Part shown: positions 1-64,000 of the stretch, piece after piece
Numbering within the stretch: the stretch's first letter is position 1
Layout: every line of letters starts with the position of its first letter
DNA from: Brachycybe producta
Lineage: Eukaryota; Arthropoda; Diplopoda; Playtdesmida; Andrognathidae
Length of the DNA stretch: 64,000 nucleotides
Direction of reading: 5' to 3'
Assembly: GCA_036925085.1 (NCBI GenBank)
Contig: JAUPFP010000102.1
Span: 1 to 64,000, forward strand
Notes under the pieces: model-generated
What the model was told of the DNA's origin: nothing
The model's input: the letters and a program-made list of their open reading frames with translations, nothing else
The model's database searches: none
Made by a program: the position numbers and the translations under genes

Positions 1-1
1 A

Positions 2-343
2 GCACAGGGACGGCAGCTGTACAGCTTCATTCCGGAGGTTGTCCATGGGGCAGGGCTCGTGACCGGGAAGCTGCTGCAGCTGCTGACAGGCCATGGCCCA
101 TTTCAGTCGTATCTCTTCCGGTTCAAGCTGCGGAACCACCAGAACTGCCAGTGTGCTGGTGGCCCTGACACACTGCACCACATCTTGTATGAATGTACAC
201 TTCCAAAAAGGGTGCAGGCCAGGGGACGGCTGGCACACACAACAACGAGAAGTGGACACCAGTGGCCTCTCGAGACAGACGGAATGCTGGATGATGGGAG
301 GCTACAGGCTGAGCTCCGCCGGTTTGCAGTGGTAGCAGTCTGA
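2..343 (+). mobile_element. 3' end of non-LTR retrotransposon ORF2 (reverse transcriptase C-terminus)
   Basis: The frame is open from the left edge to a TGA at 341-343. It encodes the typical segment after the reverse-transcriptase domain of Jockey/R1-like LINEs: a TGHGPFQSYL..F motif followed by a cysteine/histidine cluster (CQC, then HH and YEC). In the family this C-terminal zinc-knuckle-like region ends ORF2. The 5' part lies outside the window. No stop or frameshift interrupts the visible part, so the copy may be young, but an open frame over 340 bases is weak evidence of activity. The family name is inferred from motifs only. Confidence 0.75.
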
Positions 344-417
344 ATATGAGGGAGGAAGCCTGGAGGTTTCTAATGAGGACCAAGCCTAGTTCTCTTTTCT
401 TATCCAAGTACTCCACT

Positions 418-860
418 CACAGGGGCGCTTCGACCGCGCCATCCGTTTCCATTACTTTCAGGGGCGCTTCGACCGCGCCATCCGTTTCCATTACTTTCAG
501 GGGTGCTTCGACCGCGCCATCCGTTTCCATTACTTTCAGGGGTGCTTCGACCGCGCCATCCGTTTACTTTCAGGGGCGCTTCGACCGAGCCATCCGTTTA
601 CTTTCAGGGGCGCTTAGACCGCGCCATCGGTTTCCATTACTTTCAGGGGCGCTTCGGACCGCGCCATCGGTTTCCATTACTTTCAGGGGCGCTTCGGACC
701 GCGCCATCGGTTTCCATTACTTTCAGGGGCGCTTCGACCGCGCCATCGGTTTCCATTACTTTCAGGGGCGCTTCGACCGCGCCATCCGTTCCCATTACTT
801 TCAGGGGCGCTTCGACCGCGCCATTCGTTTTCTTTGAGGCGCGCTTCGCTCGCGCCATTC
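418..860. repeat. GC-rich minisatellite, ~40 bp unit
   Basis: About eleven copies of a unit containing GGGGCGCTTCGACCGCGCC followed by ATCCGTTTCCATTACTTTCA. The period is about 39-40 bp, with shorter units near 555-610. It starts shortly after the retrotransposon ORF stop, so it may be the element's 3' tail repeat or an independent satellite. Open frames through it are repeat artefacts. Confidence 0.9.
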
Positions 861-952
861 GTCTGTGGTATACCTATTCTAGTGTTGATGTAATATAGGT
901 GGAACAGGCCTAAAGCCTCATGGCGGGTGGGCCTTTAAACCCAATTACAGAG

Positions 953-1630
953 AGGGAGGGAGAGAGAGAGAGAGGAAGGGAGAGAGGGAGAGAGAGAGAG
1001 GAAGGGAGAGAGGGAAAGAGAGAGGAAGGGAGAGAGGAAGGGAGAGAGAGAGAGAGGAAGGGAGAGAGAGAGAGAGAGGAAGGGAGAGAGGGAGAGAGAG
1101 AGAGAGGAAGGGAGAGAGGGAGAGAGAGAGAGGAAGGGAGAGAGGGAGAGAGAGAGAGGAAGGGAGAGAGGGAAAGAGAGAGAGAGGAAGGGAGAGAGAG
1201 AGGAAGGGAGAGAGGGAGAGAGAGAGAGAGGAAGGGAGAGAGAGAGAGAGAGAGGAAGGAAGAGAGGGAGAGAGGAAGGGAGAGAGGGAGAGAGGAAGGG
1301 AGAGAGGGAGAGAGGAAGGGAGGGAGAGAGGGAGAGAGGGAGAGGGAGAGAGGGAGAGGGAGAGAGGAAGGGAGAGAGGGAGAGAGGAAGGGAGAGAGGG
1401 AGAGAGGAAGGGAGACAGGGAGAGAGGGAAAGAGGGAAAGAGGGAGAGGGAGGGATGAAAGAATGATCGGAGGGAGAGAGGGAAAGGGAGGGATGAAAGA
1501 ATGAACGGAGGGAGAGATGGAGAGAGGGAGAGAGGAAGTGAGGAAGGGAGGGGGAGAGGGAGGAAGAGGGGGAGATGGGGAGAGGGAGAGGGTTTTAGGG
1601 AGGGAGGAAGGGAAGGAGGGAGGGAGGAAA
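953..1630. repeat. GA-rich low-complexity block (GGGAGAGA/GGAA)
   Basis: Nearly pure purine on the + strand, built from GGGAGAGAGGAA-like units for about 680 bp. Long Ser/Pro/Leu or Arg/Glu/Gly reading frames on both strands are composition artefacts. Such polypurine tracts can form triplex (H-DNA). Confidence 0.95.
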
Positions 1631-1850
1631 CAAATGGCGACTAAATTGGACCCAAAATGGCGGCTAAATGGACCCACAATGGCGGGGGAAAAAACAGAAA
1701 ATGGGCGGCGAAAATGGAAACAAAAAGGCGGCAAAATTGACATAAAGTGGCGGCGAAAATTGACACAAAATTACGGCAAAAATAAACACAAAATGGCCGA
1801 GAAAATGGACACAAAATGGCGGCAAAAATGGCCGCAAAATGAGGCGAAAT
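1631..1850 (+). repeat. Degenerate AAAATGGCGGC minisatellite
   Basis: About ten imperfect copies of a ~21 bp unit with the core AAAATGGCGGC followed by AAAATTGACAC or a similar spacer. Each intact unit contains the YY1/Pleiohomeotic core (GCCAT on the reverse strand). No coding potential is credible. Confidence 0.85.
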
Positions 1851-1854
1851 AAAT

Positions 1855-2111
1855 TTGGGAGTCTCATTTTGGCCTAATTTGGTCTAAATTTGGAAGCTGA
1901 CAGGTCTGTATCTATAGGAGGCTATGACCCAACAAATTTTACTGCAAGGCATGCACACTTGCCAGTGGAAACAATCCGTTGTGTCTATTCCGCCCTCTTG
2001 TGAACACTAATTGAACTAAATATTTTTATTGACTAATTTACCCACGAGTGGCACCACTGTTGTCGCAAGTCTTTCGCTTGCTTGTTCACTTGTCATTCTG
2101 GGTATTCCCTT
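1855..2111. other. Unique-looking non-coding stretch
   Basis: Mixed-composition sequence with no credible reading frame and no repeat I recognise elsewhere in the window. Confidence 0.5.
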
Positions 2112-2345
2112 GTTGATGTTTTCTAAAATAAACTTTTTATAGACAAAAATTACAAAATATGTGCTTAAAGTTAATGATTTTCAAACTGATAAAAATGCAT
2201 ATTTTGAAAGATTTTAATATGAAAATGCCCTATATATGATTAAGCTACCTTTCTAGTTTCTAAAAAAAAACTTTCTAGTTTCTCTTAATTTTGTCCCTGA
2301 AAGAAAGAATAATCTTGAGCTCGAAAATCTGCTGTTCATAAACAA
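2112..2345. mobile_element. Foldback element FB1, partial copy
   Basis: Right-hand part of the FB1 family: core with AAATAAACTTTTTATAGAC, then GAAAGATTTTAATATGAAAA, TTCTAGTTTCTAA and a terminal GAAAATCTGCTGTTCATAAA. It is followed directly by a second copy. Confidence 0.75.
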
Positions 2346-2760
2346 TCGACTTCTTTGATTATTCTATGTTTCAGAGACTATTTAGAGAACTTTAGAAAAT
2401 TTATTAAGAGAAATTTAGAGAAACTAGAAAGTGTTTTTAAAAACTAGAAGGATAGCTCAATTACGTAAGGGTAAATTACTTATCGATAGCTTCTAAAATT
2501 TTAAAATATCATCTGCTTAAAGTTGGCTCATTTTGAAAGGGACATAAACAGCTTATTTTGAAAGATATGAACACGAAAATACCCTTAAGTGATTGAGCTG
2601 CCTTTCTACTTTTTAAAACACTTTAAAAGTTTCTCTTAAAATAGCTCATACAGGAGAAGCAAAAACAAAATAAATATCTATTGAGCCACCTTAATTTTGC
2701 TCATCTGAAAGACAGAAGAAAAAGAGTTCGAAAATCAGCTGTTCATAAACCAACTTAAAT
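2346..2760. mobile_element. Foldback element FB1, near-complete copy
   Basis: The left arm (GATTATTCTATGTTTCAG, GTGTTTTTAAAAACTAGAAGG) and the right arm (TTTTGAAAGATATGAACACG, CTCTTAA, AGTTCGAAAATCAGCTG TTCATAAACC) are inverted relative to each other around a ~60 bp AT-rich centre. No ORF is present. It is a non-autonomous DNA element by structure. Confidence 0.8.
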
Positions 2761-4343
2761 GAGAGGGGTTTTTTTATTGTTGTGTTTATTCATTCAACAT
2801 GTTCCTTTTTTGTGTGTGTTGGTGGCGCAATGATAATTTCAAATATTTGCTCATCAACTGAGAGAAAACAGTCAAGACTCTAAAAAAAAACCTCATATAA
2901 GAAAATTATATTTTATGCTTAATCATTCTAATGTGCTTTTTTTATTATTTACTTTTGACGTTTGTTGATTGACATTTGAGGTGCAATTGTGGGGGTGGAT
3001 GGACAGGTAGATAATAATAATTGGAGGCGGATGTGTGGTGGCAGCATCATTACATTTCACTTTAGAATGTTTTTTTTTTCTTATTTAGTCATTCCGATAA
3101 GATAGGTAAGATAGGGGCCCGAGTGGGCCTGAGTCCTCACAAGAGCACTGAGTGTGCTAGAGAGAAGGGACCTCGTTATTGAATAAGACTGTCATATTTA
3201 GCTCAAAAACACTGTAAAATTCACAAAAGAAAATTACAAAATTTTCTCATTGTGTATAATATGCAGTGTACAATATTTGCACAAGCAATGACATCATGCA
3301 GTATGACTGTCACAATTTCTGCAATGAGGCCCCCAGTTTATGATCTAAACAAGAGATCGACGGTGTTGGCCGTCAGTCACCTGCTATAGAACAGAGGGAC
3401 ACAAACAAAATAAATATATATTCAACCACCTTAATTAAAATGAAAATTAATGAATAAAAAATTAAATAAATTAATTAATTTTTTTTAAAAAAAATGAATT
3501 AAGAAATCAATAAATAAAAAAGACTGGTGAGGTTTGGAAATAAGGGGATGTGGAGGGTGGGCGATGGACCCACATATTTTTCTAAAAAAGAAAATATGAA
3601 TGACTTTGATTTTCTATTCTTTTCTTAAAACAACCCCCCCCCCACAACCCGTTTTCAACCTAACTTTCTTCAAAATGCAAAAAAAAGGAATGATTAGACC
3701 TAATTTAGTTATATGAAGAAGACATATGAATAAGGGGGGGAGGGGGGAGGAAGGTGAGGGAAGTGGGGGACCACCCGTGAATTAGAGCTCATCTCTCACA
3801 ACAGGTGAGAAAAGTAAACATCAGCTTAAAACATATGATGGTTGGATGGACCACACGCGAGGGCCAACATTTTTACGTTCATAACCAACACAACACATCA
3901 TAATTTGTTTACACTCTCCCCCCCCCCCCCTCCCTTCTCTCCACCTACCCACCCCATCATTTTCTTCCTCACTTAATTCACTATAATGTAAATTGTATAG
4001 GACGATTTAATTGACACATGTCTTCAAACTTGTTATGAAACGATTTTTACAACGTTTAATGGTCAGTTTAGTATATACACCAGTAGAGAGTTGATAAAAA
4101 CAGTCCCCATTTTATTATTATCATGTCAGAGGGTGTGCACACGCATGGGTTTTCATTTTGACCCGTGCATGAAAAGAGGAAAAGAAGAGGAGGTGGAGGT
4201 GCCCACCTATCTTATGCTCCTAACACACACACTTTGGAATTTGTTTTGTTTCCTGCAACTTTTATACATTCATGTCATTGTTCCAAGTTAGGTGTGATAG
4301 ACACACAGAGTAAGAATAGTAAACAACACACTGTAACACTGTT

Positions 4344-4374
<31 letters not shown>

Positions 4375-5244
4375 AAGAAGAGTGAGTACACACAGTATTA
4401 AGAGCACACACAGTGTAAAAACACACATCAAGTAAGAGCACAGAGAACGGTTCAGCAGTATAAGTCAGCACGCAAACAAAGAGCATAGACCTGTAAATTG
4501 GAATTGAAAAGTGAGGTTGCAAGAGTTTGGAGGACCAAAAAAAGACCTAGTGTTGCATTGCATTTTGGGAATAAATGAACTGTTAGGGCGCTAAAAATGC
4601 TTCATGATGGGCCAGCATGAACAGAAACAGATAAATTGGTGACAAAACTTCTAAAAAAAAAAAAAAAAAAAAAAATTAGACGCCTATATGACAAAGAGCA
4701 TGAAGAGAACACACATGCAAGGTAAGATCACACACACAGAGAGAGAAAGAGTAAGTGACTGAAAGTGACCACACGCACTTTTTAAAAGAAAACACACACA
4801 TGCAAAAAGGGAGAAAAACACACAAGACACGACGATTTTCTTGTTTGGTGTTTTGAAAAGTGAAAAAGCACAAATTCATACACGATTTTTTTTTCTACTT
4901 CTTCCTCTCTCTCTCCCTTTACAATTTTAAAAAAACGCTGACTTGAACAAGATGTATATAATTTGTTTAATGGGCGGTTGTTGAGGAGGAGCTCGTCAAT
5001 TATTGTGATGTGCAACCCTTCGTGAACATTACGTGGTCAAAACCATTTACTATCTTTTCTATACATCCTTGTATAGAAGGAATAAATATAGACCTAAACT
5101 GTGGACCGGTGTGACTCAACACACATCCATCAGCTTATTTACTGATGGACATACCGAGGACCTTACCAAGCCCCACTAATTATACAGCTGCCATTGCATA
5201 ACTGAATGGCCACTGACAGAAACACCAAAAGCCACATATTCCTA
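2761..5244. other. Gene-free AT-rich stretch with simple repeats
   Basis: No credible coding sequence. It contains poly-pyrimidine and poly-C runs (3637-3645, 3920-3932), a CA/GA microsatellite near 4343-4375 and a 23-base A run at 4653-4675. Short open frames are low-complexity artefacts. Confidence 0.7.
4653..4675. repeat. Poly(A) run, 23 bases
   Basis: Uninterrupted A tract. It could be the tail of an old retroposed sequence, but I recognise no body upstream. Confidence 0.9.
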
Positions 5245-5412
5245 TAAGGGTCTTGGGCATACTTTCTATGGTTGATTTCGCCTGTCAAGGTCCGGCTTTT
5301 CCTTTCATAGCAATTCATTTGCAACCATAACTCAGACTTCTGCGACAACATTTTGCAGTCAATATCGACCACCAAAAGTAGTCTGTGTGCACTGTACCAA
5401 TGGCCTAAGATT
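5245..5412. mobile_element. MITE family M3 (ACCACTTTTGGTGGTCGA), diverged copy
   Basis: The left end has CTTGGGCATAC and TGGTTGATTTCG. The right end has TTTTGCAGTCAATATCGACC then ACCAAAAGTAGTCTGTGTG. The ends are inverted copies of each other, as in the better copies at 12,366-12,690 and 50,679-50,855. Short open frames across it have no recognisable product. Confidence 0.65.
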
Positions 5413-5744
5413 GAATATAGTAAAAAAGGTATCTGATTAGTGGTCACCATCCCAACAAATATAAAACAAGGTTCCATAATTGGCCTGAGGTAGACAGAAT
5501 CCTTGACATTGAGATTTAGGAGAGAGGGGAGATCTTAGTAACATCTTCTGATGTGCGATATTGTGCTTGATGAACCTGGGGGGGAGGGTTGTTGTAAGTG
5601 AAAAAAAAAACAAGCTGAGGAACAACTTGTTTAATGCTTCAAGCCTTCGCAACAAACATCCGTTATCTATAGTATTCATATTATTTAGAGCAATTTTGTT
5701 CATGTTGTTATTTGGCGCCAATCATTTAATATATATAATGGGGG

Positions 5745-5750
<6 letters not shown>

Positions 5751-5789
<39 letters not shown>
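5751..5789. repeat. (CT)n microsatellite
   Basis: About 19 uninterrupted CT dinucleotides. Confidence 0.95.
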
Positions 5790-5795
<6 letters not shown>

Positions 5796-6519
5796 TTACA
5801 AATGAATAAAGAGATTTTTACTTCAACAACCTTTATTCATTATCTTGATGCTAACATTTTTATTTGTGTGTTGTGTTGTGTGTGTCACTAGAAAATATTT
5901 TCAACAGAGAGATATTATTGGAGGGTCATAAGTACCAAATTATTGTTCTTCTAAACCTTTATCTTAAGTATTTTTCCTATATCTTGTTTTATTATTTTTC
6001 TCTCATAATTTGCACTCAAGGAAGTTATTGCAAATACAGAGGTGTTTCAATAAAAAAAATATTTACACCCTGTATATAAGAGGTATATATAATTGCACCA
6101 ATAGCAACTATAAGTTCTTTAAAAAAAAAGTCTCCGTTGGCAACTTTGAACAATGCCACCCACTTATTTCTCTTCTTTTTTTTTTTCTATTCTTCTTTTA
6201 TTTTGAGCAATGTTGCAGATAAAGAATAAAAGAAGATGTAGATGTGTCATTGTGAAAATGATTTCAATAGAGATATCAAATGCAAAATTGCAAAGTACAA
6301 TGCGAATGAGAATGAAACATATAACAACAAAAAATATGAAATTTAAATACCATTTTTTATCAACATTTACTTATTAATGGATCAAATTACTTTGCCCCTT
6401 TTTTTTCGCACTGTGTGTTCAATTCGATTGAATATCAATAAAAAAAATATCTTAAGTTAACGGAATTAAAGTGATAAGAGAAGCTTTGTACATTATTATA
6501 TGAATGATTAGAAATGCTG

Positions 6520-6672
6520 CGGGTTACTGCAACATTAGTGTCTGTCACAAGTATGTTTGTACCAGAATTTGTATATGTGTTCGTATCTGTCACAAATGGA
6601 ATTCTTTCCTGGTGCTTTGTGTCTTGTTATACAATGTGTGTTTATGAATGTCACAAGTATATTTCCACCCTA

Positions 6673-6718
<46 letters not shown>

Positions 6719-7010
6719 GTAGTATTTGAATAACTACTCAGTAAGAAATCAAAGAAGGCCTGTGGCAAAAAAAAGACAAAAGTCCAATTGCAGCATGCAT
6801 GCCTACATATAATAAGTGTGTGTTAGTAACAAATGTGTTGCTTCCAGAATTTCTTTGTGTCTATCAGTATTCGTTTCAGAGTATATACAGTATATATGTG
6901 GATACCATGTTCCTTCTTTGTATGTGTGTGTGTTTCCACCTTTATATGTGTTAGCTTGTGTCTTTGTGACAAATGTATGTGTCCATCCCTCTGTATATGT
7001 GTGACATGAG
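6520..7010. repeat. Degenerate GT-rich repeat with TGTCACAA core
   Basis: Imperfect repetition of GTGTCTGTCACAAGTATGTTT-like units with a perfect TG run at 6677-6714. The same style of sequence occurs at 25,950-26,570 and, reverse-complemented, at 52,490-53,210. Confidence 0.6.
6677..6714. repeat. (TG)n microsatellite
   Basis: About 19 perfect TG units inside the GT-rich degenerate repeat. Confidence 0.95.
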
Positions 7011-9096
7011 CAATTTTTGTTCCATGTGGATTCTATAAGTCAAATTTAAAGCAGACAAAAGTAGAATTGACTAAATACAATTGTTGCTGGACACACAATA
7101 TCAAAGAATCACAACAACATAAAAAAAAGGTGGTGTTAATCTTTTAGTGTCCCTTTATAATAGATAGATAGATAGATAGATGCCAAAAGCCTCAGAAATA
7201 CACTAAAACAGGTGTATTCGTTTTTATCTCTACATATATTGTATATCAGTGAGAGTTAAATAAGTTGTGTGGACAACAGATTGATTGACATCTATTCCTC
7301 CCCTCCCTCCCCTCCTTTTCTCTTTTCCAATCTATAGATATACAACATATGCAAGTGTAAATCACAAACTCATATTGATGAGTTCGTTTTCTATTTTCAA
7401 CCCAACCACCCTCAAAAAAAAAAAAGAAGTTTGAAACAAAAATTGCCACTTGTTGAATATATTTTTTCTTGATGGGATTTTGACAACTCATCTTTTCATG
7501 TCTTAAGAAAACCTTTAGGAATTCTTTTGTAATCCATAAATTCAAGGCACATGTACAAATTTTTATAACGAGTCCTTGTTTCAGTACAAAACTAAAAGCA
7601 AAAAGGAGGATGTAGTAAAGGGGGGGGGAGTGTAGGTGGGCAATATAAGAGATATTTCCAGTTAATTTCAAGGAGAAACTTATCAAATTATCAAACTTAT
7701 AATATGAAAGAAGAAACCCCATTCACTTTTTTTTTTACCTTTGTTGCTTTTGAGAGCAACAGAGAGTCATTTGTGACCGCGGAAAAAAAAAGAGATTTTG
7801 AATGGATGGATGTCAAATGTTTGTACTTTGACTAAATAAAAAACGGGATCAACTACAACAAAATGACATCAGATCTGAAATCAGGCGCATATTTAAAAAA
7901 AAATTAACCCGGCTCAACTTTCTAATTTCAGAGTATAATCAGTTGGTAAGCATGCAAATTTAGGGAGAAAAAAAAAACAATGGAATATAACTTGTTGTTC
8001 AACATGTGACAATTAAAATAATGAAGAAATTAAAAGTGGGTTTAGAAACTATAGAAGAGTAAATAAATCTCTTAAAGCGATTTTCATCTTTCATATAGTT
8101 TGAAAACTACTTATGACATTTTCAAAATGTCATTATTTGTTTTTCAATTCAAAGTTGGAAACATCAATGCAACAAAGGTCTATAGGAATCCTTGAATCCC
8201 TTTTTTTATATTGTTTTCAATCCTTTGTGACACCACAAAACCACAACTGGAGCTCGTGGTTCAGTGGTTCAACCCCCCTCTAGTTTTTAAAGGTCAAGAA
8301 CTTTCTGCATGATTTAGTCTAATAAAACTCTTGATTGAAGAAGTCCTGTATAGGCAGATGGACCAACGTCACAATCTATTTTTTAATCAAAATATTGCTG
8401 ATTTTGAAATAGGTCCTATACTATCTATGTCATTGGTGATATATCATATCACTATGGTGTTTTGCAAAATTCAAAAATGTGGTTAAAAAATCTGCAAGCA
8501 ATTTTTTTTATTGCTTTTGCTCATAATATTGCTACGCAATGTGCATGTTCAGTGGATATAGATAACAACCTTTTTACACTGAAAAACCCAGATAGTTTTT
8601 GTAAAACAAAAACAAAAAATGAGCTCCTGACTTTGCAGCATTGCAGAGAACGGATTTCTATGTTTTGGAATATTTTTTATTGACTTCACAAAATTATTGA
8701 AATGTATTTTATTTGGACTTCAAATGTTTTAAATAATGAATAGGGTTTTTTGTTTCTTTAAGTTGAAACCATGTTCAGTAGGTTCAAGTAGAAGTTCCAA
8801 GTGCAAAGTGTTCTTCTTATATTTACAGTAGACCTTAAGTTAGATCCGTGTTGGTCTTACTTGAAATTCCAGGATTTTTCAGTAATTTCCATCATCGCAT
8901 GCAATTACATTGCAATTTTTTTTTTGTTAAAAATGAAAATTATGAAGCGCACTTTCATAAATGTCCAAAATTTGATGAATAAATTTTTACCACTATATTT
9001 GCAACACTCAAAATGTAATAATAATTATAAAACCAGCGAATATTTTTTTTTGCAACTTAAAAGAGTAACATTTTTCTAGGATTTTTCACCCTCAGT

Positions 9097-9116
9097 ACAC
9101 GTGCACGTGCACGTGC
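9097..9116. repeat. Tandem CACGTG palindromes
   Basis: Three directly repeated units of ACGTGC give three overlapping E-box/bHLH-type CACGTG sites in otherwise AT-rich DNA. Confidence 0.6.
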
Positions 9117-9635
9117 AAAAAAAAAATAACGACCTTTTTGTTTCTGTTGCAATTTTCCAAACTATATTATATACTATTATTATTAAAACTACAGCCTAAA
9201 AATTTAACTCAGGATATAAATGTTGTTGTGCTCATAACATTTAATAAGACATGGATTGACAATAAGCTCGGGTCTGAATCTCTAGGAAGTGTTGTTTGAT
9301 TGGCAGATATTGGTCACACCTCCCTCCTCTGTCTCTTGCAAGAGAATACAGTAAAAGACTTCCTATAATCTGTTGCAGAAATGGCTGTTAATGGTTTCAC
9401 AATAGGAAACTTATCATATAATTTTGCAAATTAGAATCAGTAAAATGTAAAATATTGTAATGTAACTTAAAAATATTGTATATAATAAATAATTGTATTA
9501 TATTATAACATTAAATAACAAACTAATACCTGTGTACTATTGTATAATAATAATAATAATATAGTTAAATTTTTAATTATTAATTGTGAAAATATTATAA
9601 CATTAAATATTAAACTAATAATTATGTAATGATTA

Positions 9636-9944
9636 GGGCTCGGATTTTGATGCAATATCAACCGGAATGTTTCTCAATTTGTGGCCCAAATGCCAATTGT
9701 GAAGTAATCAATCATCATTAGAGCAACTGCAATTATGTTTTTTCTAATAATAAAAAAGCTGGGTAGACAGGCTAGATGTCTGGTTACTATCAGTTGTCAA
9801 CTAGAGTTCTAGCCTCTAATCATTGTTTTTAATTAGAAAGAACAATTGTTTTTTATTATCTAAACGAGATTGCCACTTCACAATTGGCACTTGGGCCACA
9901 AATTGAGAAACATTCCGGTTGATATTGCATCAAAATCCGAGCCC
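9636..9944. mobile_element. MITE family M1, intact copy A (TA-flanked palindrome)
   Basis: 309 bp element beginning GGGCTCGGATTTTGATGC and ending in the reverse complement of that. The terminal inverted repeats are about 70 bp and almost identical. TA dinucleotides flank both ends (9634-9635, 9945-9946), the target duplication typical of Tc1/mariner-class elements. There is no ORF. This is the best-preserved of six copies in the window. Confidence 0.88.
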
Positions 9945-11545
9945 TAGTAATAATGCATACTGATATAGTTGAAATATGAAATATTGTCTAATAAATAATT
10001 AAAAAATATGATAGCATTAAAAAATAAACTAATAATTATGTAATAATGCATACTGATATACTTGTAAAATAATAGTAAAATATAATTATTAAATAAGTAA
10101 ACTAATATATAATTATGTAACACTATATAATAAACATAATTGTAATGTAAAATATCGATTCTAATTGTAAAAAAATGTGTTATAAAACGAGATGTTAACT
10201 TTTATTATGAAACAATAGCTAAGAAAATTTTCAAAAATTGTTAGAAACTAGAATAGTAGACGATTGTGTTAAAAGTATATTTTTTTTTCAATTTCAATTA
10301 CATGTATCTTAAAAAAATAAACATTTTCTATAGCAGTTTGAAATTGAGCAAATTTTACAATTTTTTTTTTTTTGTCTCCATCAACTTTTAATAGAAAAGC
10401 CCTGGTTATTATCATGATTGCAATTATGACTGGTTGTAACTGCAAGAGGCTGACTGAAGTTCTTTATTTTTTTTTTAGCTGTTAAACCTACAATGTCTAT
10501 TGAAACGTTTCTAGTTGATGAAAATGGGCGGAGATATTTACAGCCAAGAGGGCGGGCATATGTTTATAGCTGAAGGTTGAAAGAAGTGGGTTGCCAAAAA
10601 AATAGAGGGAGAAGAAGCAAAAATTGTTCTCTTGAAATATCAACTTTTCTCCTCCCCTTTTTTCTACCTTCAAGTTCTCCTCCTCCATGTCCTCCTCCTC
10701 CTCCTCGCCCCCCCTTATTCTCTTTTCTCTCATTCAACTTCACTCGATGTCGCTCTCAAAAACTCGGAGCATCTCCTCAAGTGCCCACCCTTCTAAATTC
10801 ATTGACAATCGTTTGAAACTCGGGGACCGGAAGCGCACAAACTGAGCTAGAGAGTGAGTGCACTGAGTGGTGGTAAGGGTAACATAGAAGTAACCGGGTT
10901 TCTTTTTTTTTCTTCTTCTTCGGGTCCTTCACTTTTTTTTTTCTAGTCCAAAAAAGAGGGGGGGTCCAACATTTGAGACCAACCTACATTAACCATCCTT
11001 TTGGCAGTACACAACACTTCTTTAACTTCTTGTGTGTATGTGTGTTTGTGTTGTTTTTATTCGGGTACCTCACTCCTGGATAAGGATTGTTTTTTCCTCC
11101 AACCCCACCTCAACCTCACCTCCACTTCCTACCTCTCTCTTTTGGTTCGATCTCTTCTAAAACTCCACTCGAAATCATCTTCTGAAGTCGACAGTATCAC
11201 TTGTCTTTTCTTCCAAAGTTCTTCTTCTTCTTCTTCCACCTCCTCCTCCACTTGTAGTGGTCCTCCTGACACAAGAGGCCATCCGTGTGTTCTTCGTGTG
11301 TCCAAAGGACTCCTCTCTTCGTAAAAAAAAATCCCTTGTTCCTGAACCAATAATTCCTGGATGGAAACAACAAAATTGATAATACCGTTTGGGCGTTTGA
11401 TGCCCTTTTAGAGCGAGAGAGAGAGAGAGAGAGAGAACCAAAAACTAACGACACTTATTCCTGCAAGAAAAGAAAAAAAAATAAGGAGTGAGTGCCAAGT
11501 GACCACAGCACTCAAAAAAAGAGTGGTGCCCCTTGGGACACGGCC
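9945..11545. other. Upstream region of the NK2 homeobox gene
   Basis: AT-rich sequence giving way after about 10,500 to more mixed composition. It holds GC boxes (gggcgg 10,526-10,531; gggcggg 10,550-10,556), long pyrimidine tracts and a GA run near 11,412-11,435. The 5' UTR must lie here, but I cannot place the transcription start or any 5' non-coding exon. A degenerate FB1-like arm may lie at about 10,205-10,345. Confidence 0.5.
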
Positions 11546-12149
11546 ATGTCCCTGAGTCCCAAGCACCACACGACGCCTTTTTCAGTCACCGATATTCTAA
11601 GTCCTATCGAAGAATCATATAATACTACAACAAATCCGAAAAAGTCGTCGTTAAGTAACAGCCTGGAGGTGTGTAGTATCCCGTCCCTCAGTCCCCCTTC
11701 CTATAACAGAAGTGTGAGTAGTAGTAGCGGTAGTAGCAGTACTGGGCCAACATTGCCACCGATTTTATCCGGTTCTCCGTCTCTGACTTCTTCGTCGTCC
11801 ACTTTACTTCAACATCATCATCATCATCATCATTCGAGTGCCGCCGGTCCACTTCATCAGGGACTACATTCGTTTGGTCAACATCAGGCAACTTCAAGTG
11901 CCGGTACGTCTGCCACTGCTACAGCCGCCGCAGCTGCTGCAGCAGCCGCCGCCGCAGCCGCAATGAGTGTGCCAGTAACAAATCCCTACACGCACATGCA
12001 CGTACCGCAATTGTCGCATCACGGGTCAGCGTTTCCGTCTCAGTACTGTAACGGTGCCGATATAAGTCATTATGGAGAGCACGTGCGACAGACGGCCACC
12101 GCTGCTTCGGCTTGGTACGGAGCCTCCACAACGGATCCAAGATTTGCAA
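11546..12149 (+). CDS. Nkx2.1 (scro): Nkx2.1 coding exon 1
   Basis: Codes for residues 1-201 plus the first base of codon 202. The donor A|gtgagt is strong and gives DPRFA|ISRLMGSS across the junction, the same junction motif as insect scarecrow. It contains the TN motif, poly-His and poly-Ala tracts. Confidence 0.93.
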
Positions 12150-13920
12150 GTGAGTTCGATTTTGTTTTCTAAAATTCATCCTTGTGTTAATGATAAATTT
12201 GATCAGAATTCTATACGTTAAACGTTTATAAAGAGAACTCCATATATGGTTTGTGAGGGCTAAAAGGGTTATATGGTTGGAGTTGGTGCTATTAGTGCCC
12301 TTTGAGTTAGGGCCCATATTAAAAAATCTCATCAAGAGCCAACAACTCTTAGGGTTGTAACACATAAACCACTTTTGGAGGTCAATTTCGACTGCAAAAT
12401 GAAGTTGCAGATGATTACAAAGTATTTTTATGGAATGATATGGTTTAAGCAACAATCCAACTTCATTTTGCAGTCGAAATCGACCACCAAAAGTGGTCTG
12501 TTTTCCAAACCTGAGGCCCTTGGCATACAGACCACGGTTGGTGGATGATTTCGACTGCAAAATGAAGTTGAAGGCGGTTGAGTTTGTGGTTGCAATGTAT
12601 TTTTATCGAAAGATTCGAAGTGGTCAGTTTTGGAAGCAACCCGACTTCATTTTGCAGTGAAAATCAACCACCAAAAGTGGTCACTGGTCATGCACTATGT
12701 GTTCTGAATTAAGAAGTTTTATAAACAGCTGATTTTTCAATTCTGGTTGTTCTACACTTTAAAGAGATTTTGAAAAAAGAGTGTTAGAAACTAGAACAGG
12801 TGATGAATCACTTCATTATTGCATTTTCATGTTGATATCTTTCAAAATAAACGTTTTATAGACAAAAATTTAAAAAAAATATTGTAGGGTCCTTTTCAAA
12901 CTGCCATAAAAAGTTTATTTAGGAAGATTTCAACATGAAAATGCCCTTAAGTGATTTCAATACCATTCTAGTTTCTAAAACACGTTCAAGTTTCCTTTAT
13001 TTTGCACCTGAGGCACCTGAGATTTGTTTACACTTTCAAACCACCTTAATCAATGTGTGTCTTATATTATTATCTTTTAATTTGTACAATTTGCAGTTTC
13101 TCGACTAATGGGTTCGTCGCCCGGAATGAACATGAACATGTCCAACATGGGAACATTATCAGCATGTAGCATGGGTGACACAAAACCCATGCAATTTCCT
13201 TTAACTCAACGCCGCAAACGTCGAGTCCTCTTCACACAGGCTCAGGTCTACGAACTAGAACGTCGTTTCAAGCAACAGAAATATCTATCAGCTCCAGAAA
13301 GAGAACACCTGGCCAGTCTGATTCACCTGACGCCAACTCAGGTTAAAATCTGGTTTCAGAACCACCGTTACAAATGCAAGCGACAGGCCAAAGAAAAAGC
13401 GATGGCCGAACAGAATGCACAGATGCAACAGCAGCAGGCATCGCCTCGAAGAGTCGCCGTGCCCGTCCTTGTTAAAGACGGAAAACCTTGCGGCTCTTCG
13501 ACGGCGGGCTCCGAAGGCGTCGGCGATGTTTCAATGCAACAGCAACAATCTGGACAACAACAACAGCAACAACAACAACAACATCATCATCATCATCAAC
13601 AACAGCAGCAGCAACAACAACAACAACAACAACAGCCGTCATCCTGTTCACAACAACAACAAGGTGTTGTTGGTGGACATCAGACAATGGGTAACAGTCA
13701 CTTATGTGCCACTGCGGCCGCCGCAGCAGCCGCCGGACTTTCTAGTCGCATGAGTTCGTATAGCAGCAGACAGACTGCAGCTCTGACTGCTGCCAACGTT
13801 AACGCTGCGGCAGCTGCGGCTGCGGGTCTGATGACCAATGCACACCATCATCACCATCACCATCAAATTAATCCAACAGTGTGTCCTTCGTATTTGCAGT
13901 TGCAGGGTCGTACCTGGTGA
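11546..13920 (+). CDS. Nkx2.1 (scro): NK2-class homeobox transcription factor Nkx2.1/scarecrow (two coding exons, 475 aa)
   Basis: Sequence-specific nuclear transcription factor of the NK2.1 subgroup; in animals these act in anterior neural, pharyngeal/foregut or thyroid-related development (family knowledge). Joining 11546-12149 to 13097-13920 gives 475 residues. Visible in order: an N-terminal TN/EH1-like motif TPFSVTDIL (residues 9-17), Ser-rich region, poly-His (90-96), poly-Ala (127-139), HVPQLSH and QYCNG motifs shared with vertebrate NKX2-1, homeodomain at 240-299 with WFQN and the NK2 hallmark Tyr at homeodomain position 54 (residue 293), the NK2-specific domain [16 protein letters not shown] (about 318-333), long poly-Gln/His tracts, and a conserved terminal LQGRTW. 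I start at 11546 because MSLSPKH is the family's conserved start; an in-frame ATG at 11492 would add 18 residues without known similarity. NK2.1 versus NK2.2 assignment rests on the MSLSPKH start and C-terminus. Confidence 0.97.
12366..12505. mobile_element. MITE family M3, first of two tandem copies
   Basis: Inverted ends ACCACTTTTGGAGGTCAATT...CGACCACCAAAAGTGGTCTG enclosing TTCGACTGCAAAATGAAGTT and its inverse. No ORF. Lies in the Nkx2.1 intron. Confidence 0.75.
12517..12690. mobile_element. MITE family M3, second tandem copy
   Basis: Starts GCCCTTGGCATACAGACCAC and ends CAACCACCAAAAGTGGTCA, with the inner GACTGCAAAATGAAGTTG / ACTTCATTTTGCAGT inverted pair. Only about 11 bp separate it from the preceding copy. 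Confidence 0.75.
12716..13055. mobile_element. Foldback element FB1 in the Nkx2.1 intron
   Basis: Left arm AAACAGCTGATTTTTC, GTGTTAGAAACTAGAA, CATGTTGATATCTTTC; right arm TTTCAACATGAAAATGCCC, ATTCTAGTTTCTAAAACAC, TTTTGCACCTGA. The arms are inverted around an AT-rich centre. It ends about 40 bp before the splice acceptor. Confidence 0.8.
13097..13920 (+). CDS. Nkx2.1 (scro): Nkx2.1 coding exon 2 (homeodomain exon)
   Basis: Follows acceptor ttgcag and ends at TGA 13918-13920. It encodes residues 202-475, including the whole homeodomain without an internal intron, the NK2-specific domain, mixed CAA/CAG poly-Gln and CAT/CAC poly-His tracts (about 13,540-13,660), poly-Ala (about 13,714-13,732) and a second poly-His (13,845-13,864). 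Confidence 0.95.
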
Positions 13921-14126
13921 CCCATGTAGTTAAAAAAAATCCCCCGGCACAAAAAATTCTCCCTAAATCCCCTATTAAAATCACTCAGCATGAAAATTAC
14001 ATAGGAAAACTTAGACAATATTATTTTAGTTCAGTCGAATGCGAGGGACTGAGAAGCCAAGAGGGATAAGTGAGATTTTTTTTAATTAAAAAAATGGAGA
14101 TAATTTCAACATTATGTCAATGAAAT

Positions 14127-14132
14127 AATAAA
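14127..14132 (+). terminator. Candidate polyadenylation signal AATAAA for Nkx2.1
   Basis: First AATAAA downstream of the stop codon, about 207 bp away. Another lies at 14,386-14,391. In AT-rich DNA this hexamer is common, so usage is uncertain. Confidence 0.4.
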
Positions 14133-14554
14133 GAATTTGGAGAACAATAGAAATCGCTGAAAAAGCTACTCATTGCTGCTTTTATAGCCGTCAAAACGTA
14201 GAACTATACTGTATATAACAATGATATCTATTGAGATCTCTCACTTCGATCTCAATTTACTCAGAACGTTACTTTCGTCACTTATTCCTCTTGACTTTTA
14301 AGCCACCTCGTGTGATAAAATACACAGAGACCATAAGAGGGAGTAAAAAGGTTTTTGTTTTTTGTTTGAAATAGCAGCTAAAATGAATAAATGCTAAATT
14401 AAATGGCTCTTATTGGCCCTAGGATTGCAAAAAAAAAAAAACTTAGTAAAATCATTTGTATTTCAGTTGAGGATGATCCGATACATGACATTACTGATGA
14501 CCACTGGTCAGTGTCCTCCTCACTCACTAATGTTTAAAAATATAATATTGACAT

Positions 14555-14880
14555 TAAGATGGTTTATTAAAGTGTAAAACGCCTCTTCGAACTCTTTAAT
14601 TATTCTGTATTTCAGGTGCAAAAAATGAAGAAAAACTTCAACGTGTTTTAGAAACTAGAATGGTAGCTCTTAATCACTTTAAATGTATTTTATGTGGGTT
14701 ATCTTTCAAAACAAGCTTTTTAAGCAGACTAAATTGTTCTATTTTTGGTCTATAAAAAGTTTATTTTGAAAGATATCATTATGAAAGAAAAAAATACTAT
14801 TAAGGTGGTCGAGCTAGGTCCATTCCAGTTTTTAAAACATGTTCAAGTTTCTCGTTATTTTTGCACACTTGCAAACAAGA
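14555..14880. mobile_element. Foldback element FB1
   Basis: Left arm AGTGTAAAACGCCTC, TATTCTGTATTTCAGGTGC, GTTTTAGAAACTAGAATGG; right arm TTTTGAAAGATATCATTATG, CAGTTTTTAAAACATGTTC, GTTTCTCGTTATTTTTGCAC. The centre is AT-rich. Confidence 0.8.
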
Positions 14881-15254
14881 GAGGCGAGAGGCGTTTATAC
14901 GTTTTTCAGAACCAATTTAAAATGCTATACTGTGGATGGCCGTTTACGTCCTTTGGACAAATAAATCAGATGCGTCAAATGATGTTACAATTTTAAATAC
15001 AGCATGTGGGTTCCATTCAATTTTGCGCTCATTCAGTACTAGATTGACTTATCTTCATATCCTATTTATTGACACTGTTAAAACCAAATTGTAGTTCGGA
15101 TTCGGATTCGGATTCCCTAAGCTCACATACTGTATAATAATATATATAAAAATTTAACCTGTAACTTTACTTCACAGTTTAAACAAAAAAATTACCTCTC
15201 AAATCTCAAGGAAATAAGAGAGAGAATTTTTCTTTGTTATGTTAATAATAATTA

Positions 15255-15569
15255 AGACTCGGATTTTTATGCAATATCAAGCAAATATTTCTCAAATGTG
15301 TGGCCCAAGTAACAATAAATGTGCAAATATGTTTTTTTTAATTAAAAAGGGCCGGTTAGAGGCTAAATGTCTCGTTACTATCAGTTGTCAACTAAGGGTT
15401 TTATCCTCTAAACAGTATTTTTGATTGAAAAAAACCGTAATTGTTGGTTGTCCTCTGAGACCATGTAGGAGGACCCTACATGGTCCTAAATAGGATTGTT
15501 ACTTCACAAATAGAACTTGGGCCACAGAATGAGAAACATATACTTGATATTGCATAAAAATCCGAGCCT
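15255..15569. mobile_element. MITE family M1, copy B
   Basis: Starts AGACTCGGATTTTTATGC and ends GCATAAAAATCCGAGCCT, flanked by TA on both sides (15,253-15,254 and 15,570-15,571). It contains an extra small hairpin (ACCATGTAGGAGG / CCTACATGGT, about 15,461-15,486) not present in copy A. Confidence 0.85.
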
Positions 15570-16014
15570 TAATAATAATAATAATAATAATGTTAGTTGT
15601 GTAACTTATAGAGAAAATAACCAATTTGATCTCTTAATTGGTTTTCTTTAAAAAAAATTGTCGATTATTAAAAGTAGAAAAATTAAATAGAATCATTATT
15701 TTTTTTTTTTAAAAATCCGTTTTTATTTCATAATTATGTAAAATGCACTATTTTGTCATTAGGCCAATTTCTGTGTGTAGGCCAAGTGAACTTTCCGCAC
15801 CATTTAATTTAAAAAACACATCAGATGAAAAATCGGAAATAAATGTTTTGTTTTGTTTTTTCTTTCAACTATTTTTGAGTCTATGATTTAATTATTTTAA
15901 CAATGAAAAGGGCATATGAGAAATTCTTCAATAGGACCTCAGAAAATGTTTAAGACACATGAACACATTTAGGTATCAACCTCAAAAACCTAAAAATGTG
16001 GGAGGAAAATCGCG

Positions 16015-16300
16015 AAAAGAGTCACCAAAAAAAACTAGAATGGTAGAAGATTATTTGCTAAAAGTTGTTTCATGGCAATATCTTAAAAAATAAAACATTT
16101 TATAGTTCAGTTTGAAAATGACTGCCTTTTTCCGGGGTTCCATTAACATTTCATTAAAAACTAAGTTTCCCCTTTTTTTTTTTTCGAAATGTCATAAAAA
16201 GTTTATTTTGAAAGATACCATCATACAAACAAAACTTTTAGCATTATCACCAATTATACTTGTTTCTAAAAATGTAATGTTTCCTCTGAAAAACCTTTGC
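16015..16300. mobile_element. Foldback element FB1, diverged copy
   Basis: Left remnants AAAACTAGAATGGTAG and GCAATATCTTAAAAAATAAA; right remnants ATAAAAAGTTTATTTTGAAA and TTGTTTCTAAAAATG. The arms are more diverged than in other copies. Confidence 0.65.
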
Positions 16301-16879
16301 GTGAAAAAAAACATACATTTTCTCAAAACAGCGAAAGGAGACATCTGTTCGACCTCCATTTTTTTTAAGTTATAGGTTTTTTCTCTCCTGTTGAAATCGT
16401 GCAAATTGCACGACGACTTTGCTAGTTTTTCTTTATTCACCATGTTCAATTGATGGCAAAAAGTTCCTAAAACATTATAATTATTATCCGTTTTTTTTTT
16501 CTCGCGGGTTTCTAATTCATTACGATGATGTTAAATTTGGTGAAATGTTTCTAGATGCTGAATATGGTTACCTAAGTAAAACTGTAAGTAAAAAAAAAAA
16601 GATATATGATCCCATCTATCTCAAACACCCTGTACATAGTCTATAGTTTATACAATGGTTCTATTTCTGTCATTATTATTATATTAGAAGAAAAGGGCTA
16701 TAAATAGACGAAAAAAAAAGGATAAATGCACATTATTAGATATTATAAAGTAGCATTGTGTTTTATTTCTATTTGAAAATAAATGTCGTTATTCAAATTA
16801 CAAGAGTTTTCAATTTTTTTTTTTCCTCCAAAGTATTTCATTTTTTAAGTAAAATCTTTAAAACTACAGTATTTTTATA

Positions 16880-17188
16880 CAGAAAAACTGAAAGTGTTTT
16901 AGAAACTAGGAAATTAGCTAAATCACTTAATGGTATTTTCATGTCAATATCTTTCAAAATAAACTTTTTATTAAAAAAATTTTAAAAAATATCATCTCAC
17001 TTAAAGTTAAGTCATTTTCAAACTGACATAAAAATTATCTTAATTTAAAATATATTCAACATGAAAATATCTTTAAATCATTAAGCTTACTCTTCTAGTT
17101 TCTAAAGCACTTCACGTTTCTCATAATTTTGCTACAGAAAAAGATGGAATAATCAAAGTTTACAGGGCGCTTAAAACCAGCTTAAAGT
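16880..17188. mobile_element. Foldback element FB1
   Basis: Left arm GAAAGTGTTTTAGAAACTAG, TTTTCATGTCAATATCTTTC; right arm TATTCAACATGAAAATATC, CTCTTCTAGTTTCTAAAGCA, TTTACAGGGCGCTTAAAACC. Confidence 0.78.
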
Positions 17189-17201
17189 AAATATTTATTT
17201 G

Positions 17202-17242
17202 CAGACCTATTTTAGCACTTAGTAAGTGCTAATATAGGTCTG
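17202..17242. repeat. 41-bp near-perfect hairpin
   Basis: CAGACCTATTTTAGCACTTA is followed, after one base, by its inverse with a single mismatch. It is an isolated short palindrome between FB1 copies. Confidence 0.85.
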
Positions 17243-17579
17243 TGAACCAAACCGAATAAGTGCTAACAATGCATTAAGGAAAATACACAATAATTAATTA
17301 AGGTCAGGGTGTGACAATTTAAATTATTTTAATTTAAGTACAATACAGTAATGATTTTTTTTTATCTCAATTGACTTTTAAAAAACAAAATTTGTTCATT
17401 TTCTTGTCCAATTTCAGTTAAAATATCAAATGAAATTTCCTTAAAAATTTCATATAGATTTTTCATATTTTCATTTTGCACTTGAATAATATTTTTCTTG
17501 TTGATTAGATCTATTGGTAGAAATCGATGCAGTCAAAATTAAAATGAATAATAAAAAAAAATGGAGAAATTTGATTGAA

Positions 17580-17967
17580 GCTGATTTTAATGTGTAAAAA
17601 AACGGTTCCTCGAAATCGTGTTATTCAATATATTAAGAGAAAAAATTAAGAGAAACTTGAAAGTGTTTTAGAAACTAGAAGGGTACCGTAGCTAAATCAC
17701 ATAGATCTATTTATTATCAATTAGGATATTTTAAAATAAGCTTTTGATGTCATTTTGAAGAGAGAAAAAAAAATCCAACATTAAGCAGATCATGTTTTTC
17801 TAAATTTTTATTTATAAAAAGTTTATTTTGAAAGATATCAACTTGAAAATACCATTCAGTATTTCGTTCTAGTTTCTAACATACTTTCAATTTATAATTT
17901 ATAGAGTTAATTAAGAAATGCAGACTAGAGATCAAGAGTTCCAAAATCAGCTGTTTATATAACATTC
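17580..17967. mobile_element. Foldback element FB1
   Basis: Left arm GAGAAACTTGAAAGTGTTTT, AGAAACTAGAAGGGTA; right arm AAAAAGTTTATTTTGAAAGA, GATATCAACTTGAAAATACC, TTCTAGTTTCTAACA, CCAAAATCAGCTGTTTATAT. Confidence 0.8.
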
Positions 17968-18258
17968 TAAAGTCTAAAGATATAAAATATAAAAAAATAG
18001 AATATTCAAAAATGTTCCTAACTAAATTTTTTCAATCAAAGTTTTAAATTTCATTAAAGACAAACAATAGAAATTCATTGTCATCATCATCATCATCAAC
18101 AACAACACACATGATAAACATAATATAATATACGAGAGTACTTTAAAATACACAACCATAAGTTAACTCTCTCAAAACGTACAAACAATCAAAACTTGAT
18201 TGATGATATTTATTTAAATAAAATAAAATAATTCTTCTTTATCATCATCATCATCATT

Positions 18259-18577
18259 GGGCTCGGATGTTTATGCAAAATATATTTAAAGCAAATGTTT
18301 CTCAATTTGTGGCCCAAGTGCCAATTGTAAAGTAATCAGCATCATTAGAACAACTGCAATTATGCCGTTTCTAAATTTAAAAAAAAAGGTTAGTTAGAAG
18401 GCTAGATGTCTGGTTACTATCAGTTGTCTATTAAGACTTGTAGCCTCTAACCAGTGTTTTTGATTGAAAAACAAAATTGTTGTTTGATTTAAACGGAATT
18501 ATTACTTCACAATTGACTCTTGGAGCCATAGATTTGAAAAAAACATTTGCTTGATATTTGCATAAAAATCCGAGCCC
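18259..18577. mobile_element. MITE family M1, copy C
   Basis: Starts GGGCTCGGATGTTTATGC and ends GCATAAAAATCCGAGCCC, with the internal ATGTCTGGTTACTATCAGTT shared with copies A and D. TA follows the right end; the left flank has TT. Confidence 0.85.
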
Positions 18578-20694
18578 TAATCATAATTATTCCTTAAATA
18601 TGCAGATGTACAAAACAATAGTTCAAAATGCAGTATATTATATTTGTTTGAAAAAAAAATGGGGGATGTTTTTAGAGGAGGAGGAGGAGGAGGAGAGATG
18701 GAGGGAGGAATTGTTATACACTGGGCTTTCCATCTTTAATCCAAATCATACGGTTTGCTGGATAGCTTATTACAGCGGAAAAAATCGACTCAACTTAGAA
18801 ATTGAGAAAAATATTTGTTAAAAATTGATTGAGCGAACTAATCGCTTCGATATATACACATTTATTTATTAGGAACCACCATCCCATAAAATACATTTGG
18901 TCCCATAATAATAATAATAATGTAAAATACAACTAAAGGGAGGGAGGAGGAGGCGGAAGAGAAGAAAGGTCATACAGGGTCCTATGATATGTATATAGAA
19001 AAGGTTACCAATCACTTTGATTTTTTTATTATTAAATCGATTATTATTAAATCTTTTTTTTTTGTGTGTATGTCTATATTATACAGATGTGTCTATAAAA
19101 TGTTTACACTGCAATGCAAATCAATGCAATTCAATTTTATTAATTTTATAATTAAGTGTAAATGTTACAATAAAAGTTAAAGTCGTTTCTAGCTCTCCTT
19201 TACACCTACAATTTTTACTAGCATGTTTGTGTCAATTAAATGATGAATGTTTTGGTGAATGATTTGGTACATAAAATGTATAAATTATTTTATAAGTATT
19301 AATCGGCGGTTATACACTAGTAAAAGTATTCGAACATTTTTACCTAAAAAATGTGCGCAGAACAGTGCATAATGTGACAATTTATTGTATATCTAACCTT
19401 GTGACCTTCTAGACAAGAGAATTAAGAGAGAGAGAGGTGTGCTAAATATGTTGCAGAGCGCATTCTATATAGCTTTGTAAATTACATAAGAATGATGCTG
19501 ATCCTAAAAAAGTGCTCTAGTAGACGAGATCATTTAAGAAAAATAGAACATATTCCACATTAATGCAACTTTGAACAAATAATTTAACATTCACGTCGTT
19601 ATACATATACAATGTCACATTTATAAATTAATTTATAAATTAATTTAAGACATAAATGTAGGTGTAAAGAGGGCTTTTACCTATGTCAGCAATCCGAATG
19701 GATGACATTTTGAAGACTTGAAATAACATTTCATTCAAACATAAACAAAATGCTATTATATTTAATCTTTATTGTATCATTTACCTATTAATTAAAAAAT
19801 TATCAAATTAAATTTCATATAATAAACATGACAGTTATTATTAACAACCAAAATGTGTTACATTATTTTTGAGACATACTGTATATATTCAGATAAAGTC
19901 CCTTTTACTTTTTTTGTTTGTAAATTTTTTTTCTATATCGAAATATTTATTTATTATTATATTATTATTATTATTATGCTTTGTTAGCTTTAGTTTAGCT
20001 TTGGTTATATTTTCAGAAAGACTAAATAAAGGGGTGGTGGTGTCTTTCATTATTCGTGATATTCGAATTGGAATGAAATTTTATTTTGTGTGCTATTCTT
20101 TTCATCTTCTATTTTTCTTATTGTATGTTATGTGATCATCTTTTTTTTTGTGATCTTTTAGAGGAGGGAGTTATTTTTTTTGGTTGTTGAAAACTGAAAA
20201 GGACCCAAAGGTCCAACCCCTAGAGAGAGAAAAAAAAAGTTTGTGTTGAGTTTATTAAGAGTCATTTGAGCATATAATTCTTCAAGAAGCTTATTTATTC
20301 ATTATTATAATATATATGAATTCATCATCCGAATATTATGAGAACATATTATATTATTCAATGTATATTTTAAAGATCAGAAAAGTTTTTGAGAAAAAAA
20401 AAAATCAAAGATGAATAAATGTAAGAAATAGATTTTTTGAGAATTAAATTCAAAAGAAAAATTTTTTTTCTCCTTCATATTATTTGACGTTAACTTTTCG
20501 GGAGATTTATTTCTTTACGTTTTGTCCACTTTTTATTTATTCAAAAAGTCCAGGGCCAAAGGGCATATAAATAAATCCTTAATCCCGTATTTAAAGTTCT
20601 AACTTATTATTAAAAACATATTTTATTTGTATAATGTTGCAGGAGAGCTTTTTTTTTCTATTGCAAATACATAACTGGCAATTTGAGGGAATAA
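18578..20694. other. Gene-free AT-rich stretch
   Basis: No credible coding sequence; includes a GAGGAG-rich patch near 18,677-18,710, a 14-bp direct duplication TAAATTAATTTATA near 19,623-19,645 and AT-rich filler. Confidence 0.6.
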
Positions 20695-20908
20695 TTTAGA
20701 AACAATTTTTAAAAAGAAAATTAAAATGTTTAGAGTAATTTCATGTTGATAATATTTTAAAATAAACTTTTTTTTATAAAAATGACAATTTGAAAACAAA
20801 GGCAAGCAAATTAACCATCATATTTCGTATCTTAATTCTTCAAACTGGGATAAAAATTGTTTATTTTTAAAAATATTAACATATTGTAAAAATACTTTAA
20901 TTGTCTTA

Positions 20909-20927
20909 CCCCCCCCCCCCCCCCCCC
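20909..20927. repeat. Poly(C) run, 19 bases
   Basis: Uninterrupted C homopolymer, uncommon in such AT-rich DNA. Confidence 0.95.
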
Positions 20928-20999
20928 AATGTAATTTAAAAAATGATAATAAAAAAAGCTGGGTAGAAAATATTACTATTATATAATATATAATTATTA

Positions 21000-21310
21000 G
21001 GGCTCAGATTTTTGTGCAATATCCGGCAAATGTTTCTCATTTTGTGGCCCAAGTGCCAATTGTGAAGTAATCATCATCCATCATTAGAGCAACTGCACTT
21101 AAACATTTTTTTCTAATCAAAAATACTGGTTAGAGGCTAGATGTCTGGTTACTATCAGTTGTCAACTAGAGTTCTGGCCACTAACCATCGTTTTTGATAG
21201 AATAAAACTAATTGTTGGTTTATCTATAACGGAATTGTTACTACACAATTAACTCTTGGGTCACAGATTAAGAAACATTTGCTTGATATTTTGCATACAA
21301 ATCCGAGCCC
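21000..21310. mobile_element. MITE family M1, copy D
   Basis: Starts GGGCTCAGATTTTTGTGCAA and ends GCATACAAATCCGAGCCC, with TA at 20,998-20,999 and 21,311-21,312. Palindromic over its whole length apart from the centre; no ORF. Confidence 0.88.
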
Positions 21311-21484
21311 TAATAATTATATTACTATTACTGTATTATTATATAAAAAAAATACTATTGACTCAGCTACTGTTCTAGTTTCTAACACTTAATTTCCCTT
21401 CAGTGTTGCACCTGAAATGCATAAATATAAATATGGAAGGTTGTGAATTTTATTTAGAAGTTATGTTTAGATCTCAGATTTGTC

Positions 21485-21570
21485 AGCTTGTATATATTGC
21501 TAACAAAACTCTGCTAATTACAGCTAATTAGCTGTAACTATAGCAGAGTTTTGTTAGCAATATACAAGCT
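21485..21570. repeat. 86-bp loopless palindrome
   Basis: Left half AGCTTGTATATATTGCTAAC through CAGCTAA is followed immediately by TTAGCTG through GTTAGCAATATACAAGCT. The halves differ only by a two-base indel and a few mismatches. It could be a young inverted duplication or a MITE remnant. Confidence 0.88.
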
Positions 21571-22514
21571 ATATAGAAGCTAAGATAAAATCTATACCAA
21601 AACTGACCAGTGGACATCCTATATATAGTAAACTTAGATGTTTTTATTATTATTATTATTATTATTGGAAAAACGAAACAAGCTTTCACACAAGATTGTC
21701 CAGCCAAAATTCCATTTAAGGTTCTGTTTTTTTATTATTGGTGTTCATAGTGAAACTCTAAGCAAAAGCAAACAAACATGCTAAAGCTTAGAAATCTATA
21801 GATCTAGCACATTTTCTTTTAGCTTATATATAAATGTATTGCTATAGCCTATATATATCTATTCAGTGTATTTTCACCACCCTCAAACAACAACAAAAAA
21901 ACCTTTTCTTTCTAAAACACACACACACATGGCGGCCAAAGATATAGATTTTTCTTATTTTGAAACACGTTTCTCATTGCTTCTTGCCTTTTTTTTTTTC
22001 AACAAAAAAATTTGTGTCTGGAATTTTTTTTATCTGTAGTAAAAAAAAAGAACAACTCACAAGAGACAAGTGAAAATATATATTATTGCAAATACAATAT
22101 TGAGAATGAAAGACAAAAAAAAAATCTGAGAGCAAACGTTTTTGTCCATCAGCTTAAGAAATGAGAAATTTACTCTCAATACCCCGGTATACATAAAAAA
22201 AAAAACCCTGAGAGTTGTGCGAGTGCTGCATGTTTGTATACTGAAAGGGGAGAAACTAACATAAGGTTTCTTTTGGTGTAGCTCTCTCTATCTATAGACT
22301 AGAAAGGCTGTCATTCCCTTTTGGAGGATTAACATTTGACGTTCAGTAGCTGCACGTGCAAGAGCAACTAACGCCATGTTTGCTACACGTGCAGGTTTAA
22401 TACGGAAATAACCAAAATTAAAGTTTGCCTTTTGGATTCAAAGCTTGTATATTGTGTGTCTCAGTATACGAGCATAGATTGGAATTACGGTTTCACAATT
22501 AAGGCTGAATTACT

Positions 22515-22654
22515 GAAACGCCAACCTAAATAAGCGCCAAACTTAACAAATGCCAAACTGAATAAGCGCCAAACTTAACAAATGCCAAACTGAATAACCG
22601 CCAAAACGTTTGGCTTTTAATTTGTTCCATTTGGCGCTTATATTCAGGGCCACC
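22515..22654. mobile_element. Hairpin transposon family H1 (GCGCCAAACTGAATAA arms), short copy
   Basis: Tandem GCGCCAAACTTAACAA / TGCCAAACTGAATAA units form the left arm; the right arm is their inverse, ending TTATATTCAGGGCCACC. The element is flanked by perfect 8-bp direct repeats GAATTACT (22,507-22,514 and 22,655-22,662), which supports real transposition. There is no ORF. An 8-bp duplication is typical of hAT-class transposition. Confidence 0.85.
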
Positions 22655-22755
22655 GAATTACTGGCAAGCTGATGAGGATTAATAGTATAAGCTGAAGCGG
22701 AACGTTGAATGTTAGATTGCAATGTGGCTGAGTATACTATAGTATTCATGTCTTG

Positions 22756-22977
22756 TGGCAGGGTGGTTACAGCCAGAGCACTTCAGCTTACAATTCTAAG
22801 TGGAATATTACTTGTAAGCTGAAGATGAAAGTCTTTTTGCTGAAGCAGAAGCTGAGTATGCTTTGGTTTTTCAGCTATAACATATTCAGCTTCTGCTTTA
22901 GCACAAACACTTTCATCTTCAGCTTACAAGTAATTACACTTGTGAGCTGAAGTGCTCTGACGGTGACCACCTTGCCA
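22756..22977. mobile_element. 222-bp hairpin element with AGCTGAAG motifs
   Basis: The left arm TGGCAGGGTGGTTACAG...CAGAGCACTTCAGCTTACA is matched by an inverted right arm of about 105 bp ending GACCACCTTGCCA. The inner arm includes ACTTGTAAGCTGAAGATGAA and its inverse. No ORF. It is probably a MITE or recent inverted duplication; I see no clear target duplication. Confidence 0.8.
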
Positions 22978-23849
22978 GATGGCCTCTTAACTTGATGGCT
23001 TCAGCTGAAAAGTTTCATCTTCAGCTCATAATTAAAAAAACACCATCTTGCAGTTCAGAAGCGCATGAGCTGAAAATATAATTCTACTTCAGCTCATATA
23101 GGTGTAATCCTCCTCTTCACTAGTGAATCTTTTAGGTCCTAAGATGGTGTTTGCTCATCAACAGTATAAGGTGATAAAGCCTACTTTTTAAACCCAAAAA
23201 GACTGTCAGCTTCAATTATTTGGGGTTATACAAGCCAACAGAGACAACTGGTGTATAGGACCCATTGCAGGGGGCGGTCATGACCCTCAATACATTAGCA
23301 ATACCTACCAGAATACCACCCACTGTTAAGTTTGTTGCACTGTTATAATAAGTATATAACAATGCAATAAACTAACAAACAGCATGGTATTTAATCTCAA
23401 ATACATGTAATACAACAACAGAAAAAGCTCAAAATGAAATTGTTTAAATTGAATTGCATGTCATTTTCCACATGCAAAATTCAAGATTACTTATTTATTT
23501 ATTTGTATTTTATTTTATTTTTAAATATATGCGATCACTGAGGAGCTAGGAGGGCATTTTATATATATTATATAAGGCTTTAAGCTTATTTGTATAATTT
23601 CTGCAAGTCAGAATTGAAGATAATCCAAAGAAGCCAAAAAAAAAATGCCATTTCAATTTTATTTCATTCTTTGTTCCTTTTATATTCTTAACTATTATAA
23701 TATTTAATAATATTCTCAAATTGAACACACACATGATTTTGACATTGTGTATCCATGGAGCACCTCAGCTTTTTTGTGTGCATTTCTATATATTTTTAAT
23801 GATTGACTGAAAATGTTTGTCAAGCCACCTGTCCCAATATATAAAGAGA

Positions 23850-23901
<52 letters not shown>

Positions 23902-24274
23902 GAGGAGGACGTCTATATAGTGGACTGGCACGTGCTCAGGCGCTTGCTGCCGTTTCAGGCGTCGGATGTCCGGTGGCCAAAAATACTAAGGGCGCGAAAC
24001 TTCACACATTTAGCCTTTGACTTTCTCATTTGATCTAAGTTCTAAAGGGGCTAAATTGTGCATTGCAAAGAGGCTAAATGAGGTTGGCATGGAAATGGGA
24101 ATTAAATACAAATTCATTTCCTGCATTGTATTAATATTACAATGGAACAATTTCAATAGAAGAGGAAGAAGAAAAAAAAAATAAGGGCACCAAGGGAAGG
24201 ATTTGTTTAAAGACTTGATTATTTTAGAAAAATATAAAAAGCTACACATATGAAAACTGCAGTTAGCTGTTTAT
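22978..24274. other. Gene-free stretch with GA microsatellite and a GC-rich patch
   Basis: AGCTGAA-type motifs continue to about 23,210. A (GA)n run lies at 23,844-23,897 and a GC-rich unique patch at about 23,925-24,005. No credible gene. Confidence 0.6.
23844..23897. repeat. (GA)n microsatellite
   Basis: About 26 GA units with one GGGA interruption. Confidence 0.95.
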
Positions 24275-24500
24275 AAGGTGGTTTTAACATGTAAAACGCC
24301 CCTAAACTCTGGTTATTCTGTCACTCAGGAGTAGAATAACGAAAGAAACTTGAAAATGTTTTAGAAACTCGAAAATATTATGTAAAGTTGAAAATGACTC
24401 CAACTTTAAGCAGAAGAAGCTTAATATTTGAAAGATACTATTGAGTAATTCAGCTACCGTTCTAGTTTCTAACACAATTGCTCCTCACATCTGATTTTGC
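24275..24500. mobile_element. Foldback element FB1, short copy
   Basis: Left arm AAGGTGGTTTTAACATG, TAAAACGCCCCTAAACTC, GTTTTAGAAACTCG; right arm ATTTGAAAGATACTATTGAG and GTTCTAGTTTCTAACACA. The centre is reduced. Confidence 0.72.
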
Positions 24501-24559
24501 ACAAAAGAAATATAAAAAAATCTAAAAAAATCAATAATCAAAAATCAAAAATCAATAAC

Positions 24560-24985
24560 TATTTTTTTTTAACAATTTTGTAGAATAATTTGAGCTACAC
24601 TTCTAGTTTCTAAAACAATTTTAAATTTTTCTCTTAATTTTGTTCGTGAAACACTTAGAATAACTAGAGTTTGCGGGCCGTTGAATCACATCACAGTATT
24701 TTTATATTATTTTTTTAAAATAAACTTTTTTTTTATAGACAAAAATGTTTCAAAATATTGTTTGGTAAAATTTGGGTCAATTTTCAACGCACATAAAAAA
24801 GCTTATGTTAAAATATATCAACATGAAAACACTCTGAAGTGATTGAGCTGCTAACCTTCTAGTTTTTTTTAAAAACAAACACTTTCAAAGTTTCTCTTAA
24901 TTTTGCACCTTGAAAAACAGAATAATTAAGACTTAAAGAGAGGGCGTTTATACATCTAAACCACATTTAACTGTATTTCAATAAT
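24560..24985. mobile_element. Foldback element FB1, rearranged copy
   Basis: Right-arm pieces occur twice (CACTTCTAGTTTCTAAAACA near 24,598; CAACATGAAAACACTCTGAA then CCTTCTAGTTTTTTTT near 24,820-24,870), around a core with AAATAAACTTTTTTTTTATA. It ends GAGGGCGTTTATAC. Confidence 0.65.
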
Positions 24986-27462
24986 AAAAAAAAACAAACA
25001 ATTGTAATACGGTTTATGAAATTAAAAGCAAGAAATAATTTTTTATCAATAATTTATTTTTGGTCTTATTCAAATTGCATGTCAAACTTTTAGTTTGAAT
25101 TCTTGCATATATCAAATTTATATTCTATACACGTTAATATTTGAAGGAGTAAAGCTAACAATTGTAAATTATGGAAATACTATGTGTGTTTGTGGAAGAA
25201 GAAGAAGAAGAAGAGGGGGTTTTTGGATGTGAAAGGGTGGTGGTGATGGTGGTAATGATGGGCCTTCTGTAGTTGACAAGTGCCGAACTCAAGTACCTTC
25301 TGGACCCAAATTTATTGGACGTGATCGATTCGTTTGCATGAATAGTTATGATGTTTCACGGCATTTTCAAATTTCCCCTCTTCCCTCTCATCATCATCAT
25401 CATCATCATCATCATCGTCGTCATCGTCATTGAGGATCGACACACAAATGCCTCACTCACTCCCTCTTTCCTTTTCTCCCTATTTTTATTATAAAAATAC
25501 AGCATCTTTCCATCAGAAGTTTGTGAGCCTTGCAAAATGGAAACCCATGTTCCAATTTGAAACACAGAGGCTCGACATGTCTCTCTTTTTTTCTTGTTGA
25601 AGTTCTTTACTTATATTACTCTTACTGCTGCTGCTGCTGTTGTTGACAGCCGAGACTAAAATCATTTTTATAGAAACAGAAGATATATATATATATATAT
25701 ATATATATACCAATTGACTATTATATAGTAGAAACGCTTTTGTTTATCTTCATTGTCTTTCTTATATTATATAGAAAGACACTTAACACACTAAGGCCTA
25801 AATTCGAACAAAAATAAAATATGAAATTGCTGGTCCACCGTTTTGTTACGGTTGAATTTCAAATTAAATCAATGAAGTTTATGAGAATCAACATACAGAA
25901 AATACAAAAAAAAAATAAGATCAAATGAATTTGTGTTATATGTTTCTGTGACTGATGGGAGTGTACGTGACGAAATGATACTCTGCATGGTGATTGCCAC
26001 TGTATTTTTATGTGACACTTTGTATTTTATTTTTGTGGTTGACACTGTGAATTGATGGTCACTGTGTGTGTGTGTGTGTAATACTATATGTTTTGTATGT
26101 GTGTTGTAAGTACTGTACCATACTGAGTGAGTGCGGCACTGTGTGTTGCATGCGGCAATGTGTGTTTCGTGCGAGCGGTACCATATTTAGAAGGTGTGAC
26201 ACCGTTTGTTGCGTCTGACACTGTGTTTTGTATGTGTGACACCATGTGTTTTGCATGTGTGACTTAGTGTGTTTTGTGTGAATGAAACCACAATGAGTGT
26301 GCGTGTATGTTTGTGTGTTTGGTACCACTGTAAATACAAGCATGTGTCACTATTTTGTGTGCAACACTATGTTTTCTTTGTGTTTTATTTGTATTGTTGC
26401 AATGTTATATTGGGTGTGACATTTGTGTTTTGTACGTAACACAGTGTCTTGTGAGTCACACTACGTGTTTTGTGTCACATTATTGTATTTAACACTATAT
26501 TTTGTGTGTGATAGTGATATACTTTGCTTATGTGTGCTTATGTGTATAGGTGTATGTCACATATACGCTGTATTTAAACAAAATGTGCGAAATGCTTAAC
26601 GACAAATGAACACAATTCAGCAAATCTTATAGAAAAATCGTACTTATACATATAGAACAAGTTGTGCTTAAATTCATGATTAAAAATCTGTAGGACCCTA
26701 TTTTTTTGACTGGGCTTGTTTAGTTAAGCAACCTTTTAGGGCACTTTTGAAACCAAATTCACCAATTCTGAGGACATATGATGATGAAAATTCTTTCCAG
26801 CATTTGTTGTTATTACAAATGCATACAAATAGTGTTCAGTATTTCCTATTAATTCAATAATTTCTAAGTTTAAAAAAAAATAGGTAAATCAATTCACAAC
26901 TTACAACTTTAGTTTCCTTGGTTGGTTTTCTTGCAGCAACATCAGTTACAACTTCCTTGATGAACCACCTTCGCAGTGAGGGCCAATGTGTCCCAAACTA
27001 AAATAAAAAAGATAAAACATTAATTAAAACTGCCCATTTTTATTCCATTTGTTTTACATAAAACTTAACAATTTTTCATTTCCTTCCATTAGATCGAGTT
27101 TATTTTTTTTCGTGGTCTTTCTTTTTCCGCCTTAATTTAATGTGCCTATTACATACAGAAAATGCAAATTGATTAAAGTGGGTCGCGGGGTTTACTTATT
27201 AATGAGCTCTAAACAATTTATTTCCTCTCTTAATTTTTGTTTACGACGTTTCTTCAAAATTCAGAAGTGTGTTTGAAATGGTGCAGATTGAACAATTAAA
27301 TCTTCATTTCGTGTTCGAGCATAATGAGAAACAAGTGATGAAAATCGGAGGTCCCATCTTTTTATGCATGAGTCCGTCTGTCTGTATGTCTGGAACAAGT
27401 CCGTCTATGGGCACCTTCCATTACCTGAAACAATATTTCAAAATAAAATATAACGATTTCTA
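24986..27462. other. Gene-free stretch with microsatellites and a possible regulatory patch
   Basis: Includes GAA-rich (25,194-25,214), (ATC)n (25,388-25,416), (TA)n (25,683-25,709) and a degenerate GT-rich repeat (25,950-26,570). 25,255-25,380 is mixed-composition unique sequence with two NK2-type CAAGT sites. Confidence 0.6.
25950..26570. repeat. Degenerate GT-rich repeat with TGTGACAC core
   Basis: Imperfect units such as GTGTGACACCATGTGTTTTG and GTGTGACACTGTGTTTTG repeat for about 600 bp. Apparent peptides on the reverse strand (Thr/His/Gln-rich) are repeat artefacts. Confidence 0.7.
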
Positions 27463-27727
27463 GGGGCTGACTGTTTATGCAATATATCAAGCAAATGTTT
27501 CTCAATCTGTGGCCAAGCAATAGCAAATTATGAAGTAACAATCCCATTTAGCTCAACAAACAATTATATTGTTTTGTTTTTCATTCAAATACACCTGGTT
27601 AGAAGCTAACCTGGCATTTAGCCTCTAACTAACCCTTTTTGATGATGATGATTACTTCACAATTGAGCCCTTGAGCCACAAATTAATAAACATTTTGCTT
27701 GATATTTTGCATAAATATCCGAGCCTC
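27463..27727. mobile_element. MITE family M1, copy E (diverged)
   Basis: Starts GGGGCTGACTGTTTATGC and ends GCATAAATATCCGAGCCTC, flanked by TA (27,461-27,462; 27,728-27,729). Internally it keeps CAAATGTTTCTCAATCTGTG and TTACTTCACAATTGAGC. Confidence 0.8.
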
Positions 27728-30700
27728 TAATAATGTTGAATTTTGACTATGAAAGACGTTTAACAGACAAAATTTAAATATATTGTGTCATAGAATTTTA
27801 TCAATCTATCCTATCAAATGACTTTCACTATAGATCTATAACAAATTCTTATCTGTTAAGGAGGACAGACACCCTGTAGAGATATTTCTCAGGGGTAAAG
27901 TGGGTGGAGAAGAAAAAGAGGTTTTCTATTGTATGAGGGGGGGTTTTCTATTGTGGGAGGGGGGGCCTCATATTAGAAGTAAACTTATTGTTAGCGGTTG
28001 ACTTTCAGCGCCTCCCTTAATGAAGTAATGAGGGGTATATGTATTTAGACCACACAATGACCCCTCAATGGCCCTCAGGGGGGCCAAACCAATCTTCTCA
28101 ATATGATCTCCATGTTCTACACTTTGTAACTTGTAACATATTTTTTTGTTGTTGTTCGAAAGAAGCTCATAGATATACCATGTAGATATAGGATGAGGAG
28201 GACACAACTGAGAATCCATTACCAAATAAATACACAAGAAGGGCGACCCATCCCATATTAGAAATTAAAATTACAGAGAGAAAGAAAAAAATTATCAATA
28301 GACGTTAGTATTTCTGAAATTTTCTTCCCATGCTCCTTAAAAGTTTTTTTTATCATTATTCAGTATCTTTTTTTTCTCTTTTCTCATTTTAGGCCCTTCG
28401 TTATATCAATTGTGAACTAAAACTCCATATAGTTGCAATAATAACAATTGTAAATTTATGTCATAAGTTAAGACGGGGTAAATGCGACACATAAGTTAAA
28501 TTAAAAATTTTGGAATGATGTACAACACTAAAATATGCAACAAGGGATTTGTTTTTTTCCCTTCTAGTTTTGAAGCTCCATGGGTGTCCTTTAATTGAAT
28601 ACACAATGGTTCTTATTCAGATTTTTAATGTTATTTGAAATAATAATTTTTTTTTGTCAAAAATAGCAATAACCCAGTCTAGCCCCGTGCAAACCTAGTG
28701 TACGGTTGTCATAAACACAAAACAGTTTGGGCTAGTGCAACGCTTAGTCAAAACACATATTGTGTGTAACATTAATTACTAAGTAAAACTTAGAAAATTA
28801 TTGCAAATTGGAGTCCGTGCATCCGAATTGCATTTGCCCCAGCTCACATTATATGAAATTTTACGTTAACAAATTTTACTAAATTCACTGATATATAATT
28901 ATATAAAATTAGTACATAAAGGGCCAACATAGGCTTCGATACCCGAACCAATTCATATTAGAAACTTGGTCCAACTTTATAAACTAACACAATGTTAAAA
29001 AAAAAACACTGATTTGAAGACCAGAGTCATTTTTTAATTTTAATAATTTTAATAATTACTCCGCCTGTAGCCTCGTAGGCCTATGGCAGAGGAACTATAT
29101 TATCTAAAAGCAGCATAAAAAAGCATTGTTCAAATAACCAACCTATAATCGCCTGTACTGCATATCAAAACAATTAAATTGCCCATTAAATTTAAATTAA
29201 TTTAAATTAAATAGATTTTGTTTAACTTTTTTTCCAAATATTCTGTATAATGAATATGGTTCAATGATATGGGGTCTATTTATTTCTTCAAATCAAAATT
29301 GAATATTTCATTCTATTATGAATTCATTTTTTTTTCACAATTAAATAAAATATTAAAAATTCTAAAATAATTCTTTTAGAATTTTTTGTTACATTTAATT
29401 TCTATTGTGTTAACGTGTGCGGTTCAAAGATGCCTATTTTAAATAAATCGCATTTTAAAAAGGCAATTTATCATCGGCCCTACTTAGGATCGCTTGCTGC
29501 CTTAAGGCACATTTTGCTCTTATTGTGCAATAAAACGCTTGCTGCTGCCGGAAATCGGTTTAAATCATTTTTTAATGAACAAAACCGTTTTCTATAGGTT
29601 TTTCCCCGGACCCTCAAGGGCCTCAAGCGAAGAAACAAAAAGTCCTGTTTTAAGCTACTATACAACTGTACAGAGAAAAAAAAAACACTCCTAAAAATAA
29701 GTCAAATGGACCCAAACCTAAGATAATCATAATTGATTTTAGCATACTTGTGCATGAAAGGGCCTAAATAGATCCCATGCAAGATTTGCTAACTGTAACT
29801 GTGTTTCTAAACAGCTAAACATACAATGACAGATGATGTCACAAACACACAAACATGGCGGCATATAAATCCAATATGGCTACCTCTTTGTCTCGAAAAA
29901 CACTAAAAACCGTAGAATATCTAAATCTTGTTGTCAAATAACCAGAACAAATAAGAAATAGAAGCGGTAGAACATATTAAACTCCAATGGCAAAAAAGAA
30001 GCCACAAGCAAACATACATGGCGACATATAAATCCAAGATGGCTGCCACTTTTATGATTTTTTTTTGGTCCTAAAAAGTAGTTTTACACTAAATCCTCGT
30101 GTCACTGTTAGAAAAATACAAAAAAAAAAATGAAACAGAATCAGAAGATGACACTGAAACTTCACAATAAAATGACACAAACCACGACATAAGAAATATT
30201 CCAACATTTAGAAATGTTCCTTGCTGTAGTTCGTTCTTCGGCTTTTATACCACAATGTAGAATAAGGTTGTTGGGGTTGAGACCGTCCTTTTTCCAAGCA
30301 CATGTTGTTTCAAAAAAAAAAATACTAAAAGCAACATTATCATCATCATATGGCACAGGAAGTGAGAAAGAAGAGACTAGAAAAGAGAGAGAGAGAGAGA
30401 GAGAAAAAAAATTGAGAGCCTGTTTCAGAAGCAAGGGCTCTTCTCTCTCTCTCTCTTTCTTTCTTCGAATACATATAAGGGCACTTGATGGCGCAGCCAT
30501 GATGACCACTTAAAAGGCCTATATGTATATATATACATAGTCAGAGATAGACCTTATATATATAAGGACCTCTTCTATATGTTGAAGAGTTAACACTAAA
30601 CAGCCCTTCACCATCACCATCACCACCTTCAAACCCCCCCTCAAACCTCCCATTTTTCTTCTTATAAAACTTCACTTTCCTCTTGGCTAAAACAACATTT

Positions 30701-32509
30701 GAATGCAACATCACCATGGTTATAACATGTTTTAAGTAGATATTTTGACGCCTTTTTTTTTCATCTTCTTCTTATTCTACCTATTCTTGAATATATATCT
30801 CAATATATATACGAAAACTCCAAGCTCGTAATACGGGATAGACTTTTATTAAATATGCTTCTATCTTTCTATCAAAGACTACTTTGAAAAAGAAAAACCC
30901 TCCTATGATTATATAAGAGACACTTCAATCTCTTCTTTTTTTTTTCTTAAAAAAGACGAATTTCACTTCAAATAGGGCCCCCCACCCTCATATTCCTTAT
31001 TTCTAGTGCGAGCGTGATGTTACTGTATGCCACTTGGATTATAGTAGATGGTTATGAAGAAAAAAATATCTAGACTAGAAATGTGTTTTTATGAAAATTA
31101 CATCCACACTCGTACATAACATTTTTTTTAAAAAAAATGCAACAATAAATGATCAAGATTGTTCTTTTATTAGTATTATTAATATAAGAATGTTTTTCCC
31201 TGTTAAAATATGAAAATTGGTTATTTTTTTTTCATGAATTTCAATGTTAAAGTACAAGACGTTTTACACAAAAGAATAATCAGTGTGCCACAAAAGTGCT
31301 TCAAGTGCAGTGAAAAGTGGATCCCTGAGAGATTCTGGACCACTTCGAAAAAGATTCGGAACTAACAACAAGCTCTATGTTACCAGTGAGTCTCCGAAAC
31401 AAATTTCAATAATTAATATCGAAGCAGCTACCTCAGAGGGACCATTTAGTCCAAATGCAGGATTAGCAATGCATTGTCAAAATACAACTATAGCCAATAT
31501 AACAATTCCTCGACGCAAATATAATATTGAGTTTGAATGGCAGCATTAGAATATATGCCTTGTTCAGTAGCACCTCTAGACATTCCCTAAATTAAAACAT
31601 TCCCGATGCACAACAACATCCTCTGGATGTAAATTTCAATGTCGAATCATCTATAGGTACAAATGACCAAAAATCCGAGTCTGTACATAATTCAAAACTC
31701 TGAAAAAATCCAGAAAACCTGATTTTAAACTACGATTCGAAACTCATTGGTTTACTGCAGCAAAATAAAAGCTAGTTCTACCTTAAAGCAGATTTTTTAA
31801 TAATCATTTAACTATCAATAATAAATTGTATACATGAAAATAAGTGTCATTGTGGGACTCTTTTAATTGTTTGACAATGCATTATTTCAGCTGCAATTGT
31901 ACTTTTGTCCCTCTGTCACATACCACCTTGACTCTTTGCAGATGTCATTTTTTTTTAATTCAAAATGAATGAAAAGTATGAAAATATCTCCGATTTTCAA
32001 GGATCAGTTATTTATTCTACATGTATTATGACATATATAATTGAGGATGTTTTTTTTTTGGTTAGCACAAAATCACAATAGATTCAATGAAACATTGTGT
32101 AATTGACCAGTAAATTTTGTGCAATTACAAAACTTCCAGATTCCTAAAGTGGCTGCAAAACAAACATCTCGTCGAAGTTTTTGTAGTTGAAATTCTGTCA
32201 TTTGCTTGCAAATATAAACAATATTCTAACGTGGCCAACAGCAAATACAAAAATTAATACTGAAATTACCAAATAAATGTCAACTATATTTTAAAGTAAT
32301 TTTGTTTTGTTCAAGAATAAGTGTAAAACAAATTTCACATAAACACAAAACATATAAATAAGAAACAAGACAAATGTTTGAAACAAATAACAAAGACACA
32401 GCAACAAACAAAGTAGAAAAACTACAATTTTATTTTAGATTTCAGTTTTTATAACAAAATTAAGCTTATAATCAAAGCTTAGAAAGTCTTCATCGAATCA
32501 TTATTGTTT
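27728..32509. other. Gene-free AT-rich stretch
   Basis: No gene I can support. It includes a direct repeat of ATAAATCCAAGATGGCTGCC-like sequence (29,849-29,885 and 30,013-30,048) and GA/CT microsatellites (30,383-30,403, 30,439-30,463). The 88-codon open frame at 31,283-31,549 (+) has fairly gene-like composition but no recognised domain. Confidence 0.6.
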
Positions 32510-32830
32510 TAAAGTGATTATTCCCTGTCTTAAAAGTAAAATTAAGAAAAACTAGAAAGTGTTTTAGAAACTAGAAGGGTAGCTCAATCATTTAAACGTA
32601 TATTTTCTTGTTGAGATCTTTCAAAATAAGCTTTTTATGTGAGCCTGAAAATGAACCAAATGCAAGCAGACGACTTTCTTTTTCTATAAAAAGTTAATTT
32701 TGACAAATATCAACATGAAGATACCATTAAGTGACTGAGCTATTCTTCTAGTTTATAAAAACGATTTCCATTTTTCTTTAATGTTACTTCTGAAACGCAG
32801 AGTTCGAAAATCAGCCGTTCCTTAATGTAT
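32510..32830. mobile_element. Foldback element FB1, good copy
   Basis: Left arm AGAAAGTGTTTTAGAAACTA, GAAGGGTAGCTCAATCA, GTTGAGATCTTTCAAAATAA; right arm CAAATATCAACATGAAGATA, AGTGACTGAGCTATTCTTC, AGAGTTCGAAAATCAGCCG. No ORF. Confidence 0.82.
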
Positions 32831-33888
32831 AATATTTTACGCTGAGCTTTACTTTTAAGTAACACATTAGAAACATATCCTTGTATCGTAATCCCCATAT
32901 TCTAAAACATTGCTTAAAATAATGCTAAGCGCAAATACGACCATAACATAGAAAAACATAGCTATATGTTTAAGTTTTTACTTTACTTTAAGTAACATTT
33001 TAGAATACGGCATTTTGAATTTCGTTCCAAATTTTCAGAAAATTCATGCTCAACATGTCATGTTAACTTTTCATTAGTAAGAGCCCTCTCCTCACTCAAC
33101 TGACTGAAGAAAACAGTTTAGTTTACGAATGTGCCGTGCCGTAAGTCGAAGTCTAATATACAGTATGCCTTTATTTGTATTAATTCTTTATAAAATGTCA
33201 GGATAAGTGGGTGGTGGTGGTGGTAGGAGGAGAATGAAGGGAGAATGTCTGTTGTATTATACAGTCAAAACCTGCATGATGCATGCAGCCGTATTTTTTC
33301 AAGAGCCACTTGTGACGTCTGTTTTGCACTACCAAACTACTACCCACCACCAATGGCGTCATTCGTCCGTCTTTTTTTCTTTTCTGTGTGTGTTATATTA
33401 CTGTATATTCAGCCAGACTCAAGTACCTTTTTCTATCAGTTGTCCATGATGGGTTGTTGAAAACATTCTCCCTTCAAAACCTTCCACATCTGCCTATATA
33501 CAAGTATACTGAATATACTAAAATACAATATTACAGCATACGACATTATTACATTCGAAGCTTTCTTTCAATTCTTCACTGTTTTTTTTTTTTCATTTTT
33601 TTCCTATACAACTAACTGTCTCTCTAATGGTAGAATACATTCTGGGGCGAGATAAGCTCCTGGTATTAACTATACTCTAAAATGGTCCGCCTCACTGGAC
33701 ACATCCGTTTTTTCTTCTTCTTCTTCTTCTTCTCCTTTTGTTTGTTTTTTTGTACGCTTAATATTCGAAGTTTCCAAGTTTCTGACTCTCCACTTCATGG
33801 TTATTCAGAAAAGACGAACAGACAGAAAAAATCTTAGATAATACAATCGTTTGCGAAACGAAATTACGACTGGATTTCTTTTCGTATA

Positions 33889-34349
33889 CAGTCAAATTCG
33901 GTTATATAACGTCATTCAAGGAACAGTGCGTGTGTTTTGTGACGTTGTCACATGGTTACGTTGTAGTCCAGGTTTACCTATTTTTCGTCATTTAAATAGA
34001 CGTTATTAGCAAAAAAAAATATTTTATATGTATTTTATTTTATACAGTCCGGGTTTTTTTTTTCCGTAGATGTTTAACTTCGGCATAATTCTTCTTAAGG
34101 AACTCCTTTAGTTTTAATCTTGCATTACAAATTGTATGAACCGTTGAGTTCCGTAAACTTAAATTCACGACCAACTTCACATTTTTCTATTCTTACCGTT
34201 TTAAACGAAAACGAAACATTTTGTCGTTATAGCCGAGTTAAAAGAGACGTTATAGAACCAAGGAAAAATAACATTATTTATATAGAAATCCTTTTTAATT
34301 GGCGTCATTTTGAAGTTATAGCCGAGTTCGTTATAACCAAGTTTGACTG
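33889..34349. mobile_element. pogo/Tc1-like MITE with CAGTCAAA termini
   Basis: 461 bp element starting CAGTCAAATTCGGTTATA and ending TTATAACCAAGTTTGACTG, flanked by TA on each side (33,887-33,888; 34,350-34,351). CAGT-starting short inverted repeats with TA duplications are typical of pogo/Tigger and related Tc1/mariner elements. Internal CGTTATAGCCGAGTT motifs repeat near both ends. No transposase ORF remains. Confidence 0.85.
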
Positions 34350-34424
34350 TAGTCATGTACGAACAAAGAACTAAGCCGCAATTTTGGAACAAATCGTAGT
34401 TCTAGAACGGATTCTAAGGGAATC

Positions 34425-34600
34425 TTGAACGAGTTTTAGAAACTACAATTGTATCTTTTCGTCTGAGTTTTGAAAACGACTTTTATGAAGAAAATTTTAA
34501 CAAAAATATTATCTGCTTAAAATTATTAAGCAGAGAATATTTTCGTTAATTTTTTTCTCCATAAAAGTTTATCTTGGAAGACATCAACATGCACCGTATT
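34425..34600. mobile_element. Foldback element FB1, partial copy
   Basis: Contains GAACGAGTTTTAGAAACTAC, the TTTAACAAAAATATTATCTGC core and its inverse, then CATAAAAGTTTATCTTGGAA and ACATCAACATGCACC; the distal right arm is missing. Confidence 0.65.
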
Positions 34601-34984
34601 GACTTTTGTGGGAACGCCAGGCGCGCGCTTAGTCTTAACGTCCAGCAAAATCACTTAGGTTTATCTGCCCATTGTGCAAATATGAAAACACATCAGGAGC
34701 ATTTTTTTGCCGATGTTTTTCGTCTTTTAGTTTTGACCACAGCTAGTGACCAAGCATTTCTTTAAAAACAGTTTTGTTTCTAAACTAGTTTTTCTTTTTG
34801 TTTCTAATATGGATTAAATTCGAGGCAAAATCTGTCTCTCGAAAGCTCACGATGCTGTATAATTGCAATAGAGAATTAATTATCCTCTTTTTTTAAGTGG
34901 GTTATTAACGTCCACTTGTGTTATGTTTAAACTCCAACTAAGCTTGGGTTAAATACCTTTTCTCGATATCAAAAAAAGCATGTG

Positions 34985-35500
34985 TTTAAGCTGGTTTTAA
35001 AGTGTAAATGGCGCCCCCCCCCTCAAACTCATGATTAAGTTTCTCTCTTTCATGAGCAAAATTAAGAGAAACTTGAAAGTGTTTTTAGAAACTAGAAGGG
35101 TAGCTTAAATCACTTTCAGTCTGAGACAGATAATAGATTTTTTTTTGTTAAAAAAGCAACTTTACATTGTTTTTAAAGGGTAAACGTTTTTCGAGCTTTT
35201 CTTTTTCAGTTTTTCGGGGAAAAAAATTAAGAAAAACATGAAACTGTTTTAGAAACTAAATCACTTAAGGGTAATTTCACGTTGGTATCTTAAAATGAGC
35301 TTTTTATGTCAGTTTGAAAAAATGACCCAACTTTCAACAGGCGATTATTTTTTTTTTACATCTTTTTCTCTATAAAAAGTTTATTTTGAAAGATATCAAC
35401 ATGAAAATAACTTTTTAAGTGATTCAAGATATCCATTCTAGTTTCCAACACACTTTTAAATTTCTAAAAATCAGCTGGTCCATAAAACAAATCTTAAGAA
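34985..35500. mobile_element. Foldback element FB1 with duplicated left arm
   Basis: Two successive left arms (GAAACTTGAAAGTGTTTTTA near 35,067; GAAACTGTTTTAGAAACTAA near 35,239) are followed by one right arm (ATAAAAAGTTTATTTTGAAA, GATATCAACATGAAAATAAC, TTCTAGTTTCCAACACAC, AAAATCAGCTGGTCCATAAA). This implies an internal duplication or a nested copy. Confidence 0.8.
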
Positions 35501-35540
35501 CATGAAAGATGATCATTGTATTTCTTTGACGTAATATTAT

Positions 35541-35546
35541 TTTAAT
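35541..35546 (-). terminator. Candidate polyadenylation signal ATTAAA for XRN2
   Basis: TTTAAT on the + strand reads ATTAAA downstream of the XRN2 stop, about 185 bp beyond it. I saw no closer AATAAA. In this AT-rich context the assignment is weak. Confidence 0.3.
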
Positions 35547-35729
35547 AAAACCTTAAAATCAAAATTTAAGGCAATGAAAAGAAAATTTCTTTCACTAATA
35601 ATTTTCAATCTCATCGAGAATTAAAAATGCGTCACGATGATGATCATCGAGCGACGAAAAAGAAGAGATGGAATGAAATGGTTTGCGTTAAGATTTTTCT
35701 CTCGTAATGACTAACTATTACAAAGTTAG

Positions 35730-35925
35730 TTAATAATTATACCGTTGATAGCGACCTCTCGAACCATCATTATGACCACCTCTCCCTCCACCTCCTCCAC
35801 CACCACCTCCTCCTCCTCCTCGCCGATTTGAACGATTTCCTTGGTTGTTGTTGTTGTTGTTACCATAACTTCTTCCGCCACCGCCACCGCCTCCACCACC
35901 ATAATGTTGCGAGTACTGATTACCA
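35730..35925 (-). CDS. XRN2 (Rat1): XRN2 last coding exon (Gly/Asn/Arg-rich tail)
   Basis: 196 bp ending in TAA (35,730-35,732). Encodes GNQYSQHYG, poly-Gly, [15 protein letters not shown], poly-Gly, [20 protein letters not shown]-type tail; the terminal RYNY resembles human GRYNWN. Confidence 0.88.
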
Positions 35926-37253
35926 CTGTAAAAAGAACGACAAAATCACTGTCAGTTATATGCTCATAGATTACATTCAATGCCTCATTGTGTCGTCATT
36001 CTCCCCCCACTTTTATTTTTTTGCATATCTACGATACCGAGAGAATGGCAGCTGCAGCCTTCTTCTTGTAATATCATAGAAATTGAATTACACTCCAATT
36101 GGGTTGTTATACAACTCTCTCTCTCTCTCTCTCTTTCCGTGTGTTCGTGTATGTTATGGCAATAAACACAATTGACGGGTTGACACACAGACCTAACCTA
36201 ATCTTGCTAACTGAATTTTAGCACAAAATAAACAAAACTACTACGAAATACCCATCACATTAGGAAGATGCTTGGATTCTGATTCGATTAATCGGAGAAT
36301 CGATTTTTATTTAAGGTTCCGATTAATCGTATAAATTGAATCAATTCAAGGCTTCCAATAAATCGAATAAATCAATTCAAAGCTTTCAATTAATTGAAAG
36401 AATCGACTCAAAACATTACAAAATTCTTTCGATTTTTTTAATTCAAACATAATTTCTTTTCTTTCTAATTTTCGCCGATCACATAACGAGATGCTTGATT
36501 TTGATTAAATTAATAAAGGAATCAATTTTTTTTTGGTTCCAATTAATGACATAAATGAAATCGATTCGACATTTACGATTAATCGAATGAATACATTCAA
36601 AACCCTACAACATTCTTTTCATTATTTTTCTACCAAATTCGCTGCAGATTCTGCTAAAAAAAATTTAAAAAATGAAGTTGCCCAATGTCAACATGACGTC
36701 ACTGAGGAACTCGACGAATTTTGACAATTTTTTTGTTAAATCCCTGCGACATCTCGCCACCTTAACTAAACGCAACGGAAAAATCAATGGGAAAATCGTA
36801 AAATGACCTCTTATAAATGCCATATCAATCTAATTAGAAGTCAATACAAAATAACAGAAAATAGTGATTTAATTAAAAAAGCAAATGATTTAATTAATAA
36901 AATCGAACTGAATCGTATTGGAATTGAGAAATTTATCCAATTTGTAATCGAAAATCAGTGACATTTGGCCATCCCCTCAACACACTGGCCAAATTTCACT
37001 TGCACAATGTCGTTTGCAAAACCGTTTTCAGTGAATCGCGTTTGCAAGAAACCAGCTAAACAAGCAGTGTGAATCTTGCTGAAAATATAGCCAGTGTGAT
37101 TACGGCTATAATTACTGAAAAATTGTAACCACAGTCTTTGGACATTTCTTATCGAACTCCTACAAACAGCAAAGACAACAACTTCCAAATACCTAACTCT
37201 TGTCCAAAAAAAAGTGAAAGAGGTTAAAAGCTGGGTGATTGTTTGTCCCCTTG

Positions 37254-37312
<59 letters not shown>

Positions 37313-39286
37313 CTTATTACTGCATATTATGTTGAGGATTAAAGATATTTTTCCCCTCAAATTTTTAATCCAGATTACGCATATTATCATTGTACAGGGT
37401 GCGCACAGAAAGAGAAAGAATGAAAAGATGACTGTGGGTCCCAACAACAAACACTTGTCATCTTCATCATCAATAGGATCAAAAGAAAAATAACTCACTT
37501 CATATTTTAGTTGAGCGGACAACTTCACATATATATTTATATATAAGGAAAAAAGAGAGGGTGAATTTTTATTAAAAAGGGATGGGACAAGGTGTCTCAA
37601 GTATGTTGAGAAAAACCCCTTGAAAATTGTTGAGAGAACTAGAGAAGTTCGGAAAAAGAAAAAAAGTTTTTTAAAAAAGCATTTTGACCACCACTCACTT
37701 CAATCACCTTTCTTTCTCTCTATTTGTACTTATTCACTCCCTTTCTTTCTCTCTCTCGGTCTATTCGTATTTATCATTCTCTCTTTCTCTCCCTCAAACT
37801 CATCGTTTTTGGCTTATAGAAGAAAAATATTCGTAAAGCTCATTCTATCTCCTTCTCGCTCTCTATTCGTACTTTTCATTTTATCTTTATTCATACTTAT
37901 AATTCTCTCTCTCTATTCGTACTTTTCATACTCTATTCGTAATATTCATTTTCTCTATTCGTAATTTTCATTCTCTCTATTCGTACTTTTCATTTCTCTC
38001 TATTTGTACACCTCATTCCCTCTGTCTCTCTGTCGTACTTTCTCTCTCTCTCTCTCTCTCTCTTGCAGTCTTCTTTTTTGGCTTAACTTTTAATATGGAA
38101 AAATAAATAAAGCTCAGCGAGCGAGAGAGAGAGAGAGAGGGAGAGGTATGAGTTCTCATTGTATGGGTTGGTATCCACAACATTCTTTTTCTCTGTGTGT
38201 GTTTTCTCTCTCTCTCCACCCCTCAAATGCAAATATTGTCGATTAGAAAATGAAACGTTGCAATGTAAAGAATGTGCTCAAACGATACGGCCACTAATCG
38301 TCTGAAATTAAAACCATTTTTGTTCCTGAAAGGAGGTTCGTAAATGAACTAATACTACTAGTACTAGCTCTCTTTGTATATAAGCTGCAAAAACACACAC
38401 ACAAGTGGAGAAGAATGAGACAAATCGATCGATATTAATATATATATTTGCCCATAATGCTGCTGTTGTTGATAGTGATGTTGTTGGCTTTGATGTTGAC
38501 GGTTGTATGAATCGCCTCCACCTCCTCCACCACCACCACCGCCGCCGCCGCCGCCACCACCACCTGTAAAATGAAATATAGAAAGAAATTATCAATAAAA
38601 TGAAACAACAAGAAAAGCATTTTTATAATTCTTCTCCTTGTACCACACCGAACTAGAAATTTTAAATGCAAAACAAAATAACAATTTACTAAATTTTAAA
38701 ATACCGAATTTATTGTGAGCAATTTGCAACATTCTCTAAAATTAAAATCTCTTTAAGGTGATTTTAAAGTGTCAACTCAACTCAAACTCTTAATTATCCT
38801 GGTCTTTCAGGTGAAAAATGAAGTCGAAACTTGAATGTGTTTTAGAAACTAGAAGAGTAGGCTCCTAATAATAATCAAGAATTTAAAAAATAAACTGTCC
38901 ATAAACCCATCCTTAAGTGATTCTTGTACTCATCTAGTTTTTTATTATAAAACACTTTTTAACACCCTGTATAAAAACACAGCAAAGTTTCAATCCGATA
39001 TATTTTTTTTTTTTTGACAATTTTTTTCTTCTTCAGTGTTTTGTTGCCTTGGCAATGGGAATGACAACGAAGACTTGGACTCAAAAGAGAAACGCATGCT
39101 GCACACAAGATAAAACAACCCCAGGTATCCATGGGCAACCAAATTGCAATTGCCACATCCACCAACTTCCCCCCCTTCATCACCTGCACCTTTAAACCTG
39201 AATCCCCTGAAATTTTCCCTTAATTTTTTTTCCCTCCCATCCATCCATGTCTCTCTCATTAGTGGAGTGGCACAGGGTTTTCACTT

Positions 39287-39321
<35 letters not shown>

Positions 39322-39436
39322 AAAGAGTGCAAATACAAATAACTGCGAATGGGCGCTCGACCTTTGTCAATAAATAATATATATCTCCATGCAACATCTT
39401 TCTCTGTTTTTTCTGCTAATATATATACACGTGTGC

Positions 39437-39493
<57 letters not shown>

Positions 39494-42400
39494 ACGTGGC
39501 AATGTGTATGTTAGAGACTTTTACTAATTAGTGAAAGAGGCAAAACGTGAAGAAGACACCAAAATAAGATATATTGGATCTCATTAAAAGTTGTCATTCC
39601 TACAGATTGCTTCCAAGTACCCACTTTAGAGTGAAAAAAAAGGGAGGAAGGCGGAGGAGGCAGGCTTCTTCCACTTCCTTCCTTATACCTTTGTACACAC
39701 ATTGAGTTAAACGAATTCAAATTAAATGTGTTTAGGTGAATTATATGGAATCCAGTTAAGGACACATCAACCAAATAAAACTTGACTTTATTATTAATAT
39801 TTTAAATTGAAAAATACTAAATCAATATTTTAATGTCAATAGTTTATTATAAATTATATTTAAAAGTATATTAACTCAATATTTTCAGATTAATTAACTG
39901 AATAAATTGAATTCGACATATTGTTTGTTTGTCCTTCACAGGGCTCTGTAGAACACGTTTATTATTTAAATGCATTTAAATTATCAGGTGTGTGTACTAG
40001 GTATTAGGTTTGTTCTCGTGTTTTCTAGCATTTAAAGAACATACATTATGGGGCTTATCTTGTCTATATTATCACATTGCTACCATATTACCAATAAAAT
40101 AATCATAGTAATTAGTGGCGGTCTCATGTATATTTCTTTTATAAATGCAGTAAAGAAACAACTGAAACAAGGAATTCAAGGAACCCAATCAATAGACCTC
40201 CATTGCTTTAATATACGCTTTCATATATCAAACAACCAATTTTATTTCATTGTTACATGCGTATGCACATGGTACACGCATGCGCGCAATGTGTACGCAC
40301 ATGTACACGCGTGAACGCATGTGTACGGCGTACTCGCACGGCATATACGGCGCATCTGAAAAGCGTAACTTTTAAAACGTGCAGTGCACACTGGAATTGA
40401 AGACATCCCTGCATTTCAGACTTTTCTGGGAATACAACAGTTCCTATTCCCGCTCATCTGGTTCACTTGCAATAAATTTTCAAAGTTTTATAAATATTCC
40501 AAGAGTCCATGAATATTTTCAAAAAATGGCAAAAAATGAGTCTTCTAGATTGCTCTGAAAAGCACAGAAATGAACTCAGTAGGGCCCAACAGACTTCCAA
40601 GGACCAGAAAAACCCATAAATTCAAAAAGTACTAAAGTCACTAAAGCACTATCAATTTTTTCTTAAAGCGGTTTAATGAACAAGCTAATTTTCGAACTTT
40701 TGATTATTCTTTTGTCTTTCCGAAGAAAAACACAAAATGGAAAAGAAACTAGAAAGTGTTTTAGAAACTAGAGGTGTAACTCAATCACTGAAGAATATTT
40801 TCATGATGATATCTTTCAAAATAAACTTTTTTTTATGTATATAAACAAAAATGCTTAAAGTTGGGTCAATTATAAACTTACATAAAAAGCTGCTTTTAAC
40901 CTTTCTATTTTCTCTTCATTTTGCAACTTAAAAAAGACAGAATAATCAAGAATTCGAGAATTGTTTTACACTTTAAAAATGTCTTAATTAACTGTTGTAA
41001 CAATTATAATTTTAGATTTAAATCAAACAATTTCCGTTAATAAAAATCAAATTTCCAAACTGAAATGACAAAATTATATGACAAAGTTTTGACTCCCACG
41101 CTATTTGAATATTAAGTGTCACGACAATAGTGGTACTTGAGATATCTTGGAGACCCTGGGTTTGGCCCATTGAATAAGTCACAACACAAACACACAATGA
41201 TATTTATTCTTGATATATTGTCGTATTTGTCACTTTTAATACATAACCTATATATGATGATGATGATGATGATGTACACGTAGTATGTGGCTTGTATATA
41301 CTTGGGACCTATTGGAGCAAAAGTAATTCGCATATATGTCCGCTCCATTGAACCTCTTTCTAGTCTCATATTCTTCTCCTCCTCCTCACAATTACTTTTT
41401 CCCCGATATATAACATCATAAATATCTAGCAATTTCTTCTTCCCCTTTACACTTTTCATGAGAATTTCTCACACCACATCAACAACATTTATATTAAATA
41501 TGTGTGTGTATTAATAATACATTTTATAAGGTTCATATATTTTGTGTCTCTTTTTGATTTTTCTCATTCAGGAGTGCAAAAAAAAAAAAAATTCGCAGAA
41601 AATCTCCACAAGTCTAATATTCAACAACATGTAGAATGTGTGTATTTTTGTGCATATACAGTAAATTAGGTGTTATGAACTAAAAAAAAGGGTTTTGTTG
41701 TGTCTTGATCTTGCTTTAGGGCTTGAACATACACACACACAGACGATTTTTGAAAGACTTTAAGACGACAAAGTGAAGTCGAAGGTGGCAAGGTGTGTAT
41801 CGCAATGTATTTTAGATAGAAAACCAGAAAAGTTGCAGTGCCTTTCCATAGAAAATACATTGCGACGACAGCCAAGCGATTTTCGACTTCATTTTGTCAC
41901 CCAAAAAAAAAGTCATTCAAAAGTTGCCTGTATGCCAAGGGTCTTAAGCCGATGATGCTACACGTAGCAACAATTCAGCAATTTAAGAGCAACATAGCAG
42001 TGTTGCTCTATTGTTTCATGAACGTTAAAACATCTGTCATAAGAGCAACAAACCCGAATTGTTGCTCACAGATTGAAAGCAACAGAATTTTCAAATAGAA
42101 CTTGGTTCTATTTTCGAGCAACCATTTCAGCCAACAGCCAATAAAAACGGCTTAAATAATCACATGACTATTTCAGATTTTCATCTGATGAAGAAGAGAA
42201 AGACAAAGCAAAATGTCGACAGTCTTTGGCTCACAACCTCTTTGTTTCATTGGTTGTTGCTTTCATCTAAGTTTCATGAACGTTGCAACATGTATCATAG
42301 GTGTTGCTTGCAACAAATGGGAAACTACTGTTGCTACAACTAGTGTTGTTGCTTGACTGTTGCTACGTGTAGCATCAGCTTTAGAAGCAACTTTAAGAAA

Positions 42401-45400
42401 GAGTGTTAGGCCGGGCACAAATTAGGGAACCGAACGAGCGAGCAACCAGCAACCGAATTATGATCACGCGACAAGAAAGTAGTTGCTGGCACACAATGGT
42501 TGCTTGTTCCCTCTGCTCACTATACTGAGCAGAGGCAACATCCACCTGCTACTGTTGCAAGCTAGCATTTTGGTGCCTGCAACTGCAGTGGTGGCGCTAG
42601 TGTAGCATCACCAGCAACAGTCTCTGGGGACTGTTGCTGGTTACAAGCTCATTTTGTTGCCTAATTTGCTACGGGCCTTAGAAACTAGAAGAGTATGCCA
42701 AAAGCATTTTCACCTGCAGTTTCAACATGAACATTTTTTTTTCATATTTTGAAAAAAAAGAAGCCAAATTTAGCAGATTTAAAAGAAAAAATATTAAATT
42801 ATTGTAATTTTGAAAGATGTCAACATGAAGATACCATATAACATGCAAGCATGTTCATTTACTCTTCTAGTTTTTAAAACACCTTCACCCCCCTAACCCA
42901 ACCCCTCCCTAACATTATTTCAGGTGAAGGAAAGAATTGTCCTGTTATTTCCAAAATTCCTTCACAGCTTCATTGGAGAAATTTTGTCCTAAACATTATA
43001 GGGATATTAAAAATGTTGTTCTTTTGTATCAATTTTCTAGTCTTGTGACTCAATTTTTCAAATAAATATTTTCTTCGTATATAAAATAGACCTAATCTTA
43101 AAATCCATTGAAAATGGTTTCCCTTTTCTTTTCTTAAAGAAACATCCCCAAAACACGTGAGTCTCTCTTTTATTCTAATAAAAAAAAGCACTGTGTTTAG
43201 GGGGCTATTTAACTTCCTACACACTCTTTATAGAATTTAATGTGTTTTATTAAATCCTAGAAGAAATACACATATTATTCTTGTCTTGTATTTAAATCTC
43301 TCTGTATTTAAGCTGTTCACTAATGCGCACACCATATATTTATAGAAAGGAACTTGTTTTATATGTGTTTTTGAACAAATCGTTTGTCCAAATGTTAACA
43401 CCTTCATGAATGAAAATGACTGAAACACCTTTTATTATAATCTCTCTCTCTCTCTCTCTCCTTCTATTGGTGTTAAAATGTTAAAATACTTTTTCTTTTT
43501 TGCTTCAAAGATTGACATCCTCTCTTTCTCTCTCTCTCTCTCTCCCCACCTCCCAAATTTCATCTTTCTCTCTCTCTTTTTCACCTTAAAAGAGTATAGA
43601 TTCAACTCAAGATTAAGTTTAACCACGTGTTTTCTGTAGATTTGACTGATCTTTAATTGCTGAAAAATTTAAGAATAATTGTTTCAGAAAAGGTTGTGAT
43701 AGAAACTACAATAGGAGTATTGTATCTACAGTAGGACATCGATTATCGGAAATAATGAAGGACATGTATAGTTCTGATAATCAAAATAAGTTCATATAAT
43801 TGAACTGTCAAAAAAAAAAAGTGGAGAAAATTCAGAAAAAATACAGATTGCAAAGAATTTTTTTTTATTTCCATAAATAGTATTTCCCATAAGAATAAAC
43901 AATAAAAAAATATTGGTTTTGATAACCGACGTTCCGATAATTGACGGTCTACTGTACTTTAAAAAAAAATACTTCCATAATTATATCCTTTTTTACCGTT
44001 TATTTAAATAAACTTATTTAAAAAAAAAAAACAACTTGCGCATTATTTCCATTATTTAGTAACCAACCATCTAGCCTCTAATCAGGCTTTTTGATTAGAA
44101 AAAGGTATAATTGCAGTTGTCCTAATGATGATTACTATACAAACTGAGAAACATTTGCATAATATTTTTTTGGCATAAAAATCCGAGCCCTAATCATCAG
44201 TACTGACTGCATCGTATACTGTTTTAGTTTCTTAAGACATTTTTTGAATTTATATTATTACTGTTGGTTTTTTTTTGTGAAATCCTCAAACATGTACTAT
44301 CCAAGTATCAATAAATAGTATCAACTAAACTGGACAATAGGAAACTATCCTAAGTTTCTATTCCTCACCCCCTCTTATGCTTTTTGTTTGTGTGTGTTTG
44401 TATGTCTGTATGTCTGTATATTTGTGTTGTGAATTGCATGGACATTGACTAAACACTGCTGGACAACAAACAGTCAGAGATCCAATGTCCTTTGATGACT
44501 TACTTGTTGTCACTGTGTAACAACCATCAACAAGAAGACAGTTGTATCGATAATCAAACGTCTATTATGGTGGTTGGTGGTGGTGGCTGCATGGATATTC
44601 AATACCACTGTTTCCGCCTTTTAGACCACTAAAAATTTATCCCCTCTCACTCACTCCTCTATATAAAATGGGGTTTTAGTGTGTATGTGTGTGTGTGTAT
44701 ATGTGTGACCTTTCATTATTAACCTCACTATTCATCACTGTCATCATCATCATCCATGGAGGTCTAAAACCTGTCCTAAATCAAACAACGTTTTAAGTTG
44801 CCACCATCACTATCAATGCCTCACCTCTCACTCCCTGTATTAAATCATAAATGTATACCTAATTCACCTCCTCCTCCCCTCCTACTCTTCTTCTTCAATC
44901 AAACATCACTCACATACAACACACATACAGATAGATACCTATTTACTTTGAAATATGCAACGCCTCCCTTTTTCTTATTCTTGTTTTACTTCTTGTGTAC
45001 CTTTTTTTTTGTTGCTAGAAATTTGATCTGTCCTGTTTTTTTCTTTCTCTCTCTCTCTCCTACTCTGATTGTAAAAGATGGATTCACACTACTCAACAAA
45101 TTGTAGTAACAACCCTCTCTGCACAATCTTTAAAATATGTAGCCCAATATTCATCCAACAAGACAATGGAACTCTCTTGCAGAGGATTTTATGCATGAAA
45201 ATAAACTTGCATTAAGAGCCTCGTCTTCATTTTCTAACAATGCAATTATTTCAGCTGAACCAGAACACATTGCAATTGTTATTGGGTTTATATATCATTG
45301 GATTTTGACAATGCATTTTCGCATGCTGCAATTGAACTAAGTGTCCCTCTTGTCACAGTGCTTACATTAACTACGGTTAAATTTATGAACAATGAAGTTA

Positions 45401-48400
45401 ACTCAGCTGCATTAACACAAATATGGTTAACCACATTATTGAATGGTTAAATACATCACTTCCTGGGGGTTTAAACAAATTTAGCCTACAATCAACATGG
45501 CGGATAGTTGAGAGTATTTAAATTTTTGACTGACTGACAGGACTTGTTTAACCAGGAAGTGACACAAACTCATTTAACCACAGTTAAGTAAATTTTAAAA
45601 ATAGAAACTCATACAACAGTACCAGTTGGAACTTGTTTGCAGTTAACTATAATCTTGGTTATGTAACTGCAGTAAATTTTAAGTGGAACTGAGGTATAAC
45701 CGGTTGGGATTTTTTATAACCGTGCAGAGATCTCTGGCTGACAAGTCTTGTTGTGTAATTTTGCAGTACACTTTCTAACAATTTGTTGAGTAGTGTGACA
45801 CTTTCAGCTTCAGACAAGACAATTTAAACTAGGGGGAAGTGGTTATACAATATAGGCCTATACTGTATAATATGAACTCTCTGATGTTGAACAATCTCTC
45901 TCTCTCTCTCTAGCAAAAAAAAAAAGTATTGAGCAAATAGCAGGAAAAAAAAATAGAAAGAATGAGAAAGAAGTGCAAGTAAACAGCACTGAGAATGCAA
46001 TAGAAATTTCTAAAGAAAATGTTTGCATTCAAGGAGTTCGCTTTACCAAAACAATATATAAGCCAATACACATACATACACAACTTTACCCACCCACAAC
46101 ATACAGACATTATCTTTCACCATTGTGTGTGTGTGTGTGTCTGTTGTGACTGTCTTAATCGAGATATGATGATGTTATATGTACTATAGTGTGTATGTAT
46201 GTGCACGTGCACATTTTCGACCTAGTAGTGTGCAAATAGCCAAATTACATCCATGCACAGCAAGTCCTCTTTATTTGTAAATGTGTGTGTCTGTCTGTCT
46301 GTCTGTCAGTTATATACAAAACTATATGTACATAGAAAAAACCCTGATGTAGGTCTCTCTCTATATATATATGAAAACCGTGACAGAGCAAAATATAAAA
46401 AAAAAATTGCAGCAAAATTTTCTTTGCAATGGCTCTTTGCTTTTAAACAAAACAAAAATGAAAATTCACTCATTTTTATACATACAATTTTTAGATAATT
46501 CAAGTTTGTATGCCTTGCTTGCATGGGTTAAGCTTTTATATGTATGTACTTTATGTACATTTCAATGTAAATCTTATGTGTGTGTGTTTTTGTTCAACCA
46601 TGCATCTATCTATCTATTATCATGAATGATGCTTTTATCATTATTATTATTATGTGCACACACAAAAAAGGCACAAAGATAAACACACATAAGAACTTTG
46701 TGAAGTTCAAAATTCATGCATTTATTAAAAAAAAATAGGACGTTACTGTTTTATATGTGTGCTTTTGCAAAAAAAAAAAATATAAATTTATTTTACCTGG
46801 TGGTGCAGGTAAAACGCTCAATATTTGAAAATTAATAATCTAATAATGAAAACTACACCGTTTGACAAACTTCAATTTGAGTGTTTAGAAATTAAATTCA
46901 AATAAACCCTCGAACTTTGGTTATTTTGTCTTTCAGCCGGTCTGTCAGGAGTAAAAAAAAAATTTAGGGATGGGCGCCTTTCGAAAATCCTAACCTTTAA
47001 TAAAACTTGTTAAAAACTTTGTTAAAATTAGTTTTAACTCCATTGACATCCAATAGAAGCATTCACTAACAAAAAAAAACCGGCGATTGTTGCAATTTCG
47101 TTGGTCTGACCCGGATCACCAATATCATCACCTTGTGGCCTTACCCTGAGTGAAGCCACACTTGTTTTTTTTATTATTAATAATTTAATATAATTTCATT
47201 TATTTGTATTTTCTTAATGAATAATATAGGATTCTTATATGAAGGATTCGAGAGATTCGAGAACCTTTTAGGATTCGAATTCGAGAAAATTTAGGATTCG
47301 TCCCCCACCTCCAAAAACAAAAAAATTAAGAGAAACATAAAAGGTGTTTTTAAAAGCTAGAAGGGTAGCAGCAGCTCACAATCAAGTTAATATTTCCCCG
47401 TTGATATATTTTAATGTTATTAAAAGTGAGTACAATCCCTATATAACAATAAATTTAGTCTATACAAAACGTTTATTTTGAAATATTGTATTTTATCACG
47501 ATCAAAAATAGTAATTATGAAACAGTTCTAGTTTCTAAAACAAGTTCAATTTCTCATTATAGTGTTTGTTGCTCCTAAAATGCAGAATATACATTTCGAA
47601 AAATCCAGCTATTCATAAATCATCTTAACAGAAATTTAATTTTGAAATTTGAAATGTCATTAACTTTTTAAGTTAAAATTAATAATTGATAAGAAATATT
47701 TCACACAAAAAAGGTACTGACATTGGTTACCAAAATTGAAAATGTCATTGATTTTTTTTTACATTATTAAATCAGATTTGCCAAGTTTAAAACTTTCTAA
47801 GATTAACTAGTCTAAATGAGTTAAAGTCTTTAAAATAAGTGAGAAAAGGGATGGAGTTGTTATTTTTTTTATCAGGAAAAGTTGTTTAAAAAAAGTGTTA
47901 AAACGGTGGCGCTGATCAAGCGCCAAATTGAATAAGCGCCAAATTGAACAAGCGCCAAACTGAATAAACGCCAGATGGAACAAATGCCAAACTTAATAAG
48001 CGCCAAATTGAACAAACGCCAAACTGAACAAGCGCCAAACTGAATAACCGCCAAAATGTGATAAACACATTGTTAGGATTGGTTAGGTTAGGTTAGGATG
48101 TTCTGTTTGTAAATCTGCACAGTCTGACATCTATAAAGCTCACAATATTTGGACCATCAGAATTTACAAAAAACCTGAATAACCCCCAAACTGAATAAAC
48201 GCCAAATGGAACAAACGCCAAACTGAATAAGCGCCAAATGGAACAAACGCCAAACTGAATAAGCGCCAAATCGAAGAAACGCCAAACTGAATAAAAGCCA
48301 AAAATTTGGCGGTTATTCAGTTTGGTGTTTGTTCCATTTGGCGCTTATTCAGTTTGGCGTTTGTTCAATTTGGCGCTTATTCAGTCGCCCCGTTAAAACC

Positions 48401-51400
48401 TAAACATTTCCTTTAACATTTTCAACTGTTGCAACTATGAAATGTTTCTTCTGACACATTTTCAACAGTAAACCCATTTTACCTGCGCCATCTGGTATAA
48501 TTTTAAGAAAACAAAGAATGACTGACCACCACCCCCCCAATCAACATCCTCATTTTTCTTCAATAAACAAACATTCTCTCAAAAAATTATATTATTTTCA
48601 TTCAAAATGAGGCAGGATTATATTATTATCATTATTATTGTTGTTTTGAGATGTGATGGAAGGGTTAAGAGAGACAAGAGAGGGAGAGAAAGAGAAAGAA
48701 GATTTTAGAAGGCGTTAAAGGACCTTGAATGTTATTGTAATGGCCAAAGGGCCTCAAAAATATAATGTAGGCTTTACAACTTAAAATAACAGAGACCCTT
48801 TTTCATGCTGAGAGAGAATGGACAATTGAAAAGACCCTTGACATTTTCGTCAGTCCAGAGAAAGAAAAGGGTCTTAATCTGAGTCAATGTTTTTCCAACT
48901 GTCAGAGACTGTCACATCCAAATCTGGGAGAACTCACAAATGGGCATTGGGACTCTTCTTTCTCTCTTCATATATTTTGTCACTCTCAAGGTTTGTTTAT
49001 ATAAGGTAAAGAAACAAGCTAAAACTGCTCGTCGTTTTCATCTTTTTTTTTTTTAAAAAAAAAAGGAATTTACAATAATAAAATATGACAGAAAAATATT
49101 TTCTCGCGTTCTGGATTTTTTTCATATTTGAAATGAAATTGATTGGTCAATACAAGGTGTGGCAAAAACGCTTAATATCATTACTGCTAAATTGAATTAA
49201 AAAAACCAGCTAAATTTAGCGAAAACCCGTAATTCAACAGTAACACACTGTATGACAGTCTTAAAAATAACTATCATATTTACAGTTGTCAAATGTAGCT
49301 TATAACTTTGTAACATTCACAAAATTACAAAATGTTTTTATGACAAATATTGTCATATATGACTAACACTAACTGATGTACAGAATAATATGACAGTCAT
49401 AAAATAGTAGTGACAATCATAAGGTATTATTGTCAACATTTTGTGACTTTTTTTTTCTTCTGTAATATGAGTGAGGCTTCAGATACTTTAGATCTGTGTA
49501 CACACATACACCCTGTATAACAATATTAATGAGGCGGATATAATTATTATGCTAAGTCATAACAATAATAATGATGATGATGATGATGATGATGATCATC
49601 ATCATCATCATAATGAGGGACCATGAAATTAAAGAGAGAGAAAATCGAATTCTTCTCGATTTGTCTATCTATGTGTGTGTTTTGTACTAAATGAATGATT
49701 TTGCCTTTTATTATGTAATGAATGAGGTGGGATGAAAAGCTTATAATAAACGATTAGTGAGAGGAAGGGAGATATATTTATTGTAGAAAGACATGTTCCT
49801 ATTGTTATATCAATTGATTGTGTGTGTGTCCACCTATGGAAACCGACTGACTCTCTCTCTCTGAATCCCTTTGAACCTTATTACATCTCTCTCTCTCTAT
49901 CTCTCTCTCTCTCTCTATCTATCTCTCTCAATTCCCTTTTGCAAAAAAATAAAAACTTCAAACACACAAACAATGCAATTAATGATGCTTCTTATTCAAT
50001 TTTGCTCGTTAATCTCAAAGAGCATCCAAACACACAAAATTCGCCCACTTTGTCGCAAACAAAAGAATTTTTTCATCAATTTCCTATAGCAATAATAAAA
50101 ACATACCCTTCTCTTGTTATTTCCCATACAGTATATATACATATACTGTATATGTCAAGATAGAGATAGAAAGAAAGAAAAAAAAAATGCAGAGGAGGAG
50201 GACATTTTGTTTTTAATAAAGTTTAAGTGTGTGTTTACAGTAGAGATGTTCATTTTAATCTATAAACCCATCCATGAAGAAGAAGAAGAAGAAGACAAAA
50301 AAAAAGATAGATGGACCTTTTATCTCAACTTAAAATGTTTGAATTTTGGTGGTTTTAAGGGAGTATTAAAACATTTCTCTCTTTGTCTATCTGCTTCTTC
50401 TCTTCAGAAATTCATAATAACCAACATTCCACACATTATAGAAAAAAAAAAGCCTGAGTGACAACTTCAGTATATGTACACCTGTGACATAGGGCACCAT
50501 TGGCTCCTGAGAAAAGTTGTGCCAAATACTCATCTAGATTAAAATGTTAGTTATAGGGTCAGAGGAACTCGGCATAAAATACAACTATCTCTAATGCCAA
50601 AATGCAATATTATACTTTTTTTTTAAAAAAGTGTATGTTTCAATTTTGTATTAAAAATACATGAATGATGAATTAAGACCTTGGCACACAGGCCACTTTT
50701 GGTGGTCGACTGCAAAATGTTGTCGCATGTGGGTGGACTGTGGTTGCAATGTATTGCTATAAAACAAAGATGCCAGATATCGGCATACAAACCACACTTT
50801 CGACTTCACTTTGCAGTCGAAATCGACCATCAAAAAAGTGGTCTGTGTGTCAAGGAAATTAATTGTAGTTTGTATTAAGATGTATTTTGCACAGTTCTAT
50901 AGTTAAGGTTAGGTTGATTAAGGTTTTAAACAGAGGCCCGGCCCCCTGAACTCAATCTTATAAACGCTTTGAATTGCAGTTTTACTTAGGTGTTGCTAAA
51001 ATTAACAATTGTGCAAATTGAACAAACGCCAAACTGAATAATCTTCAAATTTTAAGTGTTGTTCAAGCTCATAAGATGGTTAACGAACAGCTGATTTTCG
51101 AAGTATTGATTATTTTTTGTCTTTCTGGTGCCAAATGAAGATAAACTTGAAAGTGTTTTAGAAACTAGAAGGGTAGCTAGCAGCTCAATCACGAGAGTAT
51201 TTTTATATTGATATCTTTTCAAATAAACTTTACATAAACAAATATTTAAATACAACGTCCGCTTAAAGTTAGATCATTGGGTCAAACTTACATAAAAGTT
51301 TTATTTTAAAAGATATGAAACATGAAAATACCCTTAAGTGATTGAGTTACCCTTCTAGTTTGTAAAACACATTTAAGTTTACCTTCATTTCAGATCTGAA

Positions 51401-54400
51401 AGACCGATTAATCAAGAGTTCGAGAGGTGTTTTAGCAGTTATTCAGTTCGGTACCTATTTGGCGCTAGATCAGCGCCACCAAAATTAACTATACCTGTAT
51501 TATGCAGTTTTCATAATTAATTGTTTTAAAAACTAGAATAGAGAGCAATGAATAATTTACGTGCATTTCCTATTCTAAATTATAATTTTGAAAATAATTT
51601 TAATTTAATTTTGAAGTTATACTACAAGAAAAAGAAAAATTCCGAAGTTAAAAAAAAACTTCCTCAAATCAAATAAATTATTATTGTTTGTTTTGATTCC
51701 ATCAACTATTAAAATATAATTTAGTATCTTCATTTGAGCATGATGAAATGATGAATTTTTTTGTGTGTGTTCAACATTATAAAAGCATAAAATCCCTTAT
51801 TTTTCAACGATATTTCTCAATTGTTGTTATTTTTTGATAAATTTGTACGCCTACAATGAGACAAATCGCATGATTTCAAATGAATAAACGTCAATTTTTT
51901 TTCTGTCTCTTTTTGGTGGGTCTTGGGGTCGGTTAATACTAAGGGCAAACACACACACAGAGAAAAATGAAAAAGAAGCAAAAAGACAATTTTTCCGGAT
52001 GAGTGCATATTAAACCATAACACACACACATCCTCCGATTTCCATCCATTATTCAATGTAAAAGTTATATAGAAATATGGCCGAAGTCTCTCTCTCTCTC
52101 TCTCTCAGGAGGGAAAAAGAGAAAAAGGGGGGCAAAGTTAGGACACTAATTATCGCAGAGGGGGGGGGGGGATAAAAAGAGAGGGTGGATTCGAATCAAA
52201 ATATCTCTGCGACAACCATAAAGACCTTTATAGATAGGGCCATATACTATGGACTGACTGCTACCATGTCAACACTCCCTTGTATCATATGGGGAGGGGG
52301 GATTGTGTTTTACTATTATATTGTTTGTTATATGGTGGCATTTATGTTGTCAAGGTGCACGCAGTGACATAGAATGGTGACATATTGCTAGACAGAGACT
52401 CATGTTTGGACTTCAAGAGAAAGAAACCGTAACACAGAAAGAGAGCAAACATAATAATTTCCAATGTGTCTTGTCTCAATAACAACAACAACACACTTCT
52501 GTAATGTACACACACACACATATATACAGTATACAGTATCAACAGCTGGGAATGTGACACACTGTCACATAAACAATATATATACCGAGACTGTGACACA
52601 GTTATACAAACTGTACACACACAAACACTGAAACACTGACACAAGTCACAAAAACATACACGTAGACTACGAAGATACACACAAACGGATGTGACAAACT
52701 ATCACGCAAACATAAACAGTCTTTGACACACTATCGTGCAAACAACATACAAACATGCTGTGAGCTTGTGACACAGTCACATATACAATACACTGCGACT
52801 GCAACACATAGCTAAACAAATGTTGTCAGATAGACACACACAAACACAAGATGGTGTGACACACACTATCATGTAAACATACATTGAGTCTGACATACTG
52901 TCACACTCATATACTAAAGTTTGACATACTGTCACACTAATACGCAGAGGTTGTGACAAATTGTCACATCCTACACAAGAGACTGGTGGCACACAACTAC
53001 ACAAAAGCTAACATGCACACGCAAAACAGAAGAGGCTGTGATACATTGTCACAACTTACACAAGAGACCCTATAACATTGTCACAACACAAGACTAACAC
53101 AATGTCACACAACTTACACAAACGCTAACAACATGCACATACACACAAACAGAAGAGACTGTGATACATTGTCACACACACACACACACGCACAAAGGTT
53201 GATAAATATACACATGAGCAAATAATAAAAGGAAAATATTTTTCCAATATTGCGCTTGACTTGGTCAAAAAAAAAAAATAAGCCACAAAAAATATGAAAA
53301 AGAGTGACCATTCCGCCCCATTAAATGCTCATGAAAACCTCATAAAAACGTCAAAAACAACTATTTCTTTAATTGGACTGTCAGGGTCCAGTTTTTTTTT
53401 AGTGTGCTTATGTTGTTGTTATTATTATAAGTTATATAACATAAAAAAGCAAAAAGACTTTTTTGAGTTTTAGCAATTATACGAGCAAGAAAAAAAAAAT
53501 CCTCCCATGATATTTCAATTACTAAATAAAACTTCTTTGTAAATTTAAGAACCAAACCAACAAAAAAAAAATCCATATTTTTCATTTTTAAATTTTGTTC
53601 AACTTTAAAAAATGTTTGCAATTTTAATTCGATATTATTCTAAAATAAAATAGCATCCAACTATCTCAAAACAGAGAAGATGATGATGAAGACTCGCAAG
53701 AAGAAGAAAAAATAATTCATTCAAGTTAAAATTGTATGCAATAAGATCAATCGATTATCGGAAATTTCTGATTCCAATATTTCAAACTTAGAAGTGTTGC
53801 AAAAATGGATAAATACAATATACAGAGTGTGGCAACTCTCACATTCGTATTCAAAAACGTTCTGCGTTTTATGAACGACACTTAAAAGAGAAATGGAAAG
53901 TATGTTAAAATCTAGAAAGAGTCGCTGAATCTCTCAATGGTATTTTCAAGTTGATATCTTTCAGACTAAATTTGTTTAAGAGACAAGAAATTTAAAAAAA
54001 AATGTTTAACGTTGTGTCATTTTTCAAACTGACATAAAATGCTTACTTTGAAAGATATCAACATTAAAATACCCTTAAGAGACTGAGTTACCATTTTAGT
54101 TTCTAAAACCATTTTGAAATTTCTCTTAATTTTACCTTGACAAGACAGAATAAGCTAGAGTTTATGTGGCCTTTCCACATTAAAATCAACTTAAAACTCA
54201 ACGCAGAACAACTACACACAATATACCGAGTCTATTTGATAATTTTTAAGCTTAACTTTGTCTTTAAAACACTTTGAAATATGGCCATAACTATCCCGAA
54301 TTGTGTAATTGACACGAAAAACTTCAACTTGATCCGATTTCGAAACTAAGAAAATCAAGACATCATCATTGCAAGATTATGGTGTTCATCCAGATTTTTT

Positions 54401-57400
54401 TCAAAATCTTTCAATATAAAAATAAACATTTTTAAAATACGATGAGAACATTGGACACATTCGCCACACCCTGTATATATATAAGAAAATACAAATGCAT
54501 TGAAATCAATTTTATAATACGCAAAAAAAGATGGTTCGAAGAGTTCTGTGAATGTTTATTTGCTTTTTTTTATGTCAGACATCGCCATATGTAAAAATCT
54601 AGAAAGATCTTTTGCATTTTTATACTAGAAATGTTTTTTTTTCTCTCTCTCTCCTCCCCATCATATAAAGAACTTATTTCAAAGTGAAAAATTTCACTTT
54701 GTTAACCTCCACCACCCTCGTCCTCCCTCACACAAACACCACCTTCATTCACCTTACATATGGAGAAAATCAACCCACTTTATATGCAAGAAAAAGTAAA
54801 ACTGATTGCAAAGTGATGACGAAAGGCTTTAACGCATTTTCTCTCACTCTTTCGATTCACAATTTCGAAGCCAAATGTGACAGGCACCAAGAGAGAGAGA
54901 GAGAGAAAATAAAAAAAAAACTAGAAGGAAAAGAAGAAAAAAGAGTGAACAAACGACCAAATTTCGTATTGTGGCCCCAATGTGTACATAATATACAAAC
55001 ACAGTCGGTATTGCCTCGATTAAAATGTGGGCGACATCATCTGCATGAATCTCACGCACCTTGAATGCAAAAATACGAAGAAGAAGAAAACACCAACTCC
55101 AGTTCTAGATTTTCCAAACAGAAAATTGAGAAAATAATCGAAAATGCATCTATACAAATTGGAATGTTGTATAAGGACCTAAATGGAGACCTAGCCGAAG
55201 ATTTCGTTTTACTATACGAAATACGAGCATTGGAACATTTTTATACCAAGCATTTTTCGCTCTCCATAATTTATAAATCCAAAACACTTTTATTTAAATA
55301 ACTGAATTAAATCGATATTTAAATTCCACGTTTTTTTTTTTTAAAAAATCAAATTCTTTTCTCAACTTTCTAAATCAACTTAAACTAGATTTAGAAGTTA
55401 AATTTAATTTTAATAAATTTCCAAACAGCACAAAATGTATTATATTTGATTATTTGCATAATTAATAATTAAGTTTGATATGTGCAAGTTAAATAAATTA
55501 CCTTTTCTCTAACATCGAACTGTAGAGAAATTGAAAGTGAGTTAGAAACTAGAATAGTAACATAATTTTCTTACTGATTTCAATCAAAGTAGACTTTTAA
55601 TGAAGAAAAATTTAACAAAGGACGTCTTCTAAAGATCGTTTGCTTAACGTTTGGCCATTTTCAAATACCAATAAGTGATTGAGCTACTCTTACAGTTTCT
55701 AAAACACTGTCACGTTTTTCTTAATTTTGCTCCTGAAAAACTTGAAAATAACCAGAGTTCAACAGACAAACAATTTACACATTAAACACCCACGTTAAAT
55801 AATTCATTTCCCCTTCTAGTTTCTAAACCAATTTCAAATTTACAATAGCTTTTAAATAATGCTTCTAAATCCTTAAGTGATTGAGATACTCTTCCAGTTT
55901 TGAAAACACGTTAAGTTTCTCTTAATTTTGCACCTGAAAGACGTGAAATGACCAGAGTTCGAGGAGAGTTTACAAATTAAAACCACCTTAAGTGATTCGA
56001 TTACTCGTTCTGTTCTTCTTCCGCATAATTTGCAATGGCTATTCATAAACCATTTGAAATATATTTTGTTGATTTTTTAATGTGGTTTAAAAGACTAAAC
56101 GGCTCTCAAACTCTGAATATTCTGTCTTTCAGGTGCAAAATGAAGAGAAAATTGAATGCGATCAAGCTACCCTTCTAGTTTCTAAGACACTTTCTAGTTT
56201 TTTTCTCAATTTTACACTTCTGAAAGACAGAATATTGAAGAGTTCAAAAATCAGCTGTTCATAAATCACCTTAAATCAACAAAGAAGGACCAAAAATATA
56301 TAGAAATCATAAACCACCTTAAATTAACAAAGATGTACCAAAAACATTGAAATTTGGTTCCGATACTGAATGTGAAAAGCTATAAAGGGGACACTAATAA
56401 AAGAAGAAACAATTGCTAAGTCAATTGTATTTACCTTTTCTTATAACAAAATTTCTTTTGGAAAAATAAGAAAAGGGTTTTCTCTTTCTTTCTACCTTTT
56501 CTAGTTGCTTTGAATTTCTCTTTTTTATTCTAGAAGAACTAAGTTGTGATTCAAAGGAAGACGATACGAGAAAGAAAGACGAGCAAAATAAATCAGATCT
56601 AAAGAAACAGAATGTGAAAGTGGGGGGGGGGGGGGGGGAAAAAGAGAAGGAATATAATACAACATGTTGGTGATGATGGTAGAGTAGTGTGTATGTATTT
56701 GTGCGGGTACTTTTCTTTTCTTCGACTACGATGATGATGATGATGATGAGCGATAAGAATCTGTAATGAGACGAGACGTTCCGAGAGGCTGCTTGGAGTG
56801 ATCTTGAAGCCGTTATTCGAGGGTCCTTACGAGCCTGTCTAAACAGTGGGCCAAACATTTTTATAATTACCGCAGTTGATAGGCAGCTGAAATAGCTGAA
56901 GGAGGCGAGGGAGAGAAGAAGAAGAAGAAGAAGAGCAAAAGAGAAATCTCGATTCCGTCGTCTTATTTTCTTCACCGCCTCAGACTCCTTTCATTTGCAT
57001 AGCACTCTATTGTTTTTTTTTGTTTTGTTTTTTGAAGGGAGTTCATTTTTTTTCTTCTTTACGTTTTTGTTTGCTCGCGATTAATATTCATGGATATCTG
57101 ATGCGCTCACTCCAATATCATCGAGTTACATGAGCAACAGCCACGATCGTATCTCCCTCGGAAACGCTCTCTCTCTCTCTCTCTGATTAAAATTAAATAT
57201 TGCAAATTATATCTTTTGAATTGTATCGAGAGAAAAAGAAATGTTGAAGTGGCTCAAACAGTATTTTTGAGGTGTCTCTAGACTGAGTAGACGTTATTAC
57301 AAATAAGAGACCAAATGTTAAGAAACATTTTCATCCCTGATCCATTGAACAAGGAAGGGTTCCTCCGGACAAAAAAAAAGAATGACAATTTCTGCTCTAA

Positions 57401-60400
57401 ATTATTTTGGCCTTAATGATAACATTCAAATTGAACTTTTTCTAAAAAAAATTTGAAAAATTTCCAAATTTCAAATCAAAAGTTGAGAAGAAAAATTAAA
57501 ATCAACATTTTTAACCTTAAAAAGTGCATTTTTAAAGATATCATCATGAGTATACTCTTTGCATATTCACAATGACCAACTAGAACACAAAACCCTTTTT
57601 GAAAAAAACAAAAGCTTTCCTTCAAATTTACTCAAATTAAAATTACTTTCGGGCCCACCTTAACGAAAGAAATGAAAATGAAATAAACATCTGCTGAACT
57701 CTAAATGAGCGAAGAAAAATCGGTACCAACAACATCTACAACAAGAGGCATTTGCCTCCGACCCAACCAACCAACCACCCACCCAGTCACTCACTCCCTA
57801 CCCTCCCTGCACCCCTCATCTTCACCTTCTTTCAACCCCTCACCCCCAAACACACTTGAGAAATATCCTCCAAACCTCCCCTCCCCCACTTAAACTTTTT
57901 AATAACAAATGTGATTCAAATACAAACCTTTTCCCTCCCCCCCCCTTTTCCCTTCACTTCCTCCCCAATTTTCAAACATTTGTGCATTTTCATTCAAACT
58001 GACAAACTGACTGAACCACTTGTCCAATAAGAGAACTTTTTTTTGTATTTATGCCTTATAAATGCTGAATACAGCAGCAGCAGATGGAAATATACAAGTG
58101 GTTATTATTATTATTATTTAACCAAAAAAACCTGGAGAATAAAACTGTTTTTTTCCTTCTACTTCAAACCGTTGGGTTCGTTCCCGCATTTTGAACATGG
58201 AACCACTTCAGTAATATTCACAAACACAAAAAAGAGAAATAAAGACGTAAAACCTTTTCGACCAAAAACTCACCCCTATGATAGAACTGAGATCTTGATT
58301 GATTCCGCATCGGTGGTGGAACGGCTCCGTATTGTCCCGGTGTTCTCTGGACAGCGTGTCTATAAAACACGATAACAAAACAAGAACCAAGTTAAAAACG
58401 AGAAACCAAGAGTGTATTTTTCTGTCTTTGAGAACATTCTTTACGATTTAAAACCTCTGATCATTTACCTTTGCTTAAAAGTATGAATAATAAGATTAGT
58501 GATTACAGATAAGTTTCATTTTTGTTTACTAAAGTTAAAACTAACCCAAGCATTCTTCTTCCGGCCGGTTCTAAAAATGCTCTCTGTTGCGAAGGAGCCA
58601 TTCCGATGACGGGACGCCAGTTACGAGAAGCGTTCGAATCCAAATTTCCTGGTTTCAGTACGCGGAACGGCTCTCTAAAAACGAAAACAGATGAATGAAT
58701 TTTAATTCTTGATAAAAAAGATTAAATTTTCGTTAAGAGTGGCTCATCACTAAGATGTTTTCTGAACAAGTGATTTTCTTATTAGTTTATTTTGAAAGAT
58801 ATCAACATAAAAAATACCCTCTTAAGTCATTGAGCTACCCCTTCTAGTTTTCCTAAGACTCTTTCAAGTTTCTCTTCATTTTGCTCCTTAAATTTAGAAT
58901 AACGAAAGTTTGAAGGACGTTTACACTTTAAACGTTACAATTGTCATAAAAAAGTTTTATAAAAATATCGTTATAACAAAATTCTTTAGCATATTCACCT
59001 AATATTCTAGTTTCTAGCCAAATTTTGAATTTGTGTTTTATTTTCCCTTGGTTACATTTTAAAATAGGCAATTTAAACAATGTTAAATTTTATTAGAATA
59101 TTTTTATGAACGTTTTCTCTTCCTCAAAACTTTCATTAAAAGTTCATTTTTAACAATACCGTAGACCAAAAAAAAAAATGCCAGCAAATTCACTGACTAT
59201 TCTAGTCCCTTGTTAAATTTTGAAATCTAGAAACTACTCTTGAGCCACTTTTAAAAACTACGGATTAATAACAATAACTAACTCGGCTCCCGGAAGACGT
59301 TTGGCTTCAAAGATGTGGTTCGAATCGTATTTTGGATCTCTGAAGCGGATGCTGTAAAAACAGAAACGAAATAAGATGAGAAATGTTTAAACTAAAAAAA
59401 AATTCTCGTTAGAAAACCACTTGCCATACAACCGCATTGTCATGAATATCATCACAACCTGGAACGGGCGACTTCAACGTCCTAAAAAAACAAAATACTT
59501 TTTGAATAAAATTTTTAAAATTTTTAAAAATTAAAACTTTTAAAATAAAGGAATTTGACCAACGTCAAATTCCTTCTTTACGTACGCTCCTGATTCGACC
59601 ACATTCTTCGCAAGCAAAATTTGTCCTGCCAATCCCTTAAACTTAGTTGTATCCAATTCGTAGATCTCGGTACAGTCACGGTGGCCTTCGTAAAGGCCGA
59701 CAAGAAACTCATATCCAGAATGCGAGCGTCCGACGTAAAGCCGATCATCTCCTCTCATGTTTCTTCGAACTGAAAAAAAAACGTAAAAAAAACAAATTTA
59801 TTAAATCGTAGATTAGAAACTCCCGATTCCTTCAAAGATACCTTCGTCTGCGTTAAGTGTCGGATACACTTCCTTAAGTGCCTTTAGAAGACGCTTTTCG
59901 TCAACAAACGGTAAAAGGGCAACACCTTGCCACGCATACTTTTTTCCGTTCAAGTCAATTTTAAAATTGTCTGGATAAAAGTCAAGTATGGGCGAATTCT
60001 GAAACAAAAAAAGCTTCGATTTGTTTTGGAGAGCCTAACGAAGTGATCGACGATGAGACTAACCAGATTACACATGAGTTCACCAAAGGTTTTCGGCAAA
60101 TGTTGTTTACTTGCCGCCGGAAACACACCCATCAGTTGTTCAAGTGGATTGAACTAACACAAGAAATAATAAAAAATTACATGAAAAGATCCATCAAAAA
60201 ATGTTTCTGAACATTCGGCGTTAATAAAAAAAAAACTATGGTTACAGTGAAAGTGTTAGAAACAACAATGGTAAGTGAACCATTTAATAGTATTTTCGTG
60301 TAGAAACAAAGTAAAGATATCATCTGCTTAAAAATAGGCATTTTGAAACGGACATAAAAAGCTTACTTTGAAATATCGCAAACATGAAAATATCATTAAA

Positions 60401-63400
60401 TGATACAGCTACCCTTCTAGTTTCTAAAATACTTTCAAGTTTCTCTTAATTTTGCTCCTGAAAGACAAAATAAATGAAGTTCGATAGAATTTCACTAGAA
60501 ACTAGAAGAGAAACTTATACACATAATGGACATTTTTACGTTATAATTTCAAAACTAATTTTTTCTCCGTAGGTAAAAAAAAAAAGGTAATTTTTGATTA
60601 TTTCTTCATATCTTTGGCTACAAAAAACAAAATCTGAATGCTCAAAATTGCCATATAACAACAAGTTTGCATTTAAATATAACAATATAATTCATGTCAT
60701 TTACTCTTCTAGTGTTTTAAAACCGTTTCAATTTCTTTTAAATGTTGCTTTTGAAAAGACGTCGTAAACCGAATTAATGCAAGACTTATATTACAAACCG
60801 GTTGCGTTCCCTTTTCGAAAGTGTTGGACAGATCTCCGATATTGACGAAATCCGAAGCGAACGGAGCATAATGATAAGGAAAAAACCATTTCCAAGATGG
60901 ACAACCTTGATAATAGTACTGAAGAACCCAACAAAGTCCCTCAGCATAAGCAGCGGCCACCTTATGCCGAAAAGCAACGTTATCGACCGGAACGTCGAAC
61001 TTATTCGTGTAATAACGATCCTTCCAACCGGCCTCATAAAGCCGTACGTCGTCTTGAGGTTCTTCTTCATCAGACGCGTCCTGAGATATCTTTGCCTCGT
61101 CCCACTTACGTTTTTGACCTCTTGCGCCAGCTTCGGGAGCCGCCTAAAAACACATTTGAAACGTGAAACAAAATAATAACTTCTTGAACCAATTAACAAC
61201 AAACCTCCGACTTATCGTCGGATCGCAACGTGGACTTTAAAGCACGAGCAGCATCGGAATTGTCTTGCGACTGCCCTTGTAGTCTCATTTGATACGCCTC
61301 TCGACGTGCGTCGTGAACGGGTGACGGGTTATTGCCGATAGGCTGTAAAAAATCCACTCGTAAGGATCGAGCAGAAAGCAAACAAGGTCACGAAAAATAA
61401 TGGAGCTACGTACAACGGGAGCGAATTGACCACGTGGAGTCCACGCAGGTCTGTCAGCAAATTTTTGTCTCTTCTTTTGCTCTTTTTGCCGTCTTCGAAA
61501 TGAAAGCTTCAAACCAAAACCGTTTATCAAACACAGTACTTTAGAAAAACACAAACTAAAATACCTCTTGCTGTTGTCTTCGCTGAAAGATTTCGTCCTC
61601 AACATCTCCTAGTCCTTTTAAACCAACAAAAATAAACACACATTGTAATGCGATACAAACTTTAACAAAACTCGATCTTCATACCATTCATAATGAGCTG
61701 GACTCTGTCTAGAGCGACCATTCCGCTATCCGTCAGATAACCCTGAAAAAAAAAATGAAACAACGTTCCCGAGAACCGATTGATTAATCTAGAAACAGCA
61801 GAAATCATTAGTGCGAAAACCACGAAGCTTTACCCCCGTTTTGTAAACAGCCTGCTTATAGAGACCGATCAGTCGATCGATTGCTCCTTCTCGGATCTCT
61901 AAAGACGGCAAATGCGGTAGGAAATCGTTACCGACGAAGAAACACATAAACACCCAGTCGTCCAAAGCTCTCTTAAAAATAATAAAAAACAACTCATTGC
62001 AACAAAAAACCACTTTAAGCTACTTTATACACAGCCGATATACCTCAATATCAAATTCGAACGGCAAATTGTGCATAACCAACTCCCGTTCGAGATATTC
62101 TCGAAGTACGTTCAATCGCAGAAAGATAAACTCTTGTTGTGCACCGATCGTCACCGGGAGCTCATCGAACTCTCCCTGCGCTTCCTTTGGCGTTCCCATA
62201 CAGTTTTTCACCTCGTGTCCTAAACGAGGATCAAGATTCGTGAATTCAACGTCTCTTGTTATAAAAACAAAATCTTCGATCCGTTACCTAATTGATTGCA
62301 GAGTTCGCAAGGTCGAGGTTGATTCGGTTTGAATTCTTCTCGTATGATGGTGAAGTTCGGCTCGTGAGTTGCGAGACCGAGCATAATAAGATCGGCATCG
62401 GCACCACATAAACAATGCTGTGTGTTGGGATCGTGATCGGGGTTCGATCTCTGCTTACGAATATAATCCATGATCTTATGCTCGCCTTCCCCAGGAGAAT
62501 TAGCGTCTGAAAGAATCACGGTGATGTTCTTCCAACCGGGATCAGAATTCAGTCTATCGTGAATGTAATAATGAAGACAAACAGCCAATCGATCCATAAA
62601 TGGAGTTCCCTATTTTAACACAAAACAAACACGGAAAAACCATCATTTAAGATGATTTATGAATAGGTTGATTTTCTTAACCCTTGGTTATTCTACAGTT
62701 TCAGAAGAAAAACACTGAGAAGAAACTGAAGCCATGTTTAGAAACAAGAAGAATATATTTCAGTGTCTTTTCAATGCTTTTCTAAGCGCTTCCAGGCATT
62801 TGCACGTGTTTGAACCCTTTTCCATGCATTTGCGCGCGTTTTTTCTCGCTCCTCTTACATGTTTTTCCATGCAAAAAAATAAAACCTTAAAACCGCTTGA
62901 AAAATAAATATAATTACCGGAGTAATGCAATTGGAATCGAAGTGTTCCTCTTTCGTTTTCTCTGGAGGAACATTAAATCCTTTCTCTTGTAATTCCAGTC
63001 TGATTTTACTTATTTCCTCCACCTTTTCGGCAACTTCCTTCGAAGCACGGAATCGTCTCGACCGCTGCTGATTCATCTTCGCACGAGGCGCCTAAAAACA
63101 CCGAAACAATTAAGTTACCAACTCCTTAGCTTCTTTTTGTCTTTTTTAGACGTCGGTTTTAAACTTACGACACCGTCGATGGCCATGTAGAGAACACGTC
63201 TCGGACGAACGATGCTAAAAAGACGGTCGATGTATTCGAAAATAAGGACCATCATCTCGTCTTCATTCTTCGGAGCCGGTCTATTCACAAAAATGAATAA
63301 AATTAATATCTTTCTAGTCGATATTTAATACGAACTCGAATTACTTGTCTTCGGGATGACAACACGGATGAATGATACCATTCATATCCAAATAGAGATT

Positions 63401-63472
63401 ATCAAACTCTATTTGATTTGGATTCGGTTGAGAACTGTCAACTGGAACTTTGACACCGTCCACATCTCTCGG
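35730..63472 (-). CDS. XRN2 (Rat1): 5'-3' exoribonuclease 2 (XRN2/Rat1), 20 coding exons, 5' partial
   Basis: Nuclear processive 5'-3' exoribonuclease that degrades 5'-monophosphate RNA; in eukaryotes it acts as the torpedo in RNA polymerase II termination and trims pre-rRNA and snoRNA (family knowledge). Twenty exons join in phase to 935 residues plus stop; human XRN2 is about 950. Visible landmarks in order: [82 protein letters not shown], a CCHC knuckle [57 protein letters not shown] and [19 protein letters not shown], ending in a Gly/Gln/Arg-rich tail. The acidic metal-binding residues expected for XRN enzymes are present in these motifs. Only the first coding exon (about 25 residues) is missing and must lie beyond 64,000. 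Two introns appear to use GC donors. No disruption seen; the gene looks functional. Confidence 0.97.
35926..38451 (-). other. XRN2 last intron, 2.5 kb
   Basis: Between the proposed GC donor at 38,451 and acceptor tttttacag at 35,926. It contains CT microsatellites (36,115-36,134; 37,254-37,309; 38,040-38,062), a repeat of GATTAATCG-like motifs (36,280-36,600) and no gene. Confidence 0.7.
37254..37309. repeat. (CT)n microsatellite
   Basis: About 27 CT units with one TCGC interruption. Confidence 0.95.
38452..38563 (-). CDS. XRN2 (Rat1): XRN2 coding exon 20 (poly-Gly/Gln)
   Basis: 112 bp. Completes a Gly codon and encodes about 16 glycines, then [20 protein letters not shown] and GG. No GT donor in the right phase exists; GG|gcaaat gives phase 2 and joins the last exon in frame, so a GC-AG intron is proposed. 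Confidence 0.78.
38745..38960. mobile_element. Foldback element FB1, short copy
   Basis: Left arm AAGGTGATTTTAAAGTG, TCAACTCAAACTCTTAATTA, TCTTTCAGGTG, GTGTTTTAGAAACTAGAAG; only remnants of the right arm (CCTTAAGTGATTCTTG, CATCTAGTTTTTTATT). Confidence 0.68.
39043..39056. promoter_or_regulatory. Candidate RFX X-box-like palindrome
   Basis: GTTGCCTTGGCAAT matches GTTGCC-N2-GGCAAC with one mismatch, in a mixed-composition island inside the XRN2 intron. Presence alone does not show function. Confidence 0.3.
39441..39490. repeat. (AT)25 microsatellite
   Basis: Fifty uninterrupted bases of AT; a perfect palindrome that can extrude a cruciform. Confidence 0.97.
40655..40990. mobile_element. Foldback element FB1
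   Basis: Left arm AAGCTAATTTTCGAACTTTT, GATTATTCTTTTGTCTTTCC, GAAAGTGTTTTAGAAACTAG, TGATATCTTTCAAAATAAAC; the right arm is shortened (ACATAAAAAGCTGC, TTTTGCAACTTAAAAAAGAC, TCAAGAATTCGAGAATTG). Confidence 0.75.
41738..41945. mobile_element. MITE family M3, long diverged copy
   Basis: Inverted pair GACAAAGTGAAGTCGAAGGT / TTTTCGACTTCATTTTGTC and GCAATGTATTTTAGATAGAA / CCATAGAAAATACATTGC. Ends TGCCTGTATGCCAAGGGTC, matching the family terminus CTTGGCATACAG. Confidence 0.72.
41954..42376. mobile_element. MITE with GATGCTACACGTAGCAACA termini
   Basis: 423 bp between perfect 19-bp inverted termini (41,954-41,972 and 42,358-42,376). The interior is rich in TTGCAAC/GTTGCT motifs on both strands. No ORF and no clear target duplication. 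Confidence 0.82.
42385..42965. mobile_element. Foldback element FB1 split by the Harbinger-like MITE
   Basis: A short left-arm piece lies before 42,408; the arm resumes after 42,680 with GAAACTAGAAGAGTATGCC, then the right arm AAGATGTCAACATGAAGATA, CTCTTCTAGTTTTTAAAACA. Confidence 0.75.
42409..42677. mobile_element. Harbinger-like MITE with TTA duplication, nested in FB1
   Basis: Starts GGCCGGGCACAAATTAGG and ends CCTAATTTGCTACGGGCC, flanked by TTA (42,406-42,408; 42,678-42,680). Removing it restores the FB1 motif GTGTTAGAAACTAGAAG, so the insertion boundary is exact. A 3-bp T-A-rich duplication suits PIF/Harbinger elements. Confidence 0.87.
43640..43728. mobile_element. Probable FB1 remnant
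   Basis: TGCTGAAAAATTTAAGAATA and GATAGAAACTACAATAGGAG resemble a decayed left arm, cut at its right side by the pogo-like MITE. Confidence 0.4.
43729..43954. mobile_element. Short pogo/Tc1-like MITE with CAGTAGGACATC termini
   Basis: 226 bp, starting CAGTAGGACATCGATTATC and ending GATAATTGACGGTCTACTG, flanked by TA (43,727-43,728; 43,955-43,956). Inner repeats TTCTGATAATC and GTTCCGATAATTG. No ORF. Confidence 0.83.
44060..44190. mobile_element. MITE family M1, right half only (copy F)
   Basis: Keeps CTAGCCTCTAATCAGG, AACTGAGAAACATTTGC and the end GCATAAAAATCCGAGCCC followed by TA; the left half is deleted. Confidence 0.75.
45083..45798. mobile_element. 716-bp non-autonomous element with TCACACTACTCAACAAATTG termini
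   Basis: A 21-bp inverted terminal pair (45,083-45,103 and 45,778-45,798) frames a sequence with repeated GGTTAACCAC / AACTGCAGTTA-like motifs. No ORF. No convincing target duplication; class unknown. Confidence 0.7.
46885..47625. mobile_element. Foldback element FB1 interrupted by ~350 bp insertion
   Basis: The left arm start (AAACCCTCGAACTTTGG, TTATTTTGTCTTTCAG) is separated from its continuation (AATTAAGAGAAACATAAAAG, AAGCTAGAAGGGTAG at 47,325) by an insert beginning near TTAGGGATGGGCG (46,965) and ending near 47,310. The right arm has ACAGTTCTAGTTTCTAAAAC and ATCCAGCTATTCATAAATCA. Confidence 0.65.
47905..48391. mobile_element. Hairpin transposon family H1, long copy
   Basis: 487 bp flanked by perfect 8-bp direct repeats GTTAAAAC (47,897-47,904 and 48,392-48,399). 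The left end GGTGGCGCTGATCAAGCGCC is followed by tandem CAAATTGAATAAGCGC / CAAACTGAACAAGCGC units; the right arm (48,303-48,391) is the inverse. Between arrays lie 120 bp with TTAGG-like repeats. The repetitive Trp/Leu/Phe reading frame on the reverse strand is a tandem-repeat artefact. Confidence 0.88.
48072..48099 (+). repeat. Short TTAGG-like run
   Basis: TTAGGATTGG followed by TTAGGTTAGGTTAGG inside the H1 element's central region. Three clean TTAGG units only. Confidence 0.6.
49571..49612. repeat. Inverted (ATG)n/(ATC)n microsatellite
   Basis: ATGATGATG units switch at 49,596 to ATCATC, forming a perfect palindromic microsatellite hairpin. Confidence 0.92.
50679..50855. mobile_element. 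MITE family M3, intact copy
   Basis: Starts CCTTGGCACACAGGCCAC and ends AGTGGTCTGTGTGTCAAGG, with TTTTGGTGGTCGACTGC and its inverse CAGTCGAAATCGACC inside. 177 bp, no ORF. Confidence 0.82.
51007..51480. mobile_element. Hairpin family H1 with an FB1 element inserted in it
   Basis: Short H1 arms remain at 51,013-51,050 (GAACAAACGCCAAACTGAAT) and 51,437-51,480 (TTATTCAGTTCGGTACC to GATCAGCGCCACC). The same 9-bp word AAAATTAAC flanks both sides (50,998-51,006; 51,481-51,489). An FB1 copy occupies the middle. Confidence 0.75.
51071..51442. mobile_element. Foldback element FB1, complete copy nested in H1
   Basis: Left arm GAACAGCTGATTTTCGAAG, AACTTGAAAGTGTTTTAGAA, ACTAGAAGGGTAGC, TGATATC; right arm AACATGAAAATACCCTTAAG, TGATTGAGTTACCCTTCTAG, AATCAAGAGTTCGAGAGG. 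Among the clearest copies for defining the family. Confidence 0.85.
52490..53210. repeat. Degenerate CA-rich repeat with TGTCACA core
   Basis: Imperfect units such as GTGACACACTGTCACA and CAAACATACACAGAG over about 720 bp; reverse-complement counterpart of 25,950-26,570. Cys/Val/Ser-rich reverse-strand frames are artefacts. Confidence 0.75.
53870..54200. mobile_element. Foldback element FB1
   Basis: Left arm GAAATGGAAAGTATGTTAAA, TTTTCAAGTTGATATCTTTC; right arm CTTTGAAAGATATCAACATT, CCCTTAAGAGACTGAGTTAC, CATTTTAGTTTCTAAAACC. Confidence 0.75.
55490..55790. mobile_element. Foldback element FB1
   Basis: Left arm AGAAATTGAAAGTGAGTTAG, AAACTAGAATAG; right arm AATACCAATAAGTGATTGAG, CTACTCTTACAGTTTCTAAA, TTTTGCTCCTGAAAAAC. 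Confidence 0.72.
55791..56030. mobile_element. Foldback element FB1, right-arm fragments in tandem
   Basis: CCCCTTCTAGTTTCTAAACC and, 75 bp on, TCCTTAAGTGATTGAGATAC then TTTTGCACCTGAAAGACG: two partial right arms side by side. Confidence 0.6.
56080..56285. mobile_element. Foldback element FB1, compact copy
   Basis: Left CAAACTCTGAATATTCTG, TCTTTCAGGTGCAAAATGAA; right TACCCTTCTAGTTTCTAAGA, GAAAGACAGAATATTGAAGA, AAAATCAGCTGTTCATAAAT. The inner part is deleted, leaving the outer arms. Confidence 0.75.
56622..56638. repeat. Poly(G) run, 17 bases
   Basis: Uninterrupted G homopolymer; potential G-quadruplex and sequencing-error site. Confidence 0.95.
58274..58359 (-). CDS. XRN2 (Rat1): XRN2 coding exon 19
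   Basis: 86 bp. Encodes [28 protein letters not shown]. Strong donor G|gtgagt opens the 19.7 kb intron. Confidence 0.88.
58546..58674 (-). CDS. XRN2 (Rat1): XRN2 coding exon 18
   Basis: 129 bp. Encodes [42 protein letters not shown]; matches the VLKPSDWEK..RQWKPQLGF region. Confidence 0.9.
58725..58945. mobile_element. Foldback element FB1 in an XRN2 intron
   Basis: Left stub GTGGCTCATCACTAAG and AACAAGTGATTTTCTTATT; right arm TTTTGAAAGATATCAACATA, CTACCCCTTCTAGTTTTCCT, TTTTGCTCCTTAAATTTAG. Lies in the 608 bp intron between exons 17 and 18. Confidence 0.72.
59283..59351 (-). CDS. XRN2 (Rat1): XRN2 coding exon 17
   Basis: 69 bp. Encodes [20 protein letters not shown] then GA; corresponds to INFKDPQFAEDYIFKAVMLPG in human. 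Donor GA|gttagt. Confidence 0.9.
59425..59481 (-). CDS. XRN2 (Rat1): XRN2 coding exon 16, followed by a GC donor
   Basis: 57 bp. Encodes [18 protein letters not shown] plus TG. The only in-frame exit is TATG|gcaagt, a GC-AG intron that joins to give VVCIRFRDP, aligned to human VVSINFKDP. Confidence 0.85.
59586..59769 (-). CDS. XRN2 (Rat1): XRN2 coding exon 15
   Basis: 184 bp. Encodes [20 protein letters not shown] to [10 protein letters not shown] plus two bases. I end it at donor GC|gtacgt because only this phase joins the next exon to read [11 protein letters not shown]. Confidence 0.85.
59842..59998 (-). CDS. XRN2 (Rat1): XRN2 coding exon 14
   Basis: 157 bp. Encodes [40 protein letters not shown] and [10 protein letters not shown]. 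Donor G|gtatct. Confidence 0.95.
60064..60153 (-). CDS. XRN2 (Rat1): XRN2 coding exon 13
   Basis: 90 bp. Encodes [30 protein letters not shown]; the conserved MGVFPAAS motif fixes the frame. Confidence 0.94.
60225..60490. mobile_element. Foldback element FB1 in an XRN2 intron
   Basis: Left remnants GTGAAAGTGTTAGAAACA; right arm CTTACTTTGAAATATCGCAA, ACATGAAAATATCATTAAAT, CTACCCTTCTAGTTTCTAAA, TTTTGCTCCTGAAAGAC. Lies in the 645 bp intron between exons 12 and 13; another right-arm fragment follows at about 60,700-60,780. Confidence 0.72.
60799..61143 (-). CDS. XRN2 (Rat1): XRN2 coding exon 12
   Basis: 345 bp, phase 0. Encodes an acidic linker ([20 protein letters not shown]) and the conserved core [42 protein letters not shown]. 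Confidence 0.95.
61205..61342 (-). CDS. XRN2 (Rat1): XRN2 coding exon 11
   Basis: 138 bp, phase 0. Encodes [20 protein letters not shown] to LRSDDKSE, a low-conservation linker. Confidence 0.9.
61414..61506 (-). CDS. XRN2 (Rat1): XRN2 coding exon 10
   Basis: 93 bp. Encodes [20 protein letters not shown] then [11 protein letters not shown]. The FRRRQKE stretch is nearly identical to human; donor gtacgt. Confidence 0.92.
61565..61608 (-). CDS. XRN2 (Rat1): XRN2 coding exon 9 (44 bp)
   Basis: Encodes [15 protein letters not shown] between strong splice sites; corresponds to GEVEDSIFKKRKDDE in human XRN2. Confidence 0.9.
61685..61742 (-). CDS. XRN2 (Rat1): XRN2 coding exon 8
   Basis: 58 bp exon encoding [19 protein letters not shown] and the first base of the next Gly. 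It aligns with human GYLTESGYVNLQRVQMIML; too short to be found as an isolated open frame. Confidence 0.92.
61834..61971 (-). CDS. XRN2 (Rat1): XRN2 coding exon 7
   Basis: 138 bp. Encodes [20 protein letters not shown] to [20 protein letters not shown] contains the last conserved metal-binding Asp of the XRN core. Confidence 0.95.
62044..62219 (-). CDS. XRN2 (Rat1): XRN2 coding exon 6
   Basis: 176 bp. Completes the zinc knuckle (HEVKNC) and encodes [20 protein letters not shown] and [11 protein letters not shown]. Confidence 0.95.
62288..62609 (-). CDS. XRN2 (Rat1): XRN2 coding exon 5
   Basis: 322 bp. Encodes [56 protein letters not shown] and the first half of the CCHC zinc knuckle (CELCNQLG). 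Carries the Glu and Asp residues of the active centre. Confidence 0.96.
62640..62760. mobile_element. Foldback element FB1 fragment in an XRN2 intron
   Basis: One arm only: AAGATGATTTATGAATAGG, CTTGGTTATTCTACAGTTTC, GCCATGTTTAGAAACAAGAA. Lies in the 308 bp intron between exons 4 and 5. Confidence 0.65.
62918..63091 (-). CDS. XRN2 (Rat1): XRN2 coding exon 4
   Basis: 174 bp, phase 0 at both ends. Encodes [19 protein letters not shown] through [11 protein letters not shown]. The basic RSRRFR patch is a conserved family signature. Confidence 0.95.
63169..63280 (-). CDS. XRN2 (Rat1): XRN2 coding exon 3
   Basis: 112 bp; completes the Lys codon and encodes [20 protein letters not shown] to [11 protein letters not shown]. 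Donor gtaagt. Confidence 0.95.
63345..63472 (-). CDS. XRN2 (Rat1): XRN2 coding exon 2 (first visible)
   Basis: Acceptor ttttcag, 128 bp, donor AA|gtaatt. Encodes [20 protein letters not shown] through [18 protein letters not shown], with two of the expected catalytic aspartates (VPVD and YLD). Confidence 0.93.
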
Positions 63473-64000
63473 CTGAAAATTAAAACGTGGCGGGGAAGAA
63501 ACACAACTTCAGACAATGTTACAACGTATTTTGGGACTTAGGCCGCTTCAAATGGAATATTTTGTGGTCGTCTTCCGTAAAGAGATATCAATGGTTCAGA
63601 ACCTGTAGAACCAATTCGCCAATTACTGGAACTGGTTCGCCAGTATAGGTCGAACTGATAAGAACTGGTTACGAACCGAGTAGAATCGGTTCGGTTTTAC
63701 CGTTTGCTACCTCTTACTAATGTGCTGTGCAAATCTGCTAATGCGTATTGAGAACCAGTTCGTCAAGATCGACGAACTGATACAAACCAGTTTCCAAAAA
63801 AAATCGCGAACCAATTAAACAGGTTCCCAACCGAGTAGAAACGATTCGGTTCTACCCGTTGCCGCCTATACAAACTACTGAGAATCACCGGCACTGTTTT
63901 TCCTTCGCCACAGCGGCATAGTGGTCGAACCCACTAACAGTAGGCCTGCTAGGCCAAATTTCTTAACTACTTTTTTCACATGAGCCACTTGGTAACGCTA
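63473..64000. other. XRN2 intron 1 (partial) with GAACCGGTTC-like repeats
   Basis: No sequence encoding the expected MGVPAFFRWL start was found on the minus strand, so exon 1 is outside. 63,590-63,860 repeats a unit containing AACCGAGTAGAATCGGTTCG twice (63,677 and 63,830), with multiple GAACTGGTTCG palindromic motifs. 63,900-63,995 may be a tRNA-derived SINE on the minus strand. Confidence 0.6.

Follow-up and report, generated by a model that had tools for sequence, protein, structure and literature searches.

A convergent Nkx2.1-XRN2 neighbour pair in a 64-kb window, very probably a further example of the ancient xrn2-nkx2.1 microsynteny

The closest described system is the xrn2-nkx2.1 pair of spiralians. 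In the part of their text available to us, Lin et al. 2024 (PLoS Biol, PMC11175523) report that xrn2 adjoins nkx2.1 in each of the six spiralian genomes analysed and that xrn2 is associated with pharyngeal genes in all the deuterostome genomes analysed there. The same passages describe an xrn2-nkx2-msx-cnga block in one coral and xrn2 next to nkx2 in another; some cnidarians were without the linkage, and two sponges were without such blocks. The authors infer that the ancestor shared by cnidarians and bilaterians already had the block and consider that the rest of this ancient block was disrupted in spiralians (available text of PMC11175523). This paper was the sole account of the pair itself that we found. 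The portions available to us of the spider, sea anemone and Xenoturbella literature, which we checked for NK2 or pharyngeal linkage, did not mention xrn2; the string 'xrn' was absent from a squid microsynteny study (PMC9023564), and a paper on genomic regulatory blocks did not mention xrn2.

In deuterostomes, the pharyngeal gene cluster consists of nkx2.1, nkx2.2, msx, cnga, pax1/9, slc25a21, mipol1, foxa and egln3, with xrn2 at its start. We take human XRN2 and NKX2-4 to be convergent, and in Drosophila scro and Rat1 are probably not linked, as the earlier note on this DNA supposed. The adjacency of the human pair, also stated in that note, is supported by the coordinates given in the available part of PMC6696953, which place XRN2 at chr20:21283941-21370463 and NKX2-4 at 21376004-21378047, with a gap of 5.5 kb. 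The gene list in the accessible text of PMC11220097, which gives XRN2, NKX2-4, NKX2-2 and PAX1 in that sequence, is consistent with this.

We analysed a stretch of 64 kb (the window) and found an Nkx2.1 gene on the plus strand and an XRN2 gene on the minus strand. The Nkx2.1 gene has two exons. Exon 1 (11546-12149, +) carries a start codon, a TN/tinman-type motif, poly-His and poly-Ala tracts and a GT donor, and is in frame with exon 2 (13097-13920, +), which has an AG acceptor, a homeodomain at 13210-13401, an NK2-specific motif, the C-terminus GRTW and a stop. The two exons join in frame into a spliced product of 475 aa with a single terminal stop, indicating an intact gene. The homeodomain is identical to that of thyroid transcription factor 1 (TTF-1) at 60 of 64 positions. 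Among solved structures, TTF-1 was also its best match (122 bits), followed by vnd (109) and Nkx2.5 (94); among the NK2 genes compared through these structures, the homeodomain was nearest to Nkx2.1. In addition, the TN motif near the N-terminus, the NK2-specific motif after the homeodomain and the C-terminal GRTW were all read by eye in the spliced product. We take these three features, compared with the vertebrate motifs, to be hallmarks of Nkx2.1. When the homeodomain was used as a query against the 64-kb window, it gave one strong match, the next having an E value of 0.32, and no second homeobox of the NK2 or Msx type was found.

The XRN2 gene was modelled as 18 exons, exons 2-19, from 63472 to 58274 on the minus strand, supported by tblastn, the Pfam domains XRN_N and XRN_M, the exon chain and PDB homologues. 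The chain stays in frame throughout, with AG acceptors at 18 of 18 exons, 17 GT donors and one GC donor. With a human XRN2 sequence as the tblastn query, and exon borders then read from the window, matches were obtained for 17 of the 18 exons, the last few being weak (E 0.005-0.01); exon 19 had no tblastn match and is placed by its reading frame and splice borders. Exons 2-19 encode 836 aa, and this product scored 904.9 bits against the exoribonuclease 2 homolog 5fir, whereas the best exoribonuclease 1 entry scored 477. We understand 5fir to be a C. elegans protein. In a Pfam scan of seven pieces of both genes, two XRN2 pieces gave the domains XRN_N and XRN_M. Thus, the gene is closer to XRN2 than to XRN1 and carries both domains of the XRN2/Rat1 type. 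Position 63472, at which the earlier note had set its boundary, is the exact 5' border of exon 2. Exon 1 was not recognisable in 63473-64000, and therefore XRN2 probably continues past the window and runs off its right edge.

The 3' end of XRN2 determines how wide the gap between the two genes is. Two pieces of the minus strand downstream of exon 19 are candidates for the remaining exons. The first, the inferred exon 20 (38563-38452, -), is Gly/Gln-rich, has an AG acceptor and a GC donor, and is phase-compatible with exon 19. The second, the inferred last exon 21 (35925-35730, -), is Gly/Asn/Arg-rich, has an AG acceptor, is phase-compatible with exon 20 and is open to a stop. A hexamer of the AATAAA/ATTAAA type lies at 35546, about 0.18 kb downstream of it. 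We scored open segments of at least 30 aa on both strands for Gly/Arg/Gln/Asn/Tyr/Asp/Ser/His content, a residue set picked after the pieces had been seen, and the two pieces had the top score among 1189 segments, tied with the Gln/His tract of Nkx2.1. They were also the richest in Gly (17 in 30; the next best had 12). Their Gly codons are mixed at the third position, which indicates that the exons are not a pure repeat.

These pieces could instead be part of a different, small gene on the minus strand, or chance open frames, with XRN2 ending near 58.2 kb. In favour of that reading, the pieces lack an aligned homologue, exon 20 requires a GC donor, read-through past the exon 19 donor would meet a stop within about 60 bases, and the residues of the composition score were selected post hoc. 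Against it stand the shared best composition score and the highest Gly content of the 1189 segments, the variation of the Gly codons, and the compatible phases that lead to a stop. The GC donor is likewise not peculiar to this join: such donors occur after 38452 and, elsewhere in XRN2, after 59425. We therefore consider a separate gene or chance frames unlikely, and the two pieces are likely to be the C-terminus of XRN2.

With exons 20 and 21 taken as the C-terminus of XRN2, we accept a convergent intergenic gap of 21.8 kb (13921-35729, no strand assigned). It contains no recognised gene, bears repeats and has a GC content of 25-36%. The earlier note had described Nkx2.1 (+) and XRN2 (-) as convergent neighbours 21.8 kb apart. 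The convergent order is confirmed by both gene models, and no other gene was recognised in the gap; the distance holds with the inferred exons 20 and 21, and without them the gap would be 13921-58273, or 44.4 kb, with the genes still neighbours. Followed in 2-kb steps, the GC content of the window falls to its minimum, 25.5-27.7%, at 16001-22000, inside the gap.

None of the 23 ORFs of at least 80 aa lying wholly inside 13921-35729, all of which were scanned, had a Pfam match at the curated cut-off, and the same was true of the 50 scanned among the 107 ORFs of at least 80 aa in the window, the 23 gap ORFs included. The scan covered frames of at least 80 aa, including part of those in the 35.9-58.3 kb stretch; many of the remaining ORFs are simple-sequence or gene-overlapping frames. 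The best match among the 50, to Tissue_fac at 30165-30509 (-), was dismissed: it reached E 9.6e-4 and 19.4 bits versus a cut-off of 27, and the frame contains simple-sequence stretches. A tRNA scan and an Rfam scan at the gathering threshold found nothing in the window. With one homeobox in the window and 23 gap ORFs free of Pfam matches at the curated cut-off, Nkx2.1 and XRN2 are adjacent as in a microsyntenic block.

Compared with the described systems, the locus shares with the spiralian pair the position of XRN2 beside Nkx2.1, a comparison made by adjacency alone, as the available text of PMC11175523 gives no strands, gap, gene structure or ecdysozoans. The human XRN2 and NKX2-4 genes are also neighbours, and their gap of 5.5 kb differs from the 21.8 kb (or 44.4 kb) seen here. 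The window shares the first two members with the deuterostome pharyngeal gene cluster; the others were not recognised in the 64 kb, homeobox genes being the only members searched for by name. According to the coordinates in the available part of PMC6696953, some 0.11 Mb separates human NKX2-2 from NKX2-4 on its far side, a distance greater than a 64-kb window could show.

For a genome of about 20,000-30,000 genes, a round figure, we estimate that random adjacency of a pair named beforehand would have a probability of about 1e-4. We conclude that the Nkx2.1-XRN2 neighbours found here are, very probably, another case of the ancient and already known xrn2-nkx2.1 microsyntenic pair, in identity as well as in ancestry, and so of the block with which the later deuterostome pharyngeal gene cluster began. 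The earlier note had proposed that the linkage is older than the protostome/deuterostome split. This agrees with the available text of PMC11175523, which goes further, to the cnidarian-bilaterian ancestor; the novelty that the note implied finds no support, since both the linkage and its age are already in that paper. The note spoke of a protostome-like genome, but a deuterostome source would make the linkage equally expected. What the window adds is one sequence-level example of the pair. In animal gene order the pair serves as a stable landmark, and through it part of the 'deuterostome' pharyngeal cluster is seen to be older than the deuterostomes themselves.

We also considered whether the neighbourhood is an assembly artefact in which a contig with Nkx2.1 was wrongly joined to a contig with XRN2. 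The window contains no Ns. A dispersed repeat with the core TTCTAGTTTCTAAAAC has 45 matches, versus 2.58 expected by chance, spread from 2251 to 62750 on both strands; all sections of the window contain it, at densities of 0.52-0.84/kb. This repeat is possibly a family of short mobile elements. The single repeat family throughout the window and the lack of Ns argue against a cross-species chimera, whereas a misjoin of two parts of the same genome would be compatible with both observations. A misjoin would, however, have to recreate by chance an arrangement published for six spiralians (PMC11175523, available text), and we regard an artefact as extremely improbable. Other repeats were seen as well. 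Tandem arrays occupy the left edge of the window at 420-1849: a 39-nt unit is repeated about 10.7 times, a 23-nt unit includes AAATGGC, and further arrays are purine-rich (GAGA/GGGA). Arrays of 16/32-nt units resembling CTGAATAAACGCCAAA lie at 22516-22605 and 47912-48385, and the latter array has inverted arms at 48190-48271 and 48304-48385, of 82 nt and 95% complementary.

The sizes of the XRN2 introns are uneven along the gene. Of the 19 modelled introns, 17 measure 58-645 nt, and the two nearest to Nkx2.1 measure 19,710 and 2,526 nt, sizes that are conditional on the inferred exons 20 and 21. The 19,710-nt intron (38564-58273, -) would be intergenic DNA instead if those exons did not belong to XRN2.

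Why the two genes stay together may be explained by a genomic regulatory block. Under this model, Nkx2.1 would be the developmental target and XRN2 a housekeeping bystander, and cis-regulatory elements of Nkx2.1 would occupy its 3' flank as well as the 3' introns of the neighbouring XRN2. A break between the genes would then separate an enhancer from its target and be selected against, so that XRN2 would be held in place. Long XRN2 introns on the side facing Nkx2.1 are the shape we would expect if non-coding DNA near the target gene is kept, and they would fit an XRN2 gene that harbours putative Nkx2.1 enhancers. The bystander model has been published for other loci (PMC2688929; PMC9023564; both as far as the available text goes). 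According to the available part of PMC9023564, conserved metazoan microsyntenies in a squid show co-expression, and the bystander model suits them less well than it suits novel ones, a result that counts against the regulatory-block mechanism. Within the window, we saw no repeat depletion as a sign of such a block: with 17 matches in the gap (0.78/kb) and 17 in the last two XRN2 introns (0.76/kb), the repeat core reaches the density of the other sections there (0.52-0.84/kb). This usual density gives no sign of repeat exclusion and also argues against a regulatory block. On balance, we give the regulatory-block mechanism for Nkx2.1-XRN2 an even chance.

The adjacency might also be ancestral and unconstrained, preserved by slow rearrangement and chance survival with no regulatory hold. 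The repeats at the window's usual density in the gap are in line with this, as are the syntenic relationships missing in some cnidarians (PMC11175523, available text). Nevertheless, the pair survives in six of six spiralians and in all deuterostomes analysed, despite the disruption of the remaining block that the available text of PMC11175523 infers for spiralians, and inertia alone is, in our judgement, hard to square with this survival. An unconstrained pair is thus a possibility to which we assign a modest probability.

Returning to the regulatory block, its most specific form would be that putative Nkx2.1 enhancers, located in the gap and in the 3' introns of XRN2, have pinned the pair since before the cnidarian-bilaterian split, with the expansion of the Nkx2.1-facing introns alone as the footprint of this constraint. 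We put this forward as a speculative and rather doubtful proposal. The enlarged 3' introns are nonetheless a testable hint as to why the Nkx2.1-XRN2 pair stays together.
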